Shown here in pieces: positions 1 to 64,000 of a DNA stretch of 64,000 bases. Numbering within the stretch: the stretch's first letter is position 1; the number at the start of each line of letters is the position of its first letter. The notes under the pieces are model-generated. The model was given only the letters and a program-made list of their open reading frames with translations, made no database searches and was not told where the DNA came from. The stretch spans positions 3,534,001 to 3,598,000 of the forward strand of contig NZ_CP083590.1 of NCBI RefSeq assembly GCF_020099395.1. The letters are read 5' to 3'. A program made the position numbers and the translations under genes. The stretch is from Streptomyces mobaraensis. Its GTDB lineage: Bacteria; Actinomycetota; Actinomycetes; Streptomycetales; Streptomycetaceae.

Positions 1-1
1 G

Positions 2-367
2 GACCAGCCTCCCCTGTCCGAGGCGGCCCCGGGCGGCTCCCCGCAGGACTCTCCAGCAGCCGCGCCCCGGCCGGTTCAGCCGAGTCGGCCGTCGCACGCG
101 ACTCAGACTCCTCCGACGTCGCAGGTGCCGCAGACGTCCCAGTCGGCGCGGGACGTCTCCGTGCCTCCGCAGGATCGGCTGACCGCCCGGGAGACGGAGA
201 TCCTCACCCTGATCGCGGAGGGGCTGTCCAACGCCGAGATCAGCGAACGCCTCTTCCTCAGCCGCGCCACGGTCAAGACGCACATCAACCGCGTCTTCGC
301 GAAGACCGGCGCCCGCGACCGCGCCCAGGCCGTCCGCTACGCCTACCGCTCCGGGCTGGTCGGCTGA
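2..367 (+). CDS. LuxR-type response regulator, C-terminal part (runs off left edge)
   Basis: The frame is open from base 2, so this is the 3' end of a longer gene (121 residues visible). The last 65 residues are a GerE/LuxR helix-turn-helix: LTARETEILTLIAEG, then SNAEISERL and the recognition helix SRATVKTHINRVFAKTG. Before it lies a Pro/Ser/Gln-rich linker that would join it to an N-terminal domain outside the window. A NarL-type receiver is the usual partner, but it cannot be seen here. The role is therefore DNA-binding transcriptional control, probably phosphorylation-dependent. The internal GTG at 125 is not needed as a start because there is no upstream stop. Confidence 0.85.
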   Translation, partial: DQPPLSEAAPGGSPQDSPAAAPRPVQPSRPSHATQTPPTSQVPQTSQSARDVSVPPQDRLTARETEILTLIAEGLSNAEISERLFLSRATVKTHINRVFAKTGARDRAQAVRYAYRSGLVG

Positions 368-408
368 CGCCCGGCACCCGACACCTCGGCGCCTCGCGCC
401 CCGGGTCG

Positions 409-864
409 TCAGGCGCGTCGGCGGTCGGTCGCGTCCTGCTGTTCCAGGGTGACCAGCAGGTCGGCCAGGGCGGGCAGAGCGTCGTCGATGGCCAGGCGGC
501 CGGCCGGGGGCAGGGCGTCGAGGGCGCGGCGGAGGGCGGCGGTGCTGGTGCGGTCGTAGCGGTCCAGCATGTCGAGGGCGCGCGGGGTGGCGGACAGGTG
601 GACCGTGCGCAGGTCGGTGGCGGACGGGGTGCGCTCGACCAGCTCCGCGGCGGCCATGGTGCGGACGAGGTTGCTGATCGTGGAGGGGGCGGCGCGGAGG
701 CGTATCGACGCCTCGCGCGGGGTGATGCTCCCGGTTTCGGCGAGTACGCGCAGCAGCTCGATCTGCGCTTCCGGGAGGTCGGGGAGCCCTTCCGAACGGC
801 GGGTGCGCAGCACGGCGCGGCGCAGGGGGCCGAGCAGCCGTCCGAGCTCTGTCGCGGTGTCCAT
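409..864 (-). CDS. MarR-family repressor, divergent from phenolic acid decarboxylase
   Basis: This is a 151-residue winged-helix protein of normal MarR length. The wHTH lies at about residues 25-95 (PEAQIELLRVLAETGSITPR, then APSTISNLVRTM and a wing ending in RTVHLSATPRAL). The ATG at 864 was preferred to an upstream one at 915 because the latter lies inside the palindrome at 889-917. Its back-to-back position with a phenolic acid decarboxylase gene, with one palindrome between them, suggests that it represses that gene and is relieved by phenolic acids. In other bacteria this job is often done by PadR, an unrelated winged-helix family, so the ligand is inferred. Confidence 0.85.
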   Translation of the reverse strand: MDTATELGRLLGPLRRAVLRTRRSEGLPDLPEAQIELLRVLAETGSITPREASIRLRAAPSTISNLVRTMAAAELVERTPSATDLRTVHLSATPRALDMLDRYDRTSTAALRRALDALPPAGRLAIDDALPALADLLVTLEQQDATDRRRA

Positions 865-888
865 GACTCCATTGTGCCGGTGAGGTTG

Positions 889-917
889 TTTTGCATCAAA
901 CATGTTTTGTTGCAAAA
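889..917. promoter_or_regulatory. Palindromic operator between marR and decarboxylase gene
   Basis: A 29-bp near-perfect palindrome has arms TTTTGCA and TGCAAAA, with further symmetric pairs inside and mismatches only near the centre. It is strikingly AT-rich for this genome and lies 25 bp from the regulator start and 40 bp from the decarboxylase start, where a MarR dimer could block both promoters. Confidence 0.75.
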
Positions 918-957
918 TGAAGTAGCCCGCACTTCAACAGCTCCTTGGAGGTAGATC

Positions 958-1476
958 ATGGGTGCGCTCAGCGACCTCGTCCCGGCGCAGGACCTCTCCG
1001 GCATCGTCGGCCACCGGTTCATCTACACGTACGCCAACGGCTGGCAGTACGAGATGTACGTCAAGAACGACCACACCATCGACTACCGCATCCACAGCGG
1101 CCACGTCGGCGGGCGCTGGGTCAAGGACCAGGAAGTCGATCTGGTCCAGCTCGGCGAGGACAGCTTCAAGGTGTCCTGGACCGAGCCCACCGGCACCTCG
1201 GTCGCCGTCAACATCATGCCGGGCAAGCGGCGGCTGCACGGCGTGATCTTCTTCCCGGACTGGATCCGGCAGCACGGCGAGCGGACCGTCTGCTTCCAGA
1301 ACGACCACCTGGACGAGATGCGCGCCTACCGTGACGCCGGGCCGACCTACCCCATCTACGTCGTCCCGGAGTTCGCCCGGATCACGCTCGACGAATACGT
1401 CGGTCCGGACGACGACTCGGTCATCTCCGTGGCTCCCGGGGACCTTCCGGAGGGCTGGGCCGAGCGCGTCGGCTGA
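958..1476 (+). CDS. padC: Phenolic acid decarboxylase
   Basis: A 172-residue protein matches the cofactor-free phenolic acid decarboxylase family, which converts ferulic, p-coumaric and caffeic acids to vinyl phenols in the cytosol. Hallmarks are [20 protein letters not shown] near the N terminus, [19 protein letters not shown], and a C-terminal segment with FPDWIRQH. These form the small lipocalin-like barrel with its Tyr, Arg and Glu active-site residues. Length is typical. A strong GGAGG lies 6 nt before the ATG. The gene is divergent from a MarR regulator and shares its operator. It detoxifies plant-derived hydroxycinnamates, which fits a soil saprophyte. Confidence 0.92.
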
Positions 1477-1510
1477 GCGGACGGCACCCCGAGGCGCCCC
1501 GACGCGCCCG

Positions 1511-1573
1511 GACCGGTCGGACCGCCCAGACCGGTCGGACCGCCCAGACCGGTCGGACCGATCGAACCGGTCA
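1511..1573. repeat. 18-bp tandem repeat downstream of decarboxylase
   Basis: Two complete copies of GACCGGTCGGACCGCCCA are followed by a partial third and a degenerate fourth. Each unit carries the palindrome GACCGGTC. The array sits between the convergent decarboxylase and oxidase genes. Confidence 0.8.
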
Positions 1574-1609
1574 GGGGAGCCCGCTCGGGATCGGCCCTCA
1601 TGGCTCCCC

Positions 1610-2101
1610 CTACGGCTCGGGGTTGCGGAAGGTGAACATCTTTCCGGGATCGATCCGGGCCCACGCCATGTCCTTGAGCCATCCGTCCCACAGCGCCCTC
1701 CCGTGCAACTCGATCAGGTAGTTCTCCAGGTCCGGGTCCTCCGTCGGCGACACCTGAACGGCCTTGCCGTGCACGGTGATCTGCAGCCGCTGCCCGTCGA
1801 AGAAGGTGGCGCTGACCGCGGGGCGGGCGCGGATGTGACGGACCCGGACGGAATCCGGACCGGATCCGAAGTGGAAGCGGCCCCGGTAGAAGTGCCCGTC
1901 GACGGGGCCGACCCGGGGGTCGCCCGAGGTGCCGGCGGTGGCCAGCGCCATGATCTTGATGCCGTCGAGCGCGGCCACGACTCCGGTCGCGTCCATCCGG
2001 CGGTCCTCGCCGATGATCCGGCGCAGATGGGGGCCCGCCCCGGCGTAGCTGTCGTCGAGCAGGCGCTGGAGAGCTTTCATGTCTTCCGGCGTCTCGTACA
2101 T
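1610..2101 (-). CDS. Pyridoxamine 5'-phosphate oxidase-fold protein (split-barrel flavoenzyme)
   Basis: This 163-residue protein has the split beta-barrel pattern of the PNPOx-like family: GIKIMALATAGTSGDPRVGPVDGHFYRGRFHFGS as the first strands, then PAVSATFFDGQRLQITVHGKAVQV and a C-terminal helix. Such proteins bind FMN or F420. The Streptomyces members are mostly uncharacterised oxidoreductases, so the substrate is unknown. The start at 2101 has GTGGGGAAC directly upstream. An in-frame start further upstream would overlap the promoter zone of the divergent peptidase gene. Confidence 0.75.
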   Translation of the reverse strand: MYETPEDMKALQRLLDDSYAGAGPHLRRIIGEDRRMDATGVVAALDGIKIMALATAGTSGDPRVGPVDGHFYRGRFHFGSGPDSVRVRHIRARPAVSATFFDGQRLQITVHGKAVQVSPTEDPDLENYLIELHGRALWDGWLKDMAWARIDPGKMFTFRNPEP

Positions 2102-2170
2102 GTTCCCCACTATGAGTCCGGCCACTGACAGCGGTCGGCGAAACGCCCGGCGTCCGGCCCTACCGGCTCG

Positions 2171-2222
2171 ACAACCACCCGTGAGAGTCACGGAGTTATC
2201 CACAAGCGGGTGGTTGTCCACA
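2171..2222. promoter_or_regulatory. Two DnaA-box-like 9-mers and a 10-bp inverted repeat
   Basis: TTATCCACA (2196-2204), the classical DnaA box, and TTGTCCACA (2214-2222), the form favoured in Streptomyces oriC, lie in the same orientation 18 bp apart. A 10-bp inverted repeat (ACAACCACCC at 2171-2180, GGGTGGTTGT at 2208-2217) overlaps them. The block lies between the divergent oxidase and S9 peptidase genes, about 50 bp before the peptidase start. Confidence 0.6.
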
Positions 2223-2273
2223 GACTCGGTGCCGTCCGAGCCGGATGTCGGTGGTTCGGCGCAGAATGGGGTC

Positions 2274-4133
2274 ATGACTGAGAGCAACGGGGCCCTACGG
2301 GGCGACGAGTCCATGCCCGACTGGGAGAAGCGCTTCCGGGCGCCCCGCACGGGGCTGCCCGGATGGGCGGAAGAGGCGCCGGACCGCTCGCTGTTCACCT
2401 CCAACGCGACCGGCACCTACGAGGTGTACGCGTGGGACCGGGCGAGCGGTGAGCGGCGGCAGGTGACGGACCGCCCCAACGGCACCACGGGCGGGATACT
2501 GACGCCGGACGGCGAGTGGATCTGGTGGTTCTCGGACACGGACGGCGACGAGTTCGGCGTCTGGATGCGACAGCCCTTCCACGGCGGAGCGGACGAGCCG
2601 GCGGTGCCCGGCCTGGAGCCCTCCTACCCGAGCGGTCTGGCCCTGGGCCGGGACGGCACCGCGGTCGTCGGCCGGTCCACCGACAAGTCAGGCTCGTCGG
2701 TCCACGTGGCCCGCCCGGGCGCGGAGCCGATGGAGATCTACCGCCACGACGAGTCGGCCGTGGTCGCCGGGCTCTCGCACGACAGCACCCTGATCGCGAT
2801 AGAGCACACCGAGCACGGCGACGCCATGCACTCGGCCGTGCGGATCCTCCGGCTGGACGGCACGACCGTGGCGGAGCTGGACGACACCCAGGGCGGCACC
2901 CAGGAGCTCGGGCTGTCGGTGACGGCCTTCTCCCCCGTCCCGGGTGACTCCCGGCTGCTCCTCGGCCACCAGCGGCGCGGCCGGTGGGAGCCCCTGCTGT
3001 GGGACGCGGTCACCGGTGAGGAGACCGTGATCTCCCTCGACCTCCCCGGCGACCTGGAAGCCGACTGGTACCCGGACGGTTCGGCCCTGCTCGTCGAGCA
3101 CAGCCACCACGCCCGCACCGAGCTGTGGCGTTACGACCTGGCGGACGGTTCTCTGAGCCGTCTGGACACCCCCTCGGGCACGGTGTCCGGTGCCCTGGCG
3201 CGCCCCGACGGGTCGGTGGAGTTCCTCTGGTCCTCGGCCGAGAAGCCGCCCGTGGTCCGCTCCACGGCCGGGCACGTGGTGCTGGAGGCACCGGCCGGGG
3301 CGGACGGTGTGGTCCGGGCGCCCGAGTCGGTCCCGGTGGAGGACATATGGGTGGACGGGCCCGGCGGCAAGGTCCACGCCCTGCTGCAGAAGCCGGCGGG
3401 CGAGGGCCCCTTCCCGACCGTCTTCGAGATCCACGGCGGCCCAACCTGGCACGACAGCGACGCCTTCGCCGCCGGCCCGGCGGCCTGGGTGGACCACGGT
3501 TTCGCGGTCGTCCGAGTCAACTACCGCGGCTCCACCGGTTACGGCCGGGCGTGGACGGACGCGCTCAAGCACCGCGTCGGGTTGATCGAGCTGGAGGACA
3601 TCGCGGCCGTCCGTGAGCACGTCGTCGCCACCGGTCTCGCCGACCCCGAGAAGCTGGTGCTGTCGGGCGGCTCCTGGGGCGGATACCTGACGCTGCTGGG
3701 AGTGGGCACGCAGCCCGGCGCCTGGACGGTGGGCCTGGCCGCCGTGCCCGTCGCCGACTACGTCACGGCGTACCACGACGAGATGGAGGCGCTGAAGGCC
3801 CTCGACCGCACTCTGCTCGGCGGCACTCCCGAGGAGGTGCCGGAGCGCTTCGCCGCCTCGTCACCGATCACTTACGTGGACGAGGTCCGGGCGCCGGTCT
3901 ACATCTCGGCCGGCGTGAACGACCCCCGGTGCCCCATACGCCAGGTGGAGAACTACGTGCGGCGGCTCGAGGAGCGCGGTCACCCGCACGAGGTGTACCG
4001 GTACGACGCCGGCCACGGCTCGCTGGTCGTGGAGGAGCGGATCAAGCAGCTCCGGCTGGAGATCGCTTTCGCGGAGCGTCACCTGGGCCTTCGGGACGGC
4101 CGCCCGGAGCACCGGAGCGCCGCACCGGCGTGA
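2274..4133 (+). CDS. Prolyl oligopeptidase-family (S9) serine peptidase
   Basis: A 619-residue cytosolic peptidase, with no signal peptide. The N-terminal ~370 residues are WD/TolB-like beta-propeller blades (YEVYAWDRASGERRQVT, then TPDGEWIWWFSDTDGDEFG). The C-terminal alpha/beta-hydrolase domain holds the triad: Ser467 in GGSWGGY, Asp550 in GVNDPRCP and His581 in YDAGHGS. An oxyanion-type HGGP lies near residue 390. This is the acylaminoacyl-peptidase/dipeptidyl-peptidase architecture that trims short or N-blocked peptides. The start at 2274 begins just before the first conserved propeller sequence; an earlier in-frame start would cross the DnaA-box region. Length is usual for S9C. Confidence 0.88.
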   Translation: MTESNGALRGDESMPDWEKRFRAPRTGLPGWAEEAPDRSLFTSNATGTYEVYAWDRASGERRQVTDRPNGTTGGILTPDGEWIWWFSDTDGDEFGVWMRQPFHGGADEPAVPGLEPSYPSGLALGRDGTAVVGRSTDKSGSSVHVARPGAEPMEIYRHDESAVVAGLSHDSTLIAIEHTEHGDAMHSAVRILRLDGTTVAELDDTQGGTQELGLSVTAFSPVPGDSRLLLGHQRRGRWEPLLWDAVTGEETVISLDLPGDLEADWYPDGSALLVEHSHHARTELWRYDLADGSLSRLDTPSGTVSGALARPDGSVEFLWSSAEKPPVVRSTAGHVVLEAPAGADGVVRAPESVPVEDIWVDGPGGKVHALLQKPAGEGPFPTVFEIHGGPTWHDSDAFAAGPAAWVDHGFAVVRVNYRGSTGYGRAWTDALKHRVGLIELEDIAAVREHVVATGLADPEKLVLSGGSWGGYLTLLGVGTQPGAWTVGLAAVPVADYVTAYHDEMEALKALDRTLLGGTPEEVPERFAASSPITYVDEVRAPVYISAGVNDPRCPIRQVENYVRRLEERGHPHEVYRYDAGHGSLVVEERIKQLRLEIAFAERHLGLRDGRPEHRSAAPA

Positions 4134-4164
4134 TGCCGGTGTCGGGTAGCCGGGCATGAGGCGC

Positions 4165-4229
4165 CCGGACATCGGGCGCCCCGGATATCGGGCGCCCCGG
4201 ATATCGGATGGCCCGTACATCGGGCGCCC
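4165..4229. repeat. 16-bp tandem repeat after the S9 peptidase
   Basis: There are four units of the type CCGGATATCGGGCGCC (one is 17 nt with a variant end). Each is internally dyad-symmetric around GATATC or GACATC, so the array can form several alternative hairpins. It lies between convergent genes and may serve as their terminator. Confidence 0.75.
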
Positions 4230-4337
4230 GGCGCGAGGTGCAGGTGCGTCGTGCAGTGCAGGTGCAGGTGCCGGGCCCCGGCCGGAAGCGGGGCTCTGCG
4301 TCCGGCGGCGGGCGGGGTCCGGCCGGGAACCGGTTCG

Positions 4338-5225
4338 TCAGGCCACGGGGGTCTGGTCGGGCGCAGCGGCTTGGCCAGCCGCCGGGGTCTTGCCCGCCGC
4401 GGTGGGTGCGGCGGATGCGGCCGATGCCGTGGCCGCGGCGACCGGACCCGGGTCCGGGGCGAGGCCCAGGGCAGCGTCCCGCGCGGCCTCGGCCTCGCGA
4501 CGGAACAGCCGGAACCACATGAAGAGCACGAAGCCCACGAAGACGAACCACTCACCGGTGTAACCGAGGTTCTGGAACGCCTTGAGGTCCAGGCCGGTGT
4601 TGGGCGGAGCGGCCGGGGGCACCGGGGTCAGGGGGGCGGGCGCGTCCGTCGCCGTGATCCAGGCGTCGTACACCTGATAGGGAAGGAGGTTGACCAGTGA
4701 AGCGGCACTGATGACGCCCAGTTGGCCGGCGGGCAGGCCGCCGGTGTGCACGCCCTTCGACGTCGCGCTCTCCGACGACTGGAGCGCGCCGGCGACGGTG
4801 ACCCGGCCGGGCGGCGGGGCCGGCACCTTGGCCGTGTCCGCCTTGGAGTCGGCGTCACCGGGCACCCAGCCGCGGACCACGGGCAGCGCCTTGCCGTCGT
4901 CGGTGCGCAGCGGCGTCAGGACGTAGAAGCCCTTGCGGTCGTCGAGGTCGCGGTCGGGCACGAGCAGCTGGTGCTCGGTGTCGTAGCGGCCGGTGGCACT
5001 GGCCTTGCGTCCCGAGGTCTCCGTCGTCACCGGCAGCAGGTCGCGCAGCGGCGTGGCGGCGGCACGGCGCGCCTCGTCGGCCTGGGTCTGCTGTTCGTGG
5101 TGCGAGTCGACGCGGGTCTCGAAGCGGCCGAGCTGCCAGCTGCCCATGAAGAGGCAGAAGGGGATGGCGAGCACGGCGAAGACGTTGATCCCCCACCAGC
5201 GAGGAGTCAGCAGGAACCGGTACAC
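4338..5225 (-). CDS. SURF1-family cytochrome oxidase assembly protein
   Basis: A 295-residue membrane protein. TM1 is at residues ~9-28 (GINVFAVLAIPFCLFMGSW), followed by QLGRFETRVD. The extracytoplasmic domain carries GRYDTEHQLLVPDR, KGFYVLTPLR and VVRGWVPG. TM2 is near residue 240 (WFVFVGFVLFMWFRLFRRE). This is the standard SURF1 layout. SURF1 assists haem insertion into the aa3 oxidase subunit I at the plasma membrane. The GTG at 5225 gives a short N terminus before TM1; the upstream extension is Arg/Pro-rich and unlike the family. The Ala/Pro tail (~45 residues) is an actinobacterial feature. Confidence 0.85.
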   Translation of the reverse strand: MYRFLLTPRWWGINVFAVLAIPFCLFMGSWQLGRFETRVDSHHEQQTQADEARRAAATPLRDLLPVTTETSGRKASATGRYDTEHQLLVPDRDLDDRKGFYVLTPLRTDDGKALPVVRGWVPGDADSKADTAKVPAPPPGRVTVAGALQSSESATSKGVHTGGLPAGQLGVISAASLVNLLPYQVYDAWITATDAPAPLTPVPPAAPPNTGLDLKAFQNLGYTGEWFVFVGFVLFMWFRLFRREAEAARDAALGLAPDPGPVAAATASAASAAPTAAGKTPAAGQAAAPDQTPVA

Positions 5226-5305
5226 ACGTCCACGGTACGGGGAACGCGGAGCGTGACGGCAGGCGGCCCTCGGGTTGGGCCGCCCCTCGGAGGCCGGTTC
5301 GCGGT

Positions 5306-6805
5306 CTACGTGGGCGGGGCGACGGCCGGGAGGGCGCCCGTGTGGTAGACGGTCCCGGCGCACGCGTCGGGGATGCGGGCCTCCGCCGCGGCCGGTTCAC
5401 CGGCCACCGGGGTGTTGGTGAGGGTGACGCTGCCCGTCGGCGCCGGCGGGGCGGGCGTCTCGGGCGGCACGACGGCGGGAGGGGAGGGTGAGATTGAGGC
5501 GGCGGGGGCGTCGGCGTCCCGGCCGACCGATTTGCCGGGGGCACTGGCGGCGGGGGGCGGCGTGGCGGTGCCGGCGGCTTTAGTACAGCCCGCCGATCCG
5601 CTGCTCGTGGCGGGGATCCAGGCGAACTTCACCTCGTACGCCTGCCCCGGTCGGAGGACCACCGTGCTGGGTGCCCGCTCAGGGTCGGGGAGGCCGGCCG
5701 CCGGGTCGCCGGCGGTGTGGTCCACGACGGAGACGCGCGCCTTCTGCGCGCCGCCTCCGGTCTGGGCGACGAGTTCTCCGGGGCCGGTCACGGCGCACAG
5801 GGCGTGCGAGACGTTGACGATGCGGAAGGCGCCGTACACGCGGCCCGTGCCGTCGGCGGCGCCGACCGTCCCCGACCCCTTGCCGAGCTGGGCGCGGTCG
5901 CAGGTCGGAGCGGCGGCGCTGAAGGTGACGCCGGGGGTCGGGGAGGTGCTGCCGGCGGTGCCGTGGGGACGGCTCGGTTCCCGGCTCGCCTCGGGGGTGC
6001 CGGCCTCACCGCCCGGCTGCTCGACGCGGTGCTCGCCACGGGCGGCCGTTCCGCCGCCGGGCCGTGCGGTATCGGCGGGGCCGCCGTCGCGTTCTCCCGC
6101 GCCGACCGTCTCCTCGGCGTGCCGGTGGCTGTTCGCGGCGTTGGCGGGGCGGTCGTCGGAGCCGAGGACTCCGACGGTGTCGGCGACGTGCATCAGGGCG
6201 GGCACCGCCGCCCCCACCAGCACCACGGCCGCCACCGCGCCGCCCAGCGCCTGACGTCGGCGGGTGCGCCGGGCGGGTACGGCACGGCGCAGGTGTTCCA
6301 GCGCGTCGTCGGAGGGTTCGAGGTTCTCGACGGCCCCCTGCAGCATCCGGCGCAGCGCCTGCTCGTCGAGGGGCCGGCCGTCGAGGGGCCGGTCGTCGCT
6401 TTGGGGGCTTCCGTAAGGCTGCGCGCCGTGCGGCTGCGCGCCAGGCGAGGGTGCGCCGAGTGAGTGCGCGCCATGCGGCTGGATGTCGTGCGGCCGTGAG
6501 TCGTGCGGTTGCCCGTCGTACGGCTGCGCCTCGTGCGGCCGCTCAGCGTGCGACTGCGAGTCATGCGGCCGTGAGTCGTGCGACTGCGAGTCGTGTGGGC
6601 GTCGGTCCGGAAACTGGTCGTTCACGTGCTGCTCGTTCGGGTGCTGTTCGCCCGGGCGCGGCGGTGCGGCGGGCGGCGGTGCGGCGGGCGGCGGTGCGGC
6701 GGGCGGCGGTCCGGGGTGGGGGGACGTCGGATCGTTCGGGGAGGATGTCCATCGGTTGCCGTGGCGGCCGCGGAAGCGGCCGTCGCCCGGATTGCGGTGG
6801 TTCAT
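5306..6805 (-). CDS. Membrane protein partner of the ECF sigma factor (anti-sigma-like, DUF4232-like exterior)
   Basis: This 499-residue protein starts inside the stop codon of the upstream sigma factor gene (ATGA overlap), so the two are translationally coupled. Residues ~1-150 are disordered: Pro/Ala repeats, then His/Asp/Ser/Gln repeats such as HDSQSHDSRPHDSQSH. A short helical motif follows (ALRRMLQGAVENLEPSDDALEHLRRAVPARR), then one TM segment (QALGGAVAAVVLVGAAVPAL), a long linker, and a C-terminal domain with CDRAQL, GAFRIVNVSHALCAVTGPG and VVLRPGQAYEVKFAW. The last resembles DUF4232 secreted domains. The cytosolic segment could bind the sigma factor, but no canonical ZAS motif is visible, so anti-sigma function is inferred from coupling and topology. 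Confidence 0.75.
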   Translation of the reverse strand: MNHRNPGDGRFRGRHGNRWTSSPNDPTSPHPGPPPAAPPPAAPPPAAPPRPGEQHPNEQHVNDQFPDRRPHDSQSHDSRPHDSQSHAERPHEAQPYDGQPHDSRPHDIQPHGAHSLGAPSPGAQPHGAQPYGSPQSDDRPLDGRPLDEQALRRMLQGAVENLEPSDDALEHLRRAVPARRTRRRQALGGAVAAVVLVGAAVPALMHVADTVGVLGSDDRPANAANSHRHAEETVGAGERDGGPADTARPGGGTAARGEHRVEQPGGEAGTPEASREPSRPHGTAGSTSPTPGVTFSAAAPTCDRAQLGKGSGTVGAADGTGRVYGAFRIVNVSHALCAVTGPGELVAQTGGGAQKARVSVVDHTAGDPAAGLPDPERAPSTVVLRPGQAYEVKFAWIPATSSGSAGCTKAAGTATPPPAASAPGKSVGRDADAPAASISPSPPAVVPPETPAPPAPTGSVTLTNTPVAGEPAAAEARIPDACAGTVYHTGALPAVAPPT

Positions 6806-7641
6806 GCCGGAGCCTCCATGGCGACACGGAGCGCGGCGATGCCCCGTGAGCCGTACGCCTTGACCGAGCCGATCGAGAGGCCCAGCACCTCGGCGACCTG
6901 GGCCTCGGTCATGTCGGCGAAGTACCGCAGGACGAGCACCTCACGCTGCCGGCGCTGCAGGCCGCGCATCGCCTTGATCAATTGGTCTCGCTCCAGCTGT
7001 TCGTACGCCCCCTCCTCGGCGCTCGCCATGTCGGGCATCGGCTTGGAGAGCAGCTTGAGACCCAGGATGCGGCGGCGCAGCGCGGAGCGGGACAGGTTGA
7101 CGACAGTCTGCCGCAGGTAGGCCAGGGTCTTTTCCGGCTCGCGGACCCGGTTACGGGCGGAATGCACCCGGATGAAAGCTTCCTGCACGACGTCCTCGCA
7201 GGACGCGGTGTCGTCCAGGAGCAGCGCGGCCAGTCCGAGCAGCGACCGGTAGTGCGCCCGGTAGGTCTCCGTGAGGTGATCGACCGTGGTGCCGACGGCC
7301 ATCGCCGCGTCGGCGGTCCCCGGCCGGACGTCGGCGTCCTGACGCGCCCCGGGCTGCTGCAGCGCGGTCACCGAAGCATGGGTCGCCACGCTCTGGGCTT
7401 CACCGGTCTGCGCGTCGGCGGCCCGGCCCCGGGTGGGCTGGGCCGGGATGCGAGCCGTCCGCTCGGACGTGGCGGACGAGGCAGAGGGAGCAGACGAAGC
7501 AGCGCCGGATTCAGAGCCCGGAGCGGGAGACGACGGGGGCCAAGGGGCGATCACCGGCATACCGCCCACAGCCCGCGTACGCGAGCGCGCGGCGACGCTT
7601 CCGCGCCTCGGGACCGTTGCGATGCTGATGACCTCTGCCAC
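6802..7641 (-). CDS. ECF RNA polymerase sigma factor, SigE-like
   Basis: The protein is 279 residues long. Sigma region 2 lies at ~118-185 (HYRSLLGLAALLLDDTASCEDVVQEAFIRVHSA) and region 4 at ~225-275 (LQRRQREVLVLRYFADMTEA, then SIGSVKAYGSRGIAALR). The first ~110 residues are low complexity. The GTG at 7641 is the longest reading; an internal ATG at 7305 would give a minimal ECF factor, but its ribosome site is weak. Region 4 resembles the actinobacterial SigE-like ECF group. It forms an operon with the overlapping membrane protein gene, the usual arrangement of a sigma factor and its membrane regulator, and probably responds to an envelope signal. Confidence 0.88.
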   Translation of the reverse strand: MAEVISIATVPRRGSVAARSRTRAVGGMPVIAPWPPSSPAPGSESGAASSAPSASSATSERTARIPAQPTRGRAADAQTGEAQSVATHASVTALQQPGARQDADVRPGTADAAMAVGTTVDHLTETYRAHYRSLLGLAALLLDDTASCEDVVQEAFIRVHSARNRVREPEKTLAYLRQTVVNLSRSALRRRILGLKLLSKPMPDMASAEEGAYEQLERDQLIKAMRGLQRRQREVLVLRYFADMTEAQVAEVLGLSIGSVKAYGSRGIAALRVAMEAPA

Positions 7642-8137
7642 GTCTGTTGGACACGCTTCCCCCCGACAGGGTTGTACGCGCTCGGCGCCCCGGCCGCCGA
7701 CGTGTCACGGACCGCCGCGCCGTGTGCCGCCATGCGTACCAGCCCTCCTCATGCCGCGAAACGCCCTGATCCCCGGCCGCCTTGAGCGAAGGCGGCGAGC
7801 AGGCCCCCGCCGGGCGGCCGGTCCTGGCGCCGGACGGGCACCGCGGTCCTGCCGTGCCCATGCCGCCGCCGGCCAGGGCGGCGGAAAGCGCGCGAAACGG
7901 GAAGCGCCTGCTCGAACGGAGCGTCCGCGCAGTTCAAGGGGCCCGGACCAATGGCTTGATCACAGAACCTTCACACGTTCCCCAGTATTGCGGAGCACCC
8001 GTCCCCGCCGCCACGAGTTCGGCAATCCGGGGACGGCGGGATACGGACCCGGAGCCACCGCTCGGACGCTCACCGACGGCGGGCGCGGCGGACGCGAGGA
8101 GACAAACCATCTGCCCCGCAAGCCCGTTGACGAAACA
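7642..8137. other. Intergenic region without a supported gene
   Basis: About 500 bp lie between the sigma factor start and the ask terminator. Reading frames here lack codon bias and recognisable sequence. A GGAAC-type motif on the minus strand (GGGGAACG, 7975-7985 region) could be an ECF -35 element, but I could not identify a convincing -10. Confidence 0.5.
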
Positions 8138-8172
8138 GGCGGCGCCGATGTCGTCATGACGACGGCGCCGCC
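8138..8172 (-). terminator. Rho-independent-type terminator of ask
   Basis: Arms GGCGGCGCCG and CGGCGCCGCC (10 bp) enclose an inner palindrome TCGTCATGACGA. It lies 30 bp after the ask stop codon. There is no T-run, as is common for Streptomyces terminators. Confidence 0.7.
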
Positions 8173-8202
8173 GGTCCTGCCCCCCCTGTGACCGTCAGCG
8201 GG

Positions 8203-8724
8203 TCAGCGCCCGGTGCCGCCGTACACGACCGCCTCGTCCGTGTCGCTGTCCAGGCCGAACGCGGTGTGGACGGCGCGGACGGCCTCGTTCACGTCGTCGG
8301 CGCGCGTGACGACCGAGATGCGGATCTCGGAGGTCGAGATGAGCTCGATGTTCACGCCCGCGTTGGACAGCGCCTCGAAGAAGGCCGCCGTGACCCCGGG
8401 GTTGGTCTTCATCCCCGCGCCGACCAGCGAGATCTTGGCGATCTGGTCGTCGTAACGCAGGTGCTCGAAGCCGACGCGGCCCTTGGTCTTCTCCAGCGCC
8501 TCGATCGCCTTGCGGCCCTCGGCCTTCGGCAGGGTGAAGGAGATGTCCGTCAGACCGGTGGACGCCGCCGAGACGTTCTGGACCACCATGTCGATGTTGA
8601 TCTCGGCGTCCGCGACCGCGCGGAAGATCGTCGCGGCCTCACCCGGCTTGTCGGGCACCCCGACGACCGTGACCTTCGCCTCGGACGTGTCGTGCGCGAC
8701 ACCCGAGATGATCGCCTGCTCCAC
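8203..8724 (-). CDS. ask: Aspartate kinase beta subunit from internal in-frame start
   Basis: Inside ask, a perfect AGGAGG (8732-8737 on the complementary strand) lies 7 nt before an in-frame GTG at 8724. Translation from it gives 173 residues beginning VEQAIISG, containing both ACT regulatory domains and no kinase domain. In Corynebacterium, Bacillus and Streptomyces the aspartokinase beta subunit is made this way and is about this size. A perfect Shine-Dalgarno inside a coding sequence is strong sequence evidence for real initiation. Confidence 0.8.
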
Positions 8725-9474
8725 CGGCTGACCTCCTGGAGGCTCGTTGCTCACCCATGTGCCCTTGAGCCCCGAGAAGGACGACCGCACATGGATCGGG
8801 ATGTTGTAACGGCGCGCGTACTCGACGCAGCGGTGCAGCAGCACCTTGGAACCGGAGCTCGCCAGCTCCAGCATGTCCTCGAACGAGATCCACTCGATCT
8901 TGCGCGCCTTCTTCACCACACGCGGGTCGGCGGTGAACACGCCGTCGACGTCCGTGTAGATCTCGCAGACCTCGGCGTCCAGCGCGGCGGCGAGGGCGAC
9001 GGCGGTGGTGTCCGACCCGCCCCGGCCCAGCGTCGTGATGTCCTTCTTGTCCTGGGACACACCCTGGAAGCCGGCCACGATCGCGATGTTGCCCGCGTCG
9101 ACCGACTGCTGGATGCGCCCGGGCGTGACATCGATGATGCGCGCCTTGTTGTGGACCGAGTCCGTGATGACGCCGGCCTGGCTGCCCGTGAACGACTGCG
9201 CTTCATGGCCGAGCGTTTTGATCGCCATGGCCAGCAGCGCCATGGAGATTCGCTCTCCGGCGGTCAGCAGCATGTCGAACTCTCGCCCGGCAGGGATCGG
9301 CGATACCTGCTCGGCGAGGTCGATCAGCTCATCCGTCGTGTCACCCATCGCGGAAACCACGACAACGACCTGGTGGCCGTTCTTCTTGGCTTCCACGATT
9401 CGCTTGGCAACCCGCTTGATGCCTTCGGCATCGGCAACGGAGGAGCCTCCGTACTTCTGCACGACAAGGCCCAC
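8203..9474 (-). CDS. ask: Aspartate kinase, alpha subunit (with nested beta subunit)
   Basis: This 423-residue protein phosphorylates L-aspartate in the first step to lysine, threonine, methionine and diaminopimelate. The amino-acid-kinase domain begins [58 protein letters not shown] and [37 protein letters not shown] follow. Two ACT domains occupy the last ~170 residues, where lysine plus threonine feedback binds in this class. The GTG at 9474 matches the family N terminus. The gene encodes the alpha2beta2-type enzyme, with the beta subunit made from an internal in-frame start. It is monocistronic here: a terminator follows and no asd gene is adjacent, unlike the usual actinobacterial ask-asd order. 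Confidence 0.95.
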
Positions 9475-9567
9475 GTGCGCTCCTCGCAGCTCTGTGTAAT
9501 GCGGTCGGCTCAGTCTAACGAGCGGCGGGAATGCGCCCCGGGGGAGCCGCATGCTGAGACGTCGTCG

Positions 9568-9679
9568 CCCGTTTCTCCGGGCGCATCCGGGGGCTTCCGG
9601 ATGCGCCCGTAAGGGGCGCGGGAAAGCCCCGACGAGCCCCTTACGGGAACTCCGGGGCGCCCCCTGCGGGAGAAACGGG
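9568..9679. repeat. Nested inverted repeats between ask and the Uma2 gene
   Basis: Outer arms CCCGTTTCTCC (9568-9578) and GGAGAAACGGG (9669-9679) enclose two further perfect stems: GGGCGCATCCG with CGGATGCGCCC (9579-9589, 9598-9608) and CCCGTAAGGGGC with GCCCCTTACGGG (9606-9617, 9636-9647). The block immediately follows the Uma2 stop on the minus strand and probably terminates it. The folded shape would be a closed multibranch structure. Confidence 0.75.
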
Positions 9680-9700
9680 AGTTCTTGCGGTGGGGGTCCC

Positions 9701-10279
9701 CTAGCGGACGTACTTTTTCAACTGGTCTGTCTCCAGGGCGATGCCGACCGGGTCGGGAATCTCCACGACCGACCCGTACGGGTACGAATTCCGGGTCCGG
9801 TACTTCCCCTTCTCCGGCTCGCCGTAGACGGTCACCTCGCACGCGTCACGATCGATGAGCAGATAGACGGGGATGCCCGCGGCGGCGTACCCGTCGCGCC
9901 TCTCCCTACGATCCCGCCGGTCGGTGTCACCGTCGTACGACGTCACCTCGACCGCCATCAGCACACCATCCGGGTCCACCCACTCCCCCTGCCCGACGAA
10001 GTGGTCGCGGGGCACGAGCGCGCCGTCCGCACGCGCCCGGCCGGTGCGGCAGCTCTCCACCTTGAGCCCCTGCTCTGGGTATAGACGCAGTTCAGAGCGT
10101 TGCTGCATGCATCGCTCCAAGAGCCACATGATGATCGCTCCGCGATCCCCGTCCGGCACCGGCTTGACCTCTAGCTTCCCGTTGACGAATTCCAGGCGCA
10201 CGGTCTCTGGTGCCGCGTGCGCGAGCTCTTCGAAGTCCTCGACGCTCATCTGGGGCCGGCCGGCGGCGCTGCGTGTCAT
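9701..10279 (-). CDS. Uma2-family (DUF820) putative endonuclease
   Basis: A 192-residue protein. The Uma2 pattern is clear: [20 protein letters not shown], then [14 protein letters not shown], the acidic site [12 protein letters not shown], and [19 protein letters not shown] near the core. It ends with the family's [20 protein letters not shown]. These map onto a PD-(D/E)XK fold (Asp in RADGALV, Glu in AVEVTS). Streptomyces carry many copies; the function is unproven and may concern DNA processing. GGAGG lies 8 nt before the ATG at 10279. The gene follows the HTH/zinc-ribbon gene on the same strand after 53 bp, so they may be co-transcribed. Confidence 0.85.
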
Positions 10280-10332
10280 GGTGTCGCCTCCTCGCCCCCA
10301 TGGCGCCCCTACGGGAGCGTCCTGTGTGACAG

Positions 10333-11598
10333 TCACTCGGTTGTGGCCTCCTCCGTTTCGACCGGTCCGCGCCCGGGCCGCCGACGGCCGGCGGCGCGGG
10401 CAGGGCGCGATTTGTACTCCCACCGGGAGCGGAAACCGGCCCGTCCGTGCGCCACGCCGCGCCGTACGTGTGCCATCAGCTCGTCGAAGTCGCCGGGCAG
10501 CGGCTCGGGTTCCTCCGGGACGGCGCACGTCGCGCAGACGCCCGCGCCATCGCGGGTGGCCGCGTCGGTCCCGTGGCAGACGGCGCAGGCGACGTGGCTC
10601 CGGGCGACGATTTCGTCCGCGCCCTCCGGCTGCGGGGGTGGCAGCAGTGGCGGAGGCGACGGAGGTGGCAGGGACGGCCGGTACGGGATGGGCGGCATCT
10701 TGCTCTCCAGCCGCTTTCGCACGAGGGCGGCCGGGTTGTGGATCTGCGGCGGCAGCCCGTTCGACAGGGCCGCCAACAGCTGCTCCCTGTTCACCTGGCG
10801 TGCCAGCCACTCGGCGGCGAGCGGTTCGAGGGCGGAGCAGTCGGCGGCGGACAGGGTCAGACGGGGATCCCGGCTCCCGAGCAGGGCGAGGGCGCGGTAG
10901 GCGGGGGAGGGACGGGACGGGCTGGACGCTTGGGGTGGGTGAGGTGCGAGGGGTGGGAGGGGTGGATCGGGTGCGTGGGACGGCGGGTGGAGGTGGTGTA
11001 CGGGGGCGGGGTCGTCCCGTACGGGATGGGGCTCGTCCCGTACGAGGTCGGGGTCGCCCCCTACGGGCTCGCCGTCTCCTACGGGCCTGGCCTCCCCTAC
11101 GGGCCCGAGGTCCCCTACGGGTTCCGCACCTCCTACGGATTCCGCATCCCGTACGGGCTCTTGGAGTACGCCCAGGTGGTGCACTGCTTCCCACGCGCCC
11201 CCATCGGGCAACATGCCCTCCGCCACGCTCTCCCACCACTCCCGCGGGCGCGGCGTCCGGGAGAAGAAGGTGCAGGTGACCCAGCGCGAACCGTGTTCCC
11301 CGATCACCTGCATCCGCTTGCTGATCAAGTGTCCGGCCGCGACGAGGTTCCTGAGTGCCGTGCGGCACGCGGCCTGGCCGTAGTTCGGCAGCAGTTTGGC
11401 CAGGGTCTTGGCGTCCATCGCCGCACCCTCGGGGAGGCGGTCGACGAACGCCGCGATCGACTCCTCGCGGGCGGGCAGGTGCGCGAAGTCGGCACGTGAG
11501 CGCGGACGTTGGTCCGGCGCCTCGCGCTTCCCGAACCCCGGTTTCGCCATGGGGTATGCGGGGGTGGGCATGACAGCACTAGCATGGGCGGTAGCCAC
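10333..11598 (-). CDS. Winged-helix/zinc-ribbon protein with hexapeptide repeat linker
   Basis: The protein is 421 residues long. An N-terminal winged-helix (~45-115: AFVDRLPEGAAMDAKTLAKLL, ACRTALRNLVAAGHLI, GSRWVTCTFFSRTPRPREWWE) is followed by a linker of PVG/PVR repeats (~140-185) and a Pro-rich stretch. A middle helical domain follows (LTLSAADCSALEPLAAEWLARQVNREQLLAALSNGLP). Near the C terminus is a CxxC...CxxC zinc ribbon (CAVCHGTDAATRDGAGVCATC). Streptomyces integrative elements and chromosomes carry similar HTH proteins of unknown function. The GTG at 11598 was taken; ATGs at 11571 and 11550 are alternatives. Confidence 0.75.
   Translation of the reverse strand: MATAHASAVMPTPAYPMAKPGFGKREAPDQRPRSRADFAHLPAREESIAAFVDRLPEGAAMDAKTLAKLLPNYGQAACRTALRNLVAAGHLISKRMQVIGEHGSRWVTCTFFSRTPRPREWWESVAEGMLPDGGAWEAVHHLGVLQEPVRDAESVGGAEPVGDLGPVGEARPVGDGEPVGGDPDLVRDEPHPVRDDPAPVHHLHPPSHAPDPPLPPLAPHPPQASSPSRPSPAYRALALLGSRDPRLTLSAADCSALEPLAAEWLARQVNREQLLAALSNGLPPQIHNPAALVRKRLESKMPPIPYRPSLPPPSPPPLLPPPQPEGADEIVARSHVACAVCHGTDAATRDGAGVCATCAVPEEPEPLPGDFDELMAHVRRGVAHGRAGFRSRWEYKSRPARAAGRRRPGRGPVETEEATTE
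11020..11165. repeat. In-frame tandem repeat with CCCTACGGG cores
   Basis: Eight or more units spaced about 15-18 nt carry the palindromic core CC(C/G)TACGGG. They lie within the coding region of the HTH/zinc-ribbon protein and encode its PVG-type peptide repeats. The spacing stays in multiples of three, so the reading frame is preserved. Confidence 0.75.
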
Positions 11599-11946
11599 AG
11601 ATCGCCTTTTCCGATCTCGTAGGTCAGACCCCGGACCCGGTGTTGGCGCACCGACCGGGGTCGTTTGTTGTCGCGAACGCTAGAGGTTCCCCACCGACCG
11701 TCGCAAGCTGATCACCGAACGTCATCTCCCCTGTGGTATACGCGCGTTGCCGCGCGCGAGGGGTGGGTGGGTGGGAAAACTCAACCCACCTCCCATTCCG
11801 TATAAAGAAAGCTCGGGTCTCGAAGCTCGGAGCTCCGAAGCTTGAGCCCCAGGGCCGGAGTTGGGAATTCCGTCGCTCGTCGCCGCGTGCGCTCCGAGCT
11901 CCGAGCTTCGTTGGCTTACCGCGCCACCTGAACCGCTTACACCGCC
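11599..11946. other. Low-GC intergenic region with G-quadruplex motif and 15-bp inverted repeat
   Basis: No gene is seen. The region holds GGGTGGGTGGGTGGG (11761-11775, preceded by another G), followed by AACCCACCTCCC, which could pair back onto it. A perfect 15-bp inverted repeat follows (CGAAGCTCGGAGCTC at 11821-11835, GAGCTCCGAGCTTCG at 11896-11910). The stretch around 11790-11820 is unusually AT-rich for this genome. It contains the promoter region of the minus-strand HTH gene. Confidence 0.7.
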
Positions 11947-12318
11947 TCACACCACCGCCGACGGCCACACGCGACGCACGCATCGGTCAAGGTGAGCCGG
12001 GAATTCCGCGACCGAGGAGAGGTGCGGGGTGGGCAGTGAACCGAAGTCGCCCCCGTCCGCGTCCGCGCGGAAGTCGATGTCGGCCCAGCCGCCGCGGAAC
12101 AGGACGACGTGGAGTTCGGTGTCGTTCGGGCCTGTGAGCACGAGGCCGACGGAGTCGGGGTCGTGGGCCGACGCCCGTTCGGTGAGGAGGGGCCGCGGCC
12201 AGGAAGCGGTCTCGTCACGCCACGTCAGGGGCTGTGCCGCGAGCCCCAGGGCGTGCCAGTGGGGCAGACGTTCCGCGATCGCGGCGGCCGCCTGGTCGAG
12301 ATCGATGATCCGGTCCAT
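11947..12318 (-). CDS. Conserved hypothetical protein, 123 residues
   Basis: I do not recognise this protein. It is soluble and acidic, begins MDRIIDLDQAAAAIAERLPHW, and has beta-strand-rich central segments (GLVLTGPNDTELHVVLFRGGWADIDFRAD) and a C-terminal helix. The pattern resembles small immunity-type or SMI1-like proteins, but that is only an impression. Codon use is typical of real genes here. It lies 119 bp after the DUF5063 gene on the same strand. Confidence 0.6.
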   Translation of the reverse strand: MDRIIDLDQAAAAIAERLPHWHALGLAAQPLTWRDETASWPRPLLTERASAHDPDSVGLVLTGPNDTELHVVLFRGGWADIDFRADADGGDFGSLPTPHLSSVAEFPAHLDRCVRRVWPSAVV

Positions 12319-12413
12319 GAGGAGGAATCGTTCCGCCTGAATCGGCGCACAGCTACGGAATATCCGTTCGCATGTGTGCCTGCATCACCACCGGACAGGC
12401 ATCCCTCAGCGAG

Positions 12414-12437
12414 CGCGAACGTCCGCGCGAACGTCCG
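12414..12437. repeat. 12-bp direct repeat abutting the DUF5063 stop codon
   Basis: Two perfect adjacent copies of CGCGAACGTCCG lie directly after the minus-strand stop codon (12438-12440). This is one of several stop-proximal tandem duplications in the window. Confidence 0.85.
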
Positions 12438-13094
12438 TCAGAGCGAGCGCAGCCGCGCCGTTCCGCCGATTTCCGCGGCCATGACGCGTCCGGCCTCCTC
12501 CTCCAGCTGCTCCTCCGTGCCGACGGTGTCCGTGTCGAGCCCGTCGAGTTCGTCGAGGGGCTGGTCGAGGCGGACGTGGGCGACGAGGGACTGGAGGGCG
12601 CGGAGGCAGGCGGAGGCGGTGGGGCCCCAGTTGGAGAGGTACGAGAACTGCCACCACCACAGCGCCTCGCTGACGCGGCCGTCCCGGTAGTGGGCCATGC
12701 CGTGCCGGAGGTCGGTGATGATGTCGGCGAGGTCGTCGGAGATCCGGCAGGCGACGGGGGCGCTGCGCGGGACGTACGGGTCGAAGACCTCGGAGTAGAC
12801 GTCGACCGGGTCGAGGAGCGTCGCGAACCGCTCGCGGAGCTCGTCGACGTCGGGCTCCGGGCCCACGTCGGGCTCGTAGCGCTCGTCGGGCAGGAAGTCC
12901 TCGTGCGCTCCGAGCCGGCCGCCGGTGAGGATCAGCTGGGAGATCTCCAGCAGCAGGAACGGAACGGCACTGTCCGGTTCATCGCCGCGGGACACCTCGG
13001 TGACGGCGACGATGAAGCTCTCGATCGAGTCGGCGACGGAGACGACGAAGTCGTCCGGTTCGCGCTTGGCGTCGTGAAGCGTTGCGTCAGACAT
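12438..13094 (-). CDS. DUF5063 domain protein, coupled to recR
   Basis: A 218-residue acidic, mostly helical protein. Recognisable segments are [62 protein letters not shown] and [24 protein letters not shown], which fit the actinobacterial DUF5063 family found beside recR. The function is unknown. Its ATG at 13094 lies inside the last codons of recR (8-nt overlap), implying translational coupling and perhaps a link to recombinational repair. The tail is Glu-rich. Confidence 0.85.
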
Positions 13095-13686
13095 CGAGAA
13101 GTCGTCTCCCTTCGAAGGCACGCCCGAGCGTGACCTCGTCGGCATATTCCAAGTCTCCGCCCACAGGCAGCCCGCTGGCGAGCCGGGTGACTTTGAGTCC
13201 CATCGGCTTCACCATGCGCGCCAGGTACGTGGCCGTGGCCTCGCCCTCGAGGTTGGGGTCGGTGGCGAGGATCAGCTCGGTGACGGCACCGTCCGCGAGC
13301 CGGGCCAGCAGCTCGCGGATGCGCAGATCGTCGGGGCCGACCCCCTCGATGGGGCTGATGGCCCCGCCGAGGACGTGGTAGCGGCCGCGGAACTCACGCG
13401 TCCGCTCGATGGCGACGACGTCCTTGGGCTCCTCCACGACGCAGATGACGGCCGGATCGCGGCGCGGGTCCTGGCAGACCCGGCACCGCTCCTCCTGCGC
13501 CACGTTGCCGCAGACGGCACAGAACCGGACCTTGGCCTTGACCTCGGTCAGGGCCTGGGCGAGCCGACGGACGTCGGTCGGCTCGGCCTGGAGGATGTGG
13601 AAGGCGATCCGCTGCGCGCTCTTCGGACCGATGCCGGGCAGCCTGCCCAGCTCGTCGATGAGGTCCTGGACCACGCCTTCATACAC
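13087..13686 (-). CDS. recR: Recombination mediator RecR
   Basis: The 199-residue protein is full length for RecR. An N-terminal helix-hairpin-helix ([24 protein letters not shown]) is followed by a C4 zinc finger ([16 protein letters not shown]), a Toprim domain ([33 protein letters not shown]) and a C-terminal Walker-B-like segment ([29 protein letters not shown]). With RecO it loads RecA at SSB-coated gaps. It lies 55 bp after ybaB and overlaps the next gene. The order dnaX-ybaB-recR is conserved widely in bacteria. Confidence 0.97.
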
Positions 13687-13741
13687 GGATCGGGTTCTCC
13701 TTCTGGGATGCGGGCGGCCGGACGGCCAGGCGGTCAGACAG

Positions 13742-14080
13742 TCAGAACGGCAGGCCGGGGATGCCGCCGCCGAGGCCCTGGGCGAGCGGGCCGAGCTTCT
13801 GCTGCTGGAGCTGCTGGGCGGCGTTGTTGGCGTCGCGGACGGCGGCGAGGATCAGGTCGGCGAGGGTCTCGGTGTCCTCGGGGTCGACGGCCTTCGGGTC
13901 GATGACCAGGCCCTGGAGCTCCCCGGCACCGCTGACGGTGACCTTCACGAGGCCGCCGCCGGCCGAACCCTCGACCGGGGTCTCCGCCAGCTCCTGCTGA
14001 GCTGCGGCGAGGTCCTGCTGCATCTTCTGAGCCTGCTGAAGCAGCTGCTGCATGTTGGGCTGGCCACCACCGGGGATCAC
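13742..14080 (-). CDS. YbaB/EbfC nucleoid-associated protein
   Basis: A 112-residue protein. The YbaB core is clear: [71 protein letters not shown]. Family members dimerise into a tweezer-like shape, bind DNA without strong sequence preference and often sit between dnaX and recR, as here. The Gln-rich N-terminal coiled coil and the short Gly-rich tail are typical. It is probably in one operon with recR. Confidence 0.93.
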
Positions 14081-14376
14081 GGCTTCGCTCCTGTGCTCTC
14101 GCGACTACGGGTACGACGGCGCGCCGTGCGGCACGGCTGGGCGCCACGCCGGTCCGACGCGGGGTCGGTAGCCCGAGCCTACGTGCTCGCCGGGCGCGGC
14201 GCGCCATGCGAGGGGAAGAAGTCCGGGGTGGGCGGCACTCGGCCGGCACGCGGCCGTACGCGGGCGGGCCGGGGGCGGGCCGGGGGCGCGGGCCCACTGC
14301 CGTCGGCGTCCTGCCGCGCCCCCTAACGCCCTCTCTCGCGGCTCATCCGCTGGTCGTCCAACTACTCATCCGCTGC

Positions 14377-16764
14377 TCATCCCTCATTGGCGATTTCCTC
14401 GATCACGGTCGCGCCGAGTTCGCGAATGATCAGGTCGTGGCCGGTGAGGGCGGTGTCGTCGAGGTCGGGGTCGTCCTCGGCGGGCATGTCGTCCTCGATG
14501 GAGACCGACGGGGGCTCGGGCTCGCGGTAGGGCTGCGCCGGGGCGGCCGGAGCGGCCTGCTGCGGTGCCGCCGGGCCGGCAGGGGCCTGCGGGGGCTGCG
14601 GGGCAGGCGTGGGGGCCGGGGCGGCGGCCTGCGGGCGGGGGGCGGCCGGCGCCGAGGCACCCTGCGCGAAGCCGCCTCCTCCGCCACCACCACCGAAGCC
14701 ACCGGCACCGGCGCCGCCGCCGTAGGCGCCACCGCCCGCGTACGCGCCACCGCCGCCGAAGCCGCCGCCGGGGCCGGCGGCCGGGCCGGCTCCACCGGCA
14801 CCGCCACCGCCGCCACCGGTCGCGTCCACGACGAGCTCGACCTTCCACTGCACGCCGAAGGCGTCGCTGAGGGCCTGCCGGAGGACGTCCTCGCTGCCGC
14901 TGTTGGCGAAGCTGTCACGCGCCCCGACGTTGGAGAAGCCCACCTGGAGCGTGGTGCCGTCGAAGCCGCTGACCTGGGCGTTCTGGCTGAGCAGGATCCA
15001 CGTGAAACGTCTGCGGTTCTTGACCGCGTCGAGGATCTGCGGCCACATCTGGCGCGCCTGGTCGACGCTGCCGCCATGCCCGCCATGCGCCTGGGGCTGC
15101 TGGGACTGCTGAGGCGCCTGCGCGGCCGGTGCGGTCGGTGCGGCCGCGGTCGGCCAGCCACCGGGCCGCGTACCCGGCTGGCCGGCCCCCTGCTGCGGGG
15201 AGGCCGCGGTCGGCCAGGCGCCGGGCTGGGCGGCGGGCGCCCCACCGGCGGGCGCCGCAGGAGCCGTGGCACCAGCGGACCCAGGGCCCTGCCCCGGCGC
15301 CGTAGCTGTCGGCCAGGCGCCGGGCCGGGAAGCGGCGGCGTCGGGCTGCGCAGATGCGGGCGCCGGCGGGGGCGCGGGCGCGACGGGAGCCGGTGCCGGC
15401 GCGGCCACGGGCGCGGGGGCCGCCGGAGGCTGCGCGCCCCCGGGAACGGCGCCCGAAACGGCCGCTCGGGCGGCGGCGGGCCCGGAAAGGCCAGGGGGTC
15501 CGGGGACGCCGGCGGGAGCGTGCCCCTGCGGCCCCGGCTCGTACCCGGCGGAGAGGCCGCCCTGCGGCGCCCCCATGAACCCGCCGGCGGCGGGCCCGGC
15601 ACTCAGCCCCATCCGCTCCAGCTTGTCCAGCCGGGCGCGGACGGAGCGCTCGTCGTCGTACGCGCCCGGGAGCAGGACCCGCGCGCAGATCAGCTCCAGC
15701 TGGAGCCGGGGGGACGTGGCGCCGCGCATCTCCGTCAGCCCCTGGTTGACGAGGTCGGCGGCGCGGCTGAGCTCTCCGGCGCCGAAGACGGACGCCTGTG
15801 CCTGCATGCGTTCGACGACGTCGACGGGGGCGTCGATGAGCCCCTTCTCGGCGGCGTCCGGGACGGCGGCGAGGATGACGAGGTCGCGCAGCCGCTCCAG
15901 GAGGTCGGCCACGAAGCGGCGGGGGTCGTTGCCGCCCTCGATGACCCGGTCCACGACCTCGAACGCGGCGCCGCCGTCACCGGCCGCGAACGCGTCGACG
16001 ACGGCGTCGAGCAGCGACCCGTCCGTGTACCCGAGGAGGGACGTCGCCATGGCGTACGTCACACCGTCCTCGGCGGCACCGGCGAGCAACTGGTCCATCA
16101 CGGACATCGAGTCACGCACGGAACCGGCGCCGGCCCGGACGACGAGCGGCAGCACCCCGTCCTCGACCGGGATCTTCTCCTGCTCGCAGACCTGCCCCAG
16201 GTACTCGCGGAGCGTGCCGGGCGGGACCAGGCGGAACGGGTAGTGGTGCGTACGCGACCGGATCGTGCCGATGACCTTCTCGGGCTCGGTGGTCGCGAAG
16301 ATGAACTTGAGGTGCTCCGGCGGCTCCTCGACCACCTTCAGCAGGGCGTTGAAGCCCGCCGAGGTGACCATGTGGGCCTCGTCGATGATGTAGATCTTGT
16401 AGCGGCTGGAGGCCGGCCCGAAGAACGCCTTCTCCCGCAGCTCACGGGCGTCGTCCACACCACCGTGGGACGCGGCGTCGATCTCGATCACGTCGATCGA
16501 GCCCCGCCCGTTCCGCGCGAGGTCCCGGCAGGACTGGCACTGCCCGCAGGGAGTGGGCGTCGGCCCCTCCTCGCAGTTCAGACAGCGTGCGAGGATGCGC
16601 GCGCTCGTCGTCTTGCCACAGCCGCGCGGCCCGCTGAACAGGTACGCGTGATTGACCCGGTTGTTCCGCAGCGCCTGCTGCAACGGGGCGGTGACATGCT
16701 CTTGCCCGATGACCTCGGCGAAGGACTCGGGGCGGTAGCGGCGGTAGAGCGCGAGGGACGACAC
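14377..16764 (-). CDS. dnaX: DNA polymerase III gamma/tau subunit
   Basis: A 795-residue clamp-loader ATPase. Walker A is at ~44-52 (SGPRGCGKTT), zinc cysteines at ~61-76 (CLNCEEGPTPTPCGQC), and Walker B/DEAH near residue 125 (YIIDEAHM). Sensor-1 lies in LKFIFATTEPEKVIGTIRSRTHHYPFRL, followed by domain III (LLGAGAEDG-like collar helices). A long Pro/Ala/Gln linker, a conserved C-terminal domain (RRFTWILLSQNAQVSGFDG) and a Gly-rich segment (GGGFGGGGAYAGGG region) complete it. The GTG at 16764 precedes the conserved SSLALYRRYRPESF. The two long low-complexity segments are typical of Streptomyces tau proteins. Confidence 0.96.
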   Translation of the reverse strand: MSSLALYRRYRPESFAEVIGQEHVTAPLQQALRNNRVNHAYLFSGPRGCGKTTSARILARCLNCEEGPTPTPCGQCQSCRDLARNGRGSIDVIEIDAASHGGVDDARELREKAFFGPASSRYKIYIIDEAHMVTSAGFNALLKVVEEPPEHLKFIFATTEPEKVIGTIRSRTHHYPFRLVPPGTLREYLGQVCEQEKIPVEDGVLPLVVRAGAGSVRDSMSVMDQLLAGAAEDGVTYAMATSLLGYTDGSLLDAVVDAFAAGDGGAAFEVVDRVIEGGNDPRRFVADLLERLRDLVILAAVPDAAEKGLIDAPVDVVERMQAQASVFGAGELSRAADLVNQGLTEMRGATSPRLQLELICARVLLPGAYDDERSVRARLDKLERMGLSAGPAAGGFMGAPQGGLSAGYEPGPQGHAPAGVPGPPGLSGPAAARAAVSGAVPGGAQPPAAPAPVAAPAPAPVAPAPPPAPASAQPDAAASRPGAWPTATAPGQGPGSAGATAPAAPAGGAPAAQPGAWPTAASPQQGAGQPGTRPGGWPTAAAPTAPAAQAPQQSQQPQAHGGHGGSVDQARQMWPQILDAVKNRRRFTWILLSQNAQVSGFDGTTLQVGFSNVGARDSFANSGSEDVLRQALSDAFGVQWKVELVVDATGGGGGGAGGAGPAAGPGGGFGGGGAYAGGGAYGGGAGAGGFGGGGGGGGFAQGASAPAAPRPQAAAPAPTPAPQPPQAPAGPAAPQQAAPAAPAQPYREPEPPSVSIEDDMPAEDDPDLDDTALTGHDLIIRELGATVIEEIANEG

Positions 16765-16917
16765 ACCTACGACGATATCGGGCCCCACTGACAAGTGGCC
16801 TCGCTCACAGTTTCCGGCCACAGCCACCCGCCGCCAGATCCCACCCGCCCCGCGGCCCCGCCCCCGGCAACGCCCCGCCGAAACCCGGCACGCCCCCGCA
16901 GCCCCCGGAAAACACAA

Positions 16918-17007
16918 GGGCCCCCCACGCACCCGCCAGAGCCCACTTACCCTTGCTGCCTTCCGGCCCTGGGGGAGTTGGGTGAGATAGCGCCACGTGA
17001 GGGGCTT
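16918..17007 (-). ncRNA. ffs: Signal recognition particle RNA (4.5S, small type)
   Basis: Read on the minus strand, the conserved SRP apical domain appears as CAGGGCCGGAAGGCAGCAAGGG, with the GGAA tetraloop and asymmetric AGCA loop bound by Ffh. The ends GCCCCUCACG and CGUGGGGGGC pair over 10 bp to close the hairpin, giving about 90 nt. The ends are estimated from this pairing. A position just upstream of dnaX is typical for actinomycetes. Confidence 0.93.
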
Positions 17008-17129
17008 GACCCCCACCCTAGCGCACTCCACCCCCACCCCGGCCCCCTCCCCCACCCGCACCCCCTCCCGACGATCTTGTCACCGATCGGGTTCGCGAGC
17101 ACTGCTCCACGTCTTGTATTGTTTGCGGC

Positions 17130-17214
17130 GGAGGATTCGCCTAGAGGCCTAGGGCGCACGCTTGGAAAGCGTGTTGGGGGCAACCCCTCACGAGTTCGAA
17201 TCTCGTATCCTCCG
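17130..17214 (+). tRNA. tRNA-Ser (anticodon GGA)
   Basis: The class II tRNA has acceptor GGAGGAT/ATCCTCC, anticodon loop CTTGGAAAG, a long variable arm (GTTGGGGGCAACCCC) and T loop GTTCGAATC. CCA is not encoded. TGTATT about 10 nt upstream is a plausible -10 element. It reads UCC/UCU serine codons. Confidence 0.97.
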
Positions 17215-17235
17215 CACTCGCCCAGCAGGGCAGAT

Positions 17236-17268
17236 GAAGGTCCCGACCGCTCAGCGGCCGGGACCTTC
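17236..17268 (+). terminator. Terminator of tRNA-Ser(GGA)
   Basis: Perfect arms GAAGGTCCCG and CGGGACCTTC with an internal GC stem lie 20 bp after the tRNA and are followed by GTCGTTTCG. Confidence 0.8.
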
Positions 17269-17305
17269 GTCGTTTCGCGGTCGCGGAATCGGCGGCGGTT
17301 TCCGG

Positions 17306-18574
17306 CTAGCGCCCGTTGAGGCGGGCCCTGCATGCCCTGCAGTACATGGCGGCGTTCCGCCCATAGCGCCGCATCATCTGGCCGCAGCCGGCGCACAGTC
17401 CCAGCTCCCACGGCGGGCAGCCCAGCGCGGCGGAGGCGGCGGCGCGTTCTACGGCGGTGATCCGCATCGGGCCGTGGGAGCGCTGGACCGGCATACGGGG
17501 AAGCGTGAAGCCGCCGGTCGGCTGACCGAGATCCCGGGCGGGCCGACCGTCGCTGACGAACCTGCCCTCCTCCCCCGCCCGGCAGGTGCGGTCGATCTCC
17601 TGCTCGGCGAACGTGACCACGTCGTCCTCGTCCTCCGCCTCGGCCAGGGCCGCAGGGAGAGGTGTCTTCTCGCCGACGAGCTCCTGCCACCGCGCGCGGT
17701 CGTCGGCCGAGACCCACATGTGGCGGCCGGCGCGGCCATTCCCTCGGTTGGGTACGTAGACCGGGACGCTGTCGCCCGTGGCGCTCTGCAGGACGAGGTC
17801 CTCGATCTGCACGGGCTTCCGCTGCGGGAGACACAGTGCGGGGACGAACCAGTCCGCGTGAATCGCGCCACAGTGGCCGGCACCGTCGCTGACGAGGCAG
17901 TGACGCTCGCTGCTCGGTGCGCATTTCCAGACTTCGAGGTGCCGGTACCCGCCGCGGATCACCATCTCCTTGCCTCCGGCGATGTCCTTCCACGGCATGT
18001 CGTCGACACGGGCCCACGGCGCCCGGTCGATCAAGGAAGCCGTCCGGTCCTTCGCCACCCAGAGCGGGGTGACGCCGTGCTCCACGGCGTTGACCGAGCG
18101 CCGGTGGACGCTGCTGGGGCTGAGGTGGTGGTACTGGATCTCCCAGCCGATCCGCAGGCCGCCGGGTCCGGTGACGACAGCGTCCGAGACGCTCCGCCGG
18201 TTGGCCATGGGAACCTCGGCCACGGCGGCCAGACCGTACCGCCCGGCGGTCTCGACGATCCGTTCCTTGGTGGCCTTGTGCTGGGCGCTCTCCGCCGGAG
18301 TGGCCTTGTGCGTGATCGGCAGATGCGAGGCGACGAGCGGTCGCCGGCCGCCCACGCGTCCTCGGCGGATGAACATCCAGGGTGCCTTGCCGCCCGACTC
18401 CGACAGGCACTCGCGCTTGTCGTGGTGCGCGAGGCATTCGAGCAGCCGCGGGTCGCGCTCGGAGACGCTGACGATGATCTCTTGGAGCAGGTCGGGACGG
18501 TCCGGGTGACCCAGGTCGGGCAGGGACAGATTGATCTCTATGCCATATCCGGTGTGCCACACCCCATTAGCCAT
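17306..18574 (-). CDS. CoiA-like PD-(D/E)XK nuclease protein with C-terminal zinc ribbon
   Basis: A 422-residue cytosolic protein. The centre (~130-185) carries RRSVSDAVVTGPGGLRIGWEIQYHHLS followed by RRSVNAVEHGVTPLWV. This matches the CoiA-type nuclease core, with Asp, then Glu-x-Gln, then an Arg and a Trp-Val strand. The C terminus has a C4 zinc ribbon (CAGCGQMMRRYGRNAAMYCRAC). CoiA in firmicutes promotes recombination of transforming DNA; the role in Streptomyces is unknown. The start at 18574 is chosen over a GTG at 18607. It is downstream of, and co-directional with, a zinc-finger/coiled-coil gene. An accessory or mobile-element origin is possible, but no integrase is present. Confidence 0.7.
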   Translation of the reverse strand: MANGVWHTGYGIEINLSLPDLGHPDRPDLLQEIIVSVSERDPRLLECLAHHDKRECLSESGGKAPWMFIRRGRVGGRRPLVASHLPITHKATPAESAQHKATKERIVETAGRYGLAAVAEVPMANRRSVSDAVVTGPGGLRIGWEIQYHHLSPSSVHRRSVNAVEHGVTPLWVAKDRTASLIDRAPWARVDDMPWKDIAGGKEMVIRGGYRHLEVWKCAPSSERHCLVSDGAGHCGAIHADWFVPALCLPQRKPVQIEDLVLQSATGDSVPVYVPNRGNGRAGRHMWVSADDRARWQELVGEKTPLPAALAEAEDEDDVVTFAEQEIDRTCRAGEEGRFVSDGRPARDLGQPTGGFTLPRMPVQRSHGPMRITAVERAAASAALGCPPWELGLCAGCGQMMRRYGRNAAMYCRACRARLNGR

Positions 18575-18714
18575 CTCTCCACGATAGGAACGGGCACTGA
18601 CATTCAATAGCCCGCGGGGTCAGGGGAGTTGTCCTGGGCAGGACAGGAATGGCAATCCCTGACACCAGCTTCCCGAGGCAGTCACCTCTGATCTTGATGC
18701 AACAGAGGGGCGGA

Positions 18715-20160
18715 TCAGGCGCCGGCCGGCTCGTTCTGCGATTCCGTGTGCTGCTCCGGGGTGGCCGGTGGGGCGTGTACGCAGCGGACGACGGCGCCGG
18801 TGTCCGTTTCGCGCAGCCCGTGATGGTCGCACTGAAGGCACGCGTCCATCACGGCACGATCGCGCACGCGCTTGACGTCGGCGTTCAATTCCCTGAGTGC
18901 GTCGAGTGCGAGGGGCTGCTGGTGCCAGCGCGGCGGCTCGTACTCGGGAATGGCGTGGCGGGCCTCGATGGCGGTGTCGATTTTGCCGTTGAGGATGGTC
19001 ACCGCGGCAGAGGACGCCTCCGCCGGCCCCATCGCCTTGCGCTCTTTCCAGCCTGCCGCCGTGTCGGCGGCCCTCCATGCGAAGCAGATCATCTGGCCGG
19101 GGGTGAATCCGGCGTCGAAGCCCTTTTTGACGATATCGGCGAGCTGTCGGCGGCGCCCTTCGGGCACTTCGGGGTACTGATACGTCTTCGTCAACAGCCC
19201 ATCGAGGTAAAGGATGAGGTTGACGATCTCCATGTGCTCGACGAGTTCGGCAAGAGCCTGGCGGGCCTCATGTGCCGCCTGCCCGGGAGCCGTCATGTAG
19301 TGGCTCTTCACTGTCCGAGCGTGCGCCGTGATCACTTTGCTGTCGCCTACCAGGCGCCATCGCGCCTCCGTGAGGAAAAAGCGGGGACTGTCGTCGCCCT
19401 CCGAGAAAACGAACGCCTTTCGGGGCGTCTCGGCGGCGACGGCCAGGAGGTCCGCTGCGTACAGGTCGAGAATGGCGTCTCTGTCCCGGTCGATGTCCGC
19501 CGTCCACCCGAGAAGGCCCAGATCCACCATGCTGGGCAGTGGCTTGCCGGGGCGATAGGCGGCGTGGCCGACCAAGGCGAGGTACAGAGCCGGTGCGAGG
19601 GGACTGTCGTAGGGAATGCGGGCGCCGGCCCCGTCCTTGGCCTCCTCGGCCGCGAGGATCTCGGCGATCTCGGCCGCTTCCTCCTCCGCCTTCAGCCGCT
19701 CGCGTTCCTTCTCGGCCCGGGCGGCCTCAAGTCTGTGCTGACGCTCGCGCTCGCGTTCCTCCTCCCGGACGGCGCCGCATTCCTGGCACAGGTACTTGTC
19801 GTTGGGACGGTCGAGGAATTTCCCGGCCACCTTGACGGCCCACGAACGGTTGGCGACCCTGATCGGTTCGTCGCACTTGACGCACAGGGATCGCAGCAGA
19901 ACCGCGTACGAAGCGGAGGTCGCGGTGGCCGCCGCCCATTGCAGCTCGCCGATGCTGCCGACGGTGCGTGCCCACGTACCGTCCTCGGCGATCTCCCAGT
20001 ACAGCTTCGCGATTTCTTGCTCCTGCGCTGATCGTCCGGCCTCGATGACGACACGGAGACGAGGCGCGCCAGGCGGAAACTCCACCACCACCGGCGTCGG
20101 TACAGCCCCCTGCCCCTTCCTCGCCCGCTCCCTCTTCCGGCGACGTTCACGCTTGCCCAT
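18715..20160 (-). CDS. Zinc-finger/coiled-coil protein of unknown function
   Basis: I do not recognise this 481-residue protein. The N terminus is very basic (MGKRERRRKRERARKGQG). A C4 finger (CVKCDEP ... CQECGAV) lies at ~125-160 and runs into a charged coiled coil (EERERERQHRLEAARAEKER, KAEEEAAEIAEILAAEEA). A mixed alpha/beta domain follows, and the end has CLQCDHHGLRETDTGAVVRC. GGAGGGG lies 5 nt before the ATG at 20160. It forms a probable two-gene unit with the CoiA-like nuclease 140 bp downstream. DNA or RNA binding is inferred from the basic N terminus and fingers. Confidence 0.65.
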   Translation of the reverse strand: MGKRERRRKRERARKGQGAVPTPVVVEFPPGAPRLRVVIEAGRSAQEQEIAKLYWEIAEDGTWARTVGSIGELQWAAATATSASYAVLLRSLCVKCDEPIRVANRSWAVKVAGKFLDRPNDKYLCQECGAVREEERERERQHRLEAARAEKERERLKAEEEAAEIAEILAAEEAKDGAGARIPYDSPLAPALYLALVGHAAYRPGKPLPSMVDLGLLGWTADIDRDRDAILDLYAADLLAVAAETPRKAFVFSEGDDSPRFFLTEARWRLVGDSKVITAHARTVKSHYMTAPGQAAHEARQALAELVEHMEIVNLILYLDGLLTKTYQYPEVPEGRRRQLADIVKKGFDAGFTPGQMICFAWRAADTAAGWKERKAMGPAEASSAAVTILNGKIDTAIEARHAIPEYEPPRWHQQPLALDALRELNADVKRVRDRAVMDACLQCDHHGLRETDTGAVVRCVHAPPATPEQHTESQNEPAGA

Positions 20161-20239
20161 GCGCCCCTCCCTCGGCCACCGTTCCCATGCTCCCGCATGC
20201 TCCCCGTGCCGACGGCGCGTTTTCGGCAGGAAGCCCCGA

Positions 20240-20534
20240 CTCTCGGCGGGTCCAGGCAAGTTCGAAGCGTTCGTGGAGGTCCGTCGCGGCGTCCAGGGAG
20301 CAGATGGTCTTGGCGGTCAGGACGGTCAGGAGGGGTACGAGGGGGAGGGTGCGGTTGTGGGGGCGCGGGGTGAGGAGGGCGGCGCTGCTGGCGGCAGCCA
20401 GGGCGACGGCCGAGACGGTGAGCAGCCAGGTGGCCAGGCGCGGTTCGAGGCGTTCGACCGTGGGGCGGGCCGCGGCGGCGGCGAGGAGGGGGGAAGAGCA
20501 GGGGCAGGTAGCAGGGGCAGGTAGACGGCCAGGT
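20240..20534 (-). pseudogene. Remnant of M56 (BlaR1-like) membrane metalloprotease
   Basis: On the minus strand HLAVYLPLL is followed, after a one-base slip in a C-run (20485-20495), by LLAAAAARPTVERLEPRLATWLLTVSAVALAAASSAAL, the N-terminal membrane segments of Streptomyces M56 proteases. It then runs directly into LLTPRPHNRTLPLVPLLTVLTAKTI and DLHERFELAW, which resembles the family's C-terminal membrane segment. The central zinc-protease domain (HExxH) is absent. The gene therefore seems frameshifted and internally deleted. It lies downstream of a blaI remnant, the usual partner order. Confidence 0.6.
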
Positions 20535-20639
20535 GAATCCCGGGTCCTTGGGCGGCGGCGGGGACCGGGGCGGTGGCCCCGGGGGGGCAGTGGCCCCGGG
20601 GGGGGCAGTGGCCCCGGGGGGGCAGCGATCCAGGAGGCA

Positions 20640-20806
20640 AGGATCCCAGAGGCAGGGGTCCCAGGTCAGTGGTCCCCGGGGCAGGGGTCCCGGGTCAATG
20701 GTCCGCGGGGCAGGGGTCCCGGGTCAGTGGTCCCCCGGCAGGATCCGTGTCACTGGGCCCCCGGCAGAGGGCTCCAGGTCACTGGTCCGCAGGGCAAAGT
20801 CCCAGG
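20640..20806. repeat. Degenerate 27-29-bp tandem repeat continuing from the blaI remnant
   Basis: Five to six diverged copies contain GGTCA(G/C)TGGTCC and GGCAGGGGTCCC. On the minus strand each repeats the terminal Asp-His-stop coding sequence of the blaI remnant (GACCACTGACC). Just upstream (20575-20630) is a G-rich array of CAGTGGCCCCGGGGGG copies. Confidence 0.75.
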
Positions 20807-21065
20807 TCAGTGGTCGGGGTCCAGGGGTGCGTTGAGGTGGGTGCCCAGCAGGCGGCGTAGGGGCCTGCTCGTCGGCCGCCGACAGGTCGTCGACGAAGCG
20901 TGCCAGGACCGCCTCGCGGTCGCTCTCGCCGCTGAGGACCTGGTGCATCCTGCGGGCGGCGAGGCCGGCATCCTCTTCCACGCCGTCCTCCGCCGGCACG
21001 CCGTACGGCTTCCGCCCCTCCTCGCCCGCACGCCACTGCGCCCCCCTGGTGGCGGCGCAAAGCCG
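20807..21065 (-). pseudogene. Remnant of BlaI/MecI-family repressor
   Basis: The C-terminal half reads ARRMHQVLSGESDREAVLARFVDDLSAADEQA, then, after removal of one extra C near 20858, LRRLLGTHLNAPLDPDH and stop. This is the dimerisation tail of the BlaI/CopY family. The N-terminal winged helix has decayed beyond reading, with only LRR and scattered matches left. BlaI normally represses itself and an adjacent M56 protease gene, whose remnant follows. Frame breaks and the missing DNA-binding domain make it non-functional. Confidence 0.6.
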
Positions 21066-21131
21066 ATGGCGCGACGCTCCCGCGTCAGAGCACCCGAGGA
21101 ATCCGGAAAGCCATGTCCGGCTTGCCTGGCT

Positions 21132-22232
21132 ATGCTATGGAATGTGATCAAGCCTGGACGGCTGTGGTTCCGGCGTCGGCCCGGGCGGGAGCTGTTTACC
21201 CTGCTGTCGCCGGTGCTCCTGACCGTCGTGATTGCGAGCCTGGCGTACAACACGCCGCGGAGCATGGCGTTCAGCCGCCTCCTGCCCGCGGCGCCCGCGC
21301 TGGCGGCGGCGATGTGGCCGGTGCTGCCTACGGTGCTGCTGGGCACGATCTGTCTGCTGTTGATGATCGGGCTGGGGATCGTGTTCCCCGACCTGGGGAC
21401 GGGGTACACCGCGGCCGGGATCGTGGCGGTGACCGTGGCGGCGGCGTATGGGAGCCATGCGCGGCTGCAGCGGGAGCGGACGTTGTTCCAGGTGCGGCTG
21501 GTGGCGGACGCGGCGCAGCAGGTGGTGCTCAGCCCGATGCCGCGGCGGTGCGGGAGCCTGGAGATCGAGTCGCTGTACCTCGCGGCGGCGGCCGAGGCGC
21601 GGATCGGGGGCGACTTCTACGAGGTGGCGGACACCCGGTTCGGCGTGCGGCTGCTGATCGGGGACGTACGGGGCAAGGGGCTGCCCGCGGTCGGGTCGGC
21701 CGCGGCGATGGTGAACTCGTTCCGCGAGGCCGCGTACGACGTCCCCGGCCTGGGCGACCTCGCGCGCCGGCTGGAGGCCAGCAGCACCCGGTACAGCGCC
21801 GCGTTTCCCCCCGACGACCTCATGGAACGCTTCACCACCGCCCTGCTCGTCGAGATCCCGCACGACGGCGGCCGGATCGGCATCCTCAACTGCGGACACC
21901 CCCCGCCGCTGCTGCTCGGCGGCGAGGGGCTCCGGGTACTGGAGTCCAGTGCCCCCTCGCCGCTGCTCAACCTGGCGGAGCTGATCGGGGACACGTACAG
22001 CGTCGACGTCTTCGACGTCTCCCCCGGCGACATCCTGCTGCTCTACACGGACGGGGTGACCGAGGCCCGCGGCCACGGCGGGGCGTTCTTCCCGCTCCAG
22101 GACTGGATGCGGCGGCAGACGCCGGGGCGGCCCAGGGCGCTGCTCGACGCTCTCCACCGTGACCTGCTGCGCTACAGCCGGGGCGGGCTGGACGACGACA
22201 TCGCCGCGCTCGCGGTCCGGCTCGATCGTTGA
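21132..22232 (+). CDS. Membrane PP2C-type (SpoIIE) serine phosphatase
   Basis: A 366-residue protein. Three to four TM segments lie in the first ~110 residues (ELFTLLSPVLLTVVIASLAY, LAAAMWPVLPTVLLGTICLL, AAGIVAVTVAAAYGS). A SpoIIE/PPM catalytic domain follows: RIGGDFYEVADTRFGVRLLIGDVRGKGLPAV, GILNCGHPPPLLL, GDILLLYTDGVTEARG and GGLDDDIAALAVR. The conserved metal-binding acids (GGDFYE, GDVRGKG, YTDGVTE, DDD) are all present. Such enzymes dephosphorylate anti-sigma antagonists or similar targets at the membrane. The ATG at 21132 is chosen; a GTG at 21144 is an alternative. The stop codon falls within an 18-bp imperfect direct repeat. Confidence 0.9.
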   Translation: MLWNVIKPGRLWFRRRPGRELFTLLSPVLLTVVIASLAYNTPRSMAFSRLLPAAPALAAAMWPVLPTVLLGTICLLLMIGLGIVFPDLGTGYTAAGIVAVTVAAAYGSHARLQRERTLFQVRLVADAAQQVVLSPMPRRCGSLEIESLYLAAAAEARIGGDFYEVADTRFGVRLLIGDVRGKGLPAVGSAAAMVNSFREAAYDVPGLGDLARRLEASSTRYSAAFPPDDLMERFTTALLVEIPHDGGRIGILNCGHPPPLLLGGEGLRVLESSAPSPLLNLAELIGDTYSVDVFDVSPGDILLLYTDGVTEARGHGGAFFPLQDWMRRQTPGRPRALLDALHRDLLRYSRGGLDDDIAALAVRLDR

Positions 22233-22268
22233 TCACCGCTCGATCGACGCATCGGAGGCTCGGGCCCC

Positions 22269-22577
22269 TCAGTCCCAGCGGAACCATGCGCGGTCCCGGT
22301 CGATGTGGAGGAGGAACTCGGCGACGGGACCGGTCGGCGACACCAGCGTCAGGGCGCTCTCGATGGGGTCGTAGGCGGCGTCGAACCGTTCGAACTCCTC
22401 CGCCTCGACGATGGCGTTGACCTCGTCGAACCAGGGCCTGAACCGGTCGAAGGCCGCTTCGGGGACGAAACGGCCGCGCAGCCACGGCATATCGCCGTCG
22501 TCCACGGTGATCGTGCCGACGAGGGTGCCGCCGCTCATGAGGCGCCACGTGGTGTCCGGGTTCGGGTCGGTCGTCAT
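22269..22577 (-). CDS. Conserved hypothetical protein, 102 residues
   Basis: A small acidic protein, rich in Trp and Phe (TWRLMSGGTLVGTITVDDGDMPWL, FDRFRPWFDEVNAIVEAEE, AEFLLHIDRDRAWFRWD). It looks like a beta sheet with a central helix. I do not recognise a family, though similar short proteins are common in Streptomyces. It is convergent with the SpoIIE phosphatase gene. Confidence 0.65.
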   Translation of the reverse strand: MTTDPNPDTTWRLMSGGTLVGTITVDDGDMPWLRGRFVPEAAFDRFRPWFDEVNAIVEAEEFERFDAAYDPIESALTLVSPTGPVAEFLLHIDRDRAWFRWD

Positions 22578-22635
22578 CCTGGCCTCACGGATCGGGTTCT
22601 TCGGCTGCCGCCGCCCGGCATGGCTGCCGGAAGCT

Positions 22636-22663
22636 CGCGATCAGTAATTCGCGATCAGTAATT
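22636..22663. repeat. Perfect 14-bp tandem duplication across a stop codon
   Basis: CGCGATCAGTAATT occurs twice in direct succession. The minus-strand stop of the hemerythrin-like remnant (22655-22657) is in one copy, and the same triplet recurs in the other. Confidence 0.9.
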
Positions 22664-22954
22664 GTCGCCGAACGCCGCCCGCTGCCGCTTCTCCAGCCAG
22701 CCCTTGAACAGGGCCGCCACCGGCGGTGCCGGGACCCCCGAGCGCTCGTCCGGGCCCGCCACCGAGGACAGCCAGGCCGGCATGAACTTCGGCGTCCACG
22801 AAGGCGCCGTCTTGCGCATGTGCGCCGCGAACCCCTTCCACACCTTCTCGTTCAACACCGGGGCGAGGCGGACGGAGAGTTCGCGTTCCTCGTCCGCCGC
22901 GTGCCGGGCGAGCTCGTCGCGGAGCGGGTGGGTCAGGCGGGCCAGCTCGGCCAC
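22655..22954 (-). pseudogene. Hemerythrin-like protein, C-terminal fragment
   Basis: About 99 residues remain: ELARLTHPLRDELARHAADEEREL, then VWKGFAAHMRKTAPSWTPKFMPAWLSS and FKGWLEKRQRAAF. This looks like the C-terminal part of Streptomyces hemerythrin/HHE-domain proteins. The N-terminal part with most metal-binding His residues is missing. At 22954 the sequence changes abruptly into a ThDP-enzyme fragment on the other strand. A GTG sits at the breakpoint by chance, so expression of the fragment is possible but unlikely to be meaningful. Confidence 0.65.
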
Positions 22955-23331
22955 AGCTCGGCGCCGGGATCGGCGCCGCGTTCGCCACCGGCCGCCGCAC
23001 CTGTGTCGTCGCGGGCGACGGCGCGTTCTTCATGCACGGCATGGAGGTGCACACCGCCGTCGAACACCGGCTGCCCGTCACGTTCGTGGTGCTCAACAAC
23101 AACGCACACGGCATGTGCGCCACCCGCGAGCGGCTGTTCTTCTCCGGCGACTACTCGTACAACCTCTCCCGCCCGGCCCGGATCGGCGACGGCGCCGCCG
23201 CCCTGTTCCCCGGCCTGCCGGCCGTGACCGTCCGTACCGCCGGCGAGCTGACCGCGGCCCTCGGCCGCGCCCACGCCACCGGCGAGCGTCTCCTCGTCGG
23301 CGTCCGGATCGAGGATCCGGGTCGGCCGGAC
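22954..23331 (+). pseudogene. Thiamine-diphosphate enzyme, C-terminal domain fragment
   Basis: The frame reads QLGAGIGAAFATGRRTCVVAGDGAFFMHG, then AVEHRLPVTFVVLNNNAHGMC. This is the ThDP/Mg-binding motif (GDG, about 25 residues, NN) of the acetolactate synthase/decarboxylase superfamily. About 120 residues are kept. The start of the gene is cut off at 22954, and the sequence degenerates near 23320 where a reversed thioesterase gene begins. The substrate cannot be told. It probably belonged to a lost biosynthetic cluster. Confidence 0.65.
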
Positions 23332-23712
23332 GTGCGGCGCGCGGTGCGAGCTGAGCACCAGGGCGCGCGGCGGCGCGGCGCCCCGCCGCTGCCGGGCCAG
23401 CGTCAGCGCGTGGGCGACGAACGCGCCCATGCTGTGCCCGTACAGGACGTGTGGCCGGGACAGCGCCTCGTCGAGGTGCTCGTCCAGCGCGGCGACGAGG
23501 TCGTCGAGCCGGGTGAACCGCGGTTCGTGCGCCCGGCCTTCGCGCCCGGGAAGCCGGACGGGCAGCACGCGCACCCCGGCTCCATGGGCGTCCAGGTGCT
23601 CCTGCCACCGCTCGTAGGCGGAGGCTCCGCCTCCCGCGCACGGCAGGCAGAACAGGTTCAGTCCCGCCGGCGGCCGTTCGCCCGCCGCCGGCGTCAGGTA
23701 CGGCGTCATCAC
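23320..23712 (-). pseudogene. Type II thioesterase, N-terminal fragment
   Basis: The GTG at 23712 (with ATG next) opens MTPYLTPAAGE, then LFCLPCAGGGASAYERW, VRVLPVRLPGREGR and YGHSMGAFVAHALTLA, which holds the nucleophile Ser in GHSMG. About 130 residues match editing thioesterases of NRPS/PKS clusters. The lid and the Asp/His part of the triad are missing, because the sequence runs into the ThDP fragment at about 23330. It is a truncated and presumably inactive relic of a natural-product cluster. Confidence 0.7.
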
Positions 23713-23735
23713 GCAGGCATCCCCCGTCCCACGCT

Positions 23736-24155
23736 TCAGACCAGTTGCCGCGCGGCCACCACGCGGTCGTAGTACAGCGTCCCATCGACGAGGAACTCCC
23801 CGTCGAACTGGGAGAGTACGGCCACGGGCAGCTCCATCCGCCTGCCGCGGTTGGGGATGTCCTGCCAGTCGGCCGCCTGGGTGCCGTTGATCCGGCTCTC
23901 CAGAATGACGACGTCGGCGGTGTGGTGAATGGCCAGCACCTCGTGTTCGAGGTCGGGAAAGGCCGCCAGCATGCCCTCGAAGTGCCGGCGGACCGCGTCG
24001 TCGCCGACCAGCGGCTGCTCGTCGAACGGGACGACGCGGCAGACGCCCCCGGGCCCCCGCCCGGCGCTCGACATCACCGCCGCGGTGTGCCTGAGGACCA
24101 GTTCTTCGCGGTGTTTTCGCAGGTCGGCCTTGGTTCGCTGTCGGCTGTCATGCAT
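23736..24155 (-). CDS. SnoaL/NTF2-like protein
   Basis: The 139-residue alpha+beta-barrel protein contains LRKHREELVLRHTAAVMS, then VGDDAVRRHFEGMLAAFPDLEHEVLAIHHTADVVILESRI and a C-terminal sheet (FDGEFLVDGTLYYDRV). The layout is that of SnoaL-like polyketide cyclases and ester-type isomerases. The catalytic Asp/His pair cannot be assigned with certainty. GAGG lies 8 nt before the ATG at 24155. It sits next to the truncated thioesterase, so it may be the last intact member of the lost cluster. Confidence 0.75.
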   Translation of the reverse strand: MHDSRQRTKADLRKHREELVLRHTAAVMSSAGRGPGGVCRVVPFDEQPLVGDDAVRRHFEGMLAAFPDLEHEVLAIHHTADVVILESRINGTQAADWQDIPNRGRRMELPVAVLSQFDGEFLVDGTLYYDRVVAARQLV

Positions 24156-24580
24156 CGTGCGCCTCTTCTCCCCCGTTGCCGGACGCGCTGTCGCCGTCCG
24201 GCCGCGCGCGTCCGGCACGACACCGGCCCGCGCCTCCACGAAGCTCCGCCGTGGAGGCGGGTCGCTCCGGCCGTCGCGATCCGGACCCTGACCACACATC
24301 ACTCCGAAGGGCCGGCACCGGCACCGGCACCGGCACCGGCACCGGCACCGGCAACCTCAACGGCGCCAAAGCGGGACGTTTATCTCCGTGTTGTCGCCAT
24401 TACCGCGTGTTGTCTGCGATTCAAATTCATGCGCCGAGCCCGGGCAACCGTCCGAACGAAGGCGAGGTGAATCTTGACTTAATCGCACTCCCGAATAACA
24501 CACAAATCCGGCCGTCCCGGACACGGTTGAGAGAACGGCGGGCACCGTGAAGACCGTCCGACCCCTTTCACCGGCAAGGA
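24156..24580. other. Intergenic region with hexanucleotide microsatellite
   Basis: A GGCACC run of seven to eight units lies at about 24312-24356. Downstream (24365-24560) the sequence is less GC-rich than the surroundings and carries no convincing gene. It separates the decaying cluster from the TetR-cupin module. Confidence 0.65.
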
Positions 24581-24581
24581 T

Positions 24582-24625
24582 TGCACTGGTCAGTGCATTG
24601 ATTGCACTGAACGGTTGAGTAACGT
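24582..24625 (+). promoter_or_regulatory. Promoter with triple half-site operator for the TetR gene
   Basis: TGCACTG (24582-24588), CAGTGCA (24591-24597) and TGCACTG (24603-24609) make two overlapping perfect palindromes that share the middle arm. A promoter-like pair, TTGATT (24598-24603) and TAACGT (24620-24625) with a 16-nt spacer, is covered by the last half-sites. This fits autorepression by the downstream TetR protein. Confidence 0.65.
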
Positions 24626-24689
24626 CCCGACCCTGTGTAACCTCCGGACCATCGCCCGGCAACACCCCCACCGGACAAGGGAGATCAGC

Positions 24690-24728
24690 GTGAAGACCCG
24701 CAAACCCCCGACTCACCAGGGCTTATGA
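24690..24728 (+). CDS. Putative 12-residue leader ORF with a TTA codon
   Basis: GTG at 24690, preceded by GGGAG at 7 nt spacing, opens MKTRKPPTHQGL and ends in TTA TGA. TTA is the rarest codon in Streptomyces and needs the bldA tRNA. Being the last sense codon of a short ORF before a hairpin and the tetR start, it could make leader translation, and thus downstream expression, development-dependent. The assignment rests on the ribosome site, the codon and the position only. Confidence 0.4.
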   Translation: MKTRKPPTHQGL

Positions 24729-24742
24729 GGCGCCGGGTGGCA

Positions 24743-24766
24743 CCCTGAGGCCGGAGCCCCTCAGGG
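24743..24766 (+). promoter_or_regulatory. Hairpin between leader ORF and tetR
   Basis: CCCTGAGG and CCTCAGGG form a perfect 8-bp stem with an 8-nt loop, 15 nt after the leader stop and just before the GGAAGGAG ribosome site of tetR. It could sequester the leader RNA. A related stem recurs downstream of the cupin gene (26389-26423). Confidence 0.5.
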
Positions 24767-24789
24767 GCCCGACCAGGAAGGAGTGCCAC

Positions 24790-25443
24790 ATGTCCCTGAC
24801 ATCGACCGCCCGTCCCCGCGGACTGCCCGACAAGCGGCAGGCCATCTCCGAGGCGGCGCGGCGGGTGTTCGGCCGCGAGGGCTACGCGCGAGCCAGTCTC
24901 GACGTCATCGCCTCCGAGGCGAACGTCGCCAAACGCACCATCTACAACCACTACGCCGACAAGGAGGACCTGTTCCTCTCGGTCGCGATCGAGGGCGCCG
25001 ACGCCGTTACCGACGCCGTACGGGCGCTCATGGAACGGCACCTGCGGAAGATCGTGGACCTGGAGGAGGACCTCACCGACTTCTGCCTGGACCGGGCGCG
25101 GGCGATCACCGAATTCCCCGAGCACTTCGCGCTCGTCCGCACGATCCACGCGGAGGTGACCCGGCTGCCCGCGGACTTCCTGGAGACCTGGGCGGCCCAC
25201 GGGCCACCCACCTCCCACCTCCGGCTCGCCCCCTACCTGCGGAAGATCGCCGACCGAGGGCTGCTGGTCGTCGACGACGCGGCACGGGCCGCCCACCGGC
25301 TCAACACGCTCACCCTGCACGACGTCCTCATCCGCTCCTACTACGGAGCGGTCCCGCTTCCCGACGCCGAGACCGAAGAGATCGTCACGGACGGCGTCCG
25401 CACCTTCCTCCGGCTGTACGCACCGGCCCCGGGCTCCCCCTAG
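24790..25443 (+). CDS. TetR-family repressor, first gene of TetR-cupin pair
   Basis: The protein is 217 residues long. The DNA-binding domain lies at ~13-60 (RQAISEAARRVFGREGYARASLDVIASEANVAKRTIYNHYADKEDLFL), a textbook TetR HTH. The C-terminal ligand domain is helical (FCLDRARAITEFPEHFALVRTIHAEV; RLAPYLRKIADRGLL). GGAAGGAG lies 7 nt before the ATG. It is followed after 44 bp by a cupin gene on the same strand. The palindromes at 24582-24609 are its likely operator. The ligand is unknown. Confidence 0.9.
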   Translation: MSLTSTARPRGLPDKRQAISEAARRVFGREGYARASLDVIASEANVAKRTIYNHYADKEDLFLSVAIEGADAVTDAVRALMERHLRKIVDLEEDLTDFCLDRARAITEFPEHFALVRTIHAEVTRLPADFLETWAAHGPPTSHLRLAPYLRKIADRGLLVVDDAARAAHRLNTLTLHDVLIRSYYGAVPLPDAETEEIVTDGVRTFLRLYAPAPGSP

Positions 25444-25487
25444 ACCCGGCCGGGCGGCACCCGAACCACAGATCCAAGGAGCACGCG

Positions 25488-26054
25488 GTGTCCTTCCTGT
25501 CCCCTGACTACCCCGAGGTCCTCTACGACCGCGACAAGGGCGAGCTCTCCGCGTCCTTCCGGCCCGTGGACACTCCCCCGGACTACACGGCCCCCAACGG
25601 CAACACCTACCACTACCTCTCCACGAAGCTGTCCACCAACGGGCTCTTCGGGCTCTACAAGAACAGGATGGGACCGGCCGTGGGCGGGACCAGCCCGCAC
25701 TTCCACAAGACGATGTCCGAGGCGTTCTACGTCCTCTCGGGCGAGATCCACGTCTTCGACGGGGAGCAGTGGTTCGACGCCTCGGAGGGCGACTACCTCT
25801 ACATACCGCCGGGCGGCGTGCACTCCTTCGGCAACATCTCCGGCGAACCGGCCGAGTTCCTGATGCTGTTCGCCCCCGGCGGCGCCCGCGAGGCGTACTT
25901 CGAGGGCCTGGAGCACCTCGGTTCCATGACCGACGACGAGCGGGCCGAGTTCCTGGTGCGGCACGACAGCTTCTTCGCCGACATGACCAAGGGGCCGGGG
26001 GCGGACTCCTGGGAGCGCCGGGCGTCCCTCCGGAAGTCCTTCAAGACCCAGTGA
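25488..26054 (+). CDS. Cupin-domain protein
   Basis: This 188-residue protein has a single cupin barrel: SPHFHKTMSEAFYVLSGEIHVFDG gives metal-ligand motif 1 (HxH, 4 residues or more, E), and YIPPGGVHSFGN gives motif 2 with its His. The C-terminal part (FLMLFAPGGAREAYFEGLEHLG) is typical of quercetinase-like cupins. It could be a small dioxygenase or isomerase; the substrate is unknown. The GTG at 25488 has AAGGAG 8 nt upstream. It is probably co-transcribed with tetR. The stop codon begins a 14-bp triplicated repeat. Confidence 0.85.
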   Translation: MSFLSPDYPEVLYDRDKGELSASFRPVDTPPDYTAPNGNTYHYLSTKLSTNGLFGLYKNRMGPAVGGTSPHFHKTMSEAFYVLSGEIHVFDGEQWFDASEGDYLYIPPGGVHSFGNISGEPAEFLMLFAPGGAREAYFEGLEHLGSMTDDERAEFLVRHDSFFADMTKGPGADSWERRASLRKSFKTQ

Positions 26055-26091
26055 CGTCGTCCGCATGACGTTGTCCGCATGACGTTGTCCG
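26049..26091. repeat. 14-15-bp triplication starting at the cupin stop codon
   Basis: CAGTGACGTCGTCCG, containing the TGA stop, is followed by two copies of CATGACGTTGTCCG. Confidence 0.85.
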
Positions 26092-26567
26092 AGCCTCGCC
26101 GAGGTCGTTCAGGACCCGTTGAAGTCGTTCCCGGCTCGGTGGGGTCGGGTTGGGATCCGCTGAAGTCCCGGGCGGTCCACCGAAGTCCGGCGCGATTCGC
26201 CGAGGTCCCGCACGCCCCACCGGTCACCCGCTGAACGGGGTTCCCGCGCGCTGCCCCCCGTCACGCGCGAGGTGCGGAAGGACGCTTCCCCCGCCTGACG
26301 CACCGCCCCGCAGCGGGTCGCGGGCCCCGGCCGGCACCGGGCCGGGGCCCGCGGGATGGGCCCTGCCCTGAGGTTCATCAGGGCAGGGCCCTCAGGGAAG
26401 AACCCTGAGGGGAGACCCCTCAGAGGCGAACCCTTAACAGCAGGCCCTCTGGGGAGGGCCCTCGGGCCGGGGCCCGGGCCGACCGGAGGGGGCGGCCCGG
26501 GCCCCGGCCGTCGGCCCTTGGCCCCCGGACCCCGCCCCCGGACCCCGGAGTCCGACCCCGAGCCGGC
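26092..26567. terminator. Convergent intergenic region with a series of strong hairpins
   Basis: No gene is seen between the convergent cupin and M6 protease genes. Perfect stems are GGGCCCTGCCCTGA with TCAGGGCAGGGCCC (26358-26371, 26378-26391), CTGAGGGG with CCCCTCAG (26405-26412, 26416-26423), and a 17-bp stem at 26465-26481 with 26493-26509. CCCTCAGGG lies between the first two. Together they would terminate transcription from both sides. Confidence 0.7.
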
Positions 26568-28676
26568 TCAGCGGCCCGTCGCCCGGACCGAGCAGACGGC
26601 CGTGGCCGTACGGCGCGGGTCGCTCTCCGAGCGGGCGGTGAGGGTGATCTTCCCGTTCCGCTCGGCGCCCGCCTTCGCGGCGACGGCGACGTCCACGGGG
26701 ACGGAGGCGCCGGCTCCGGCCGTCGCGAGGCGGTTGGGCAGCCAGGCCGTCCAGCCGCGGCCGGAGGCCGTGGCCGAGAGCCGGTAGACGTCGGCCGAGC
26801 GGTAGCCGTCGTCGGCCTCCGCCGGGCGGCCGGTGTTGGCGAGGTCGAAGGTGCACCGGGCGCGGCCGTCGGCCGGCCGGCCCTTCGCCGTCCCGCGGCC
26901 CAGCGCGGCGCCGCGCGCCTGCGGGCCGGTCCCGTCGAGGGACTTCACGCCGACGCTGTAGGAGAGGACGCCGGCGGCGTCGCGGCGGATGTCGAGGACG
27001 TAGAAGTGCAGGCGGTTGGCCTGGTCCACGTACTCGTAGGAGCTGCCGGAGTCGGCGCCCGCGTGGAACAGGGCGTCGCTGAGCTGCCGGTAGTCGCCCA
27101 TGGTGATCTTCTGGAGGGTGCCGTCGGGGCGCTTGAAGTCGACCATGCCGATGTCCTCGGGATGGGCGTCGATCACCCAGGCGAAGGGGGCGCGGTCGGC
27201 GTTCTTGGTCTTGCTGATCAGCACGCCGTGGTCGGGGGTGAAGGAGTCCATGCCCATGCGGTCGACGACCTCGACGGTGTAGTTGTCGTAGCCGCCGCCG
27301 TCGCAGAGCGGGTCCTTGGTGCGGTCACAGGCCGGGGAGAGGTCGCGGCCCATGCTGACGTTGATGCCGGAGAGGCCCTTGTCACCGGGTGGTGCGGAGC
27401 GCGCGGTGACGCGGGCCACGATGAGCCCCTGGTTCTTGAGGTCGTCGCGGTCGAGGCGGAGGACGTTCTTGTCGTCCACGATGCCGAGCTTCATCTTGTC
27501 CCGCAGGACGTGCTGGGCGCCCATGGAACCGCCGGCCGTCGCGGGGATCCGCCACCGCGTGTGCGGGCCACCGGGTCCGTTGAAGGACCCGCGCGACAGC
27601 ATCCCCCAGATGCCGGTGTAACTGCGGCTCAGGGGCGTCCCGTAGGGGTTGTTGTAGTTGTCCCCGATGCCCAGGATGTGGCTGAGCTCATGGGCGAACG
27701 TCGCCATGCCGGAGCTCTCGGCCTGGGTGGACGAGCCGTCCGCCGCGTTCGGCCAGATCCGCGCGGCGGCCTGCCAGGACGTCCAGGGCACGTACCGGGT
27801 CTTCGCCGCGTTGCCGCCGGACGCCAGCGGGGACGGCGGGCCCCAGGCGGCGGGCACGTCCGCCGCCGACCGGAACTTCATCTGCCCGAACTCCTGCCAG
27901 GCGGACGACTCGTCCACGCCGGCCGTCAGGTAGAAGACGAAGTCGAACTTCTTCACCTGGTCGGCACCCACGTCGGCGGCCCAGGCCCGCTTCCCGTCGG
28001 CCCTGATGTCCTTCCCGCAGGTGTCGCCGCGGGGACAGGCCCCGGGGTTCATCTCCGGCTCGATCCCGTACTGGTACGACTTCCACGGCAGCCGGTACGC
28101 CCCGAACGCCGTCAGGTCGACGCCGAAGCGGCCCCCGGAGTCCTCCATCCAGTACTCGTTGATCGTGTGGCCGTGGTTGAGGGCGCCCGGCTTGTTGAGG
28201 AAGTCGCGGTAGAAGGCGGGCACGCGGTCGCGGGGGATGCCGGAGGCGGGCGCCTGCGGATTGCCGAACCGGCCGGCGCCGGCCGGCTTGCTGACCGAGA
28301 ACTCCTCGTCCGGGTAGTCCAGGAGCACCAGCGCGCCCTTGAACTTGCGCTGCGTGGGCTGGACGGCGGGATCGGCCCAGCGGGTGCCGGGGACCGAGCG
28401 GTACTCCGCCCAGGTCATGTCGTCGGGGTTGCGCCAGTTCTGCGGATCGATCGGACGGACCAGAGACTGCCGTCCCCGCGGCCCCGCGTCGGGCGTCGCC
28501 AGCGCCGGCCCCGCGGCGACGGCGCCGGCCGTCAGCCCGAGGAGCGCGGCGGCGACGCGGACGCGGCCGTACCGTATTCGTCCGCGTCCGGTCCGTCCGG
28601 CGCGTCCGTCGTGTCCGCCGCGTCCGGCCCGGCGGGGCGGTAAGCCCGGTGAACGTCTGTGACGGTGGAGGAACAA
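26568..28676 (-). CDS. Secreted M6-family metalloprotease
   Basis: A 702-residue exported zinc protease. The basic N-region is followed by a hydrophobic stretch (VAAALLGLTAGAVAAGPALA) with likely cleavage before TPDAG. The M6-type core has KFKGALVLLDYPDEEFS and the active site H329ELSH333 in AHELSHILGIGDNYNN, where Asp of GIGD completes the HExxHxxGxxD ligand set. The C-terminal ~120 residues form a beta-rich domain, perhaps for substrate binding (FDLANTGRPAEADDGYRSADVYRLSA). The start is TTG at 28676 with AGAGGTGA upstream. It probably digests extracellular protein during growth on solid substrates. Confidence 0.88.
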   Translation of the reverse strand: MFLHRHRRSPGLPPRRAGRGGHDGRAGRTGRGRIRYGRVRVAAALLGLTAGAVAAGPALATPDAGPRGRQSLVRPIDPQNWRNPDDMTWAEYRSVPGTRWADPAVQPTQRKFKGALVLLDYPDEEFSVSKPAGAGRFGNPQAPASGIPRDRVPAFYRDFLNKPGALNHGHTINEYWMEDSGGRFGVDLTAFGAYRLPWKSYQYGIEPEMNPGACPRGDTCGKDIRADGKRAWAADVGADQVKKFDFVFYLTAGVDESSAWQEFGQMKFRSAADVPAAWGPPSPLASGGNAAKTRYVPWTSWQAAARIWPNAADGSSTQAESSGMATFAHELSHILGIGDNYNNPYGTPLSRSYTGIWGMLSRGSFNGPGGPHTRWRIPATAGGSMGAQHVLRDKMKLGIVDDKNVLRLDRDDLKNQGLIVARVTARSAPPGDKGLSGINVSMGRDLSPACDRTKDPLCDGGGYDNYTVEVVDRMGMDSFTPDHGVLISKTKNADRAPFAWVIDAHPEDIGMVDFKRPDGTLQKITMGDYRQLSDALFHAGADSGSSYEYVDQANRLHFYVLDIRRDAAGVLSYSVGVKSLDGTGPQARGAALGRGTAKGRPADGRARCTFDLANTGRPAEADDGYRSADVYRLSATASGRGWTAWLPNRLATAGAGASVPVDVAVAAKAGAERNGKITLTARSESDPRRTATAVCSVRATGR

Positions 28677-28903
28677 GACTCACCTCTTGTCTGAAGTCGT
28701 CCCCTGGCGTCAGGAGTTGACCGCCGGAGACGCGGCAAGCTGTTCGATGGGGGTGCCCACCGGGGCCAAGGTAAGGGGGAGGGGGCTGTGGCGCCAGAGT
28801 GACGCGGCTCCCGGCTGCCGGGCGAGGGCCCTTGAACGGGGGCGGGCCCCCGCACCCCCACATCCTCGGACCGTGCCCTCGAACCGGCTCCGCGCGGCGC
28901 CCC

Positions 28904-29683
28904 TCATGGAGCGGTCATGGTGACCCGTACGTACTCGTGCAACGCGTCCCGGACGAACGCGGCGCCCTCCACGGACCCGTAAGTGGTGGCGAAGTTCGGG
29001 TCCGTGACGTACATGTCCCCCAGGCAGCGCACCATCGCGGCGGACCGCTCGCGGTCCCCGTCGGCCACCGGCGTGCCGGGGATCGCGCCGAGCCAGGCGA
29101 CGTGCCGGGCGGCGAGCGCCTGCGCCCGGTCCGAGAGCGGGGACGTGCCGTCCCTCCAGGCCGCGGCCCACGCGTCGACGAGCTCGTCGGTGTCCCGCTT
29201 CCAGGCGAGCTGCTGCCGCATGTCCTTCCCGTGCCACCAGTCGTTGCTGAGCCGGAAGGCGCGCTCGCCCCAGCGGGCGACCACCTCGTCCTCGTAGCTG
29301 TCGTTGAATCCCTCCAGCATCATGTCCATCGTCGGGTCCTGCCCCGAGCGGCGGGCGTCGAGGGTGCGCCGGACGGCCCCGATCCGCCGGTCGAGGCGCT
29401 CGCGCTCGGCCTCCAGCAGCCGGATGTGCTCCCGCAGTGCCGTCTCCTCGTCGGCCTCCCGGTCCAGCACCTCCGCGATGACCGGCAGGCTCAGCCCGAG
29501 GTCCCGCAGGAGCAGGACGCGCTGCAGCCTGGCCACGGCGTCGACGTCGTAGTAGCGGTAGCCGTTGGAACCGACGCGGGAGGGCGGGAGAAGGCCGATG
29601 TCGTCGTAGTGGCGCAGCGTCCGGCTGGTGACCCCGGCGCGGCGCGCCACCTGCTGAATGGTCCACTCCACGAGACCCGTCAT
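28904..29683 (-). CDS. MerR-family regulator with TipAS antibiotic-recognition domain
   Basis: The protein is 259 residues long. The MerR winged helix lies at ~7-75 (WTIQQVARRAGVTSRTLRHYDDIGLLPPSRVGSNGYRYYD) and a coiled coil at ~80-115. The C-terminal TipAS-like globin-fold domain (~150-255) contains WGERAFRLSNDWWHGKDMRQQL and VRCLGDMYVTDPNFATTYG. TipA-type proteins bind thiopeptides and other amphipathic compounds and activate multidrug genes. The Cys that thiopeptides modify in TipAL is not assignable here. AAGGGGGCGG precedes the ATG at 29683. Confidence 0.88.
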   Translation of the reverse strand: MTGLVEWTIQQVARRAGVTSRTLRHYDDIGLLPPSRVGSNGYRYYDVDAVARLQRVLLLRDLGLSLPVIAEVLDREADEETALREHIRLLEAERERLDRRIGAVRRTLDARRSGQDPTMDMMLEGFNDSYEDEVVARWGERAFRLSNDWWHGKDMRQQLAWKRDTDELVDAWAAAWRDGTSPLSDRAQALAARHVAWLGAIPGTPVADGDRERSAAMVRCLGDMYVTDPNFATTYGSVEGAAFVRDALHEYVRVTMTAP

Positions 29684-29802
29684 GTCCGCCCCCTTCACCC
29701 GGCGTGCCTCCTCCGTGCCTCCTCCGCCGCGATTGTCCTCGATCGCCGGACGGGCTGATCGTTCAGCCCTCCGGCGGGAGACCGGGGCCCCGCAACCGGG
29801 CC

Positions 29803-31239
29803 TCAGGCGACCTTGGGAGCGGCCCGCATACCGATGTAGCAGCACCCGGTGCCATCGGCCAGCGTCGAGAAGACCACCGGCATCCAGTCCTCGCTGAAAG
29901 CCGCCCCGACCCCCGACCCGGCGAACACCGTCTCGGTCACCGGCCGCAAGTCGATCTCCAGCGGCTCGGAGAAGCCCTTCATGCCGTCGACGAACTCGTA
30001 CCGCAGGTGCGCTCCCCCGGCACGCGCGCCGACGGTGATGACGACGCCCTCGCGCCGGTACGTGCCGACGAGCGGCGCGAGGTCCACGACGGGCGGGACG
30101 GCGGCCGGGGCGAAGGAGCCGGGCATCCGCACGCCGGCCAGTTCCCGGAGGAGTTCGCGGAACAGAGCGGCGTAGACCAGGCGGGCGCCGCCGCCGTTGG
30201 TCGTCAGGGCGACGGCCACCCCCGCGTGCGGGACCACCCGCAGGTACGCGTACTGGCCGATGGAGGCGCCGTCGTGGCCGAAGCCGGGGGTCCCGGACCA
30301 GTCGTACAGCGACCAGCCCAGGCCCCAGCCGTCGGCGCTGACGGTCCACTTGTCGGGGACGTCGACCTCGCGCCGGCGCATCGCCTCGACGGTCTCGGGG
30401 GCGAGGATCCGGGTTCCGTCAGGGGCGGTACCGCCCGCGAGGTGCATCCGGGCGAACCGGACGACGTCGCCGGCGCTGGCCAGGACCCTCCCGTAGGGGC
30501 CGGCCGACCGCGGCATCAGGTCCCAGGCAGGGGCCGGCTCCGGCATACGGCCCGGCTCGCCGAGGTGGCCCATGGCGGCCCGGAAGGCGAGCGCCTCCTC
30601 GGGCAGGGTCATGGTCCGGGTCAGCCCAAGCGGGGCGACGAGGCGCTGCTTCAGGGCTTCGTCCCAGGTCAGACCGGTCAGCACCTCGACGATGCGGCCG
30701 AGGACGTTGTAGCCGACGCTGCTGTACGACGAGCCCGTACCGGGCCGGCAGTCCAGGGCCACCCCCTCGGCGGCGGCGACGTACCGGGCGAGGCAGTCGT
30801 CCCCGCGGCCCGTGTCCAGGGTGAAGTCACAGGTGAGACCGCTGGTGTGGCTGAGCAGCATGCGAGGCGTGATGACGGCGGTGGCCTCGGGGTCCGCGGC
30901 CGAGAACTCCGGCAGCACCGCGGTGACCGGCGCGTCCAGGTCCAGCGCCCCCTCCTCGGCCAGTTGCATCACCAGGGTCGCCGTATAGACCTTGGCGATG
31001 GACCCGAGCTGAAAGACGGAGTCGGGCGTGGCCGTCACCCCGGTCCCCCGGTGCAGCAGTCCGGCGGCCAGCTCGTGGACCTCACCGTCCGCGAGGACCG
31101 CGAGCGAGGCCCCCGGCACGTGGTGGGCCGCGCAGAGTTCGTCGAGGCGGCGCTGCCAGCGGGCGGCGTCGAAGGCGGTGCCCGTCGGCCGCGTCGCGTC
31201 CCGGTCGTGGGCGGCGGTGGTGTTGAGGTCCTCGGACAT
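29803..31239 (-). CDS. Beta-lactamase-fold serine hydrolase (class C/esterase type)
   Basis: The 478-residue protein has no signal peptide. The SxxK nucleophile motif is in VFQLGSIAKVYTATLVMQLAEEG, the YxN in SSVGYNVLGRIVEVLTG, and an HTSGL turn in MLLSHTSGLTCDF. GFGHDGASIGQYAYLRVVP takes the place of the KTG strand (HDG), as in EstB-type esterases and DD-peptidase homologues. A C-terminal lipocalin-like domain (~375-478) follows. Being cytosolic, it is more likely an esterase or amidase than an antibiotic-resistance enzyme. GGGGAG lies 6 nt before the ATG. It is divergent from a TetR gene with a shared operator. Confidence 0.87.
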   Translation of the reverse strand: MSEDLNTTAAHDRDATRPTGTAFDAARWQRRLDELCAAHHVPGASLAVLADGEVHELAAGLLHRGTGVTATPDSVFQLGSIAKVYTATLVMQLAEEGALDLDAPVTAVLPEFSAADPEATAVITPRMLLSHTSGLTCDFTLDTGRGDDCLARYVAAAEGVALDCRPGTGSSYSSVGYNVLGRIVEVLTGLTWDEALKQRLVAPLGLTRTMTLPEEALAFRAAMGHLGEPGRMPEPAPAWDLMPRSAGPYGRVLASAGDVVRFARMHLAGGTAPDGTRILAPETVEAMRRREVDVPDKWTVSADGWGLGWSLYDWSGTPGFGHDGASIGQYAYLRVVPHAGVAVALTTNGGGARLVYAALFRELLRELAGVRMPGSFAPAAVPPVVDLAPLVGTYRREGVVITVGARAGGAHLRYEFVDGMKGFSEPLEIDLRPVTETVFAGSGVGAAFSEDWMPVVFSTLADGTGCCYIGMRAAPKVA

Positions 31240-31298
31240 GACGGGCTCCCCCTGGAACGAGTGATCGCTGCGGCGGGCCTCCCCGGGCCTGCCGACAC

Positions 31299-31330
31299 CG
31301 AACACTGTACGGCACTCCGCACAGTGTTCG
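31299..31330. promoter_or_regulatory. Operator between TetR gene and serine hydrolase
   Basis: CGAACACTGT and ACAGTGTTCG form a perfect 10-bp inverted repeat with a 12-nt spacer. It lies 60 bp upstream of the hydrolase and 105 bp upstream of the divergent tetR gene, a good position for a TetR dimer to control both. Confidence 0.75.
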
Positions 31331-31435
31331 CAAGCCCGTACGCTGTGCGCCGCCCGGCTATCCTGGGGCCGCGTGGACGCGGGAGCGCGGAACCGAGAAG
31401 CGCACGCGGACACAAGGGAGAGGGACGACGACCGC

Positions 31436-32248
31436 ATGCCGACCGACCAGCACGACCACACCCCGCCGACGGCACCGGACCGCCCGGCCGCCCCGGACCT
31501 GCCGATCCCGTCCGTCTGGACGCGGCCGCACCGGGTACGCCGCGAACAGCCCGCCCTGAGCCGGGAGCAGATCGTCTCCGCCGCCCTCGGCCTGCTGGAC
31601 ACCGACGGCCTCGAAGCCCTGAGCATGCGCAAGCTCGGCGCCCGGCTCAACGCCGGGGCCACCTCGCTGTACACCCACGTGTCCACCAAGGACGAGCTGA
31701 TCGAACTGGCCGTGGACGAGGTGTACGGCGAGATCGACGTGCCCGCCGCGGATGACCCGGCCGGCTGGCGCGAGGCCGCCGCCCGCGCCGCGCACGGCCT
31801 GCGGACGACGATCCTCCGGCACCCCTGGCTGGCCCCCGCCCTGGGCGGGCTCGGACTCACACAGCTCGGCCCCAACGCCATGCGGCTCTCCGAGGGCCTG
31901 CTAGCCCTGTTCGAGGCGGCGGGCCTCCCGGCCGGCGAAGCGGACCTCGCCGTGTCCACACTGAGCGCCTACGTCATCGGCATGAGCATCAGCGAGGCGG
32001 CGTGGCTGACGACGGTCGCGCGGAGCGGCCGGACCGAACGCGAATGGGTCGAGAGCCTGTGGCCCGCGGCCGAGGAGGCGACCGGCGAACACCCCCAACT
32101 GCAGGTGCAGTACGCCTCCTTGCGCCACCGCGACCCGCACGAGACGCGGGACGAGAAGTTCACGTACGGATTGCGTCGCGTACTCGACGGCCTGGCGACA
32201 CGCATCACGGACGGCACGGGCGCCGACGCGGCGGCCTCCCCTCGGTGA
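31436..32248 (+). CDS. TetR-family repressor (TetR_C type), divergent from serine hydrolase
   Basis: The protein is 270 residues long. After a ~40-residue disordered N terminus comes ALSREQIVSAALGLLDTDGLEALSMRKLGARLNAGATSLYTHVSTKDELIEL, the HTH of the TetR_C subgroup. The C-terminal domain includes LRTTILRHPWLAPALGGLGL and VSTLSAYVIGMSISEAAWL. This subgroup often controls transporters or resistance enzymes. The ATG at 31436 follows GGGAGAGGGACG; an upstream GTG at 31373 would add 21 residues. It probably represses the hydrolase. Confidence 0.88.
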   Translation: MPTDQHDHTPPTAPDRPAAPDLPIPSVWTRPHRVRREQPALSREQIVSAALGLLDTDGLEALSMRKLGARLNAGATSLYTHVSTKDELIELAVDEVYGEIDVPAADDPAGWREAAARAAHGLRTTILRHPWLAPALGGLGLTQLGPNAMRLSEGLLALFEAAGLPAGEADLAVSTLSAYVIGMSISEAAWLTTVARSGRTEREWVESLWPAAEEATGEHPQLQVQYASLRHRDPHETRDEKFTYGLRRVLDGLATRITDGTGADAAASPR

Positions 32249-32391
32249 CCTCATGACGCGGGGGCCGGCTTCCCCGGCCGGCATCCCGGGTGCCAAACCT
32301 CCTCACGGCGAATTCACGGTTTTTTCCACCCATCGGTGGAACGCACTCCCGAACTCGCCCACTGGGACCCGACCTTGGCCAGGCTGTACGG

Positions 32392-33480
32392 GTGCGGGGA
32401 TGGCTGAGAGCGGGACGGCTGACGGCGCTGGCGGCGTTCGCGGTCTTCGGGCTGGCGGGCGAGGCGGCCGCCGACGACCTGGAGGCGGACGCGACGGCCG
32501 GCAACAGTTCGCTGCACGCGGTCGTCCACCACGTGCCAAGGCTGCTGCCACCGCACCCGCCGTCGCATGTGCGCGTGCGCGCGCTGGGCGGCGCGGTGCG
32601 CGCGAATGTGGACGACGACGGGGTGCGCTGCCTGGCCGTCGGGGCGGGAGTGCTCCGGGTGACCGCCCATGTGCGGCTGGGCGCCTGCCAGGCCCAGACC
32701 CCTCCGGCGGCCGCCGCACCAGCGGCTCCCGCCCCTGCGGCCCCTCCGGCCGCCGTGGCACCGGCCGCCCCGGCGGCCCCACCAGCCGCTGCCACTCCTG
32801 CGGCCCCGGCCGCCCCGCCGGCAGCGGCACCGGCGGCACCGGCGGCGCCCGCCGCCCCGGCAGCTCCCCCGGCCGCCGCCGCTCCAGCCGCTCCCGCGGC
32901 GCCCGCACCTGCGGCACCCGCAGCCCCCGCACCAGCGGCTCCCGCTCCGGCCGCACCGGCCCCCGCCGCGCCGGCGGCTCCCCCGGCCGCGGCCCCGGCA
33001 GCACCACCAGCCGCCGCTGCCCCACCAGCCGCCGCAGCTCCTGCGGCCCCCGCACCCGCGGCACCGGCAGCACCAGCGACTCCGACGGCACCCGCAGCAC
33101 CCGCCCCTGCTCCCGCTCCCGCTCCCGCACAGCCGGCCCGCCCGGCGACCCCGGTCACCGCGAACCCGCCCGCCCGCTCCGCCGCATCGGCCCCCGCCGC
33201 CGCGACACCAGCACCGGGCGCACCGGCCGCGCCGTCTTCTCCGTCCACACCGTCATCGCCGGCCACCCCGCCCCCGGCGGAGAGCCACATCCCGGCGCCG
33301 ATCCCGCCGGTCCACCTCCCCATTCCCCCGCACCACATCTACCGGAACACGGTGGCGGCGGGCGGTAACCCTCTCGTACCGCACACCTCCGTGGTCACGC
33401 TCACCCTCTTGCTCACCACACCCGCCGTGCTGACCGCCGCCCTGCTGCGGCCCCGCTCCGGCAGCCGCCGCACCCGCTGA
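32392..33480 (+). CDS. Exported Ala/Pro-repeat protein, membrane-anchored
   Basis: The protein is 362 residues long. Its signal peptide is RAGRLTALAAFAVFGLAGEAAA. A small N-terminal domain of ~80 residues follows (SLHAVVHHVPRLLPPHPPSHVRVRALGG, DDGVRCLAVGAGVLRVTAHVRLGACQ). About 190 residues of AAPAAP-type repeats come next, and it ends with VVTLTLLLTTPAVLTAALL and a basic tail (RPRSGSRRTR), the topology of a wall-spanning, C-terminally membrane-anchored protein. No LPXTG is present. The start is uncertain (GTG at 32392 chosen; no clear ribosome site). The function may be structural. Confidence 0.7.
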   Translation: MRGWLRAGRLTALAAFAVFGLAGEAAADDLEADATAGNSSLHAVVHHVPRLLPPHPPSHVRVRALGGAVRANVDDDGVRCLAVGAGVLRVTAHVRLGACQAQTPPAAAAPAAPAPAAPPAAVAPAAPAAPPAAATPAAPAAPPAAAPAAPAAPAAPAAPPAAAAPAAPAAPAPAAPAAPAPAAPAPAAPAPAAPAAPPAAAPAAPPAAAAPPAAAAPAAPAPAAPAAPATPTAPAAPAPAPAPAPAQPARPATPVTANPPARSAASAPAAATPAPGAPAAPSSPSTPSSPATPPPAESHIPAPIPPVHLPIPPHHIYRNTVAAGGNPLVPHTSVVTLTLLLTTPAVLTAALLRPRSGSRRTR

Positions 33481-33625
33481 CCCACCGGGCACACCCGCCC
33501 CCGCACCCGCACCCCCGGTCCCGCCCGCACCACGAAAGGCACCGCTGCGAAACACGCCCCCGCGACAGGCGCCGCCGCGAAAGGCCCCGCCAAACAAAGA
33601 TCGAGAAAGGCCGCGCCAAAACAAC

Positions 33626-33671
33626 AAATGCCCCGGCGTATTGACAGCCGGGGCATTTTCTCGCGTATATT
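33626..33671 (+). promoter_or_regulatory. Hairpin overlapping a near-consensus promoter before the HelR-like gene
   Basis: AAATGCCCCGG and CCGGGGCATTT form a perfect 11-bp stem (33626-33636, 33648-33658). The loop holds TTGACA (33641-33646), a consensus -35, with TATATT at 33666-33671 (19-nt spacer) as -10. The stem can terminate the upstream gene and could also control access to the promoter. Confidence 0.6.
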
Positions 33672-33746
33672 GATTGTTTCTATGCCGCGCCGAAAGCAAG
33701 GCATGGAGAAGCTTTGTAAGGCCATGATATCGGGGCGGGAGTCACA

Positions 33747-36059
33747 GTGTCAAACGCGTCGGCCCAGGAATTGCGGAACGAACAGGAATTCATCGACAAC
33801 CTCCACACACGCCTCGCGGAACTCCGTGACGAGGCCGAAGCCGGGATGAACGCCGCCCTCGCCTCGCCGGGCGGCGGCACCTTCCAGGCCCGGCTGGAGC
33901 GCGATGTGCTGGTGGCCGAACGGTCGGGGCTGCTGGCCGCGTTCAACGCGGGGGAGAACGGGCTCTGCTTCGGCCGGCTGGCGTTCCGCGACGGCCGCGA
34001 CCACCACATCGGCCGGATCGGCATCCGCCGGGACGACGCCGACCGGACGCCCCTCGTCATCGACTGGCGGGCCGACGTGGCCCGGCCGTTCTACCTGGCG
34101 ACGGGCCACACCCCCATGGGGCTGCGCCGCAGGCGCCACATCAGCACCGAGGGCCGCTGGGTCACGGCCCTCCACGACGAGATCCTCGACCTCGCCGACC
34201 CCGAGCGCACCGGCCTGGAGGGCAGCGACGCCGACGCCGTCCTCCTCGCCGCGCTGGACGCCGCCCGCACCGGGCGGATGCACGACATCGTGCAGACCAT
34301 CCAGGCGGAGCAGGACCGCATCATCCGCGCTCCGCACCGCGGTGTCATGGTGGTGGAGGGCGGCCCGGGCACCGGGAAGACGGTCGTCGCGCTGCACCGC
34401 GCCGCGTACCTGCTCTACGCCCACCGCGAGCAACTGGCCCGCCGCGCCGTGCTGATCGTCGGCCCCAACCCGGCGTTCCTCGGCTACATCGGCGAGGTGC
34501 TGCCCTCCCTCGGCGAGACCGGGGTACTGCTCGCCACGCCCGCCGAACTCTTCCCCGGCACCATCGCCACCGGCACCGACACCCCGCGGGCGGCCGAGGT
34601 CAAGGGCGCCGCGGCGATGGCGGACGCGCTGGCCGCGTACGTCCGGGACCGGCAGACGCTGCCCGACCCGGAGCTCGTGATCCCGCACGACGACGGCGAC
34701 CTGGTGCTGGACGAGGCCATCGCGCGGGCGGCCCGCGAACGGGCGCGCGCCACGAAGCTGCCGCACAACCTCGCGCGCCCCACCTTCGCGTTCGCCGTGA
34801 TCGACGCGCTCACCGCCCAACTCGTCGACCGCATCGGGGCCGACCCCTACGGGGGCCCGAACCTCCTCGGCCCGGACGACGCCGCCCAGCTCGGCAAGGC
34901 CGTGGCGGCCTCCCGCGACGTGCACGCCGCCATCGACGCGTTGTGGCCGGCGCTCACCCCGCACCGGCTGGTGGCGGACTTCCTCGCCGACCCCCGCCAC
35001 CTTCCCCCGGCGGACGCCGACGCCGTCCGACGGGACGCCGGGCCGTGGACGCCGGCCGACGTACCGCTGCTGGACGAGGCCGCCGAGCTGCTCGGCGAGG
35101 ACGACTCGGCCGCCCGCGCCGCCGCCGAGGCCGCCCGGCAGGAACGAATCGCCTACGCCCAGGGCGTGCTCGACATGTCGTACGGCTCCCGCACCCAGGA
35201 GTTCGAGGACCTGGAGGACGAGGACTCGGAGGTACTGGCCGCCCATGACGTCGTGGACGCGGAACGGCTCGCGGAGCGCCAGGAGGAGACCGACCACCGC
35301 AGCGCCGCCGAACGCGCCGCGGCCGACCGCACCTGGGCCTTCGGCCACGTCATCGTGGACGAGGCACAGGAGCTGTCCCCGATGATGTGGCGGCTGCTGA
35401 TGCGCCGCTGCCCGACCCGGTCCATGACGCTGGTCGGCGACCCGGCCCAGACCGCCGAGCCGGGCGGCTGCGGATCGTGGGAGGCGGCCCTCGCGCCGTA
35501 CGTCGGCGACCGCTGGGAGCACATCCGCCTGGGCGTCAACTACCGTACGCCCGCCGAGATCATGGAGGTGGCGGCGGAGGTGGTCCGGGCCTCCGGGATT
35601 CCGGGGTTCCGACCGCCGCGTTCCGTCCGTTCCACCGGCGTACGCCCCTGGGCACGCCGGACGGACCAGCCGGCCGAGACGGTCGCGGAGGCCGTGGCAG
35701 CGACCCTGGCCGAGCATCCGGAGGGACGGCTCGCGGTGATCGCGCCCCGGGACCTCCTCGACGCCCTGTCGGCCGCCCTCCCGGACGCCTCCGCCGGCCC
35801 GGCGCCGGACCTGACACGGCCGGTCGTCCTCCTGGACACCCGGCAGGCCAAGGGGCTGGAGTTTGACACGGTGTTCGTGGTGGAGCCGGGCCGGATGGGG
35901 GTGAGTGACCTGTACGTGGCGCTCACGCGGGCCACTCAGCGGCTGGGCGTGGTGCACACGGGAGCGCTGCCGCCGGGCCTGGAGAAGGGGCTGCAGAAGG
36001 GGCCGGCGGAGAAGCCGACGGAGGCACCGGCGAACACGGAGGAGACACCGGCCGGCTGA
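33747..36059 (+). CDS. HelD/HelR-like RNA polymerase-associated helicase
   Basis: The 770-residue protein has an N-terminal coiled-coil arm (EQEFIDNLHTRLAELRDEAEAGMNAAL) and a 1A domain with Walker A at ~205-212 (VVEGGPGTGKTVVALHRAAYLLY). An inserted domain follows, then Walker B (HVIVDEAQELSPMMWRLLMRRC), SMTLVGDPAQT, LGVNYRTPAEIMEVA and C-terminal KGLEFDTVFVVEP...YVALTRATQRL. This is the UvrD-like HelD layout. HelR in Streptomyces removes RNA polymerase from DNA and gives rifampicin tolerance. I saw no exact rifamycin-associated element upstream, so it may be a paralogue. The GTG start has GGGAG 6 nt before it. Confidence 0.87.
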   Translation: MSNASAQELRNEQEFIDNLHTRLAELRDEAEAGMNAALASPGGGTFQARLERDVLVAERSGLLAAFNAGENGLCFGRLAFRDGRDHHIGRIGIRRDDADRTPLVIDWRADVARPFYLATGHTPMGLRRRRHISTEGRWVTALHDEILDLADPERTGLEGSDADAVLLAALDAARTGRMHDIVQTIQAEQDRIIRAPHRGVMVVEGGPGTGKTVVALHRAAYLLYAHREQLARRAVLIVGPNPAFLGYIGEVLPSLGETGVLLATPAELFPGTIATGTDTPRAAEVKGAAAMADALAAYVRDRQTLPDPELVIPHDDGDLVLDEAIARAARERARATKLPHNLARPTFAFAVIDALTAQLVDRIGADPYGGPNLLGPDDAAQLGKAVAASRDVHAAIDALWPALTPHRLVADFLADPRHLPPADADAVRRDAGPWTPADVPLLDEAAELLGEDDSAARAAAEAARQERIAYAQGVLDMSYGSRTQEFEDLEDEDSEVLAAHDVVDAERLAERQEETDHRSAAERAAADRTWAFGHVIVDEAQELSPMMWRLLMRRCPTRSMTLVGDPAQTAEPGGCGSWEAALAPYVGDRWEHIRLGVNYRTPAEIMEVAAEVVRASGIPGFRPPRSVRSTGVRPWARRTDQPAETVAEAVAATLAEHPEGRLAVIAPRDLLDALSAALPDASAGPAPDLTRPVVLLDTRQAKGLEFDTVFVVEPGRMGVSDLYVALTRATQRLGVVHTGALPPGLEKGLQKGPAEKPTEAPANTEETPAG

Positions 36060-36137
36060 CCCCGAGGGCTTCGGCCCCGGTCCCGGGGCCCGCCCGGAGC
36101 CGGGGCCCCGGGCGCCGTCCCTCTCAGTCCCCGCCCC

Positions 36138-36626
36138 TCAACCCCCGTCCTCCGCCCGCCAGATCGTGCTCCGCAGATCGGCCCCCCGCACCACCTGGAT
36201 CCGCCACGGGTCGATGCGGATGACGTGGTACTGAGGGTCGTCCGGGCCGCCCCGCCAGTAGTGCACCGGGTCGTATCCGACGCCCGGCGGGCCGCCCCGG
36301 ATGTAGAGGTCCCAGGCGTGCCGTCGGGACCCGTCGTCGTCGGCCCAGGTGGAGACGCCGTCGACGAAGGCGGCGTTCTGCCGGGGGCTCCAATAGGCGT
36401 AGGTGGTGTGCGGGTTGCCGGCGAGGTGGGCCGTCTTGACGGGCGTCCGGTAGGCGGCGAGCCAGCCGACCGGGCGCCCGTCGACGATCTCCCATACGGG
36501 GAGCAGGACGCGGGCCCGGGGACGGTTCCGCCGGTCCACGGTCACCATCGTGGCGTACCGGATCTCGCGGACGTACGCGAGGAAGGTGTCCCGGATGTCG
36601 GCGAAGGAAGCGGCGCGGTCGGTCAT
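36138..36626 (-). CDS. Pyridoxamine 5'-phosphate oxidase-family protein
   Basis: This 162-residue protein has a split-barrel FMN/F420-type fold: FLAYVREIRYATMVTVDRRNRPRARVLLPVWE, then GRPVGWLAAYRTPVKTAHLAGNPHTTYAYWSPRQNAAFVDG and RIDPWRIQVVRG. The N-terminal half is close to general-stress FMN-binding proteins. The substrate is unknown. GGAG lies 7 nt before the ATG. It sits 46 bp downstream of the MFS transporter gene on the same strand and may be part of its operon. Confidence 0.83.
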   Translation of the reverse strand: MTDRAASFADIRDTFLAYVREIRYATMVTVDRRNRPRARVLLPVWEIVDGRPVGWLAAYRTPVKTAHLAGNPHTTYAYWSPRQNAAFVDGVSTWADDDGSRRHAWDLYIRGGPPGVGYDPVHYWRGGPDDPQYHVIRIDPWRIQVVRGADLRSTIWRAEDGG

Positions 36627-36672
36627 GGGATGACTCCTCGGTCGGGGCGGTGGAGGCGGTGCGGCAGACGGC

Positions 36673-38121
36673 TCAGGGGGCGGCCGTTGCCCGTACCGCC
36701 CCCTCCGTACCGGAACCCGCGCCCGCGTCCACATCCACGCCTGCGGCCGCGACCTCCCCCGTTCGGCCCCGCAGCCCGAACGCCGCCACCACCGCGGCGA
36801 GGACGGCCGCGCCGAACGGCACGAGGAGCGCCGCACGGTACCCGTCGAGCAGGTCGGCCGGGGATCCGGACGACGGCGTGGCGGCGATGTTCACGGCCGT
36901 GGCCCCGGCGAGGCCGAGCGCCGCGCCGAACTGGAAGAAGGTGTAGAGCAGTCCGCCCGCGAGCCCCTGCTCCTCCTCGGCGACGCCTTCCGTGGCGACG
37001 ATGGTGAGCGGCCCGTACGCCAGCGAGAACGCCAGGCCGAGGGTGACCAGGCTCGGGAGCATCAGCGCGTATGTCCAGTCGGCGCCCACCGGCAGGAACA
37101 GGGCGTAGGCGAGCGCCGCGAGGAGCATGCCGCCGAGGATGAGCCGGGGGTTGCCGAACCGCCGGACGAGGCGCGGGGTCAGGGTGGGCGACAGGATGGC
37201 GTCGATCCCGATGACGATCATGGCGAAGCTCGTCCGGAGCGTGGACCAGCCGCGCAGTTCCTGGAGGTAGAGCACCACGAGGAACTGGAAGCCGAAGAAG
37301 CCCGCCGCGAAGAGCAGGGCGACGAGGTTGGAGCGGACCAGCGGGCCGCGGAGGATGCCGAGCCGGACGAGGGGGGACGTCGCCCGCCGCTCCACCGCGA
37401 CGAAGACCGCGAGGAACCCGAGCCCGGCGGCCGCCGTGACCGCGGTCGTGAACGGGCTGCCGTGCGCGGCGCGTTCGACGGTCAGGACGAGCAGCACGAT
37501 GGCGGCGGTGACGGTGACGGCCCCGGCCAGGTCCAGGCTCTCCCCCGGCGCCCGCTCCGGGCGGGGCGACCGGGGGATGAGGACCAGGGCGGCGGCCAGC
37601 AGGACGGCGGAGACGGCGACCGGGGCGAAGAAGACCCACCGCCAGTCGGCCGCGCCCAGCAGTCCGCCGGCGACCAGGCCCAGCGAGAAGCCGCCGGCGC
37701 CGGTACCGGAGTAGATCAGCAGCGCGCGGTCGCGCTCGGCGCCCTCGGCGAAGCCGGTGGTGATGACGGACAGCCCGGCCGGGGTGATGAACGCGGCGGC
37801 GACGCCGGTGACGAAGCGCGCTGTGATCAGCATCCAGCCCTCGGTGGCGAAGCCGCCCAGCCCGGAGAAGAGCAGGAACACGGCCAGCCAGGAGAGGAAC
37901 ATCCGGCGGCGCCCGAAGAGGTCGGCCGCCCGGCCACCCAGCAGCATCAGGCCGCCGTAGCCGAGCACATAGGCGCTCATCACCCACTGCAGCTCGCCGG
38001 TGGACAGGCCGAGGTCGGCCCGGATGACGGGGAGGGCCACGTTGAGCATGGCCACGTCGATGCCTTCCAGGAAGACGGCACCGCACAGGACGAGGAGGAC
38101 GCCCCATTGACGCGCAGACAT
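36673..38121 (-). CDS. MFS drug/proton antiporter (DHA2-like)
   Basis: The protein has 482 residues and about 14 TM segments. Motif A appears as LGGRAADLFGRRRMFL and motif C-like GPG/GTG sequence as YSGTGAGGFSLGLVAGGLLGAADWRWVFF. TM1 is VLCGAVFLEGIDVAMLNVALP with Asp, as in DHA2 pumps. It probably exports a toxic or self-made compound. The second of two closely spaced ATGs (38121) is chosen because GAGG stands 7 nt before it. It is divergent from a LysR gene, with 14-bp iterons between them. Confidence 0.88.
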   Translation of the reverse strand: MSARQWGVLLVLCGAVFLEGIDVAMLNVALPVIRADLGLSTGELQWVMSAYVLGYGGLMLLGGRAADLFGRRRMFLSWLAVFLLFSGLGGFATEGWMLITARFVTGVAAAFITPAGLSVITTGFAEGAERDRALLIYSGTGAGGFSLGLVAGGLLGAADWRWVFFAPVAVSAVLLAAALVLIPRSPRPERAPGESLDLAGAVTVTAAIVLLVLTVERAAHGSPFTTAVTAAAGLGFLAVFVAVERRATSPLVRLGILRGPLVRSNLVALLFAAGFFGFQFLVVLYLQELRGWSTLRTSFAMIVIGIDAILSPTLTPRLVRRFGNPRLILGGMLLAALAYALFLPVGADWTYALMLPSLVTLGLAFSLAYGPLTIVATEGVAEEEQGLAGGLLYTFFQFGAALGLAGATAVNIAATPSSGSPADLLDGYRAALLVPFGAAVLAAVVAAFGLRGRTGEVAAAGVDVDAGAGSGTEGAVRATAAP

Positions 38122-38234
38122 GTGCATTCCTCGGTGGTGGGAGGGGAGGTGAGGTGAGGGATTCAGAGCCCCACCCTCCGTCCGGCGCCCCTGGGGGAAC
38201 AACGGCGAAGAACGCGACGTTCGTTCAGCCAGAC

Positions 38235-38290
38235 TTACCGATCAAGGCTTACCGATCAAGGCCTACCGATCACGGCTTGCCGAGGGCCAT
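38235..38290. promoter_or_regulatory. 14-bp iterons between LysR and MFS genes
   Basis: CTTACCGATCAAGG occurs twice without a gap, followed by CCTACCGATCACGG and a more degenerate fourth unit. They lie 15-70 bp before the lysR start, where the LysR protein may bind. An additional palindrome, GAACGCGACGTTC, lies just upstream. Confidence 0.65.
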
Positions 38291-38304
38291 CCGGGGGGAC
38301 ATCC

Positions 38305-39234
38305 GTGGAACGCGACGAACTCGACTGCTTCCTCATCCTGGCCGAGGAACTCCACTTCGGCCGCACCGCCGACCGCATGCGGCTGTCCAGGGCACGGATC
38401 AGCCAGCTCGTCCAGCGGCTCGAACGGCGGCTGGGCGCGCCCCTGTTCGTCCGGACGAGCCGGCGCGTGGAACTCACCGCGCTGGGCCGGCGGTTCCGCG
38501 ACGACGTGGCGCCGCACCACGGGGCGATCGAGGCGGCGGTCGCCCGGGCCACCGCGTCGGCGCGCGGGGTCAGCGGGGTGCTGCACGTCGGGTTCACCGG
38601 GCCGCTGGCGGGCGAGATCGCCATGAAGGCGGCCGAGGCGCTGCGCGCGGCCCGCCCCGGCCTGGGGGTGGAGCTGTGCGAGGTACCACTCTCCGACCCC
38701 TACGGGCAGCTCCGCAAGGGGGATTTCGACATCCAGCTGCAGGAGTTCCCGGTACGCGAGGACGACCTGGGCGGGAGCCCGGTGCTGTTCACGGAGGCCC
38801 GGGTGCTCGCGGTGGCCGACGGGCACCCGCTGACGGCACGGACGGCCGTCTCCCTGGAGGACCTCGCGGACGTCGAACTCCTGACGATCGCCGGGCCCTT
38901 GCCCGACTACCTGCTGGAGCACCACGTCCCGGCGCGGACCCCCGGCGGCCGCCCGATCGGCCGGGGCCCCGGGGTCACCAACCTGCGGGAGGCGCTGATG
39001 CTCGTCGCGGGCGGCAAGGGGGCCCTGCTGACGGCGGCGCACACGGCCACGTACTACGCCCGCCCGGGCGTCGTGTACCTGCCGTTCGAGGACGCGGCGC
39101 CCGTGGACTACGGGCTGGTGTGGCGCGCCGGGGACACCACCGGCGCGGTGCACGCCTTCGCCCGCACCGCCCGCGAGGTGGCGCGGGAGGTGCGGGCGAA
39201 GACGGGAGCCGGGCAGGACGTACTCACTGCGTAG
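38305..39234 (+). CDS. LysR-family regulator
   Basis: The 309-residue protein is of standard LysR length. The wHTH is at residues 1-60 (ELDCFLILAEELHFGRTADRMRLSRARISQLVQRLERRLGAPLFVRTSRRVELTALG). The co-inducer domain starts at GVLHVGFTGPLAGEIAMKAAEALRAARPGLGVELCEVP. The start is GTG at 38305 with GGGGGGA upstream. It is divergently oriented to the MFS pump and probably activates it in response to a substrate. Confidence 0.9.
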   Translation: MERDELDCFLILAEELHFGRTADRMRLSRARISQLVQRLERRLGAPLFVRTSRRVELTALGRRFRDDVAPHHGAIEAAVARATASARGVSGVLHVGFTGPLAGEIAMKAAEALRAARPGLGVELCEVPLSDPYGQLRKGDFDIQLQEFPVREDDLGGSPVLFTEARVLAVADGHPLTARTAVSLEDLADVELLTIAGPLPDYLLEHHVPARTPGGRPIGRGPGVTNLREALMLVAGGKGALLTAAHTATYYARPGVVYLPFEDAAPVDYGLVWRAGDTTGAVHAFARTAREVAREVRAKTGAGQDVLTA

Positions 39235-39240
39235 AGACGC

Positions 39241-40113
39241 CTACTTGCCGAGGAACGCCATGATCCGCCTGTTGACCTCCTCCGGCGCCTCCACCATCGG
39301 GAAGTGACCGACGCCCCGCAGCAGCGCGCCGTCCGACCCCTCGGGGAGCGCGGCGACGATGTCGGCCAGGATCTCCTCGTCGACGACCGGGTCCTCACTG
39401 CCGTGCAGGTAGAGGGTCGGCTGCGTCGGGAGCTCGGCCAGCAGGTGGCCCATCTCCCACTCGGCGGTGCCGAACTTGTCCGACGGGAAGTTCTGCCGGT
39501 AGAGACCAAGGCCCATCCGGAGGTTGGCGGGGTCGCGCAGGGCGTCCTTGCCGGCCTTCGCGTCCTCGGCGGGGTCGAAGCCGGGGACGTCGCCGCTCCA
39601 GTGCTGCCACAGCCAGTCGATGTAGCCGAAGTCGTTCACGGGTACGAGCTGGTCGGCGACGTCCATCTGGAAGAAGTAGAAGTGGCTGTTCTTGTGGATC
39701 TGCTCGGGGACCGCCGCCCGGCGCTCGTAGAACCGCAGCGGCGGGACGTCGGCCACGACCACCTTCGACCAGCGCTCGGGGGCCAGGGCCGCGGCGCCCC
39801 AGGTGGTGAAGCCGCCCCAGTCGTGCCCGATGATGACCGCGTTCCCGTCGCCGCCGAGCGCCTCGTGCAGCGCGTTGGCGTCCGCGACCAGGTCCTTCAT
39901 CAGCATGCTGCCGTCCGCCGGCACCTGGCTCGGCGCGAAGCCCCTCATGTACGGGGCCACGACCCGGTATCCGGCCTCCACCAGCACCGGCATCAGGTGC
40001 CGCCACATCCCCGGCGTCTCCGGGAAGCCGTGCAGGAGCAGGGCGAGCGGGCCCTCGCCCTGCTCGACGTAGGCGAGCTCGACGCCGTTCACGGTGATGC
40101 GCTTGGTTTCCAC
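39241..40113 (-). CDS. Alpha/beta hydrolase, epoxide-hydrolase type
   Basis: A 290-residue protein. The oxyanion HGFPETPGMWR, the nucleophile Asp in IIGHDWGGFTTWG, and the charge-relay Asp/His in YLHGSEDPVV and VGHFPMVEAPEEVN are in the right order. The lid has tyrosines (FYERRAAVPEQIHKNSHFYFFQM), as epoxide hydrolases use. Haloalkane dehalogenase is the main alternative. The GTG start at 40113 has GGGGGAAG upstream. Palindromes of TetR type lie upstream, though no tetR gene is adjacent. Confidence 0.85.
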   Translation of the reverse strand: METKRITVNGVELAYVEQGEGPLALLLHGFPETPGMWRHLMPVLVEAGYRVVAPYMRGFAPSQVPADGSMLMKDLVADANALHEALGGDGNAVIIGHDWGGFTTWGAAALAPERWSKVVVADVPPLRFYERRAAVPEQIHKNSHFYFFQMDVADQLVPVNDFGYIDWLWQHWSGDVPGFDPAEDAKAGKDALRDPANLRMGLGLYRQNFPSDKFGTAEWEMGHLLAELPTQPTLYLHGSEDPVVDEEILADIVAALPEGSDGALLRGVGHFPMVEAPEEVNRRIMAFLGK

Positions 40114-40153
40114 GTACTTCCCCCACAGGAATCGCTTGGGCACGCTCGTCTGT

Positions 40154-40210
40154 AACGAACGTTCTATCCAGACAGGAGTCACAGTAGCACCACTAGAACG
40201 GTCGCTCTAG
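40154..40210. promoter_or_regulatory. TetR-type palindromes upstream of epoxide hydrolase
   Basis: AACGAACGTTC (around 40154-40162) and CTAGAACGGTCGCTCTAG (40193-40210) share the AGAACG/CGTTCT-type half-site common in TetR operators. They flank the likely promoter 40-100 bp before the hydrolase start. Confidence 0.5.
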
Positions 40211-40302
40211 CGACTTCCTCACCCCTTCCGCCGGCTCCCCGCCCACCGCGGCAGCCGGACGTACGGGCTCCGCCGCGCCGGGCGCGCGCCCGCCCTCGCG
40301 AC

Positions 40303-40343
40303 GCGGGGTCCACACCCGCGGACTCCACAGGTGTGGACCCCGC
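40303..40343. repeat. Perfect 14-bp inverted repeat before the SDR gene
   Basis: GCGGGGTCCACACC and GGTGTGGACCCCGC are separated by 13 nt. The repeat lies 49 bp before the SDR start and about 190 bp before the divergent hydrolase. It could be an operator or a bidirectional terminator. Confidence 0.75.
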
Positions 40344-40391
40344 TCCCGCGTGGGTACCGAGTGGGTCGTCGGCCGACGCGAAGGAGCCACC

Positions 40392-41144
40392 GTGCGGATC
40401 AACGAAGCCGTCGCCCTGGTGACCGGCGCCAACCGAGGTATCGGGCGCGCCCTGGTCAGCGAGTTCCTGTCCCGCGGCGCCGCCCGCGTACACGCCGCCG
40501 CGCGCGACCCCCGGTCCCTGGAACCGCTGGCCGCCGAGGCCCCGGACCGGATCGTCCCGCTCACCCTGGACATCACCGACCCGGCCGCCGTCACGGCCGC
40601 CGCCGAGGCCGCGCCCGACGTGACGCTCCTGGTCAACAACGCGGGACGGCACGGAATGGGCCACCTGCTCGACATGGACCTGACCGACGTCGAGGCGGTC
40701 ATGCGGACGAACTGGCTGGGCACCCTCCTCGTCCTGCGCGCCTTCGCGCCCGTCGTCGAACGCAACGGCGGCGGCGCCGTTGCCAACGTCATCAGCGTCG
40801 GCGCCTTCGCCGGCACCCCGGCGATGGGCGCCTACCCCGCGTCCAAGGCCGCGCTCGCCCTGCTCACCCAGGCCGTCCGGGTGGACCTCGCCCCGCGCGA
40901 GATCAGCGTGCACGCCGTCTTCCCGGGCCCCGTCGAGACGGACATGCTGCGCTACGCCGCCGGTCACCTGAAGAACCTCGGCGCCGTCCCCACCGCGTCG
41001 GCCGCCGACGCGGCCCGCGCCATCGCCGACGGCATCGAGGCCGGCGACGAGGAGATCTTCCCCGACCCGTTCGCCCGGCAGGTCCGGGACGGCCTCCGGA
41101 CCGACCCCAAGGGCGTCGAGCGGCTGCTCCTGTCCATGGAGTGA
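40392..41144 (+). CDS. Short-chain dehydrogenase/reductase
   Basis: The 250-residue classical SDR has the NAD(P) motif TGANRGIG at ~11-18, NNAG near 85, and catalytic Ser and YxxxK in SVGAFAGTPAMGAYPASKAA. The Arg after TGxxxGIG and the AARD segment suggest NADPH preference, which is inference. It is divergent from the epoxide hydrolase and may act in the same detoxification route. GGAG lies 6 nt before the GTG. Its stop codon is part of a sixfold repeat. Confidence 0.88.
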   Translation: MRINEAVALVTGANRGIGRALVSEFLSRGAARVHAAARDPRSLEPLAAEAPDRIVPLTLDITDPAAVTAAAEAAPDVTLLVNNAGRHGMGHLLDMDLTDVEAVMRTNWLGTLLVLRAFAPVVERNGGGAVANVISVGAFAGTPAMGAYPASKAALALLTQAVRVDLAPREISVHAVFPGPVETDMLRYAAGHLKNLGAVPTASAADAARAIADGIEAGDEEIFPDPFARQVRDGLRTDPKGVERLLLSME

Positions 41145-41219
41145 TGCGGTGGAGTGATGTCGGTGCAGTGACGTCGGTGGAGTGACGCCGATGGAGTGAC
41201 GCCGATGGAGTGATGAACC
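41137..41219. repeat. Six tandem 13-14-bp units starting across the SDR stop codon
   Basis: Units are of the form TGGAGTGA(T/C)G(T/C)CG(G/A). The first contains the SDR stop TGA, and every later copy repeats that TGA. Units four and five are identical. Confidence 0.85.
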
Positions 41220-41269
41220 GCCCCCGCCCGCACATGCGGAGCACACGCTCCCGGGAGACCATCGGTCCC

Positions 41270-41881
41270 ATGGAGCACACCCTCCGGCTCGCCCAGCAGG
41301 AGGACGCCGACGCGCTGCTCTCCCGCAGCCCGCTCGCCGCCCTGGTGGGGATGCTGCTCGACCAGCAGATCCCGATGGAATGGGCGTTCACCGGCCCGTA
41401 CACCCTCGCCCGGCGGCTCGGCCGTGACGACCTCGACGCGCACGAGATCGCCGCGTACGACCCGGAGGCGTTCGCGGAGCTCTGCGCCGCCAAGCCGGCC
41501 GTCCACCGCTATCCGGCCGCCATGGCCGAGCGGATCCAGCGGCTCTGCCGCCACCTCGCCGAGCGGTACGACGGTGACGCCGCCGCCGTCTGGCGGGACG
41601 TGCCCACCGGTCCCGAACTGCTGCGCCGCCTCACCGACCTGCCGGGATTCGGCCGGCAGAAGGCACAGATCTTCCTCGCCCTGCTGGGCAAGCGGCTCGG
41701 GGTGCGCCCCGACGGCTGGCGGGAGGCCGCGGGCCCGTACGGCGAGGAGGGCAGCCACCGTTCGGTGGCGGACATCACCGGCCCCGACTCCCTGCGCGAG
41801 GTCCGGGCCTTCAAGCAGGCGGCCAAGCAGAAGGCGAAACAGGAGAGGGAACGGGGAAAGCCGGCGCCGCCGAAGCGCTGA
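41270..41881 (+). CDS. HhH-GPD base-excision DNA glycosylase-like protein
   Basis: A 203-residue protein. It has AALVGMLLDQQIPMEWAF and RIQRLCRHLAERYDGDAAAVW, then the helix-hairpin-helix LLRRLTDLPGFGRQKAQIFLALLGKRLG, which contacts DNA next to the damaged base. Compared with AlkA or Nth the protein is short and lacks the Fe-S cysteines, as is usual for this actinobacterial subgroup. The catalytic Asp cannot be assigned with confidence. The tail is rich in Lys and Gln. Confidence 0.85.
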   Translation: MEHTLRLAQQEDADALLSRSPLAALVGMLLDQQIPMEWAFTGPYTLARRLGRDDLDAHEIAAYDPEAFAELCAAKPAVHRYPAAMAERIQRLCRHLAERYDGDAAAVWRDVPTGPELLRRLTDLPGFGRQKAQIFLALLGKRLGVRPDGWREAAGPYGEEGSHRSVADITGPDSLREVRAFKQAAKQKAKQERERGKPAPPKR

Positions 41882-41974
41882 ACGGGCCGCGGGTCCCGGT
41901 ATGCGGCCGATTGTCGCCTTCCGACTCCCGTGCCATGGCTGCGCTCGGCACCACCGGCCCGGTAGGCTTTCCGT

Positions 41975-42271
41975 GTGATCTTCAAGCGCATCGGAAACGG
42001 TCGGCCGTACCCCGACCACGGCCGGGAAAGCACCCGCCAGTGGGCGGACGTCGCACCGCGCCCGGTACGCCTTGACCAGCTGGTGACCACCAAGCAGCAG
42101 CTCGACCTGGAAACGCTGCTCGCGGAGGACTCGACCTTCTACGGCGACCTCTTCGCCCACGTCGTGAAGTGGCAGGGCGACCTCTACCTGGAGGACGGCC
42201 TGCACCGCGCCGTGCGCGCCGCGCTCCAGCAGCGCCAGGTGCTGCACGCCCGCGTGCTCGAACTGGACTGA
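41975..42271 (+). CDS. Conserved actinobacterial protein, 98 residues
   Basis: The protein begins IFKRIGNGRPYPDHGRESTRQWADVAP, continues RLDQLVTTKQQLDLETLLAEDSTFYGDLFAHVVKW and ends GLHRAVRAALQQRQVLHARVLELD. It is very similar in length and style to a protein conserved across Streptomyces that is often labelled a VapB-type antitoxin. No toxin gene is adjacent, so a housekeeping role is more likely. It starts with GTG. Confidence 0.75.
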   Translation: MIFKRIGNGRPYPDHGRESTRQWADVAPRPVRLDQLVTTKQQLDLETLLAEDSTFYGDLFAHVVKWQGDLYLEDGLHRAVRAALQQRQVLHARVLELD

Positions 42272-42445
42272 GCCCCCGGAACCGGTCGCGTACCGGTCCG
42301 GTCATCGCTCCGGCAGGGGCCGTCCGCCCCTCCGGCCCCTTCGTTCACGGCCGTTTCCGGCCGTTATTGGCCCTTTTGGGTTGGGGTCGGCGCAACCGTT
42401 GATCATCTAGTAGGCACCGGCCCCCGCCCGCACTACGCTGCGCCC

Positions 42446-43117
42446 ATGAGCATGCTCACCCCTCCTGGCATGGGCGGCAAGTACCGCATCACGGGCCGTC
42501 GGTTCCCGCATATGCGCCGGCCGAGGAACCCGCGGAGGGTCGTGCTCGCCGCGGTCGCCGCGGTCGCCGTCCTGGGGCTGGGCGGCTGGGGGACGGTCCA
42601 GCTCGTCGACGTCTTCTCGGGCGGCGGGAGCGGCTCCCCGCAGGCGGCCCGGAAGAGCGCCGACTGCGGCCGGGACGGGCACGGCGACACGACGGACGCC
42701 AGGGCCGCCGGCCGGCCGGCGCCCCGCGAACTGCCCCGGCCCGGCGACATCACCGTCAACGTCTACAACGCCACCCCGCGCAGCGGCCTGGCCAAGACGA
42801 CCGCGGACGAGCTGAAGGCACGCGGCTTCCGCATCGGCAAGGTCGGCAACGCCCCCGCGCCCTACGACAAGAACGTCGAGGGCACGGCGCTGCTGCTGGG
42901 CCCGCCCGAGGACGCCGAAGGGGCGATGCGCGTCCTGGAGGAGCAGGTCGGCGAGGCGACGGTGAAGAGCGACGTCCGCAAGGGCACGGACATCGACCTG
43001 ATCATCGGCACCGGCTTCAAGGAGCTCAGGCCCGCGCCGGGCGCGAGCCGGGCACCGGCCGCGCCGCGACCGGCCCCGTCGTCCCCGGCACCCTCGAAGA
43101 GCGCGGCGAAGTGCTGA
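42446..43117 (+). CDS. Membrane-anchored LytR_C-domain protein
   Basis: This 223-residue protein has a basic N terminus and one TM (RRVVLAAVAAVAVLGLGGWGTVQLV). The extracytoplasmic LytR_C domain is at ~100-190 (ITVNVYNATPRSGLAKTTADELKARGFRIGKVGNAP; GTDIDLIIGTGF). A Pro/Ala tail follows. LytR_C domains occur in cell-envelope proteins linked to LytR-CpsA-Psr ligases that attach polymers to peptidoglycan, but here the catalytic part is absent. The stop codon lies in a 15-bp triplicated repeat. Confidence 0.87.
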   Translation: MSMLTPPGMGGKYRITGRRFPHMRRPRNPRRVVLAAVAAVAVLGLGGWGTVQLVDVFSGGGSGSPQAARKSADCGRDGHGDTTDARAAGRPAPRELPRPGDITVNVYNATPRSGLAKTTADELKARGFRIGKVGNAPAPYDKNVEGTALLLGPPEDAEGAMRVLEEQVGEATVKSDVRKGTDIDLIIGTGFKELRPAPGASRAPAAPRPAPSSPAPSKSAAKC

Positions 43118-43157
43118 GCGAGCACGGGCTGACCGAGCACTGCCTGACCGACCGGTG
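43113..43157. repeat. 15-bp tandem repeat (3 units) spanning the LytR_C gene stop
   Basis: GCTGAGCGAGCACGG, GCTGACCGAGCACTG and CCTGACCGACCGGTG follow one another. The first holds the TGA stop, and each later unit retains CTGA. Confidence 0.75.
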
Positions 43158-43171
43158 AACCAGCCGGTCGC

Positions 43172-43807
43172 TCAGCCGGCCGTCCCGTACATCCGGTCGC
43201 CCGCGTCCCCGAGGCCCGGCACGATGTAGCCGTCCTCGTTGAGGCGCTCGTCCACGGAGGCGGTGACGACGGTCACCGGGGTGCCGGCGAGCTCGCGCTC
43301 CATGACCTCGACACCCTCGGGGGCGGCCAGCAGGCAGATGGCGGTGACGTCGTCGGCGCCGCGCCCGATCAGCTCGCGGATCGCCGCGACCAGCGTGCCG
43401 CCGGTGGCCAGCATCGGGTCGAGCACGTACACCTGGCGGCCCGAGAGGTCGTCCGGCATCCGCGTCGCGTACGTCTCCGCCTTGAGGGTCTCCTCGTTGC
43501 GGATCATGCCCAGGAAGCCGACCTCGGCCGTGGGCAGCAGCCGGACCATGCCGTCGAGCATGCCCAGACCGGCCCGGAGGATCGGCACCACCAGCGGGCG
43601 GGGGTGGGACAGCTTGACGCCGGTGGTCGCGGTGACCGGCGACTCGATGTCGACCTGTTCGGTCCGCACGTCCCGCGTGGCCTCGTAGGCGAGCAGGGTG
43701 ACCAGCTCGTCGGCGAGCCGCCGGAACGTGGGGGAGTCGGTGCGCTTGTCGCGCAGCGTGGTGAGTTTGTGCGCCACCAGCGGGTGGTCGACGACGTGGA
43801 TCCGCAT
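43172..43807 (-). CDS. upp: Uracil phosphoribosyltransferase
   Basis: The 211-residue enzyme converts uracil plus PRPP to UMP in pyrimidine salvage. It has [24 protein letters not shown] at the N terminus, [12 protein letters not shown], the PRPP loop [12 protein letters not shown] and the uracil-binding C terminus ([24 protein letters not shown]). Length and motifs are complete. The ATG at 43807 matches the family start. Confidence 0.97.
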
Positions 43808-43945
43808 GACATCGACATTATCCGAGCTTTCGGACACCGGCTCCCGGCCCCACGGTGGCATCACACCACCGCTCAGGGGGAAAGTGGGCACGTACGCCCG
43901 GCCTGCTCCGCCGGGCGAGACCCTCGGCACGAGGTGGTGCTGCGC

Positions 43946-44233
43946 ATGGCCGAGCGTGACGAACGCGGACCGGGAGCCCGTAAGGGCCCCCAAAGCCCGG
44001 CGGAACCGGCGGTTTCGGGGATACGGCCCAGGGAGCGTCCCCGGGAGCGCTCCCGCGAACGCCCGCAGGACCCGGACACCCCCCTGGACGACGACGGGGA
44101 GCGGCGGCGCCGGCGCGCCCAGTTCCTCCGTGAGCTGAACGAGGCCCGGGAGCTCCGCGACCGGGTGCAGCCGCGCCGCGCGCGGGCGGCGCGCATGCGC
44201 CAGCAGATGCGCATGCGGACGTTCAGATGGTGA
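43946..44233 (+). CDS. Small, highly charged conserved protein
   Basis: The protein has 95 residues. It is rich in Arg and Glu ([54 protein letters not shown]), with a predicted helix in the second half. The function is unknown. It is divergent from upp and upstream of the tadA pair. The sequence from its last Trp codon through the stop is duplicated directly downstream. Confidence 0.65.
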
Positions 44234-44273
44234 GCTGAGCGGGCGGCGGCTGGTGAGCTGAGCGGGCGGCGGC
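44228..44273. repeat. Perfect 23-bp direct repeat starting at a stop codon
   Basis: The 23 bases 44228-44250, beginning TGGTGAGCTGAGCGGGC and containing the stop codon TGA (44231-44233), are repeated exactly at 44251-44273. Confidence 0.95.
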
Positions 44274-44568
44274 CGCCGCCGTCCCGGTGACGGCCGTCAC
44301 GCCGCCGCCGTTTCGCGCGTCCCGCCGCCGTTTCCCGGAAGGCGCTCCGGGACGGCCCCCGAACACACCCCGGATGGCCGTCCGGGGGCGCCCCCACGGG
44401 TCCGCGCCCCCGGATCGTCCCCGGAAAAGTCCCGGGAATCTCTCGGACTACTGCACGACGCAGCGCGGAAGACCTCTCGCAACGGCCGGGTTTCTGCCAC
44501 GATTCCGAGTGGGCGGGGTGCTGTCCCCGTCCGGCCCGGCACCGCCTATGACCAGTGGGAGAGTCACG

Positions 44569-45099
44569 GTGTACTTCGCCGCATTGCTCGCGCGCTCCGA
44601 CGACGGGTGGGAAGCGAGCGACACAGACCTCGACAACGTGGAAACCCTGTCCGACTTCGTCGACCTGGCCCGTGAGACCTCGATCGCCGACGACACGGTC
44701 CTGGTGCTGATCGAGCAGGAGGACGCCTGGTTCGGCATCGTCCGGGTGGACGGCGAGGACGACCCGCGGATCTTCCTCTCCGACAGCCTGCTCGCCAAGC
44801 GGAGTTCCTACGGCTCCATGCTCGTCGACGAGATCGTCGGCCGCGACGACAGCGACGCCGACGACCTCGACACCCTCGACCTCGACGGCACCGAGGACGG
44901 CGAGCCGGAGCCCGCAGAGGACGAGGCCGACACCGCGGACGCCGCCGGGACGGCGGTGCCGAGCGGTCCGCTGGGCGACCCCCGGCTGCTGGAGGACATC
45001 GGCATCGGCGAACGGCAGCTGCTCGCCCTGACCGGGGACGCCCTCAGCGAGATCGCGGACGCCCTCGGCTGCACCGACGTCCTGGAGGCCGTCCGCTGA
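44569..45099 (+). CDS. tRNA adenosine deaminase-associated protein
   Basis: A 176-residue acidic protein: YFAALLARSDDGWEASDTDLDNVETLSDFVDLARETS, VLVLIEQEDAWFGIVRVDGEDDPRIFLSD, a very acidic middle segment and LEDIGIGERQLLALTGDALSEIADALG. It is always found just upstream of tadA in actinomycetes and is assumed to assist it. The GTG at 44569 (GGGAG 8 nt upstream) is chosen; an ATG at 44548 is an alternative. The gap to tadA is 61 bp. Confidence 0.85.
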   Translation: MYFAALLARSDDGWEASDTDLDNVETLSDFVDLARETSIADDTVLVLIEQEDAWFGIVRVDGEDDPRIFLSDSLLAKRSSYGSMLVDEIVGRDDSDADDLDTLDLDGTEDGEPEPAEDEADTADAAGTAVPSGPLGDPRLLEDIGIGERQLLALTGDALSEIADALGCTDVLEAVR

Positions 45100-45160
45100 C
45101 GGCCGCGGGGGCGCGGGGCGCGGGGAGTGCGGCCCGGCGGGGCTCGCCCACACTGGTGCC

Positions 45161-45655
45161 ATGAACGACGCCGCCCCCGGCCGCCCGCCCGGTCCCGACC
45201 CCGTCCGCGATCCCTGGCTCCCCGCGATGCGGGCCGCCCTGGAGGAGGCCGCGCGGGCCCCCGGGACGGGTGACGTCCCGGTCGGGGCCGTCGTCCTGGC
45301 CCCGGACGGCACGGTCATCGGCCGCGGCCGGAACGAACGCGAGGCCACCGGCGACCCCACCGGCCACGCGGAGGTGCTCGCCGTCCGCGAGGCCGCCCGC
45401 GCCGTCGGCGAGTGGCGGCTGTCCGGCTGCACCCTGGTCGTCACCCTGGAACCGTGCACGATGTGCGCCGGCGCCATCGTCCTCTCCCGCCTCGACCGCG
45501 TCGTCTACGGCGCCGCCGACGCCAAGGCGGGCGCGGCGGGCTCCCTCTGGGACGTGGTCCGCGACCGCCGCCTCAACCACCGCCCCGAGGTCATCACCGG
45601 CGTCCTCGCCGACGAGTGCGCCGCCCTCCTCACCGACTTCTTCCGCACCCGCTGA
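45161..45655 (+). CDS. tadA: tRNA-specific adenosine-34 deaminase
   Basis: The 164-residue enzyme converts A34 to inosine in tRNA-Arg(ACG), whose gene lies at 61102-61174 in this window. The zinc site and proton shuttle are HAEVLAVREAARAVG and LEPCTMCAGAIVLSRLDRVVYGA. The C-terminal segment RPEVITGVLADECAALLTDFF is typical. All catalytic residues are present. Confidence 0.95.
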   Translation: MNDAAPGRPPGPDPVRDPWLPAMRAALEEAARAPGTGDVPVGAVVLAPDGTVIGRGRNEREATGDPTGHAEVLAVREAARAVGEWRLSGCTLVVTLEPCTMCAGAIVLSRLDRVVYGAADAKAGAAGSLWDVVRDRRLNHRPEVITGVLADECAALLTDFFRTR

Positions 45656-45724
45656 GCCCCCTCCGCCCGGGTCTCCGAAGAACCGATTTCGGACCACGGC
45701 CACTCGTCCGCTAAGCTCTCTCTC

Positions 45725-45811
45725 GGTAGCGTGTCCGAGCGGCCTAAGGAGCACGCCTCGAAAGCGTGTGAGGGGGCAACTCCTCCGTGGGTTCAAATCC
45801 CACCGCTACCG
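45725..45811 (+). tRNA. tRNA-Ser (anticodon CGA)
   Basis: Acceptor GGTAGCG/CGCTACC, anticodon loop CCTCGAAAG, long variable arm and T loop GTTCAAATC are present. It reads UCG. It begins 69 bp after tadA. Confidence 0.97.
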
Positions 45812-45819
45812 CTTCAAGC

Positions 45820-45869
45820 CCGAGGGCCCGACCCGATCCGTGTGATCGTGTCGGGCCCTCGGCGTTTTT
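45820..45869 (+). terminator. Terminator of tRNA-Ser(CGA)
   Basis: CCGAGGGCCCGAC and GTCGGGCCCTCGG form a perfect 13-bp stem followed by CGTTTTT. The stem also stands at the 3' side of the convergent ABC permease gene. Confidence 0.9.
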
Positions 45870-45874
45870 CGTGG

Positions 45875-46671
45875 TCATGCCCGCCGATCGGCGGCCGCGC
45901 CGCGGTGGAAGACCGTGCGGGCCCAGAAGTAGCCGGTCAGGGTGAGGGCGAGGCACCAGGCGACCGCGGTGATGCCGCTGGTGCCGATCTCCGTGCCCGT
46001 CAGGAGGCCGCGCAGGGTCTCGTTGACGGAGGTGAAGGGCTGGTACTCGGCGAACCAGCGGAGGCCCGAGGGCATGGACTCCGGGGGGACGACGGCGCTG
46101 CCGAGGAAGGGGAGGAACTGGAGGGGCAGGGGGATGTTGCTGGCCGACTCCGGGTTCCTGGCCACCAGTCCGATGCCGGCCGCGAGCCAGGTGAGGGCGA
46201 AGGTGAGCAGGGTCAGCAGACCGGCGGCGGCGAGCCATTCGACCGGGCCCGCGTGCGGCCGGAAGCCGACGAGCAGGGCGACGGCGACGACGCAGACGAT
46301 GCTCAGCAGGGTCTGGATGACGCTGCCGGCCACATGGCCGGTGAGAAAGGCGGAGCGCGAGATCGCCATCGTCCGGAAGCGGTTGACGATCCCCTCGGTC
46401 ATGTCGACGCAGACCCCGACGGCGGTCACCAGGGCGCCGGACGTGGCGGCCATGAGGATGATGCCGGGCGCCAGGTAGTCGACGTACTCCCCGCCGGAGG
46501 CCGGGCCGTCGATGCCGGCGCCGAGGGCGCCTCCGAAGACGTAGGTGAACAGGAGCAGCATCAGCACCGGCGTCATGACGACGGAGACGGTCAGGGACGG
46601 GTAGCGCCGGGCGTGTTTGAGGTTGCGGCGCAGCATCGTCAGGGAGTCGGCGACGGCATGAGAGGGGGCGG

Positions 46672-46675
<4 letters not shown>
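45875..46675 (-). CDS. ABC-2 type transporter permease
   Basis: The protein has 266 residues and six TM segments, with SLTVSVVMTPVLMLLLFTYVFGG, APGIILMAATSGALVTAVGVCVDMTEGIVNRFRTM and FLPFLGSAVVPPESMPSGLRWFAEYQPFT, the ABC-2 signature. It is the membrane half of a drug/lipid exporter of the DrrB type. The GTG start overlaps the stop of the ATPase gene by 4 bp. Confidence 0.92.
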
Positions 46676-47643
<968 letters not shown>

Positions 47644-47689
47644 GACGTTCTGCCCTTCTGTGGGTGAGAGGTCACGAGCGGGCGGACGG

Positions 47690-48526
47690 TCAGGGGCGGC
47701 GGATCTCGATGTCGCCGATGCCGGTGCGGGCGCGGACCTCGACGGTGTGCTCGGCCCCGCCGGGGCCGTCCGACGGGCTGAGCAGATTGCGGACGCTGCC
47801 GAGGCGGGTGTCGACGTCGAGCCAGGCGGCCGTGGCCGGGGCGATGCCGACCTCCAGGTCGCCGGCCGAGGACTGGAGGGTGACCCGGCCGCGGACCACC
47901 TCGTCCAGCCGGATGCCGCCGTTGGCGGACCGCGCGTCGACGTCCCCGCGCGCGGTGCCGACGGTGATGGGCCCGTTCGACGAGCTGACCCGGAGGTCGC
48001 CGCCGACCTCGCCGAGCGCCGTCTCGCCGTTGAGGTTCTTGACCGTGGCGGTGCCGCCGATCGCTCCCGCGTCGATCGGGCCCGCGCCGACGAGTTCGGC
48101 GTCGCCCCGCGCGCGGTCGAGCCGGATGCCGCCGTGGCTCGTCCGCAGCCACGCCGCCGCCGTCTCGCCGGCGCGGACGTGCCCGGTCGAGGTCCTCAGC
48201 CGGCAGTCGCCGAGGCGGCCCTCGCAGAGGAGGTCGCCGATGAGCGCGGTGGCCCGGACGTCGGAGCCGGCCGGCAGCTCGATCCGTACCTCGACCGAGC
48301 CGGTCGGGCCGAACAGCGACCGCTGCCGGGGCCCTTTGACCAGCAGGGCGCCGTCCGAGCAGGCGATACGGGTCTGCGCGGCCGCCCGGACGTCCGCTTC
48401 CTCCCCGGGGTCGGTCGGCAGGACCTCGACCACGGTGTCACCGCGGTCGCCGGCGATGAGCCGGAGCAGTCCGATGTCGAACTCGACGGTGGCGCCGACG
48501 GGTTGGGGTGTCTCGAAAATGGGCAT
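47690..48526 (-). CDS. DUF4097 beta-helix-repeat protein
   Basis: The 278-residue protein consists of stacked short beta repeats: GDLLCEGRLGDCRLRTSTGHVRAGET, AWLRTSHGGIRLDRARGDAEL, VSSSNGPITVGTARGDVDARSANGGIRLDEV. This is the DUF4097/adhesin-like beta-helix pattern. It has no signal peptide. It is first in the operon with the DrrAB-type exporter. The role is unknown; such proteins occur widely with ABC or two-component genes. Operator-like sites of the RHH protein lie 55-95 bp upstream. Confidence 0.87.
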   Translation of the reverse strand: MPIFETPQPVGATVEFDIGLLRLIAGDRGDTVVEVLPTDPGEEADVRAAAQTRIACSDGALLVKGPRQRSLFGPTGSVEVRIELPAGSDVRATALIGDLLCEGRLGDCRLRTSTGHVRAGETAAAWLRTSHGGIRLDRARGDAELVGAGPIDAGAIGGTATVKNLNGETALGEVGGDLRVSSSNGPITVGTARGDVDARSANGGIRLDEVVRGRVTLQSSAGDLEVGIAPATAAWLDVDTRLGSVRNLLSPSDGPGGAEHTVEVRARTGIGDIEIRRP

Positions 48527-48581
48527 GGCTGTGCCGTCCTCATGACTGGGTGGGAGGCGGGCGGGTGAAGGGATACGGCGA

Positions 48582-48621
48582 GATGGCGGCGCGGCGCCAT
48601 GATGGCGCCAAGATGGCGTCA
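48582..48621. promoter_or_regulatory. Palindrome cluster upstream of the DUF4097-ABC operon
   Basis: GGCGCCATGATGGCGCC (48593-48609) is an 8-bp palindrome with a 1-nt spacer, flanked by GATGGCGGC and AGATGGCGTCA. The same ATGGCG(C/T)CA half-site occurs at the start of the RHH gene 560 bp away (49165-49195), suggesting common control. Confidence 0.65.
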
Positions 48622-48644
48622 GGCGTATGCGGATCCGCGCCGGG

Positions 48645-49166
48645 TCAGCGGACCCAGCCCGTGAAGCTCTGGCCCCGGTGCCGCGTGGGCCCGGCCGGGC
48701 GGCCGGCGCGCTCGCCCGCTTCCAATGCGGCGGCGACGGCCCGGACCAGCCAGGCGTTCACCGACAGCCCCTCCTGGGCGGCGGCCTCCTCGGCCCGCGC
48801 CTTGAGGTGGGCGGGAAGCCGCAGGTTAACGCGGGCGGTGCCACCCTCGTCGCCGTCGCCCTGGGCGGGGGCCGGCGGCAGGGCGGCGCCGGGCGCCGCG
48901 GCCTCCGCGTAGGGCCCCTGGGCCGGCGGCGGCGTCACCACGAATTCCGGGTCCAGGCCGCGGAGCCGTACGTCGACCGAGCCCGGCGCCAGGTCACGGG
49001 TGACCTCCTCCATGGCGGTGGAGAGCGCGTTCAGCAGGGTGAGCCGGGCGGCCGACTCCAGCGGCGCGGACAGCCGTTCGGCCAGGGCACGCGCGTCGTC
49101 CCCGCCCGCGCTCGCGGCGACCGCGAGCTCCTGGCGGAGGGTGTCGACGTAGGGGGTGAGGTCCAT
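48645..49166 (-). CDS. Ribbon-helix-helix (HicB/Arc-type) regulator
   Basis: The protein is 173 residues long. The C-terminal part has the RHH fold (ARVNLRLPAHLKARAEEAAAQEGLSVNAWLVRAVAAALE): the strand binds the major groove and two helices dimerise. The N-terminal ~80 residues are helical (MDLTPYVDTLRQELAVAASAGGDDARALAERLSAPLE) and joined by an Ala/Pro linker. Similar Streptomyces proteins are labelled HicB-like antitoxins, but no toxin gene is adjacent. Its start codon is inside a strong palindrome, implying autorepression. Confidence 0.8.
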   Translation of the reverse strand: MDLTPYVDTLRQELAVAASAGGDDARALAERLSAPLESAARLTLLNALSTAMEEVTRDLAPGSVDVRLRGLDPEFVVTPPPAQGPYAEAAAPGAALPPAPAQGDGDEGGTARVNLRLPAHLKARAEEAAAQEGLSVNAWLVRAVAAALEAGERAGRPAGPTRHRGQSFTGWVR

Positions 49167-49195
49167 GACGCCACTATGGCGTCATATTGGCGCCA
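49165..49195. promoter_or_regulatory. Operator over the RHH gene start
   Basis: ATGACGCCA and TGGCGTCAT form a perfect 9-bp inverted repeat with a 3-nt spacer (49165-49185), followed by the palindrome TGGCGCCA (49188-49195). The first arm includes the start codon of the RHH gene. Confidence 0.75.
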
Positions 49196-49315
49196 CAGCA
49201 AGCGAGTTGGCTCCGGCAGAGCCATCGCGGAGCCCTCGGGCGCACGGCGTGGGGGGTGGACGGAGGGCACCTATTCGGCCACCCCCGCACCACCCTCCGT
49301 CCGTGCGTCCGTCCG

Positions 49316-49813
49316 CTACGCCGGGACGTTTCCGTCCCGCCCGCATGGCACCTCGTCCTCGTCGGAAGCGGCGGGGACGCCGGCCGCCTTGCCCGGCGTC
49401 ACGGGCGCACCCGGAGCGCCGGAAGCCTCCGGCGCGGCGGCGCCGGCCGTGCCCGGTACCCCGAGCCCGGCCGGCGGGCCCGGGGGCGCGTCGAGCCAGT
49501 GGAAGGCCGGCTCGAGGCGGACGATGCGGATCACCTTGGACACGCGCGGGCCACCCCGCACCACCCGCAGCCGGCCGCCGCCGCGGGCCACCCGGTTGCG
49601 GGCGCGGAGCAGCAGGCGGAGGCCGCTCGCGTCGAGGAAGGTCACACCGCGCAGGTCGATGACGAGGTCGGCGCGGCGACGGCCGGCCAGGGCCTCCAGC
49701 CGGGGGCCGAGCTCCTGCTCGGCCAGGATGTCGATCTCTCCGGACAGTTCAATGGTGACCGCTCCCCCCGCCACACGCTCCCGCATGGTGAAGGCGAGCT
49801 CGTACCCGCCCAT
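49316..49813 (-). CDS. STAS-domain anti-sigma factor antagonist
   Basis: The protein has 165 residues. The STAS domain at residues ~5-100 has VTIELSGEIDILAEQELGPRLEAL and DLRGVTFLDASGLRLLLRARNRV, where the Ser of DASGL is the phosphorylation site. A Pro/Ala/Gly-rich tail of ~55 residues is added. It would free a SigB-class sigma factor from its anti-sigma kinase. Two such sigma genes lie 1.5-3 kb away. The ATG at 49813 is preferred to a GTG at 49837. Confidence 0.88.
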   Translation of the reverse strand: MGGYELAFTMRERVAGGAVTIELSGEIDILAEQELGPRLEALAGRRRADLVIDLRGVTFLDASGLRLLLRARNRVARGGGRLRVVRGGPRVSKVIRIVRLEPAFHWLDAPPGPPAGLGVPGTAGAAAPEASGAPGAPVTPGKAAGVPAASDEDEVPCGRDGNVPA

Positions 49814-49837
49814 GCGAACCTCACCGTTCTCCCTCAC

Positions 49838-50570
49838 TCAGGTACCGCAGCACACCGGATCCCGTTTCCCACGTGACAGCACCGGGACGGCCGCTCCGGC
49901 GAGCCGGTGAGCGCCTCGGGCCGTGTGCCTTTCTGGTGCCCCGGTGCCGGGCTCTTCTCACCTCAACTGACCCAGAGTTCATCCGTGTTGGAAACTTTCG
50001 CGGTACCGCCGAGAGGGTTGTGCGGATTCGGGCGGCGGAATCGGCGGAATTGCACGGGCATGACCGGAAGCGGGAGGAGAGAAGGCAGCGGGTTCCGCAC
50101 ACCGGAGAAGTTCCGTACACCGGAGAAGACTCGGCGCACCGGAGAAGACTCCGCGCACCGGAGAAGAGGGGGAGAAGGCGGGGGGAAGCGGCATCGGGGG
50201 GACAAGCCGCTTCCCCCCATGAGGACACGGACCCCGAGTACGGGCCGCAGTCAGGGGGAAGCTCGCGGCCCGGACCCCGCAGAGGGGTTCCTTGTCCCAG
50301 GCCCGTCGGATTCCTGCCAGATCCGGCGGGCACTCCCCCATCCTCCGCTCCGGGAAACGGCGGACGGGTGGGCGAAGGGCCCCCTTCGCCGGGGCTTAAG
50401 TCCTTAAAGGTGGTGTGAGCGACCGCCGTCAGGGGACGCCGTCCGCGAAATCCCCCGGCGATCCGCACCGGACCCACTCTCTCCCGGCTTCGTCCATCTG
50501 TACGGATAGACTCTCGCAAGCGCTACGGGGGACTTCGACGGAAGAAGGCGGACGGGGAGGCGGCAGCGGC
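49838..50570. other. Long intergenic region with ACCGGAGAAG repeats
   Basis: No gene is supported. Four units of ACCGGAGAAG with an 18-19-nt period occupy 50097-50168. Sequence at 50505-50510 (TAGACT) could be the -10 element for the small membrane protein downstream. The remainder shows no clear codon bias. Confidence 0.55.
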
Positions 50571-50735
50571 ATGGCGCAGGCCAAGAAGATCACGTTCTGG
50601 GTGCTCGCCGTTTTCATCGGCTACACGATCATCCATTCCCCGGCCAGGGCGGCGGAGCTCGTCCAGATAGGCTTCGAGGGGATCTCGGACGCCGCCAAGA
50701 GCATCGGCGAGTTCATGACCGAGCTGATCAAGTGA
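50571..50735 (+). CDS. Small membrane protein, 54 residues
   Basis: The protein begins MAQAKKITFWVLAVFIGYTIIHSPARAAELVQIG and ends IGEFMTELIK: one N-terminal TM or signal-anchor and a short amphipathic helix. GGGGAGGCGG precedes the ATG. Short proteins of this type are conserved across Streptomyces; the function is unknown. It is the only gene between the STAS and Dabb genes. Confidence 0.7.
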   Translation: MAQAKKITFWVLAVFIGYTIIHSPARAAELVQIGFEGISDAAKSIGEFMTELIK

Positions 50736-50832
50736 GCTCCCGCCGTCCGGAGCCTCCGTGCGCCGCGGGCCGACGTGCCACAGGTCCCGCGTCCCCCTTC
50801 GTGCACCCCGTCGTCCGGAAGGCGGCCATCCG

Positions 50833-51126
50833 ATGATCCGTCACCTCGTCCTGTTCAAGCTCAACGAGGGCGTCGGGCGCGACGACCCCCGCGTCCTCGC
50901 CGGCGTCCAGGCGTTCGAGAAGCTGGGCGGGGAGATCCCCGAGCTCCGCTTCTGGGAATGCGGCTGGAACGTCTCCGAGCGCCCGATCGCGTACGACTAC
51001 GCGATCAACTCCGCCGTCGAGGACGCCGAGGCCCTCCAGCGCTACCTCGACCACCCGGCCCACCAGGCGGGTGTCGGCCTGTGGCGAGAGTTCGCCACGT
51101 GGGTGATCGCCGACTATCCGTTCTGA
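50833..51126 (+). CDS. Dabb-family stress-responsive A/B barrel protein
   Basis: The 97-residue protein has MIRHLVLFKLNEGVGRDDPRVLAGVQAFEKLGGEIPEL, then a FWECGWNVSERPIAYDYAINS strand and HPAHQAGVGLWREF. This is a dimeric ferredoxin-like alpha/beta barrel (Dabb, PF07876). The biochemical role is unclear; in plants and bacteria it is stress-induced. A terminator follows 30 bp downstream. Confidence 0.9.
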   Translation: MIRHLVLFKLNEGVGRDDPRVLAGVQAFEKLGGEIPELRFWECGWNVSERPIAYDYAINSAVEDAEALQRYLDHPAHQAGVGLWREFATWVIADYPF

Positions 51127-51155
51127 GCCGCATTCCCCGCCGGAGCCCCGGCACG

Positions 51156-51187
51156 GGCCCCTCGCCACCACGGCGAGGGGCCTTTTT
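51156..51187 (+). terminator. Rho-independent terminator after Dabb gene
   Basis: GGCCCCTCGCC and GGCGAGGGGCC (11 bp) with a 5-nt loop are followed by TTTTT. Confidence 0.93.
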
Positions 51188-51298
51188 CGCGTGGTCAACA
51201 CGGCGTTATGCGGTGCTTGCACACAGTGGACATGTCTTGTGATGCTATGACCGCTTTTGACGGATGAGTTGACCTGGAGCTGACCGCGAAGGGGTGGT

Positions 51299-52246
51299 GT
51301 GACCGTGCCGGCCCGTACAGCGTCAGAGGAGACGTCGGCGTCAGAAGAGAACCCCCCGCCACCGCGGGGGGCCCAGCGGGAGATCGCGCCGGAGATCCCG
51401 CGAGAGACCCGCCGGGAAGCCCGGCCGGAAGCCCGGCCTGAAGTTCAGCAGGAGACCCCGCGGGAACCGCAGACGCGGGAGAGCCGGGGCGCGGACGCCC
51501 GGGCGCTGACGCAGGTGCTCTTCAAGAAGTTCGCCACCCTGGAGCCCGGCACACCGGAGCACGCCCGCGTGCGCGCCGCCCTCATCGAAGCCAACCTCCC
51601 CCTCGTGCGGTACGCCGCGGCGCGTTTTCGCAGCCGCAACGAGCCCATGGAGGACGTCGTCCAGGTCGGCACCATCGGTCTCATCAATGCCATCGACCGC
51701 TTCGACCCCGACCGCGGGGTGCAGTTCCCGACGTTCGCGATGCCCACCGTCGTCGGCGAGATCAAGCGCTACTTCCGCGACAACGTGCGGACCGTGCACG
51801 TACCGCGCCGGCTGCACGAGCTGTGGGTGCAGGTCAACGGCGCCACCGAGGACCTGACCGTGCTGCACGGCCGGTCGCCGACCACCGCCGAGATCGCCGA
51901 GCGGCTCAAAATCGGCGAGGACGAGGTGCTCGCCTGCATCGAGGCCGGGCGCTCTTACCACGCCACCTCGCTGGAGGCCGCCCAGGAGGGCGACGGCCTG
52001 CCCGGCCTGCTGGACCGGATCGGGTACGAGGACCCCGCGCTGGCCGGGGTCGAACACCGCGATCTGGTGCGCCACCTGCTCGTCCAGCTGCCGGAGCGGG
52101 AGCAACGCATCCTGCTGCTGCGCTACTACAGCAATCTGACGCAGTCGCAGATCAGCGCGGAGCTGGGGGTGTCGCAGATGCACGTGTCGCGGCTGCTCTC
52201 CCGGAGCTTCGCCCGGCTGAGATCCGCAAACCGTATCGACGCCTAA
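51299..52246 (+). CDS. sigF: SigB/SigF-class RNA polymerase sigma factor (first of pair)
   Basis: The protein is 315 residues long. About 65 disordered Glu/Arg/Pro-rich residues precede region 1.2/2 ([67 protein letters not shown]), region 3 and region 4 ([34 protein letters not shown]). This is the stress/sporulation group of Streptomyces (SigB, F, G, H, I, K, L, M, N). A long N-terminal tail and the neighbours (Dabb, small protein, second sigma gene) suggest the sporulation factor SigF, but the paralogue assignment is uncertain. It is likely regulated by an anti-sigma kinase. Confidence 0.8.
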
Positions 52247-52340
52247 CCCTTGTGGGTGACACCCTCTCCGGACTCCCCGGCAGATATGTCGACTTGACGC
52301 TACAGCGCGTTGCCGACATGTGACATTCTGCTGGAACTGC

Positions 52341-52367
52341 GTTTGCCACAGCGCAGCCTCCGGTATT
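52341..52367 (+). promoter_or_regulatory. SigB-class promoter candidate before the second sigma gene
   Basis: GTTTGC (52341-52346) and GGTATT (52362-52367) with a 15-nt spacer resemble the GTTT / GGGTAT elements used by the SigB group. The site lies 78 bp before the ATG of the second sigma gene, so this gene may be transcribed by a sigma factor of its own group. Confidence 0.4.
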
Positions 52368-52444
52368 CAGGTGGGGGCTGCACCCTCGGCCGAATCCGCG
52401 GCCGGGGCTGTGCTGTGATCCGTCCGCGACCTCAAGGGGGTGGC

Positions 52445-53278
52445 ATGTCCGTAGACCTGGGCAGCGCGAAGGTGCTCACCAACGACGCACCGCACGCCGT
52501 GCTCGACGACTGCGAAGCCATCGACACCCGCACCCTCTCCCGCTCCCTCTTCCTGCGGCTGGCGGCCCTGGACCGGGACAGCGCCGAGCGTACGTACGTC
52601 CGTGACACCCTCATCGAGCTCAACCTCCCCCTCGTGCGCTACGCGGCGGCGCGGTTCCGGAGCCGCAACGAGCCGATGGAGGACATCGTCCAGGTCGGCA
52701 CCATCGGACTGATCAAAGCCATCGACCGGTTCGACTGCGAACGCGGGGTGGAGTTCCCGACGTTCGCGATGCCCACGGTCGTCGGCGAGATCAAACGCTT
52801 CTTCCGGGACACCAGCTGGTCGGTGCGGGTGCCACGGCGCCTGCAGGAGCTGCGGCTCGCCCTGACCAAGGCCAGCGACGAGCTCGCGCAGAAGCTGGAC
52901 CGCTCCCCCACCGTGCCCGAACTGGCGCTGTGCCTGGGCGTCTCCGAGGAGGACGTGGTCGACGGGCTGGCGGTGGGCAACGCCTACACGGCCAGCTCGC
53001 TGGACTCCCCCTCGCCGGAGGACGACGGCGGCGAGGGCTCGCTCGCCGACCGGCTGGGCTACGAGGACACGGCACTGGAGGGCGTCGAGTACCGGGAGTC
53101 GCTGAAGCCGCTGCTGGCCAAGCTGCCCCCGCGCGAGCGCCAGATCATCATGCTCCGCTTCTTCGCCAACATGACGCAGTCGCAGATCGGCGAGGAGGTC
53201 GGCATCTCCCAGATGCACGTCTCCCGGCTGCTCACCCGGACGCTCTCCCAGCTCCGTGAGGGCCTCATCTCCGACTGA
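52445..53278 (+). CDS. SigB/SigF-class RNA polymerase sigma factor (second of pair)
   Basis: The protein is 277 residues long. Region 2 is [52 protein letters not shown] and region 4 [35 protein letters not shown]. It is about 60% identical by eye to the preceding sigma factor in these regions, with a short N terminus. Probable tandem duplication; by position it could be the SigN orthologue. AAGGGGG lies 6 nt before the ATG. Confidence 0.85.
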   Translation: MSVDLGSAKVLTNDAPHAVLDDCEAIDTRTLSRSLFLRLAALDRDSAERTYVRDTLIELNLPLVRYAAARFRSRNEPMEDIVQVGTIGLIKAIDRFDCERGVEFPTFAMPTVVGEIKRFFRDTSWSVRVPRRLQELRLALTKASDELAQKLDRSPTVPELALCLGVSEEDVVDGLAVGNAYTASSLDSPSPEDDGGEGSLADRLGYEDTALEGVEYRESLKPLLAKLPPRERQIIMLRFFANMTQSQIGEEVGISQMHVSRLLTRTLSQLREGLISD

Positions 53279-53598
53279 ACCGCACCACCCACCCACTCGC
53301 AGGCAGGACGGACCACCGGTCGACCGACCCCGGTACGGCAGCGGCGGACCGCGACACGCAGGTCGCGGCGGGGGCCGCCGGGCCGTCCGGCAGGTACACG
53401 GCGCCTCCGGCGCCGGCCCGCCACCCCCTCCGGGGACGGCCGCAGAGCCGATGCCTCCTCCCGCACGGCGGACACCCCGCTCCCGGGCGACGGGCGGTAC
53501 GCCTCGTGTGCGTCGCGCACATCAGAAGCGGCGGGCAGAAAGCGGGCTGAAAGGGCTTCGGGGGGCGAGCATGAAGAGCCGTATCCCGACCTCAACCG

Positions 53599-53885
53599 TG
53601 CCCTCGTGTCAGCCGCGCGCGAGCCTTGGCCGCGCTCTCTTGTCAGCCGGGGAAGAGCTCCGGCCGAGCGCGAGCCTCAGCCGCGCCTCCCGTGTCAGCC
53701 GAGCACGAGCTTCACCAGCGCCCTCGCGTCAGCCGAGGACGAGCTTCCGGCCGAGCGCGACCCTCAGCCACACCCACGCCTCAACCGCGCCCTCGCGTCA
53801 GCCGAACACAAGCCCCAGCCGCGCCAGCCGCGTGAGCCGCGCCCCCGCGTCCGTCACGCCCCCGTGTCAGCCGAGCGCGAGCCAG
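53599..53885. repeat. Array of repeats derived from the 3' end of a small membrane gene
   Basis: The core GTCAGCCG with flanking (C)G(C/T) and GAGC(G/A)CGAG occurs at 53608, 53642, 53694, 53728, 53797 and 53866. The last of these contains the stop codon of the minus-strand gene at 53867. The rest of 53279-53598 holds no recognisable gene. Confidence 0.75.
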
Positions 53886-54088
53886 GCGACCGCCGCCACG
53901 ACCGCCAGCGCCGCCACGACGCCGAGGATCACTCCCACCCGGGGACCGGACGAGGACGAGCGCCCATGGCTCGCCGGAGCGGCCGCGCGGGGCCCGGGAG
54001 CGCCCTCGTCGACGAAGGCGCGGAACATCTGAGTGCTGCCCGCGGGGTCGTAGGTGCCCTCGGGACGCTGCTGATGGGGGTTGGCCAT
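53867..54088 (-). CDS. Small membrane protein, 73 residues
   Basis: The protein begins MANPHQQRPEGTYDPAGSTQMFRAF, has a Ser/Gly/Pro linker and ends in a single TM (VGVILGVVAALAVVAAVAWLAL). The tail-anchored topology puts the N terminus in the cytosol. Homologues of this style lie near SigF-group genes in Streptomyces, but the function is unknown. The stop codon is the first unit of the repeat array. Confidence 0.65.
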   Translation of the reverse strand: MANPHQQRPEGTYDPAGSTQMFRAFVDEGAPGPRAAAPASHGRSSSSGPRVGVILGVVAALAVVAAVAWLALG

Positions 54089-54261
54089 GGACCAGGACCC
54101 TAGCGAAGACGGCCCGGCCCCCGCGCGCGGGGCGGCACTCTCCGCGTCTGGGGCCGGCGCGGACACCCACCGCTACGAACAGTCCTGGCGCCGCACTCCG
54201 TCACACCCCCTTCACTCATCGTTTTATCGTTGAACTTGACCTCGCCTTTACCGCTTTTCGT

Positions 54262-54303
54262 TTGCCTTCAGCAACCAACAACCTCTATGGTTGCCCTAAG
54301 CAA
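54262..54303. promoter_or_regulatory. Paired MarR operators upstream of the MarR-MFS operon
   Basis: TTGCCTTCAGCAA (54262-54274) and TTGCCCTAAGCAA (54291-54303) are TTGC-N5-GCAA palindromes 29 bp apart. They lie 20-60 bp before the MarR start, in an AT-richer stretch. Confidence 0.75.
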
Positions 54304-54322
54304 CTTAAAACGGGAGGATCCG

Positions 54323-54826
54323 TTGGCCGCGCACGAGCAGTACCAGGAGCTCGCCCAGCAGCTCAGCGCCATCGGCGTCATCAAGCGCGGCCTCGCCCGG
54401 GTCCTTCCCCCCGACTGCCCGCCCACCTCGGTCATCGTGCTCACCCTGCTCAAGCGGTACGGCGAGATGCGGATGAGCAAGCTCGCGGAGCTCCTGGTCG
54501 TCGACATGTCGGTGACCAGCCGCCACGTGGCGTACGCCGCGGAACGGGGCTGGCTCGACCGGCAGCCGGACCGGCTGGACAAGCGCTCCCGGCTGCTGCG
54601 CCTCACCCCCAGCGGCGAGGCGCTGCTGGACGACGTCAGCGCCCGCTACACCGAGGCCCTGGCGCACTGCCTGGGTGACTGGAGCGACGCGGAGATCGCC
54701 CAGATCGTCGGTCTGCTCGCCCGGCTCCGGGAGAGCTTCGGCGAGTGCCACCGGCCCGTCGCCCCCGGCGGGGCCTCCCCGGCGCACGACCTCGCGGCCT
54801 GCCCGTCGGCCCGTACACCCCACTGA
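54323..54826 (+). CDS. MarR-family repressor of downstream MFS pump
   Basis: The protein is 167 residues long. Its wHTH is VIVLTLLKRYGEMRMSKLAELLVVDMSVTSRHVAYAAERGWLDRQPDRLDKRSRLLRLTPSG. The TTG at 54323 is chosen because GGGAGG stands 6 nt before it. An ATG at 54287 would extend the protein by 12 residues, run through an operator and include a TTA codon. It is followed after 30 bp by the MFS gene. Autoregulation through the paired palindromes is likely, with drug-induced release. Confidence 0.88.
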   Translation: MAAHEQYQELAQQLSAIGVIKRGLARVLPPDCPPTSVIVLTLLKRYGEMRMSKLAELLVVDMSVTSRHVAYAAERGWLDRQPDRLDKRSRLLRLTPSGEALLDDVSARYTEALAHCLGDWSDAEIAQIVGLLARLRESFGECHRPVAPGGASPAHDLAACPSARTPH

Positions 54827-54856
54827 CCGCCCGACAGCATCACGAAAAGGAAGTCC

Positions 54857-56491
54857 ATGGCCAAGACCACACCGTCAGGTGTGCGGGACAGCCACACCGA
54901 TCACGCCCCGTCCGACGCCCCCGGCATCGACATGACGCACAGCCAGATCATGCGTGCGCTGTCCGGGCTGCTGCTCGGCATGTTCGTGGCGATCCTGTCG
55001 TCGACGATCGTCTCCAACGCGCTGCCGCAGATCATGCACGATCTGCACGGCAGCCAGTCCGCCTACACCTGGACCGTCACCGCCGCGCTGCTCGCGATGA
55101 CCGCGTCGACGCCGCTGTGGGGCAAGCTCTCCGACCTGTTCAGCAAGAAGCTGCTGGTCCAGGCCGCGCTGGTGGTCTACGTCGCCGGTTCCGTGGTGGC
55201 CGGTCTGTCGCAGAACACGAGCATGCTCATCGCCTGCCGTGTCGTGCAGGGCATCGGCGTCGGCGGTCTGTCGGCCCTCGCCCAGATCGTCATGGCCGCG
55301 ATGATCTCGCCGCGCGAGCGCGGCCGGTACAGCGGTTACCTGGGCGCCACGTTCGCCGTCGCCACCGTCGGCGGTCCGCTGCTCGGCGGCGTGATCACCG
55401 ACACCAGCTGGCTCGGCTGGCGCTGGTGCTTCTACGTCGGTGTGCCGTTCGCTGTCCTCGCCCTGATCGTGCTCCAGCGCACCCTGCACCTCCCGGTCGT
55501 CAAGCGGCAGGTGAAGGTGGACTGGCTCGGCGCGTTCTTCATATCCGCCGCCGCCACGCTGCTGCTGGTCTGGGTGACCCTGGCCGGCAAGAACTACGAC
55601 TGGCTGTCCTGGCAGACCGCCGTCATGGTCAGCGGCTCCGTCCTGCTGGGCGCGATCTTCATCCTGGTCGAGTCCAAGGCCGCCGAACCGATCATCCCGC
55701 TGCGGCTGTTCCGCAACAAGACGATCGCCCTCGCCTCGGCGTCGAGCCTCTTCGTCGGTGTGGCGATGTTCAGCGCCACTGTCTTCCTCTCGCAGTACTT
55801 CCAGCTCGCGCGGGGCAAGACGCCGACCATGTCCGGCGTCATGACCATCCCGCTGATCGCCGGCCTGTTCATCTCCTCGACCGTCTCCGGTCAGGTCATC
55901 ACCAAGACCGGTCGCTGGAAGGCATGGCTGGTCTCCGGTGGCGTCCTGCTCACCGCCGGTCTGGGCCTGCTGGGCAGCATCCGGTACGACACCCCGTACT
56001 GGCAGCTCGCCTGCTACATGGCGCTCATGGGCCTCGGCATGGGCATGATGATGCAGAACCTGGTGCTCGCCGCGCAGAACCAGGTCGCCCCCAAGGACCT
56101 CGGCGCCGCCAGCTCCGTCGTCACGTTCTTCCGCTCCCTCGGTGGTGCGGTCGGCGTCTCGGCGCTGGGCGCGGTCATGGCCAACCGGGTCACGGACTAC
56201 GTCAAGGACGGTCTGACCGCCCTCGGCCCGAAGGGCGCGGCCATCGCCAAGCAGGCCGGTGGCGGCGGGGGCATCCCGGACGTCAAGCACCTGCCCGAGC
56301 CGCTGCGTTCGATCATGGAGAACGCCTACGGGCACGGCGTCGGCGACGTCTTCACCTACGCCGCCCCGACCGCGCTGGTCGCCTTCCTGCTGACCCTGTT
56401 CATCAAGGAAGTGGCCCTCAAGGGCCGGCCCGGCGCGCCGGCGGACTCCTCCGCCCCGGCGAAGGACACCGAGCCGGCGAACGCCGCCTGA
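54857..56491 (+). CDS. MFS multidrug efflux pump, DHA2/EmrB type
   Basis: The protein has 544 residues and 14 TM segments. TM1 (ALSGLLLGMFVAILSSTIVSNALPQIM), motif A (LWGKLSDLFSKK), and motif C (LGATFAVATVGGPLLGGVITD) are as in QacA/EmrB pumps. A large periplasmic loop lies near residues 445-490 (GPKGAAIAKQAGGGGG; LPEPLRSIMENAYGHGV). It exports lipophilic drugs using the proton gradient. It is in an operon with marR. The C-terminal tail is hydrophilic. Confidence 0.93.
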   Translation: MAKTTPSGVRDSHTDHAPSDAPGIDMTHSQIMRALSGLLLGMFVAILSSTIVSNALPQIMHDLHGSQSAYTWTVTAALLAMTASTPLWGKLSDLFSKKLLVQAALVVYVAGSVVAGLSQNTSMLIACRVVQGIGVGGLSALAQIVMAAMISPRERGRYSGYLGATFAVATVGGPLLGGVITDTSWLGWRWCFYVGVPFAVLALIVLQRTLHLPVVKRQVKVDWLGAFFISAAATLLLVWVTLAGKNYDWLSWQTAVMVSGSVLLGAIFILVESKAAEPIIPLRLFRNKTIALASASSLFVGVAMFSATVFLSQYFQLARGKTPTMSGVMTIPLIAGLFISSTVSGQVITKTGRWKAWLVSGGVLLTAGLGLLGSIRYDTPYWQLACYMALMGLGMGMMMQNLVLAAQNQVAPKDLGAASSVVTFFRSLGGAVGVSALGAVMANRVTDYVKDGLTALGPKGAAIAKQAGGGGGIPDVKHLPEPLRSIMENAYGHGVGDVFTYAAPTALVAFLLTLFIKEVALKGRPGAPADSSAPAKDTEPANAA

Positions 56492-56674
56492 GGCCCACGC
56501 CTCACAGACTCCGGCCGGACGTCCACGAGCGGGGACGACCGGCCGGCGGCCCGGGGCCGAACGGCATGACATGACCCCGGGCGAACGGCCCCGGAAGCGG
56601 TGCGCACACAAGGCAGGGGACGGCCTGCGCGCGGCTTCCGGGGCCGAGTGCTTTTCCGCTCACCGATGGTGAGG

Positions 56675-56731
56675 ACGGTGAAGGCCCCCGTCCGCGAAGG
56701 AATCTCCTTCGCGGACGGGGGCCTTCACCGT
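56675..56731. terminator. Very long bidirectional terminator between MFS and TetR genes
   Basis: A perfect 26-27-bp stem (56675-56701 with 56705-56731) has a 3-nt loop and a TTT tail. The convergent MFS and TetR genes flank it. The central part reads CCGTCCGCGAAGGA. Confidence 0.95.
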
Positions 56732-56808
56732 TTCCAGGCCGTACGGAGTCTTCCGAGCCGCGCGGCCGGGACTTCACCGCCTCGGGACAGGGGACGTTAC
56801 GACGACGC

Positions 56809-57597
56809 CTAGTCCCGCGCCCGGCCCCGCATCACCTCGATGCCCGCGATCACCGTGTCCAGCCCGATGGCGAAATCACGCTCCCACATGTCGTCGAGCA
56901 ACCCGTCGCGCATCCTGTGCGCCATCTCCACGCTCTCCTGGTACCGGTCCGCGAAGTCAGCCCGCCCGGTCACCGTGTCCGTGATCTCCTTGAAGTACTG
57001 GTCCTGATCGACGCCGGCCGCCCGGCAGCGCTCCTCGTAGAGTGTCTGGACGGTGGCGAAGCCGTAGACGAACTGGAAGAGGGCGCCCAGCGAACCCGCG
57101 ATCCGGCTCGGCTCGACCCCGCTGTGCCGGAGCACCCGGAGGGTGACGTCGGAGAACCGCATCGCCTTGGGGCCGATGTTGAGGTACTGGCCGACGAGCC
57201 GGGCCACCCAGGGGTGCCGGGTGAGCAGCCCGCGGTACTCACACGCGAGGTGCCGGAGCTGGTCGCGCCAGTCGGCGTCCGCGGCGTCCGGGTCGGGGAG
57301 CGCGATCTCGCCGTTCGCCTCGTCCAGGGCCAGTTCGAGGAGGTCGTCCTTGTTGTCGACGTACCAGTAGACCGACATGGCGGTCACCCCTAGTTCGGCG
57401 GCCAGGCGGCGCATCGAGAACTTGGCCAGCCCCTCGGCGTCGAGCAGGCGGATGGCGGCCGCGATGATCCGCTCACGGTCCAGCGAGCCCGGCTGCTCCC
57501 GGGACCGGTCGGCGGACGCCCTGCGCCGCGGGGAGGGTTTCTCCTCGGCCAGCCAAATGCTGGTCCTCGGGTTCCCCGCGCGATTGCCGCCGGCCAT
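56809..57597 (-). CDS. TetR-family repressor downstream of MFS pump
   Basis: The protein is 262 residues long. After ~40 disordered residues comes LDRERIIAAAIRLLDAEGLAKFSMRRLAAELGVTAMSVYWYVDNKDDLLELALDEANGEI, the HTH of TetR_C-type repressors. The ligand domain has LTRHPWVARLVGQYLNIGPKAMRFSD and ALFQFVYGFATVQTLYEER. It is the second gene after the MFS pump (64 bp gap), so it probably represses the pair. GGAGAGGG precedes the ATG at 57597. Confidence 0.88.
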   Translation of the reverse strand: MAGGNRAGNPRTSIWLAEEKPSPRRRASADRSREQPGSLDRERIIAAAIRLLDAEGLAKFSMRRLAAELGVTAMSVYWYVDNKDDLLELALDEANGEIALPDPDAADADWRDQLRHLACEYRGLLTRHPWVARLVGQYLNIGPKAMRFSDVTLRVLRHSGVEPSRIAGSLGALFQFVYGFATVQTLYEERCRAAGVDQDQYFKEITDTVTGRADFADRYQESVEMAHRMRDGLLDDMWERDFAIGLDTVIAGIEVMRGRARD

Positions 57598-57661
57598 GCG
57601 TTCCCTCTCCACCACTTCGCTGCTCCGTCCTCGATGCTAGGCCCTGCCGGCCGCACCGCTC

Positions 57662-59200
57662 TCAAACACCCGGCCCCGCCGGGGCGGCCGGCGCGGCGTC
57701 GGCCCGCTCGGCCCTGCGCAGCAGGAGGGCCGCCACGACGCCGCCCGCCAGCACGGCCGCCGCGCCGACCAGCTGGCCCGCCTGCACACCGGACGCGAAC
57801 GCGTCCTGCACCGCGGAGCGCTGCGCGGCCGTCCGGGCCTCGCCCAGGGCCTCCGGCAGCGAGCCGGCCCCGGCGGCGACGGCCGGGAGCAGCGCGGCGA
57901 AGCGGGAGTTGAGCACCGCGCCGAGGACGGCGACACCGAGCCCGTTGCCGAACTCCTGGAGCGTGCCGTTGACGCCCGCGCCGACCCCGGCCTTCTCCGG
58001 CGGGATGGCCGACATGATCGCGGTGGCCATGGCCGGCGTGGCCAGGGCGATGCCGGTGCCCATCAGGATCAGGCCGGCGAGCATCCCGCCGTACCCGTGC
58101 GCGCCGGTCCAGGCGATCACGGCCAGGCCGGCGGCCAGCAGTGTCATACCGCCGGCGATGGTGAGCGGGCCGCCGAGCTTCGTCATCAGCCGGGCGCCGA
58201 CGCCCGTGAGGTTGAGGACGACGATCATCAGGGCCAGCGGCGTCATCCGCAGCCCGGTCTCCAGCGGGCCGTAGTGCAGCACCAGCTGGAGGTGCGAGGT
58301 GAGCAGGAAAAACGATCCGCCCATGCCGAGCGCCACCAGGATCCCGCCCATGACGGCCGCGACGAAGCGGCGGTTGCGGAAGAAGTGCATGTCGAGCATG
58401 GGGTACGGGATGCGCAGCTCCCAGAGGACGAACGCGGCCATGATCAGGACGCCGGCGCCGCCGGACAGCAGCACCCGGCCGGACGTCCAGCCGTGCTCGG
58501 GACCGGAGATGATCGCGAAGACGATGCCGGTCATGCCGAGGGTGGAGAGCAGGGCACCGAGGTAGTCGGGGCGGTCGCCGGCCGGGTTCTTCGACTCGGG
58601 CACCAGCTTGAGCACGGCGATCAGACCGATGACCGCCACCGGGATGTTGACCAGGAAGATCGAGCCCCACCAGAAGTGGTCGAGGAGGGTGCCGCCGATC
58701 AGCGGCCCGCAGGCGAAGCCGAGCGAGCCCACCGCGCCCCAGATGCCGATCGCCTTGGTGCGCTCCTCGTCGTCGAAGACCTGGACGACCACGGCGAGCG
58801 TGGTGGTCATCAGCAGCGCGCCGCCGACGCCCATGCCGGCCCGCGCGGCGATCAACTGGCCCGTCGTCTCCGACAGTCCGGCGCCGAGCGAGCCCAGGCC
58901 GAACAGCGCGAGCCCGGCGGCCAGCATCTTCTTCCGGCCGTAGCGGTCGGCGAGGTTGCCGGCGGTGAGCAGCAGACCGGACTGCACCAGCGAGTACGCG
59001 TTGAGCATCCACTGGATGTCGGCGGTCGCGGCGCCCATCTCCGTGGTGAGCGACGGGATCGCCACATTGAGAACGGTGTTGTCGAGCAGCACGGTGAGCT
59101 GCGCGAGGCATATGACGCCCAGGATCACCCAGCGGGTGGGGTGACGGGCGGGGTGGGATGTGTGCGAAGAGGGTGACGCGACAGGGGTGGACGCCGCCAT
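57662..59200 (-). CDS. MFS drug efflux pump, DHA2 type
   Basis: The protein has 512 residues and 14 TM segments. TM1 is LGVICLAQLTVLLDNTVLNVAIPSL, motif A LAGNLADRYGRKKML (LTAGNLADRYGRKK) and motif C GAVGSLGFACGPLIGGTLLDHFWW. The second half has MTPLALMIVVLNLTGVGARLM and AGVGAGVNGTLQEFGNGLGVAVLG. It probably exports an antibiotic or biosynthetic end product. AAGGAG lies 6 nt before the ATG. The TetR gene follows. Confidence 0.93.
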   Translation of the reverse strand: MAASTPVASPSSHTSHPARHPTRWVILGVICLAQLTVLLDNTVLNVAIPSLTTEMGAATADIQWMLNAYSLVQSGLLLTAGNLADRYGRKKMLAAGLALFGLGSLGAGLSETTGQLIAARAGMGVGGALLMTTTLAVVVQVFDDEERTKAIGIWGAVGSLGFACGPLIGGTLLDHFWWGSIFLVNIPVAVIGLIAVLKLVPESKNPAGDRPDYLGALLSTLGMTGIVFAIISGPEHGWTSGRVLLSGGAGVLIMAAFVLWELRIPYPMLDMHFFRNRRFVAAVMGGILVALGMGGSFFLLTSHLQLVLHYGPLETGLRMTPLALMIVVLNLTGVGARLMTKLGGPLTIAGGMTLLAAGLAVIAWTGAHGYGGMLAGLILMGTGIALATPAMATAIMSAIPPEKAGVGAGVNGTLQEFGNGLGVAVLGAVLNSRFAALLPAVAAGAGSLPEALGEARTAAQRSAVQDAFASGVQAGQLVGAAAVLAGGVVAALLLRRAERADAAPAAPAGPGV

Positions 59201-59237
59201 GGCGAGCTCCTTGCAGGGCGGACCGACGTGATCGGTC

Positions 59238-59268
59238 TACACCGTACAGGGAGCGCTTCTACGGTGTA
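59238..59268. promoter_or_regulatory. Operator upstream of the MFS-TetR operon
   Basis: TACACCGTA and TACGGTGTA form a perfect 9-bp inverted repeat with a 13-nt spacer, 38 bp before the MFS start. The motif TGTACGGTGTA and the direct repeat of CCCTGTAC on the minus strand suggest TetR binding over the promoter. Confidence 0.75.
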
Positions 59269-59312
59269 CAGGGAATTTGCCATACGCCGTAGAAGAGCCT
59301 TCCGGGCGACGC

Positions 59313-59693
59313 TCAGACCGCCACCGCCGGCTTCAGGACGTACCCCATGCCGCGCCGGGTGTGGATCATCGGCGGCCGGCCGGCGTCGATCTTCTTGCGC
59401 AGATAGGAGATATAGAGCTCGACGACGTTGCCCCGGTCGCCCCGGCCGCCCCCGCCGAAGGAGTGCGCCCAGACCCGGTCCAGCAGCAGCGTCTTGCTGA
59501 GCACCCGGCCGGGCTCCCGCATGAGCTGGCGCAGCAGCGCGCACTCCGTCGCCGTCAGCGGGATCGCCGTACCGCCGCGGACCGCCTCACGGTTCGCCTC
59601 GTCCAGGACCAGATCGCCTACGACCAGGCGGGGCCGGGCACTTGGGGCTCCGAGGGCGGGGCGGGGGCGCGCTTCCGTCGATGCGATGGTCAT
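59313..59693 (-). CDS. Stand-alone OmpR/PhoB-type winged-helix protein, no receiver domain
   Basis: The protein is 126 residues long. The whole of residues ~25-122 is a trans_reg_C domain: VVGDLVLDEANREAVRGGTAIPLTATECALLRQLMREPGRVLSKTLLLDRVW, then NVVELYISYLRKKIDAGRPPMIHTRRGMGYVLKP. The N-terminal receiver usual for the family is absent; a short disordered tail stands in its place. It is either an orphan DNA-binding protein or the output half of a broken regulator. It is divergent from nothing obvious and lies 112 bp from the MFS gene. Confidence 0.8.
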   Translation of the reverse strand: MTIASTEARPRPALGAPSARPRLVVGDLVLDEANREAVRGGTAIPLTATECALLRQLMREPGRVLSKTLLLDRVWAHSFGGGGRGDRGNVVELYISYLRKKIDAGRPPMIHTRRGMGYVLKPAVAV

Positions 59694-59808
59694 GCTGATG
59701 AGCGTGCGCCGGGCCCCTGAGAGCCGCCTTTCCGCCGTCTGGGAAACGTCTGAGAATCCGCCGGGGGGGCAGGGGGAGCCGCGGGATGGAAAAGGGAGTC
59801 AGCCGCGG

Positions 59809-60879
59809 TCATCCGGCGGCCGGCGCACCGCCCTCGTCCGGGCCCGGGACGCCGAGGAGTCGCGCCGCGTTGTCGTGGCACACCCCGCGCAGCCAGTCGT
59901 CGTCCTGCCCCAGCCGGGTGAGGGCGGCCAGGGCGTGCCCGTACCCGTAGGGGATGTTAGGGAAGTCGCTGCCGAACAGGATCCGGTCCCCCAGCGCCGC
60001 CAGCCGCGGGCGCTCCCCGACGGGGAACGGCGCGACGTCCTCGATGAAGTCGGTGAACGCCATGGTCGTGTCAAGGTGCACGCCCGGATACCGCTCGGCC
60101 AGATCGAGGAAGGCGCCGTACTCGGGGACGCCCATGTGGGCCACGACCAGCCGCAGCCCCGGGTGCCGGGCCAGCACCCGCCCGATGGGCCCCGGCCCGG
60201 TGAAAGGCCCCGGCAACGGACCGGAACCGCAGTGCGTCACCACCGGCACACCCGCCTCCGCCAACAGCCCCCACACCCCGTCCAGCAGGGGGTCGCACGG
60301 GTCGTACGCGCCCACCTGAAGGTGCGCCTTGAAGATCCGCGCACCGGCGTCGAGCGCCGTCCGGACCGACCGGACGGCTCCCGGCTCGGGGAAGAAGGTG
60401 GCGGTGTGCAGACAGTCCGGCGTACGGGCCGCGAAGTCCGCCGCCCAGGCGTTGAGCCAGTCCGCCATGCCCGGCTTGTGCGGATAGATCATCGACGTGA
60501 ACGCACGCACCCCGAAGGCGCGCAGGGTGCGCACCCGGTCGTCCTCCGCGTCCCGGTAGGTGACCGGCCAGGAGCGGCCGATCGCCTCCGCGGCCGCGTC
60601 GAAGTAGGACCAGACCTTGGTAAGGACGCGCTCGGGCATGAAGTGGGTATGCACGTCGATCAGGCCCGGGAGCCCGAGGTCGCGCCAGAAGCGGGGAATC
60701 CTGTCGTCCGGCAGGTCGCCGGGGCGTGCGCCGCCGCGCCATACGCCGTCGGGCGGTACGCCGTCGTGCCATGTGTCGTCGTGCCATGTGTCGTGGGGCA
60801 GTACGCCCTCGTGCCCGATGTCATCGGGCTGTACGCCGTCGTGCCGTCTGCCGCCATGCCGTACGTCGTCGTCTCGCAT
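59809..60879 (-). CDS. Amidohydrolase family protein with repeat-rich N terminus
   Basis: The protein is 356 residues long. The metal-dependent TIM barrel starts at ~60: LIDVHTHFMPERVL (HxH), then THCGSGPLPGPFTG (His), LVVAHMGVPEYGAFLDLAERYPGVHLDTTM (His) and ILFGSDFPNIPYG (Asp). These are the ACMSD-type amidohydrolase ligands. The first ~55 residues are Asp/His/Gly-rich repeats (DDVRHGGRRHDGVQPDD), encoded by degenerate DNA repeats. GAAGGGAG lies 5 nt before the ATG. A decarboxylase or lactonase function is possible. Confidence 0.87.
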   Translation of the reverse strand: MRDDDVRHGGRRHDGVQPDDIGHEGVLPHDTWHDDTWHDGVPPDGVWRGGARPGDLPDDRIPRFWRDLGLPGLIDVHTHFMPERVLTKVWSYFDAAAEAIGRSWPVTYRDAEDDRVRTLRAFGVRAFTSMIYPHKPGMADWLNAWAADFAARTPDCLHTATFFPEPGAVRSVRTALDAGARIFKAHLQVGAYDPCDPLLDGVWGLLAEAGVPVVTHCGSGPLPGPFTGPGPIGRVLARHPGLRLVVAHMGVPEYGAFLDLAERYPGVHLDTTMAFTDFIEDVAPFPVGERPRLAALGDRILFGSDFPNIPYGYGHALAALTRLGQDDDWLRGVCHDNAARLLGVPGPDEGGAPAAG

Positions 60880-60940
60880 GGAGCTCCCTTCGGCGCGGCC
60901 GGGCCGGGCCCGGGTTTGACTCCGGTCCGGGTTGGGAACG

Positions 60941-60974
60941 CCGAAGGCCCGGTACCTGGGTACCGGGCCTTCGG
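60941..60974 (-). terminator. Terminator of initiator tRNA gene
   Basis: CCGAAGGCCCGGTACC and GGTACCGGGCCTTCGG (16 bp) with a 2-nt loop lie just downstream of the minus-strand tRNA-fMet. Confidence 0.85.
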
Positions 60975-60980
60975 ATCGAG

Positions 60981-61054
60981 TAGCGGGGACAGGATTTGAA
61001 CCTGCGACCTCTGGGTTATGAGCCCAGCGAGCTACCGAGCTGCTCCACCCCGCG
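60981..61054 (-). tRNA. Initiator tRNA-Met (anticodon CAU)
   Basis: CGCGGGG at the 5' end with an unpaired position 1-72 (C-U), three G-C pairs in the anticodon stem (GGGCTCATAACCC) and T loop GTTCAAATC are the initiator features. CCA is not encoded. Confidence 0.95.
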
Positions 61055-61101
61055 ACGGTCGAGAGACCGGGTCCAACACTGTGGCACCGGCCTCTCGGCT
61101 G

Positions 61102-61174
61102 TGCGCTCGGCAGGATTCGAACCTGCAACCTCTTGATCCGTAGTCAAGTGCTCTATCCGTTAAGCTACGAGCGC
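61102..61174 (-). tRNA. tRNA-Arg (anticodon ACG)
   Basis: Acceptor GCGCTCG/CGAGCGC, anticodon stem-loop TTGACTACGGATCAA and T loop GTTCGAATC are present. A34 is the substrate of TadA, encoded at 45161-45655. Confidence 0.96.
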
Positions 61175-61336
61175 TTGGCTTCCCGGCGGTCTTTCTTGCC
61201 GGTCGGCGTTGCGGGAACAACATTACATGAACTGCGCCGTGAGGCGAAATCCATTGCCGCAACCCCCTCTGACCTGCGGAAACATCGCGGAAACCCCTGG
61301 GGAACCCCGAGGAGCCACCGCCGAGGCGGAAACACG

Positions 61337-61371
61337 GAAAAGCCCCGGCCGTCGGATCGACGGCCGGGGCT
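61337..61371 (-). terminator. Terminator of tRNA-Ser(GCU)
   Basis: On the minus strand AGCCCCGGCCGTCG and CGACGGCCGGGGCT (14 bp, 3-nt loop) are followed by TTTT. Confidence 0.93.
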
Positions 61372-61379
61372 CCCGGCTG

Positions 61380-61470
61380 CGGAGGCGGAGGGATTTGAAC
61401 CCTCGATGGGCTTTAAGACCCAAACCGCATTAGCAGTGCGGCGCCATAGACCGGACTAGGCGACGCCTCC
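61380..61470 (-). tRNA. tRNA-Ser (anticodon GCU)
   Basis: Acceptor GGAGGCG/CGCCTCC, anticodon loop ACTGCTAAT and a long variable arm (TTTGGGTCTTAAAGCCCA) mark it as tRNA-Ser for AGC/AGU codons. Confidence 0.96.
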
Positions 61471-61677
61471 AGCACACCCACGCGTGCGCGGATGTTGCGT
61501 GCAGATGATGACACAGCCCTGGGGCTCGCCACCAATCGCACTCTACGGTACCGGGCCCGACGGCCCCCGGGCAAAGCGGTTCCGGGCGCGCAACGCACGG
61601 CGCATCCGGGCGTTAGAGGGGTGAGGATGCGGCCGGTCCGCCGGGCCGCACCACCCCGCGACCCTCGGAGTCCCCGC

Positions 61678-62277
61678 ATGCCGCTCCACCGTCCCCGTAC
61701 CCGGCCCCGCCCTTCCGGCCGTCCCGCCGGCCGTCCCGCCCTGGCGGCGGCCGCGCTCGTACCGCTGCTGCTCCCGCTGATCGGTGCCTCGCCGGCCGCC
61801 GCCCGCCCGCTGCCGGTCCCGCCGGGGCCCGGGGCGGTGCCGGCCACGGGGGCGCCGCTGCCAGGCCCGGGCGCAGGGTCGGCGCCCGGGCCGGGGAACG
61901 CTCCGGGGAGCACGCCGGCAAGCGCGCCGGGGAGCACGCCATGGGACCACCTCACCGTCGTGATCGTCGACAGCGGACGGAACGACGGCCGGTACGAGCT
62001 CCACTGCCACCCGACGTTCGGCACCGTCCCCGACCCGCAGGGCGCGTGCGACCAGCTCGACGGGCAGACGCGCTGGGACCGCGACCTCTTCGCCCCGGTG
62101 CCGGCCGACGCGCAGTGCACGATGATCTACGGCGGTCCGGAGCGGGCGCATGTGAGCGGGACGTGGGCCGGGCGCCCGGTCGACACGGACTTCACCAGGG
62201 TGAACGGGTGCGAGATGGCGCGCTGGAACCGGTTCTCCCACCTCCTGGGCGAGCCCGCGCATCCGTCCGAGGGCTGA
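61678..62277 (+). CDS. Secreted subtilisin-inhibitor-like protein (SSI family)
   Basis: The protein is 199 residues long. The signal peptide has an unusually long Arg/Pro n-region followed by ALAAAALVPLLLPLIGASPAAA. A Pro/Gly/Ala linker (~45 residues) precedes the inhibitor domain: HLTVVIVDSGRNDGRYELHCHPTFGTVPDPQGACDQL, the reactive-site loop in CTMIYGGPERAHVSGTW, and VNGCEMARWNRF. The four Cys of SSI are present, and by alignment with CPMVY of SSI the P1 residue is Met. It should inhibit extracellular subtilisin-type proteases. The ATG at 61678 is preferred; one at 61627 also has a good ribosome site. Confidence 0.87.
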   Translation: MPLHRPRTRPRPSGRPAGRPALAAAALVPLLLPLIGASPAAARPLPVPPGPGAVPATGAPLPGPGAGSAPGPGNAPGSTPASAPGSTPWDHLTVVIVDSGRNDGRYELHCHPTFGTVPDPQGACDQLDGQTRWDRDLFAPVPADAQCTMIYGGPERAHVSGTWAGRPVDTDFTRVNGCEMARWNRFSHLLGEPAHPSEG

Positions 62278-62282
62278 GCCTG

Positions 62283-62329
62283 TTCCCTTCCTCTCTTTCC
62301 TCCCTTTCCTCTCCTTTCTCCCTTTCCTC
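62283..62329. repeat. 47-nt uninterrupted pyrimidine tract
   Basis: A run of only C and T, mostly CTTTCC and CTCTTTCC type, lies just after the SSI stop codon. The rest of the 385-bp gap to the sensor kinase gene holds a small stem (CCCCCAGC with GCTGGGGG at about 62591-62611) and no gene. Confidence 0.85.
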
Positions 62330-62662
62330 ATCTGACCGCCGACGACCGCCAACGACCGTCGACGACCGCTTCCGTCCTCACCGGCCGTGACGCCGCCCTC
62401 CGCCCGCCTCCAACTCCGGCCCGACCCCGGCCCCCTGCGGAACCAATCGCTCCGCCCAACCCCCCGGGCCGACACACCGCCCGTCCCGGGCGCCGCACGG
62501 CAGGGGCGCCGCACCCCTCGACCGCCGTCGCGCCGGACTCCACAGCCCGTAGACTTCCCCCCAGCAACACGCCGCAGGGGCGGCGGAACTCCCCCAGCCG
62601 TCGCTGGGGGTGCCCCCCGTCCCTCGGGTCGCACCGTGCGGTAACAGGGAGGAAGCGTCGCA

Positions 62663-64000
62663 GTGAGCAGCAGGCCATCCCGAGGCGCTGCTCGCCTCGC
62701 AGCCATACTCGACGCCCTGCCCGACGCGCTGTTGCTCGTCAACTGCAACGGCACGGTCGTCAACGCCAATCACATCGCGCTGGAGACGTTCGAGGTCCCC
62801 GGCACCGGACTCGTCGGACGCGGTCTGCTCGACCTGCTGCCGGCGTTCGACTCGCGCCGCATCCCCGGCTCCATGCGCCTGCCCGAGGACCGGACGAACG
62901 GCGGGCGCACCAAGCCGACGCGCATGATCGCGCGGCGGACGGACGGCACGCAGTTCCCCGTCGAGGTCACCAGCGCCAACCTGCCCGACAGCCGCACCCC
63001 GTACGCCGAACAGGGTCCGTACACCGGCGACGAGCTGCTGATGCTCGTCGTCCGCGACCTGACCGGCACGCTCGACACCGAGGCCGAACTCGCCCGCCAG
63101 CAGCGCCAGACGGAGATGATCCTGCGCGCGGCGGCCGAGGGCGTGGTCGGCGTGGACACGGCGGGCAAGGTCGTCCTCGTCAACCCCTCCGCCGCGCAGA
63201 TCCTCGGCTACCGCGCCAGCGACCTGGGCGGGCGCGAACTCCACCCGTTGATCCACCACTCGCGCGCGGACGGCACGCCGTTCCCGTTCGAGGACTCGCC
63301 GATCGCCGACACCCTGCGTTCCGGTCGCAAACACCGGGTCCGTGGGCAGGTGCTGTGGGCGAAGGACGGGCGCGCGGTGCCCGTCGACCTGACGACGGCG
63401 CCGGTGCGCGACGGCGACCAGCTGGTCGGCGCGGTGATGACGTTCACCGACCGGCGTCCGTACGACGCGCTGGCCGCGCGGCACGCCCAGTTGGTGGCTG
63501 TGCTCGATGGCTCGCTGCACGGGCCGCTGGAGCGGCTGCGGGGCGAGCTCGGCACGCTGGCCGCCGATCCGGCCGGGCAGTTGTGGCCCGAGGCCAACCA
63601 GATCCTGCACCACCTCGCCGCCGGCTACGGGCGGATGGCCCGGCTGGTCGAGAGTGTGCTCGCCTACCAGCGACTGGAGGAGGGCGAGGGGCGGCTGGAG
63701 CGGGTGGCGACCGCCCTGGACGAGGTCGTCGCCGCCGGCGTCGAGGGGGCCGTCGAGCTGATCGGCCCCGGGCGTGCGCAGTTCGCGGTGCACGCGCCGG
63801 CCATAGAGGCCGAGATCGACGCGGAGTGGTTCGCCCGGGCGCTCACCCATCTGATCGCGGACGTCGCGGGCGTGGACGCGACGGGCGAGACCGCCGCCGG
63901 CACGGCGCCGTCCGGCGACTCGACGATCGTCGTCGCGGCCGCGAAGAGGGACACGGCCGTCCGGATCGAGGTCCGCGGCCCGCACCCCGGCGGCGACCCG
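62663..64000 (+). CDS. PAS-domain sensor kinase, N-terminal part (runs off right edge)
   Basis: Visible are 446 residues. PAS 1 (~10-130: LAAILDALPDALLLVNCNGTVVNANHIALETFEVPGTGLVGR) and PAS 2 (~150-270: ILRAAAEGVVGVDTAGKVVLVNPSAAQILGYRASDLGGRELHPLIHH) are followed by a helical segment (LAARHAQLVAVLDGSLHGPLERLRGELGTL) that replaces the His-box region, and the start of a HATPase-like part. The usual phosphorylated HExxxP motif is not evident (LDGSLHGPLERL stands in its place). A hybrid kinase with a later receiver is common in Streptomyces. The GTG at 62663 has GGGAGG 11 nt before it. Confidence 0.85.
   Translation, partial: MSSRPSRGAARLAAILDALPDALLLVNCNGTVVNANHIALETFEVPGTGLVGRGLLDLLPAFDSRRIPGSMRLPEDRTNGGRTKPTRMIARRTDGTQFPVEVTSANLPDSRTPYAEQGPYTGDELLMLVVRDLTGTLDTEAELARQQRQTEMILRAAAEGVVGVDTAGKVVLVNPSAAQILGYRASDLGGRELHPLIHHSRADGTPFPFEDSPIADTLRSGRKHRVRGQVLWAKDGRAVPVDLTTAPVRDGDQLVGAVMTFTDRRPYDALAARHAQLVAVLDGSLHGPLERLRGELGTLAADPAGQLWPEANQILHHLAAGYGRMARLVESVLAYQRLEEGEGRLERVATALDEVVAAGVEGAVELIGPGRAQFAVHAPAIEAEIDAEWFARALTHLIADVAGVDATGETAAGTAPSGDSTIVVAAAKRDTAVRIEVRGPHPGGDP

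Follow-up and report, generated by a model that had tools for sequence, protein, structure and literature searches.

Short tandem arrays behind genes in Streptomyces mobaraensis are probably ordinary young repeats that survive in a tolerant 3' flank

The window considered here, the whole stretch of 64,000 nucleotides analysed from Streptomyces mobaraensis, contains short tandem arrays at or behind the stop codons of genes with diverse products. These were compared with a close relative, G051, which also served for counts of substitutions and indels. The original prediction named nine stop sites, of which six hold clean arrays at a stop, two hold degenerate arrays and one, the SpoIIE stop (22215..22250, + strand), has no tandem array, there being no TRF row even at a score of at least 30. 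A 12-nt unit in 2.1 copies (100%; 12413..12437, - strand) adjoins the stop of the DUF5063 gene (12438-13121, -), with the stop itself outside the array; the stop is in the same place in G051, where the array is absent. Two 14-nt arrays, also absent from G051, comprise 2.1 copies (100%; 22635..22663, -) spanning the stop of a 99-aa ORF (22655-22954, -), and 2.9 copies (96%; 26052..26091, +) starting on the stop of the cupin gene (25488-26054, +). A further 14-nt unit (5.6 copies, 90%; 41137..41213, +) spans the stop of a short-chain dehydrogenase (SDR) gene (40392-41144, +) and occupies the whole gap up to the next called gene (41210-41881); in G051 the SDR stop is again in the same place and the array is absent. 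The LytR_C gene (42470-43117, +) is convergent with upp (43172-43837, -), and the gap between them holds a 15-nt array of 2.6 copies (43113..43151, +) that spans the LytR_C stop and, at 87%, falls slightly below our 88% cut. It is not found in G051, whose LytR_C-upp gap is longer and different. Finally, an exact 23-nt duplication (2.0 copies, 100%; 44228..44273, +), of which G051 has 0.8 unit and thus one unit at most, spans the TGA (44231-44233) ending ORF 43604-44233. The gene status of this ORF is weak: it is not called by the gene finder, and its substitutions relative to G051 number 5, 4 and 8 at codon positions 1, 2 and 3.

At the first of the two degenerate sites, 20497..20815, lies a cluster of three arrays, all absent from G051, with units of 13 nt (2.2 copies, 20497-20524), 17 nt (3.4 copies, 20567-20625) and 29 nt (6.1 copies, 77%, 20644-20815); the last of these covers the stop of ORF 20807-21409 (-). 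The surrounding gap (16789-21131) measures 4343 nt in the window and 491 nt in G051. The other, a 69-nt array of 3.2 copies (68%; 53663..53883, -) in which TCA recurs, covers the stop of a 73-aa ORF (53867-54088, -) and is absent from G051. Arrays are present at both ORFs that had been read as gene remnants, but neither the 'blaI remnant' (20807-21409) nor the 99-aa ORF has a Pfam match, and the 'hemerythrin' identity of the latter is accordingly unconfirmed. Two arrays placed somewhat further downstream, near 1511 and 4165, are real: an 18-nt unit in 3.1 copies (97%; 1505..1560, +), 28 nt past the stop of gene 958-1476, and an imperfect 16-nt unit in 4.4 copies (81%; 4160..4229, +) past the stop of gene 2274-4133. 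Both are absent from G051, which matches none of the ten arrays detected at the named places by more than 0.9 unit. Three of the 25 window arrays compared in this way, none at a named place, are matched by at least two units in G051 (14262, 42546 and 61715), although the 14262 match hardly beats shuffled units. Of the window's 21 clean arrays, only four touch a called stop, four start 6-28 nt behind one, three lie at 76-88 nt, three are inside called genes and seven, including 44228, lie elsewhere.

We extended the analysis to 1264 kb of the S. mobaraensis genome (1.264 of 7.67 Mb) and to 80 related loci. Genes were our own gene-finder predictions; some were missed (e.g. 32249-33746 in the window), and against the Escherichia coli annotation the finder recovered 39 of 42 stops with no extra calls. 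The claim that arrays are concentrated behind stops holds well beyond the window. In S. mobaraensis 73, 25 and 149 arrays fall in 3' flanks, 5' flanks and genes, respectively (1.29, 0.33 and 0.142 per kb), and in the related loci the figures are 89, 51 and 163 (1.05, 0.48 and 0.143 per kb). Density in the 3' flanks of S. mobaraensis is 3.9-5 times that in its 5' flanks. Equal frequency behind stops and elsewhere in intergenic DNA, the result that would have spoken against the original prediction, was thus not obtained. Stops are straddled by 30 arrays and starts by 8 among 1113 S. mobaraensis genes, compared with 28 and 2 among 1435 genes of the 80 loci. The contrast is the same with strongly scored genes only (24 arrays versus 7, p 6e-5), and an artefact of gene finding was rejected on this basis and on the E. 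coli recovery. Chance was likewise ruled out, as 3' flanks of up to 100 nt in gaps of at least 60 nt contain 19 convergent and 22 co-directional arrays with a score of at least 48, whereas dinucleotide shuffles of the same flanks give only 0.3 and 0.4. Of two further genomes, G013 has 9, 1 and 22 arrays (0.84, 0.08 and 0.133 per kb in 3' flanks, 5' flanks and genes), its 3' flanks exceeding both other compartments, and in G051 the contrast is weaker (11 versus 10 arrays, or 0.68 versus 0.45 per kb, in 3' and 5' flanks). Samples from other taxa hold too few arrays for the taxa to be ranked, with 3' and 5' counts of 0 and 0 in 200 kb of E. coli, 1 and 0 in G186, 3 and 2 in G179, and 3 and 4 in G199.

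The form of the duplications points to slippage, as had been proposed, acting however in all compartments and not specifically at gene ends. Exact duplications (2-3 copies, period 12-45 nt) reach 0.518 per kb behind genes, 0.153 per kb ahead of them and 0.051 per kb within them. A period that is a multiple of three is seen in 135 of 136 cases in genes, 16 of 33 in 5' flanks and 33 of 87 in 3' flanks. Extra matched bases at the duplication ends average 5.0 nt (3' flanks), 5.9 nt (5' flanks) and 4.9 nt (genes), more than the roughly 0.9 nt expected by chance given a single-base match probability of 0.309, although some of the long end extensions may be decayed third copies. Judged by eye, and with the exception of a clade of arrays at upp described below, units at different sites are unrelated; we thus agree that this is not one mobile repeat, and find no common unit family of the kind that defines dispersed elements such as REP/BIME or MIRU. 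Instead, head-to-tail copies far in excess of chance, whose presence varies among close relatives, conform to the description of minisatellites or VNTRs.

Comparison with G051 shows how freely the region behind genes changes. Substitutions per site in 3' flanks (0.083-0.118) are similar to those at four-fold sites (0.106; 35,883 sites), while within 100 nt of the start codon 5' flanks show 0.036-0.053, under half the four-fold rate. These counts leave out 63 of 239 syntenic gene pairs (gap too short or too long, or identity below 75%), which probably lowers all measured rates. Where two genes are neighbours in both species and lie 15-700 nt apart, 21 of 24 arrays in 3' flanks are not shared at the same place by S. 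mobaraensis and G051, and none of 15 in 5' flanks is shared. An array at the stop goes with a retained gene end in 8 of 9 orthologues, compared with 230 of 254 where no array is present. When gaps of 8-40 nt relative to G051 were typed, tandem copies accounted for 0 of 141 in 3' flanks and 1 of 59 in 5' flanks, which lends no support to slippage followed by survival; we took this typing as uninformative because the aligner probably splits large gaps.

A slippage hotspot at gene ends, caused by RNA polymerase release, R-loops or stalled forks and superimposed on relaxed selection, finds some encouragement in the TRF arrays, whose starts peak mildly at the stop: there are 27 in the 10-nt bin before it (17.5 expected, p 0.021) and 33 in the bin behind, becoming 18 (14.4 expected, p 0.20) and 30 where at least 100 nt of room is available. 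The exact duplications show no such peak and become fewer beyond 75 nt, and array coverage is level over about 140 nt, with each 10-nt bin between the stop (0) and +139 lying within 0.0405-0.0544, which speaks against slippage tied to translation termination. Per substitution, indels number 0.42-0.50 in 3' flanks and 0.27-0.39 in 5' flanks, the 3' value being higher in each bin by a factor of 1.15 to 1.84. This excess of about 1.2-1.8-fold leaves room for a weak hotspot, although it could also arise if selection acted more strongly on promoter spacing, and in 3' flanks the ratio shows no decrease further from the stop (0.49, 0.42, 0.43, 0.45, 0.50). Arrays are somewhat denser in convergent than in tandem flanks (1.92 and 1.21 versus 0.94 and 1.08 per kb, short convergent gaps being counted from both ends). 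Conflict between transcription and replication, also suggested originally, is not reflected in the densities of head-on and co-directional genes (1.14 versus 1.27 per kb, p 0.62, with short convergent gaps again counted from both ends), nor among tandem genes only (23 arrays in 21.2 kb versus 29 in 30.8 kb, p 0.67). We consider such a hotspot unlikely; the enrichment of arrays is real but is a property of the 3' flank, not of the stop codon.

The recurrence of stop codons within arrays had prompted the suggestion that each copy provides a spare stop for read-through ribosomes and that arrays are kept by selection. A stop triplet is present in many units, 22 of 47 TRF straddlers have a period that is a multiple of three (p 0.04), and the arrays at upp have in-frame 24-nt units in six of nine species. 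The TRF figure is not specific to straddlers, however, because arrays wholly downstream of the stop give 84 of 191 (p 0.001), which suggests that some coding sequence has been misfiled as flank. Among exact straddlers, in-frame stop copies are not favoured (7 of 20, p 0.52; remainders 0, 1 and 2 in 7, 8 and 5 cases). Furthermore, most arrays are not retained between species, and according to the available text of PMC6764699, eubacteria offer no compelling evidence that additional 3' stops are selected. Selection for back-up stops thus appears extremely improbable.

A role as RNA, with tandem hairpins that end transcription or protect the mRNA 3' end, chiefly between convergent genes, would accord with the frequent presence of arrays in convergent gaps: the LytR_C-upp gap contains one in 13 of 79-80 related loci, and the unit at upp, which persists in its clade, has a short inverted repeat discernible by eye. 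Units in this gap are nevertheless unrelated among most species. Relative to shuffled sequences, 60-nt 3' flanks have mean folding z values of -0.59 with arrays (48 flanks) and -0.88 without (135 flanks, a random quarter), so that array flanks do not show the stronger structure, compared with other 3' flanks, that would be expected of intrinsic terminators (p 0.97). We regard this role as very doubtful.

The array behind upp is a special case. Nine Streptomyces species share a 24-25-nt unit that contains the last four upp codons plus the stop, each array having 3 to 5 units and often ending in a degenerate one. Copies are homogenised, the spacers of these arrays having a mean identity of 0.93 within species (16 pairs) versus 0.51 between species (18 equal-length pairs). 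In the second copy, the coded half differs among the nine species only by A/G at two places; as six of the nine were retrieved by a pattern requiring this coded half, only three show its conservation free of bias. Persistence of the array through the clade is not favoured by plain neutral loss. It serves as the model for a reading in which gene ends both seed the arrays and supply their master copies: a weak hotspot behind stops would start the arrays, and the stop-bearing first copy, held fixed by selection on the protein, would repeatedly seed those that follow. Such polarity is disfavoured as a general rule because the gene-side freshness of stop arrays shows no general effect (41 versus 40 of 86), and we hold this reading to be rather improbable.

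The reading that we favour, and consider probable, is that these are ordinary young minisatellite-like arrays, generated by slippage throughout the chromosome and surviving in the tolerant 3' flank. Segments of about 8-45 nt would duplicate occasionally, chromosome-wide, by slipped mispairing between short direct repeats; the signature is observed, while the molecular step is inferred. Nearly all duplications within genes would be purged unless they keep the frame, and many of those ahead of genes would be lost, presumably owing to the promoters and ribosome-binding sites there. Behind genes they would survive because the 3' flank of this compact genome evolves near the neutral rate. The stop codon would then form the inner border of the tolerated zone, and arrays may extend about one unit into the gene because the first copy still terminates the protein at the old place; among straddlers, this copy extends beyond the stop in 42 of 47 TRF arrays and in 19 of 20 exact duplications. 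Repeated TGAs would be by-products of copying a unit that holds a stop. Arrays would be gained and lost within the divergence of neighbouring species, and quick turnover would keep the copies alike (concerted evolution).

Comparable repeats are known elsewhere, as described in the available text of the reports cited. The MIRU-VNTR/ETR loci of mycobacteria (PMC2734929) are likewise head-to-tail, tens of nt long, often intergenic and lineage-specific; one array begins 40 bp past the rnc stop, in a gap that measures only a few bp in mycobacteria that do not belong to the tuberculosis complex. Copy number at those loci is changeable, whereas the arrays here were compared between species, with one genome each. 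The Streptomyces repeats mostly have units of 8-30 nt that show no relationship from one site to the next and, unlike a set of typed loci, occur throughout the 3' flanks of a genus. Tandem repeats of archaeal Borgs (PMC9879509) are also fast-evolving and independently formed, with partial repeats flanking them, and may start within the end of an ORF; their units are divisible by three in all ORF arrays and in 14-38% of intergenic ones. Borgs differ in their hosts and A-rich units, and the available text claims no enrichment behind stops. The TAACTGA repeats of Beggiatoaceae (PMC4679880) are short direct repeats of which some overlap stops at gene ends, and the authors state that insertions in coding sequence succeed chiefly at the protein periphery. 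This fixed heptamer mostly points toward start codons and is possibly regulatory, unlike the unrelated units behind genes in Streptomyces. Short variable segments between bacterial strains (PMC2884548) include indels ending in short direct repeats, partly explained by short-homology illegitimate recombination, with replication slippage proposed; that study concerns three other species with a 20-bp threshold, and its available text does not single out 3' flanks. Among the matches listed, in which subscription journals are thinly covered, no report of the enrichment in Streptomyces appears, though one may be in print.

For the interpretation of compact, high-GC genomes this gives a simple rule: sequence right behind a gene can be regarded as an approximately neutral recorder of slippage, and tandem arrays are therefore to be expected there. 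No regulatory or termination role should be assumed for them without further evidence. Arrays in 3' flanks may serve as fast strain markers, and these flanks allow the rate of duplication to be compared directly with that of substitution in bacteria.

Short tandem arrays are concentrated behind genes in S. mobaraensis (7.67 Mb genome; the window, G000:C1:3534001-3598000, has 72% G+C). Across 1264 kb of the chromosome, with genes predicted by a purpose-written codon-score gene finder, there are 1.29 arrays/kb in 3' flanks (n=73), 0.33 in 5' flanks (n=25) and 0.142 in coding sequence (n=149). In gaps of 120-600 nt, the 60 nt nearest the gene hold 30 arrays on the 3' side versus 9 on the 5' side (p 9e-6), or 24 versus 7 when only strongly scored genes are considered. 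Arrays of score at least 48 number 19 in convergent and 22 in co-directional 3' flanks, versus 0.3-0.4 in dinucleotide shuffles, and 3 in divergent and 9 in co-directional 5' flanks. The 3' excess recurs in 80 related loci around upp, taken under their record names as the best 80 of 583 confirmed matches (3' flank 1.05, 5' flank 0.48 and coding 0.143 arrays/kb), in a further genome, G013 (0.84, 0.08 and 0.133), and, with weak contrast, in the close relative G051 (0.68, 0.45 and 0.090). Because density is higher in 3' than in 5' flanks in each of these sets, the enrichment behind stops proposed in the original prediction holds.

Clean arrays in the window, defined by a tandem-repeat finder (TRF) score of at least 44, at least 88% matches and a period of 8-60, number 21: four touch a called stop, four start 6-28 nt behind one, three start at 76-88 nt, three are inside called genes and seven elsewhere, including one at the stop of an uncalled ORF (43604-44233). 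Nine arrays had been described at stop codons, of which six are clean at or across the stop and two are degenerate, while the site at 22215 has no array; both arrays described further downstream of stops are real. The identities of DUF5063, SpoIIE, cupin, SDR and LytR_C were confirmed, and no Pfam match was found for the supposed blaI and hemerythrin remnants.

The stretch at 16789-21131 between two genes shared with G051, which includes the array cluster 20497-20815, measures 4343 nt here (with two called genes) versus 491 nt in G051. A long run of overlapping imperfect repeats (32729-33104 onward) occupies 32249-33746, a region of large open frames uncalled by the gene finder that probably represents a gene whose linker is repetitive. 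Dense imperfect 15-nt repeats at 6347-6801, with TRF scores reaching 118, precede the called gene 5306-6346 (minus strand) and fall inside a longer open frame, 5306-6805 (minus strand), and may be coding, hence misfiled as flank.

Behind the stop, array coverage is flat between 0 and +139 nt (0.0405-0.0544 in each 10-nt bin) and lower further out; within the gene, coverage is down to about 0.003 at 21-30 nt before its end. Among 1792 pooled Streptomyces stops with 60-600 nt behind them, TRF array starts are mildly in excess next to the stop (1.51/kb in the 10-nt bin before it, 1.84 in the bin behind, 0.98 over 0-100 nt). Exact duplications (two to three copies, period 12-45) show no peak at the stop codon in 15-nt bins from -15 nt onward (0.67, 0.67, 0.74, 0.41, 0.45 and 0.67 to +74; 0.24-0.40 further out). 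Arrays overlap the gene end by roughly one unit, and the first copy is already past the stop in 42 of 47 TRF arrays, and 19 of 20 exact ones, that straddle it; a duplication of this kind leaves the protein unchanged. Start codons are straddled 8 times versus 30 for stops in 1113 S. mobaraensis genes, and 2 versus 28 in 1435 genes of the 80 loci.

Two causes originally suggested found no support. Selection for back-up stops would favour in-frame spare stops, and the exact set shows no such preference; in-frame periods are in borderline excess among TRF straddlers, yet equally so in arrays wholly downstream. This agrees with a study reporting no compelling evidence that additional 3' stops are selected in eubacteria (PMC6764699). 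Transcription-replication conflict predicts a head-on bias, and densities are 1.14/kb head-on versus 1.27/kb co-directional (p 0.62), with short convergent gaps entered from both ends and the origin placed beside dnaA at 3762094; when the count is restricted to tandem genes, there are 23 arrays in 21.2 kb versus 29 in 30.8 kb (p 0.67). RNA structure was likewise rejected as a cause, array-bearing 3' flanks being no more structured than other 3' flanks.

Comparison with G051 (263 orthologues, median identity 96%; 176 of 239 adjacent pairs used) reveals a near-neutral rate behind genes. Moving away from the gene, substitutions per site run 0.118, 0.095, 0.089, 0.086 and 0.083 behind stops and 0.036, 0.052, 0.053, 0.044 and 0.076 ahead of starts, versus 0.106 at four-fold sites; gap events/kb are 38-57 behind stops and 12-21 ahead of starts. 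On these rates, relaxed selection accounts for most of the 3'/5' contrast. Gap events per substitution are 0.42-0.50 behind stops and 0.27-0.39 ahead of starts, leaving a 3' over 5' excess, bin by bin, of 1.15-1.84-fold, which would suit a weak extra duplication hotspot at gene ends, an explanation we consider unlikely.

The arrays turn over: for the ten found at the named places, the interval flanked by the corresponding orthologues in G051 has no more than 0.9 unit, and 3 of 24 3'-flank arrays of S. mobaraensis or G051 have a counterpart in the other of these two species. Among 79-80 related loci, 13 have an array in the LytR_C-upp gap (site 43113 here), with units unrelated by eye save in three species. 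The exception is found directly behind upp in nine species (L168, L178, L182 and L251-L256), where 3-5 tandem units of 24-25 nt carry the last four upp codons and the stop. Three of these species come from the 80 loci and six, out of 392 genomes, were fetched for matching the pattern, which biases their share of the clade; on an 88-row upp tree the nine require two changes, and a fork with support 96/89 contains 9 of them in 10 rows. Spacer identity is 0.93 within and 0.51 between species, a sequence pattern suggestive of concerted evolution or of re-seeding from the coded copy. In several of the nine it is the far units that have decayed; over 86 arrays at stops, decay has no gene-side polarity (41 versus 40).

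On a 63-row upp tree the window groups with G051, neighboured by Streptomyces netropsis, S. olivoreticuli and S. albireticuli. L127, recorded as Streptosporangium nondiastaticum, sits among Streptomyces on this tree, and its upp locus has 96% protein identity to that of the window, as against 94% for L181 (Microtetraspora glauca); both record names therefore look outdated or wrong.

Duplications of the exact set match beyond two copies by a mean of 5.0 nt (3' flanks), 5.9 nt (5' flanks) and 4.9 nt (genes), versus a chance expectation of about 0.9 nt (match probability 0.309). Such end homology is expected of units bounded by short direct repeats, a mark of slippage or short-homology recombination; third copies that have decayed may account for some of the long extensions. 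A frame filter is evident in periods divisible by three (coding 135 of 136, 5' flanks 16 of 33, 3' flanks 33 of 87), and all three compartments are compatible with one duplication process under different filters. We infer that replication slippage supplies the duplications and that the pattern reflects selection rather than mutation: slipped duplications would arise in all compartments and would persist where harmless, as behind genes. The genome-wide regularity is real and its cause quite probably ordinary, namely slippage everywhere and survival where it does no harm.
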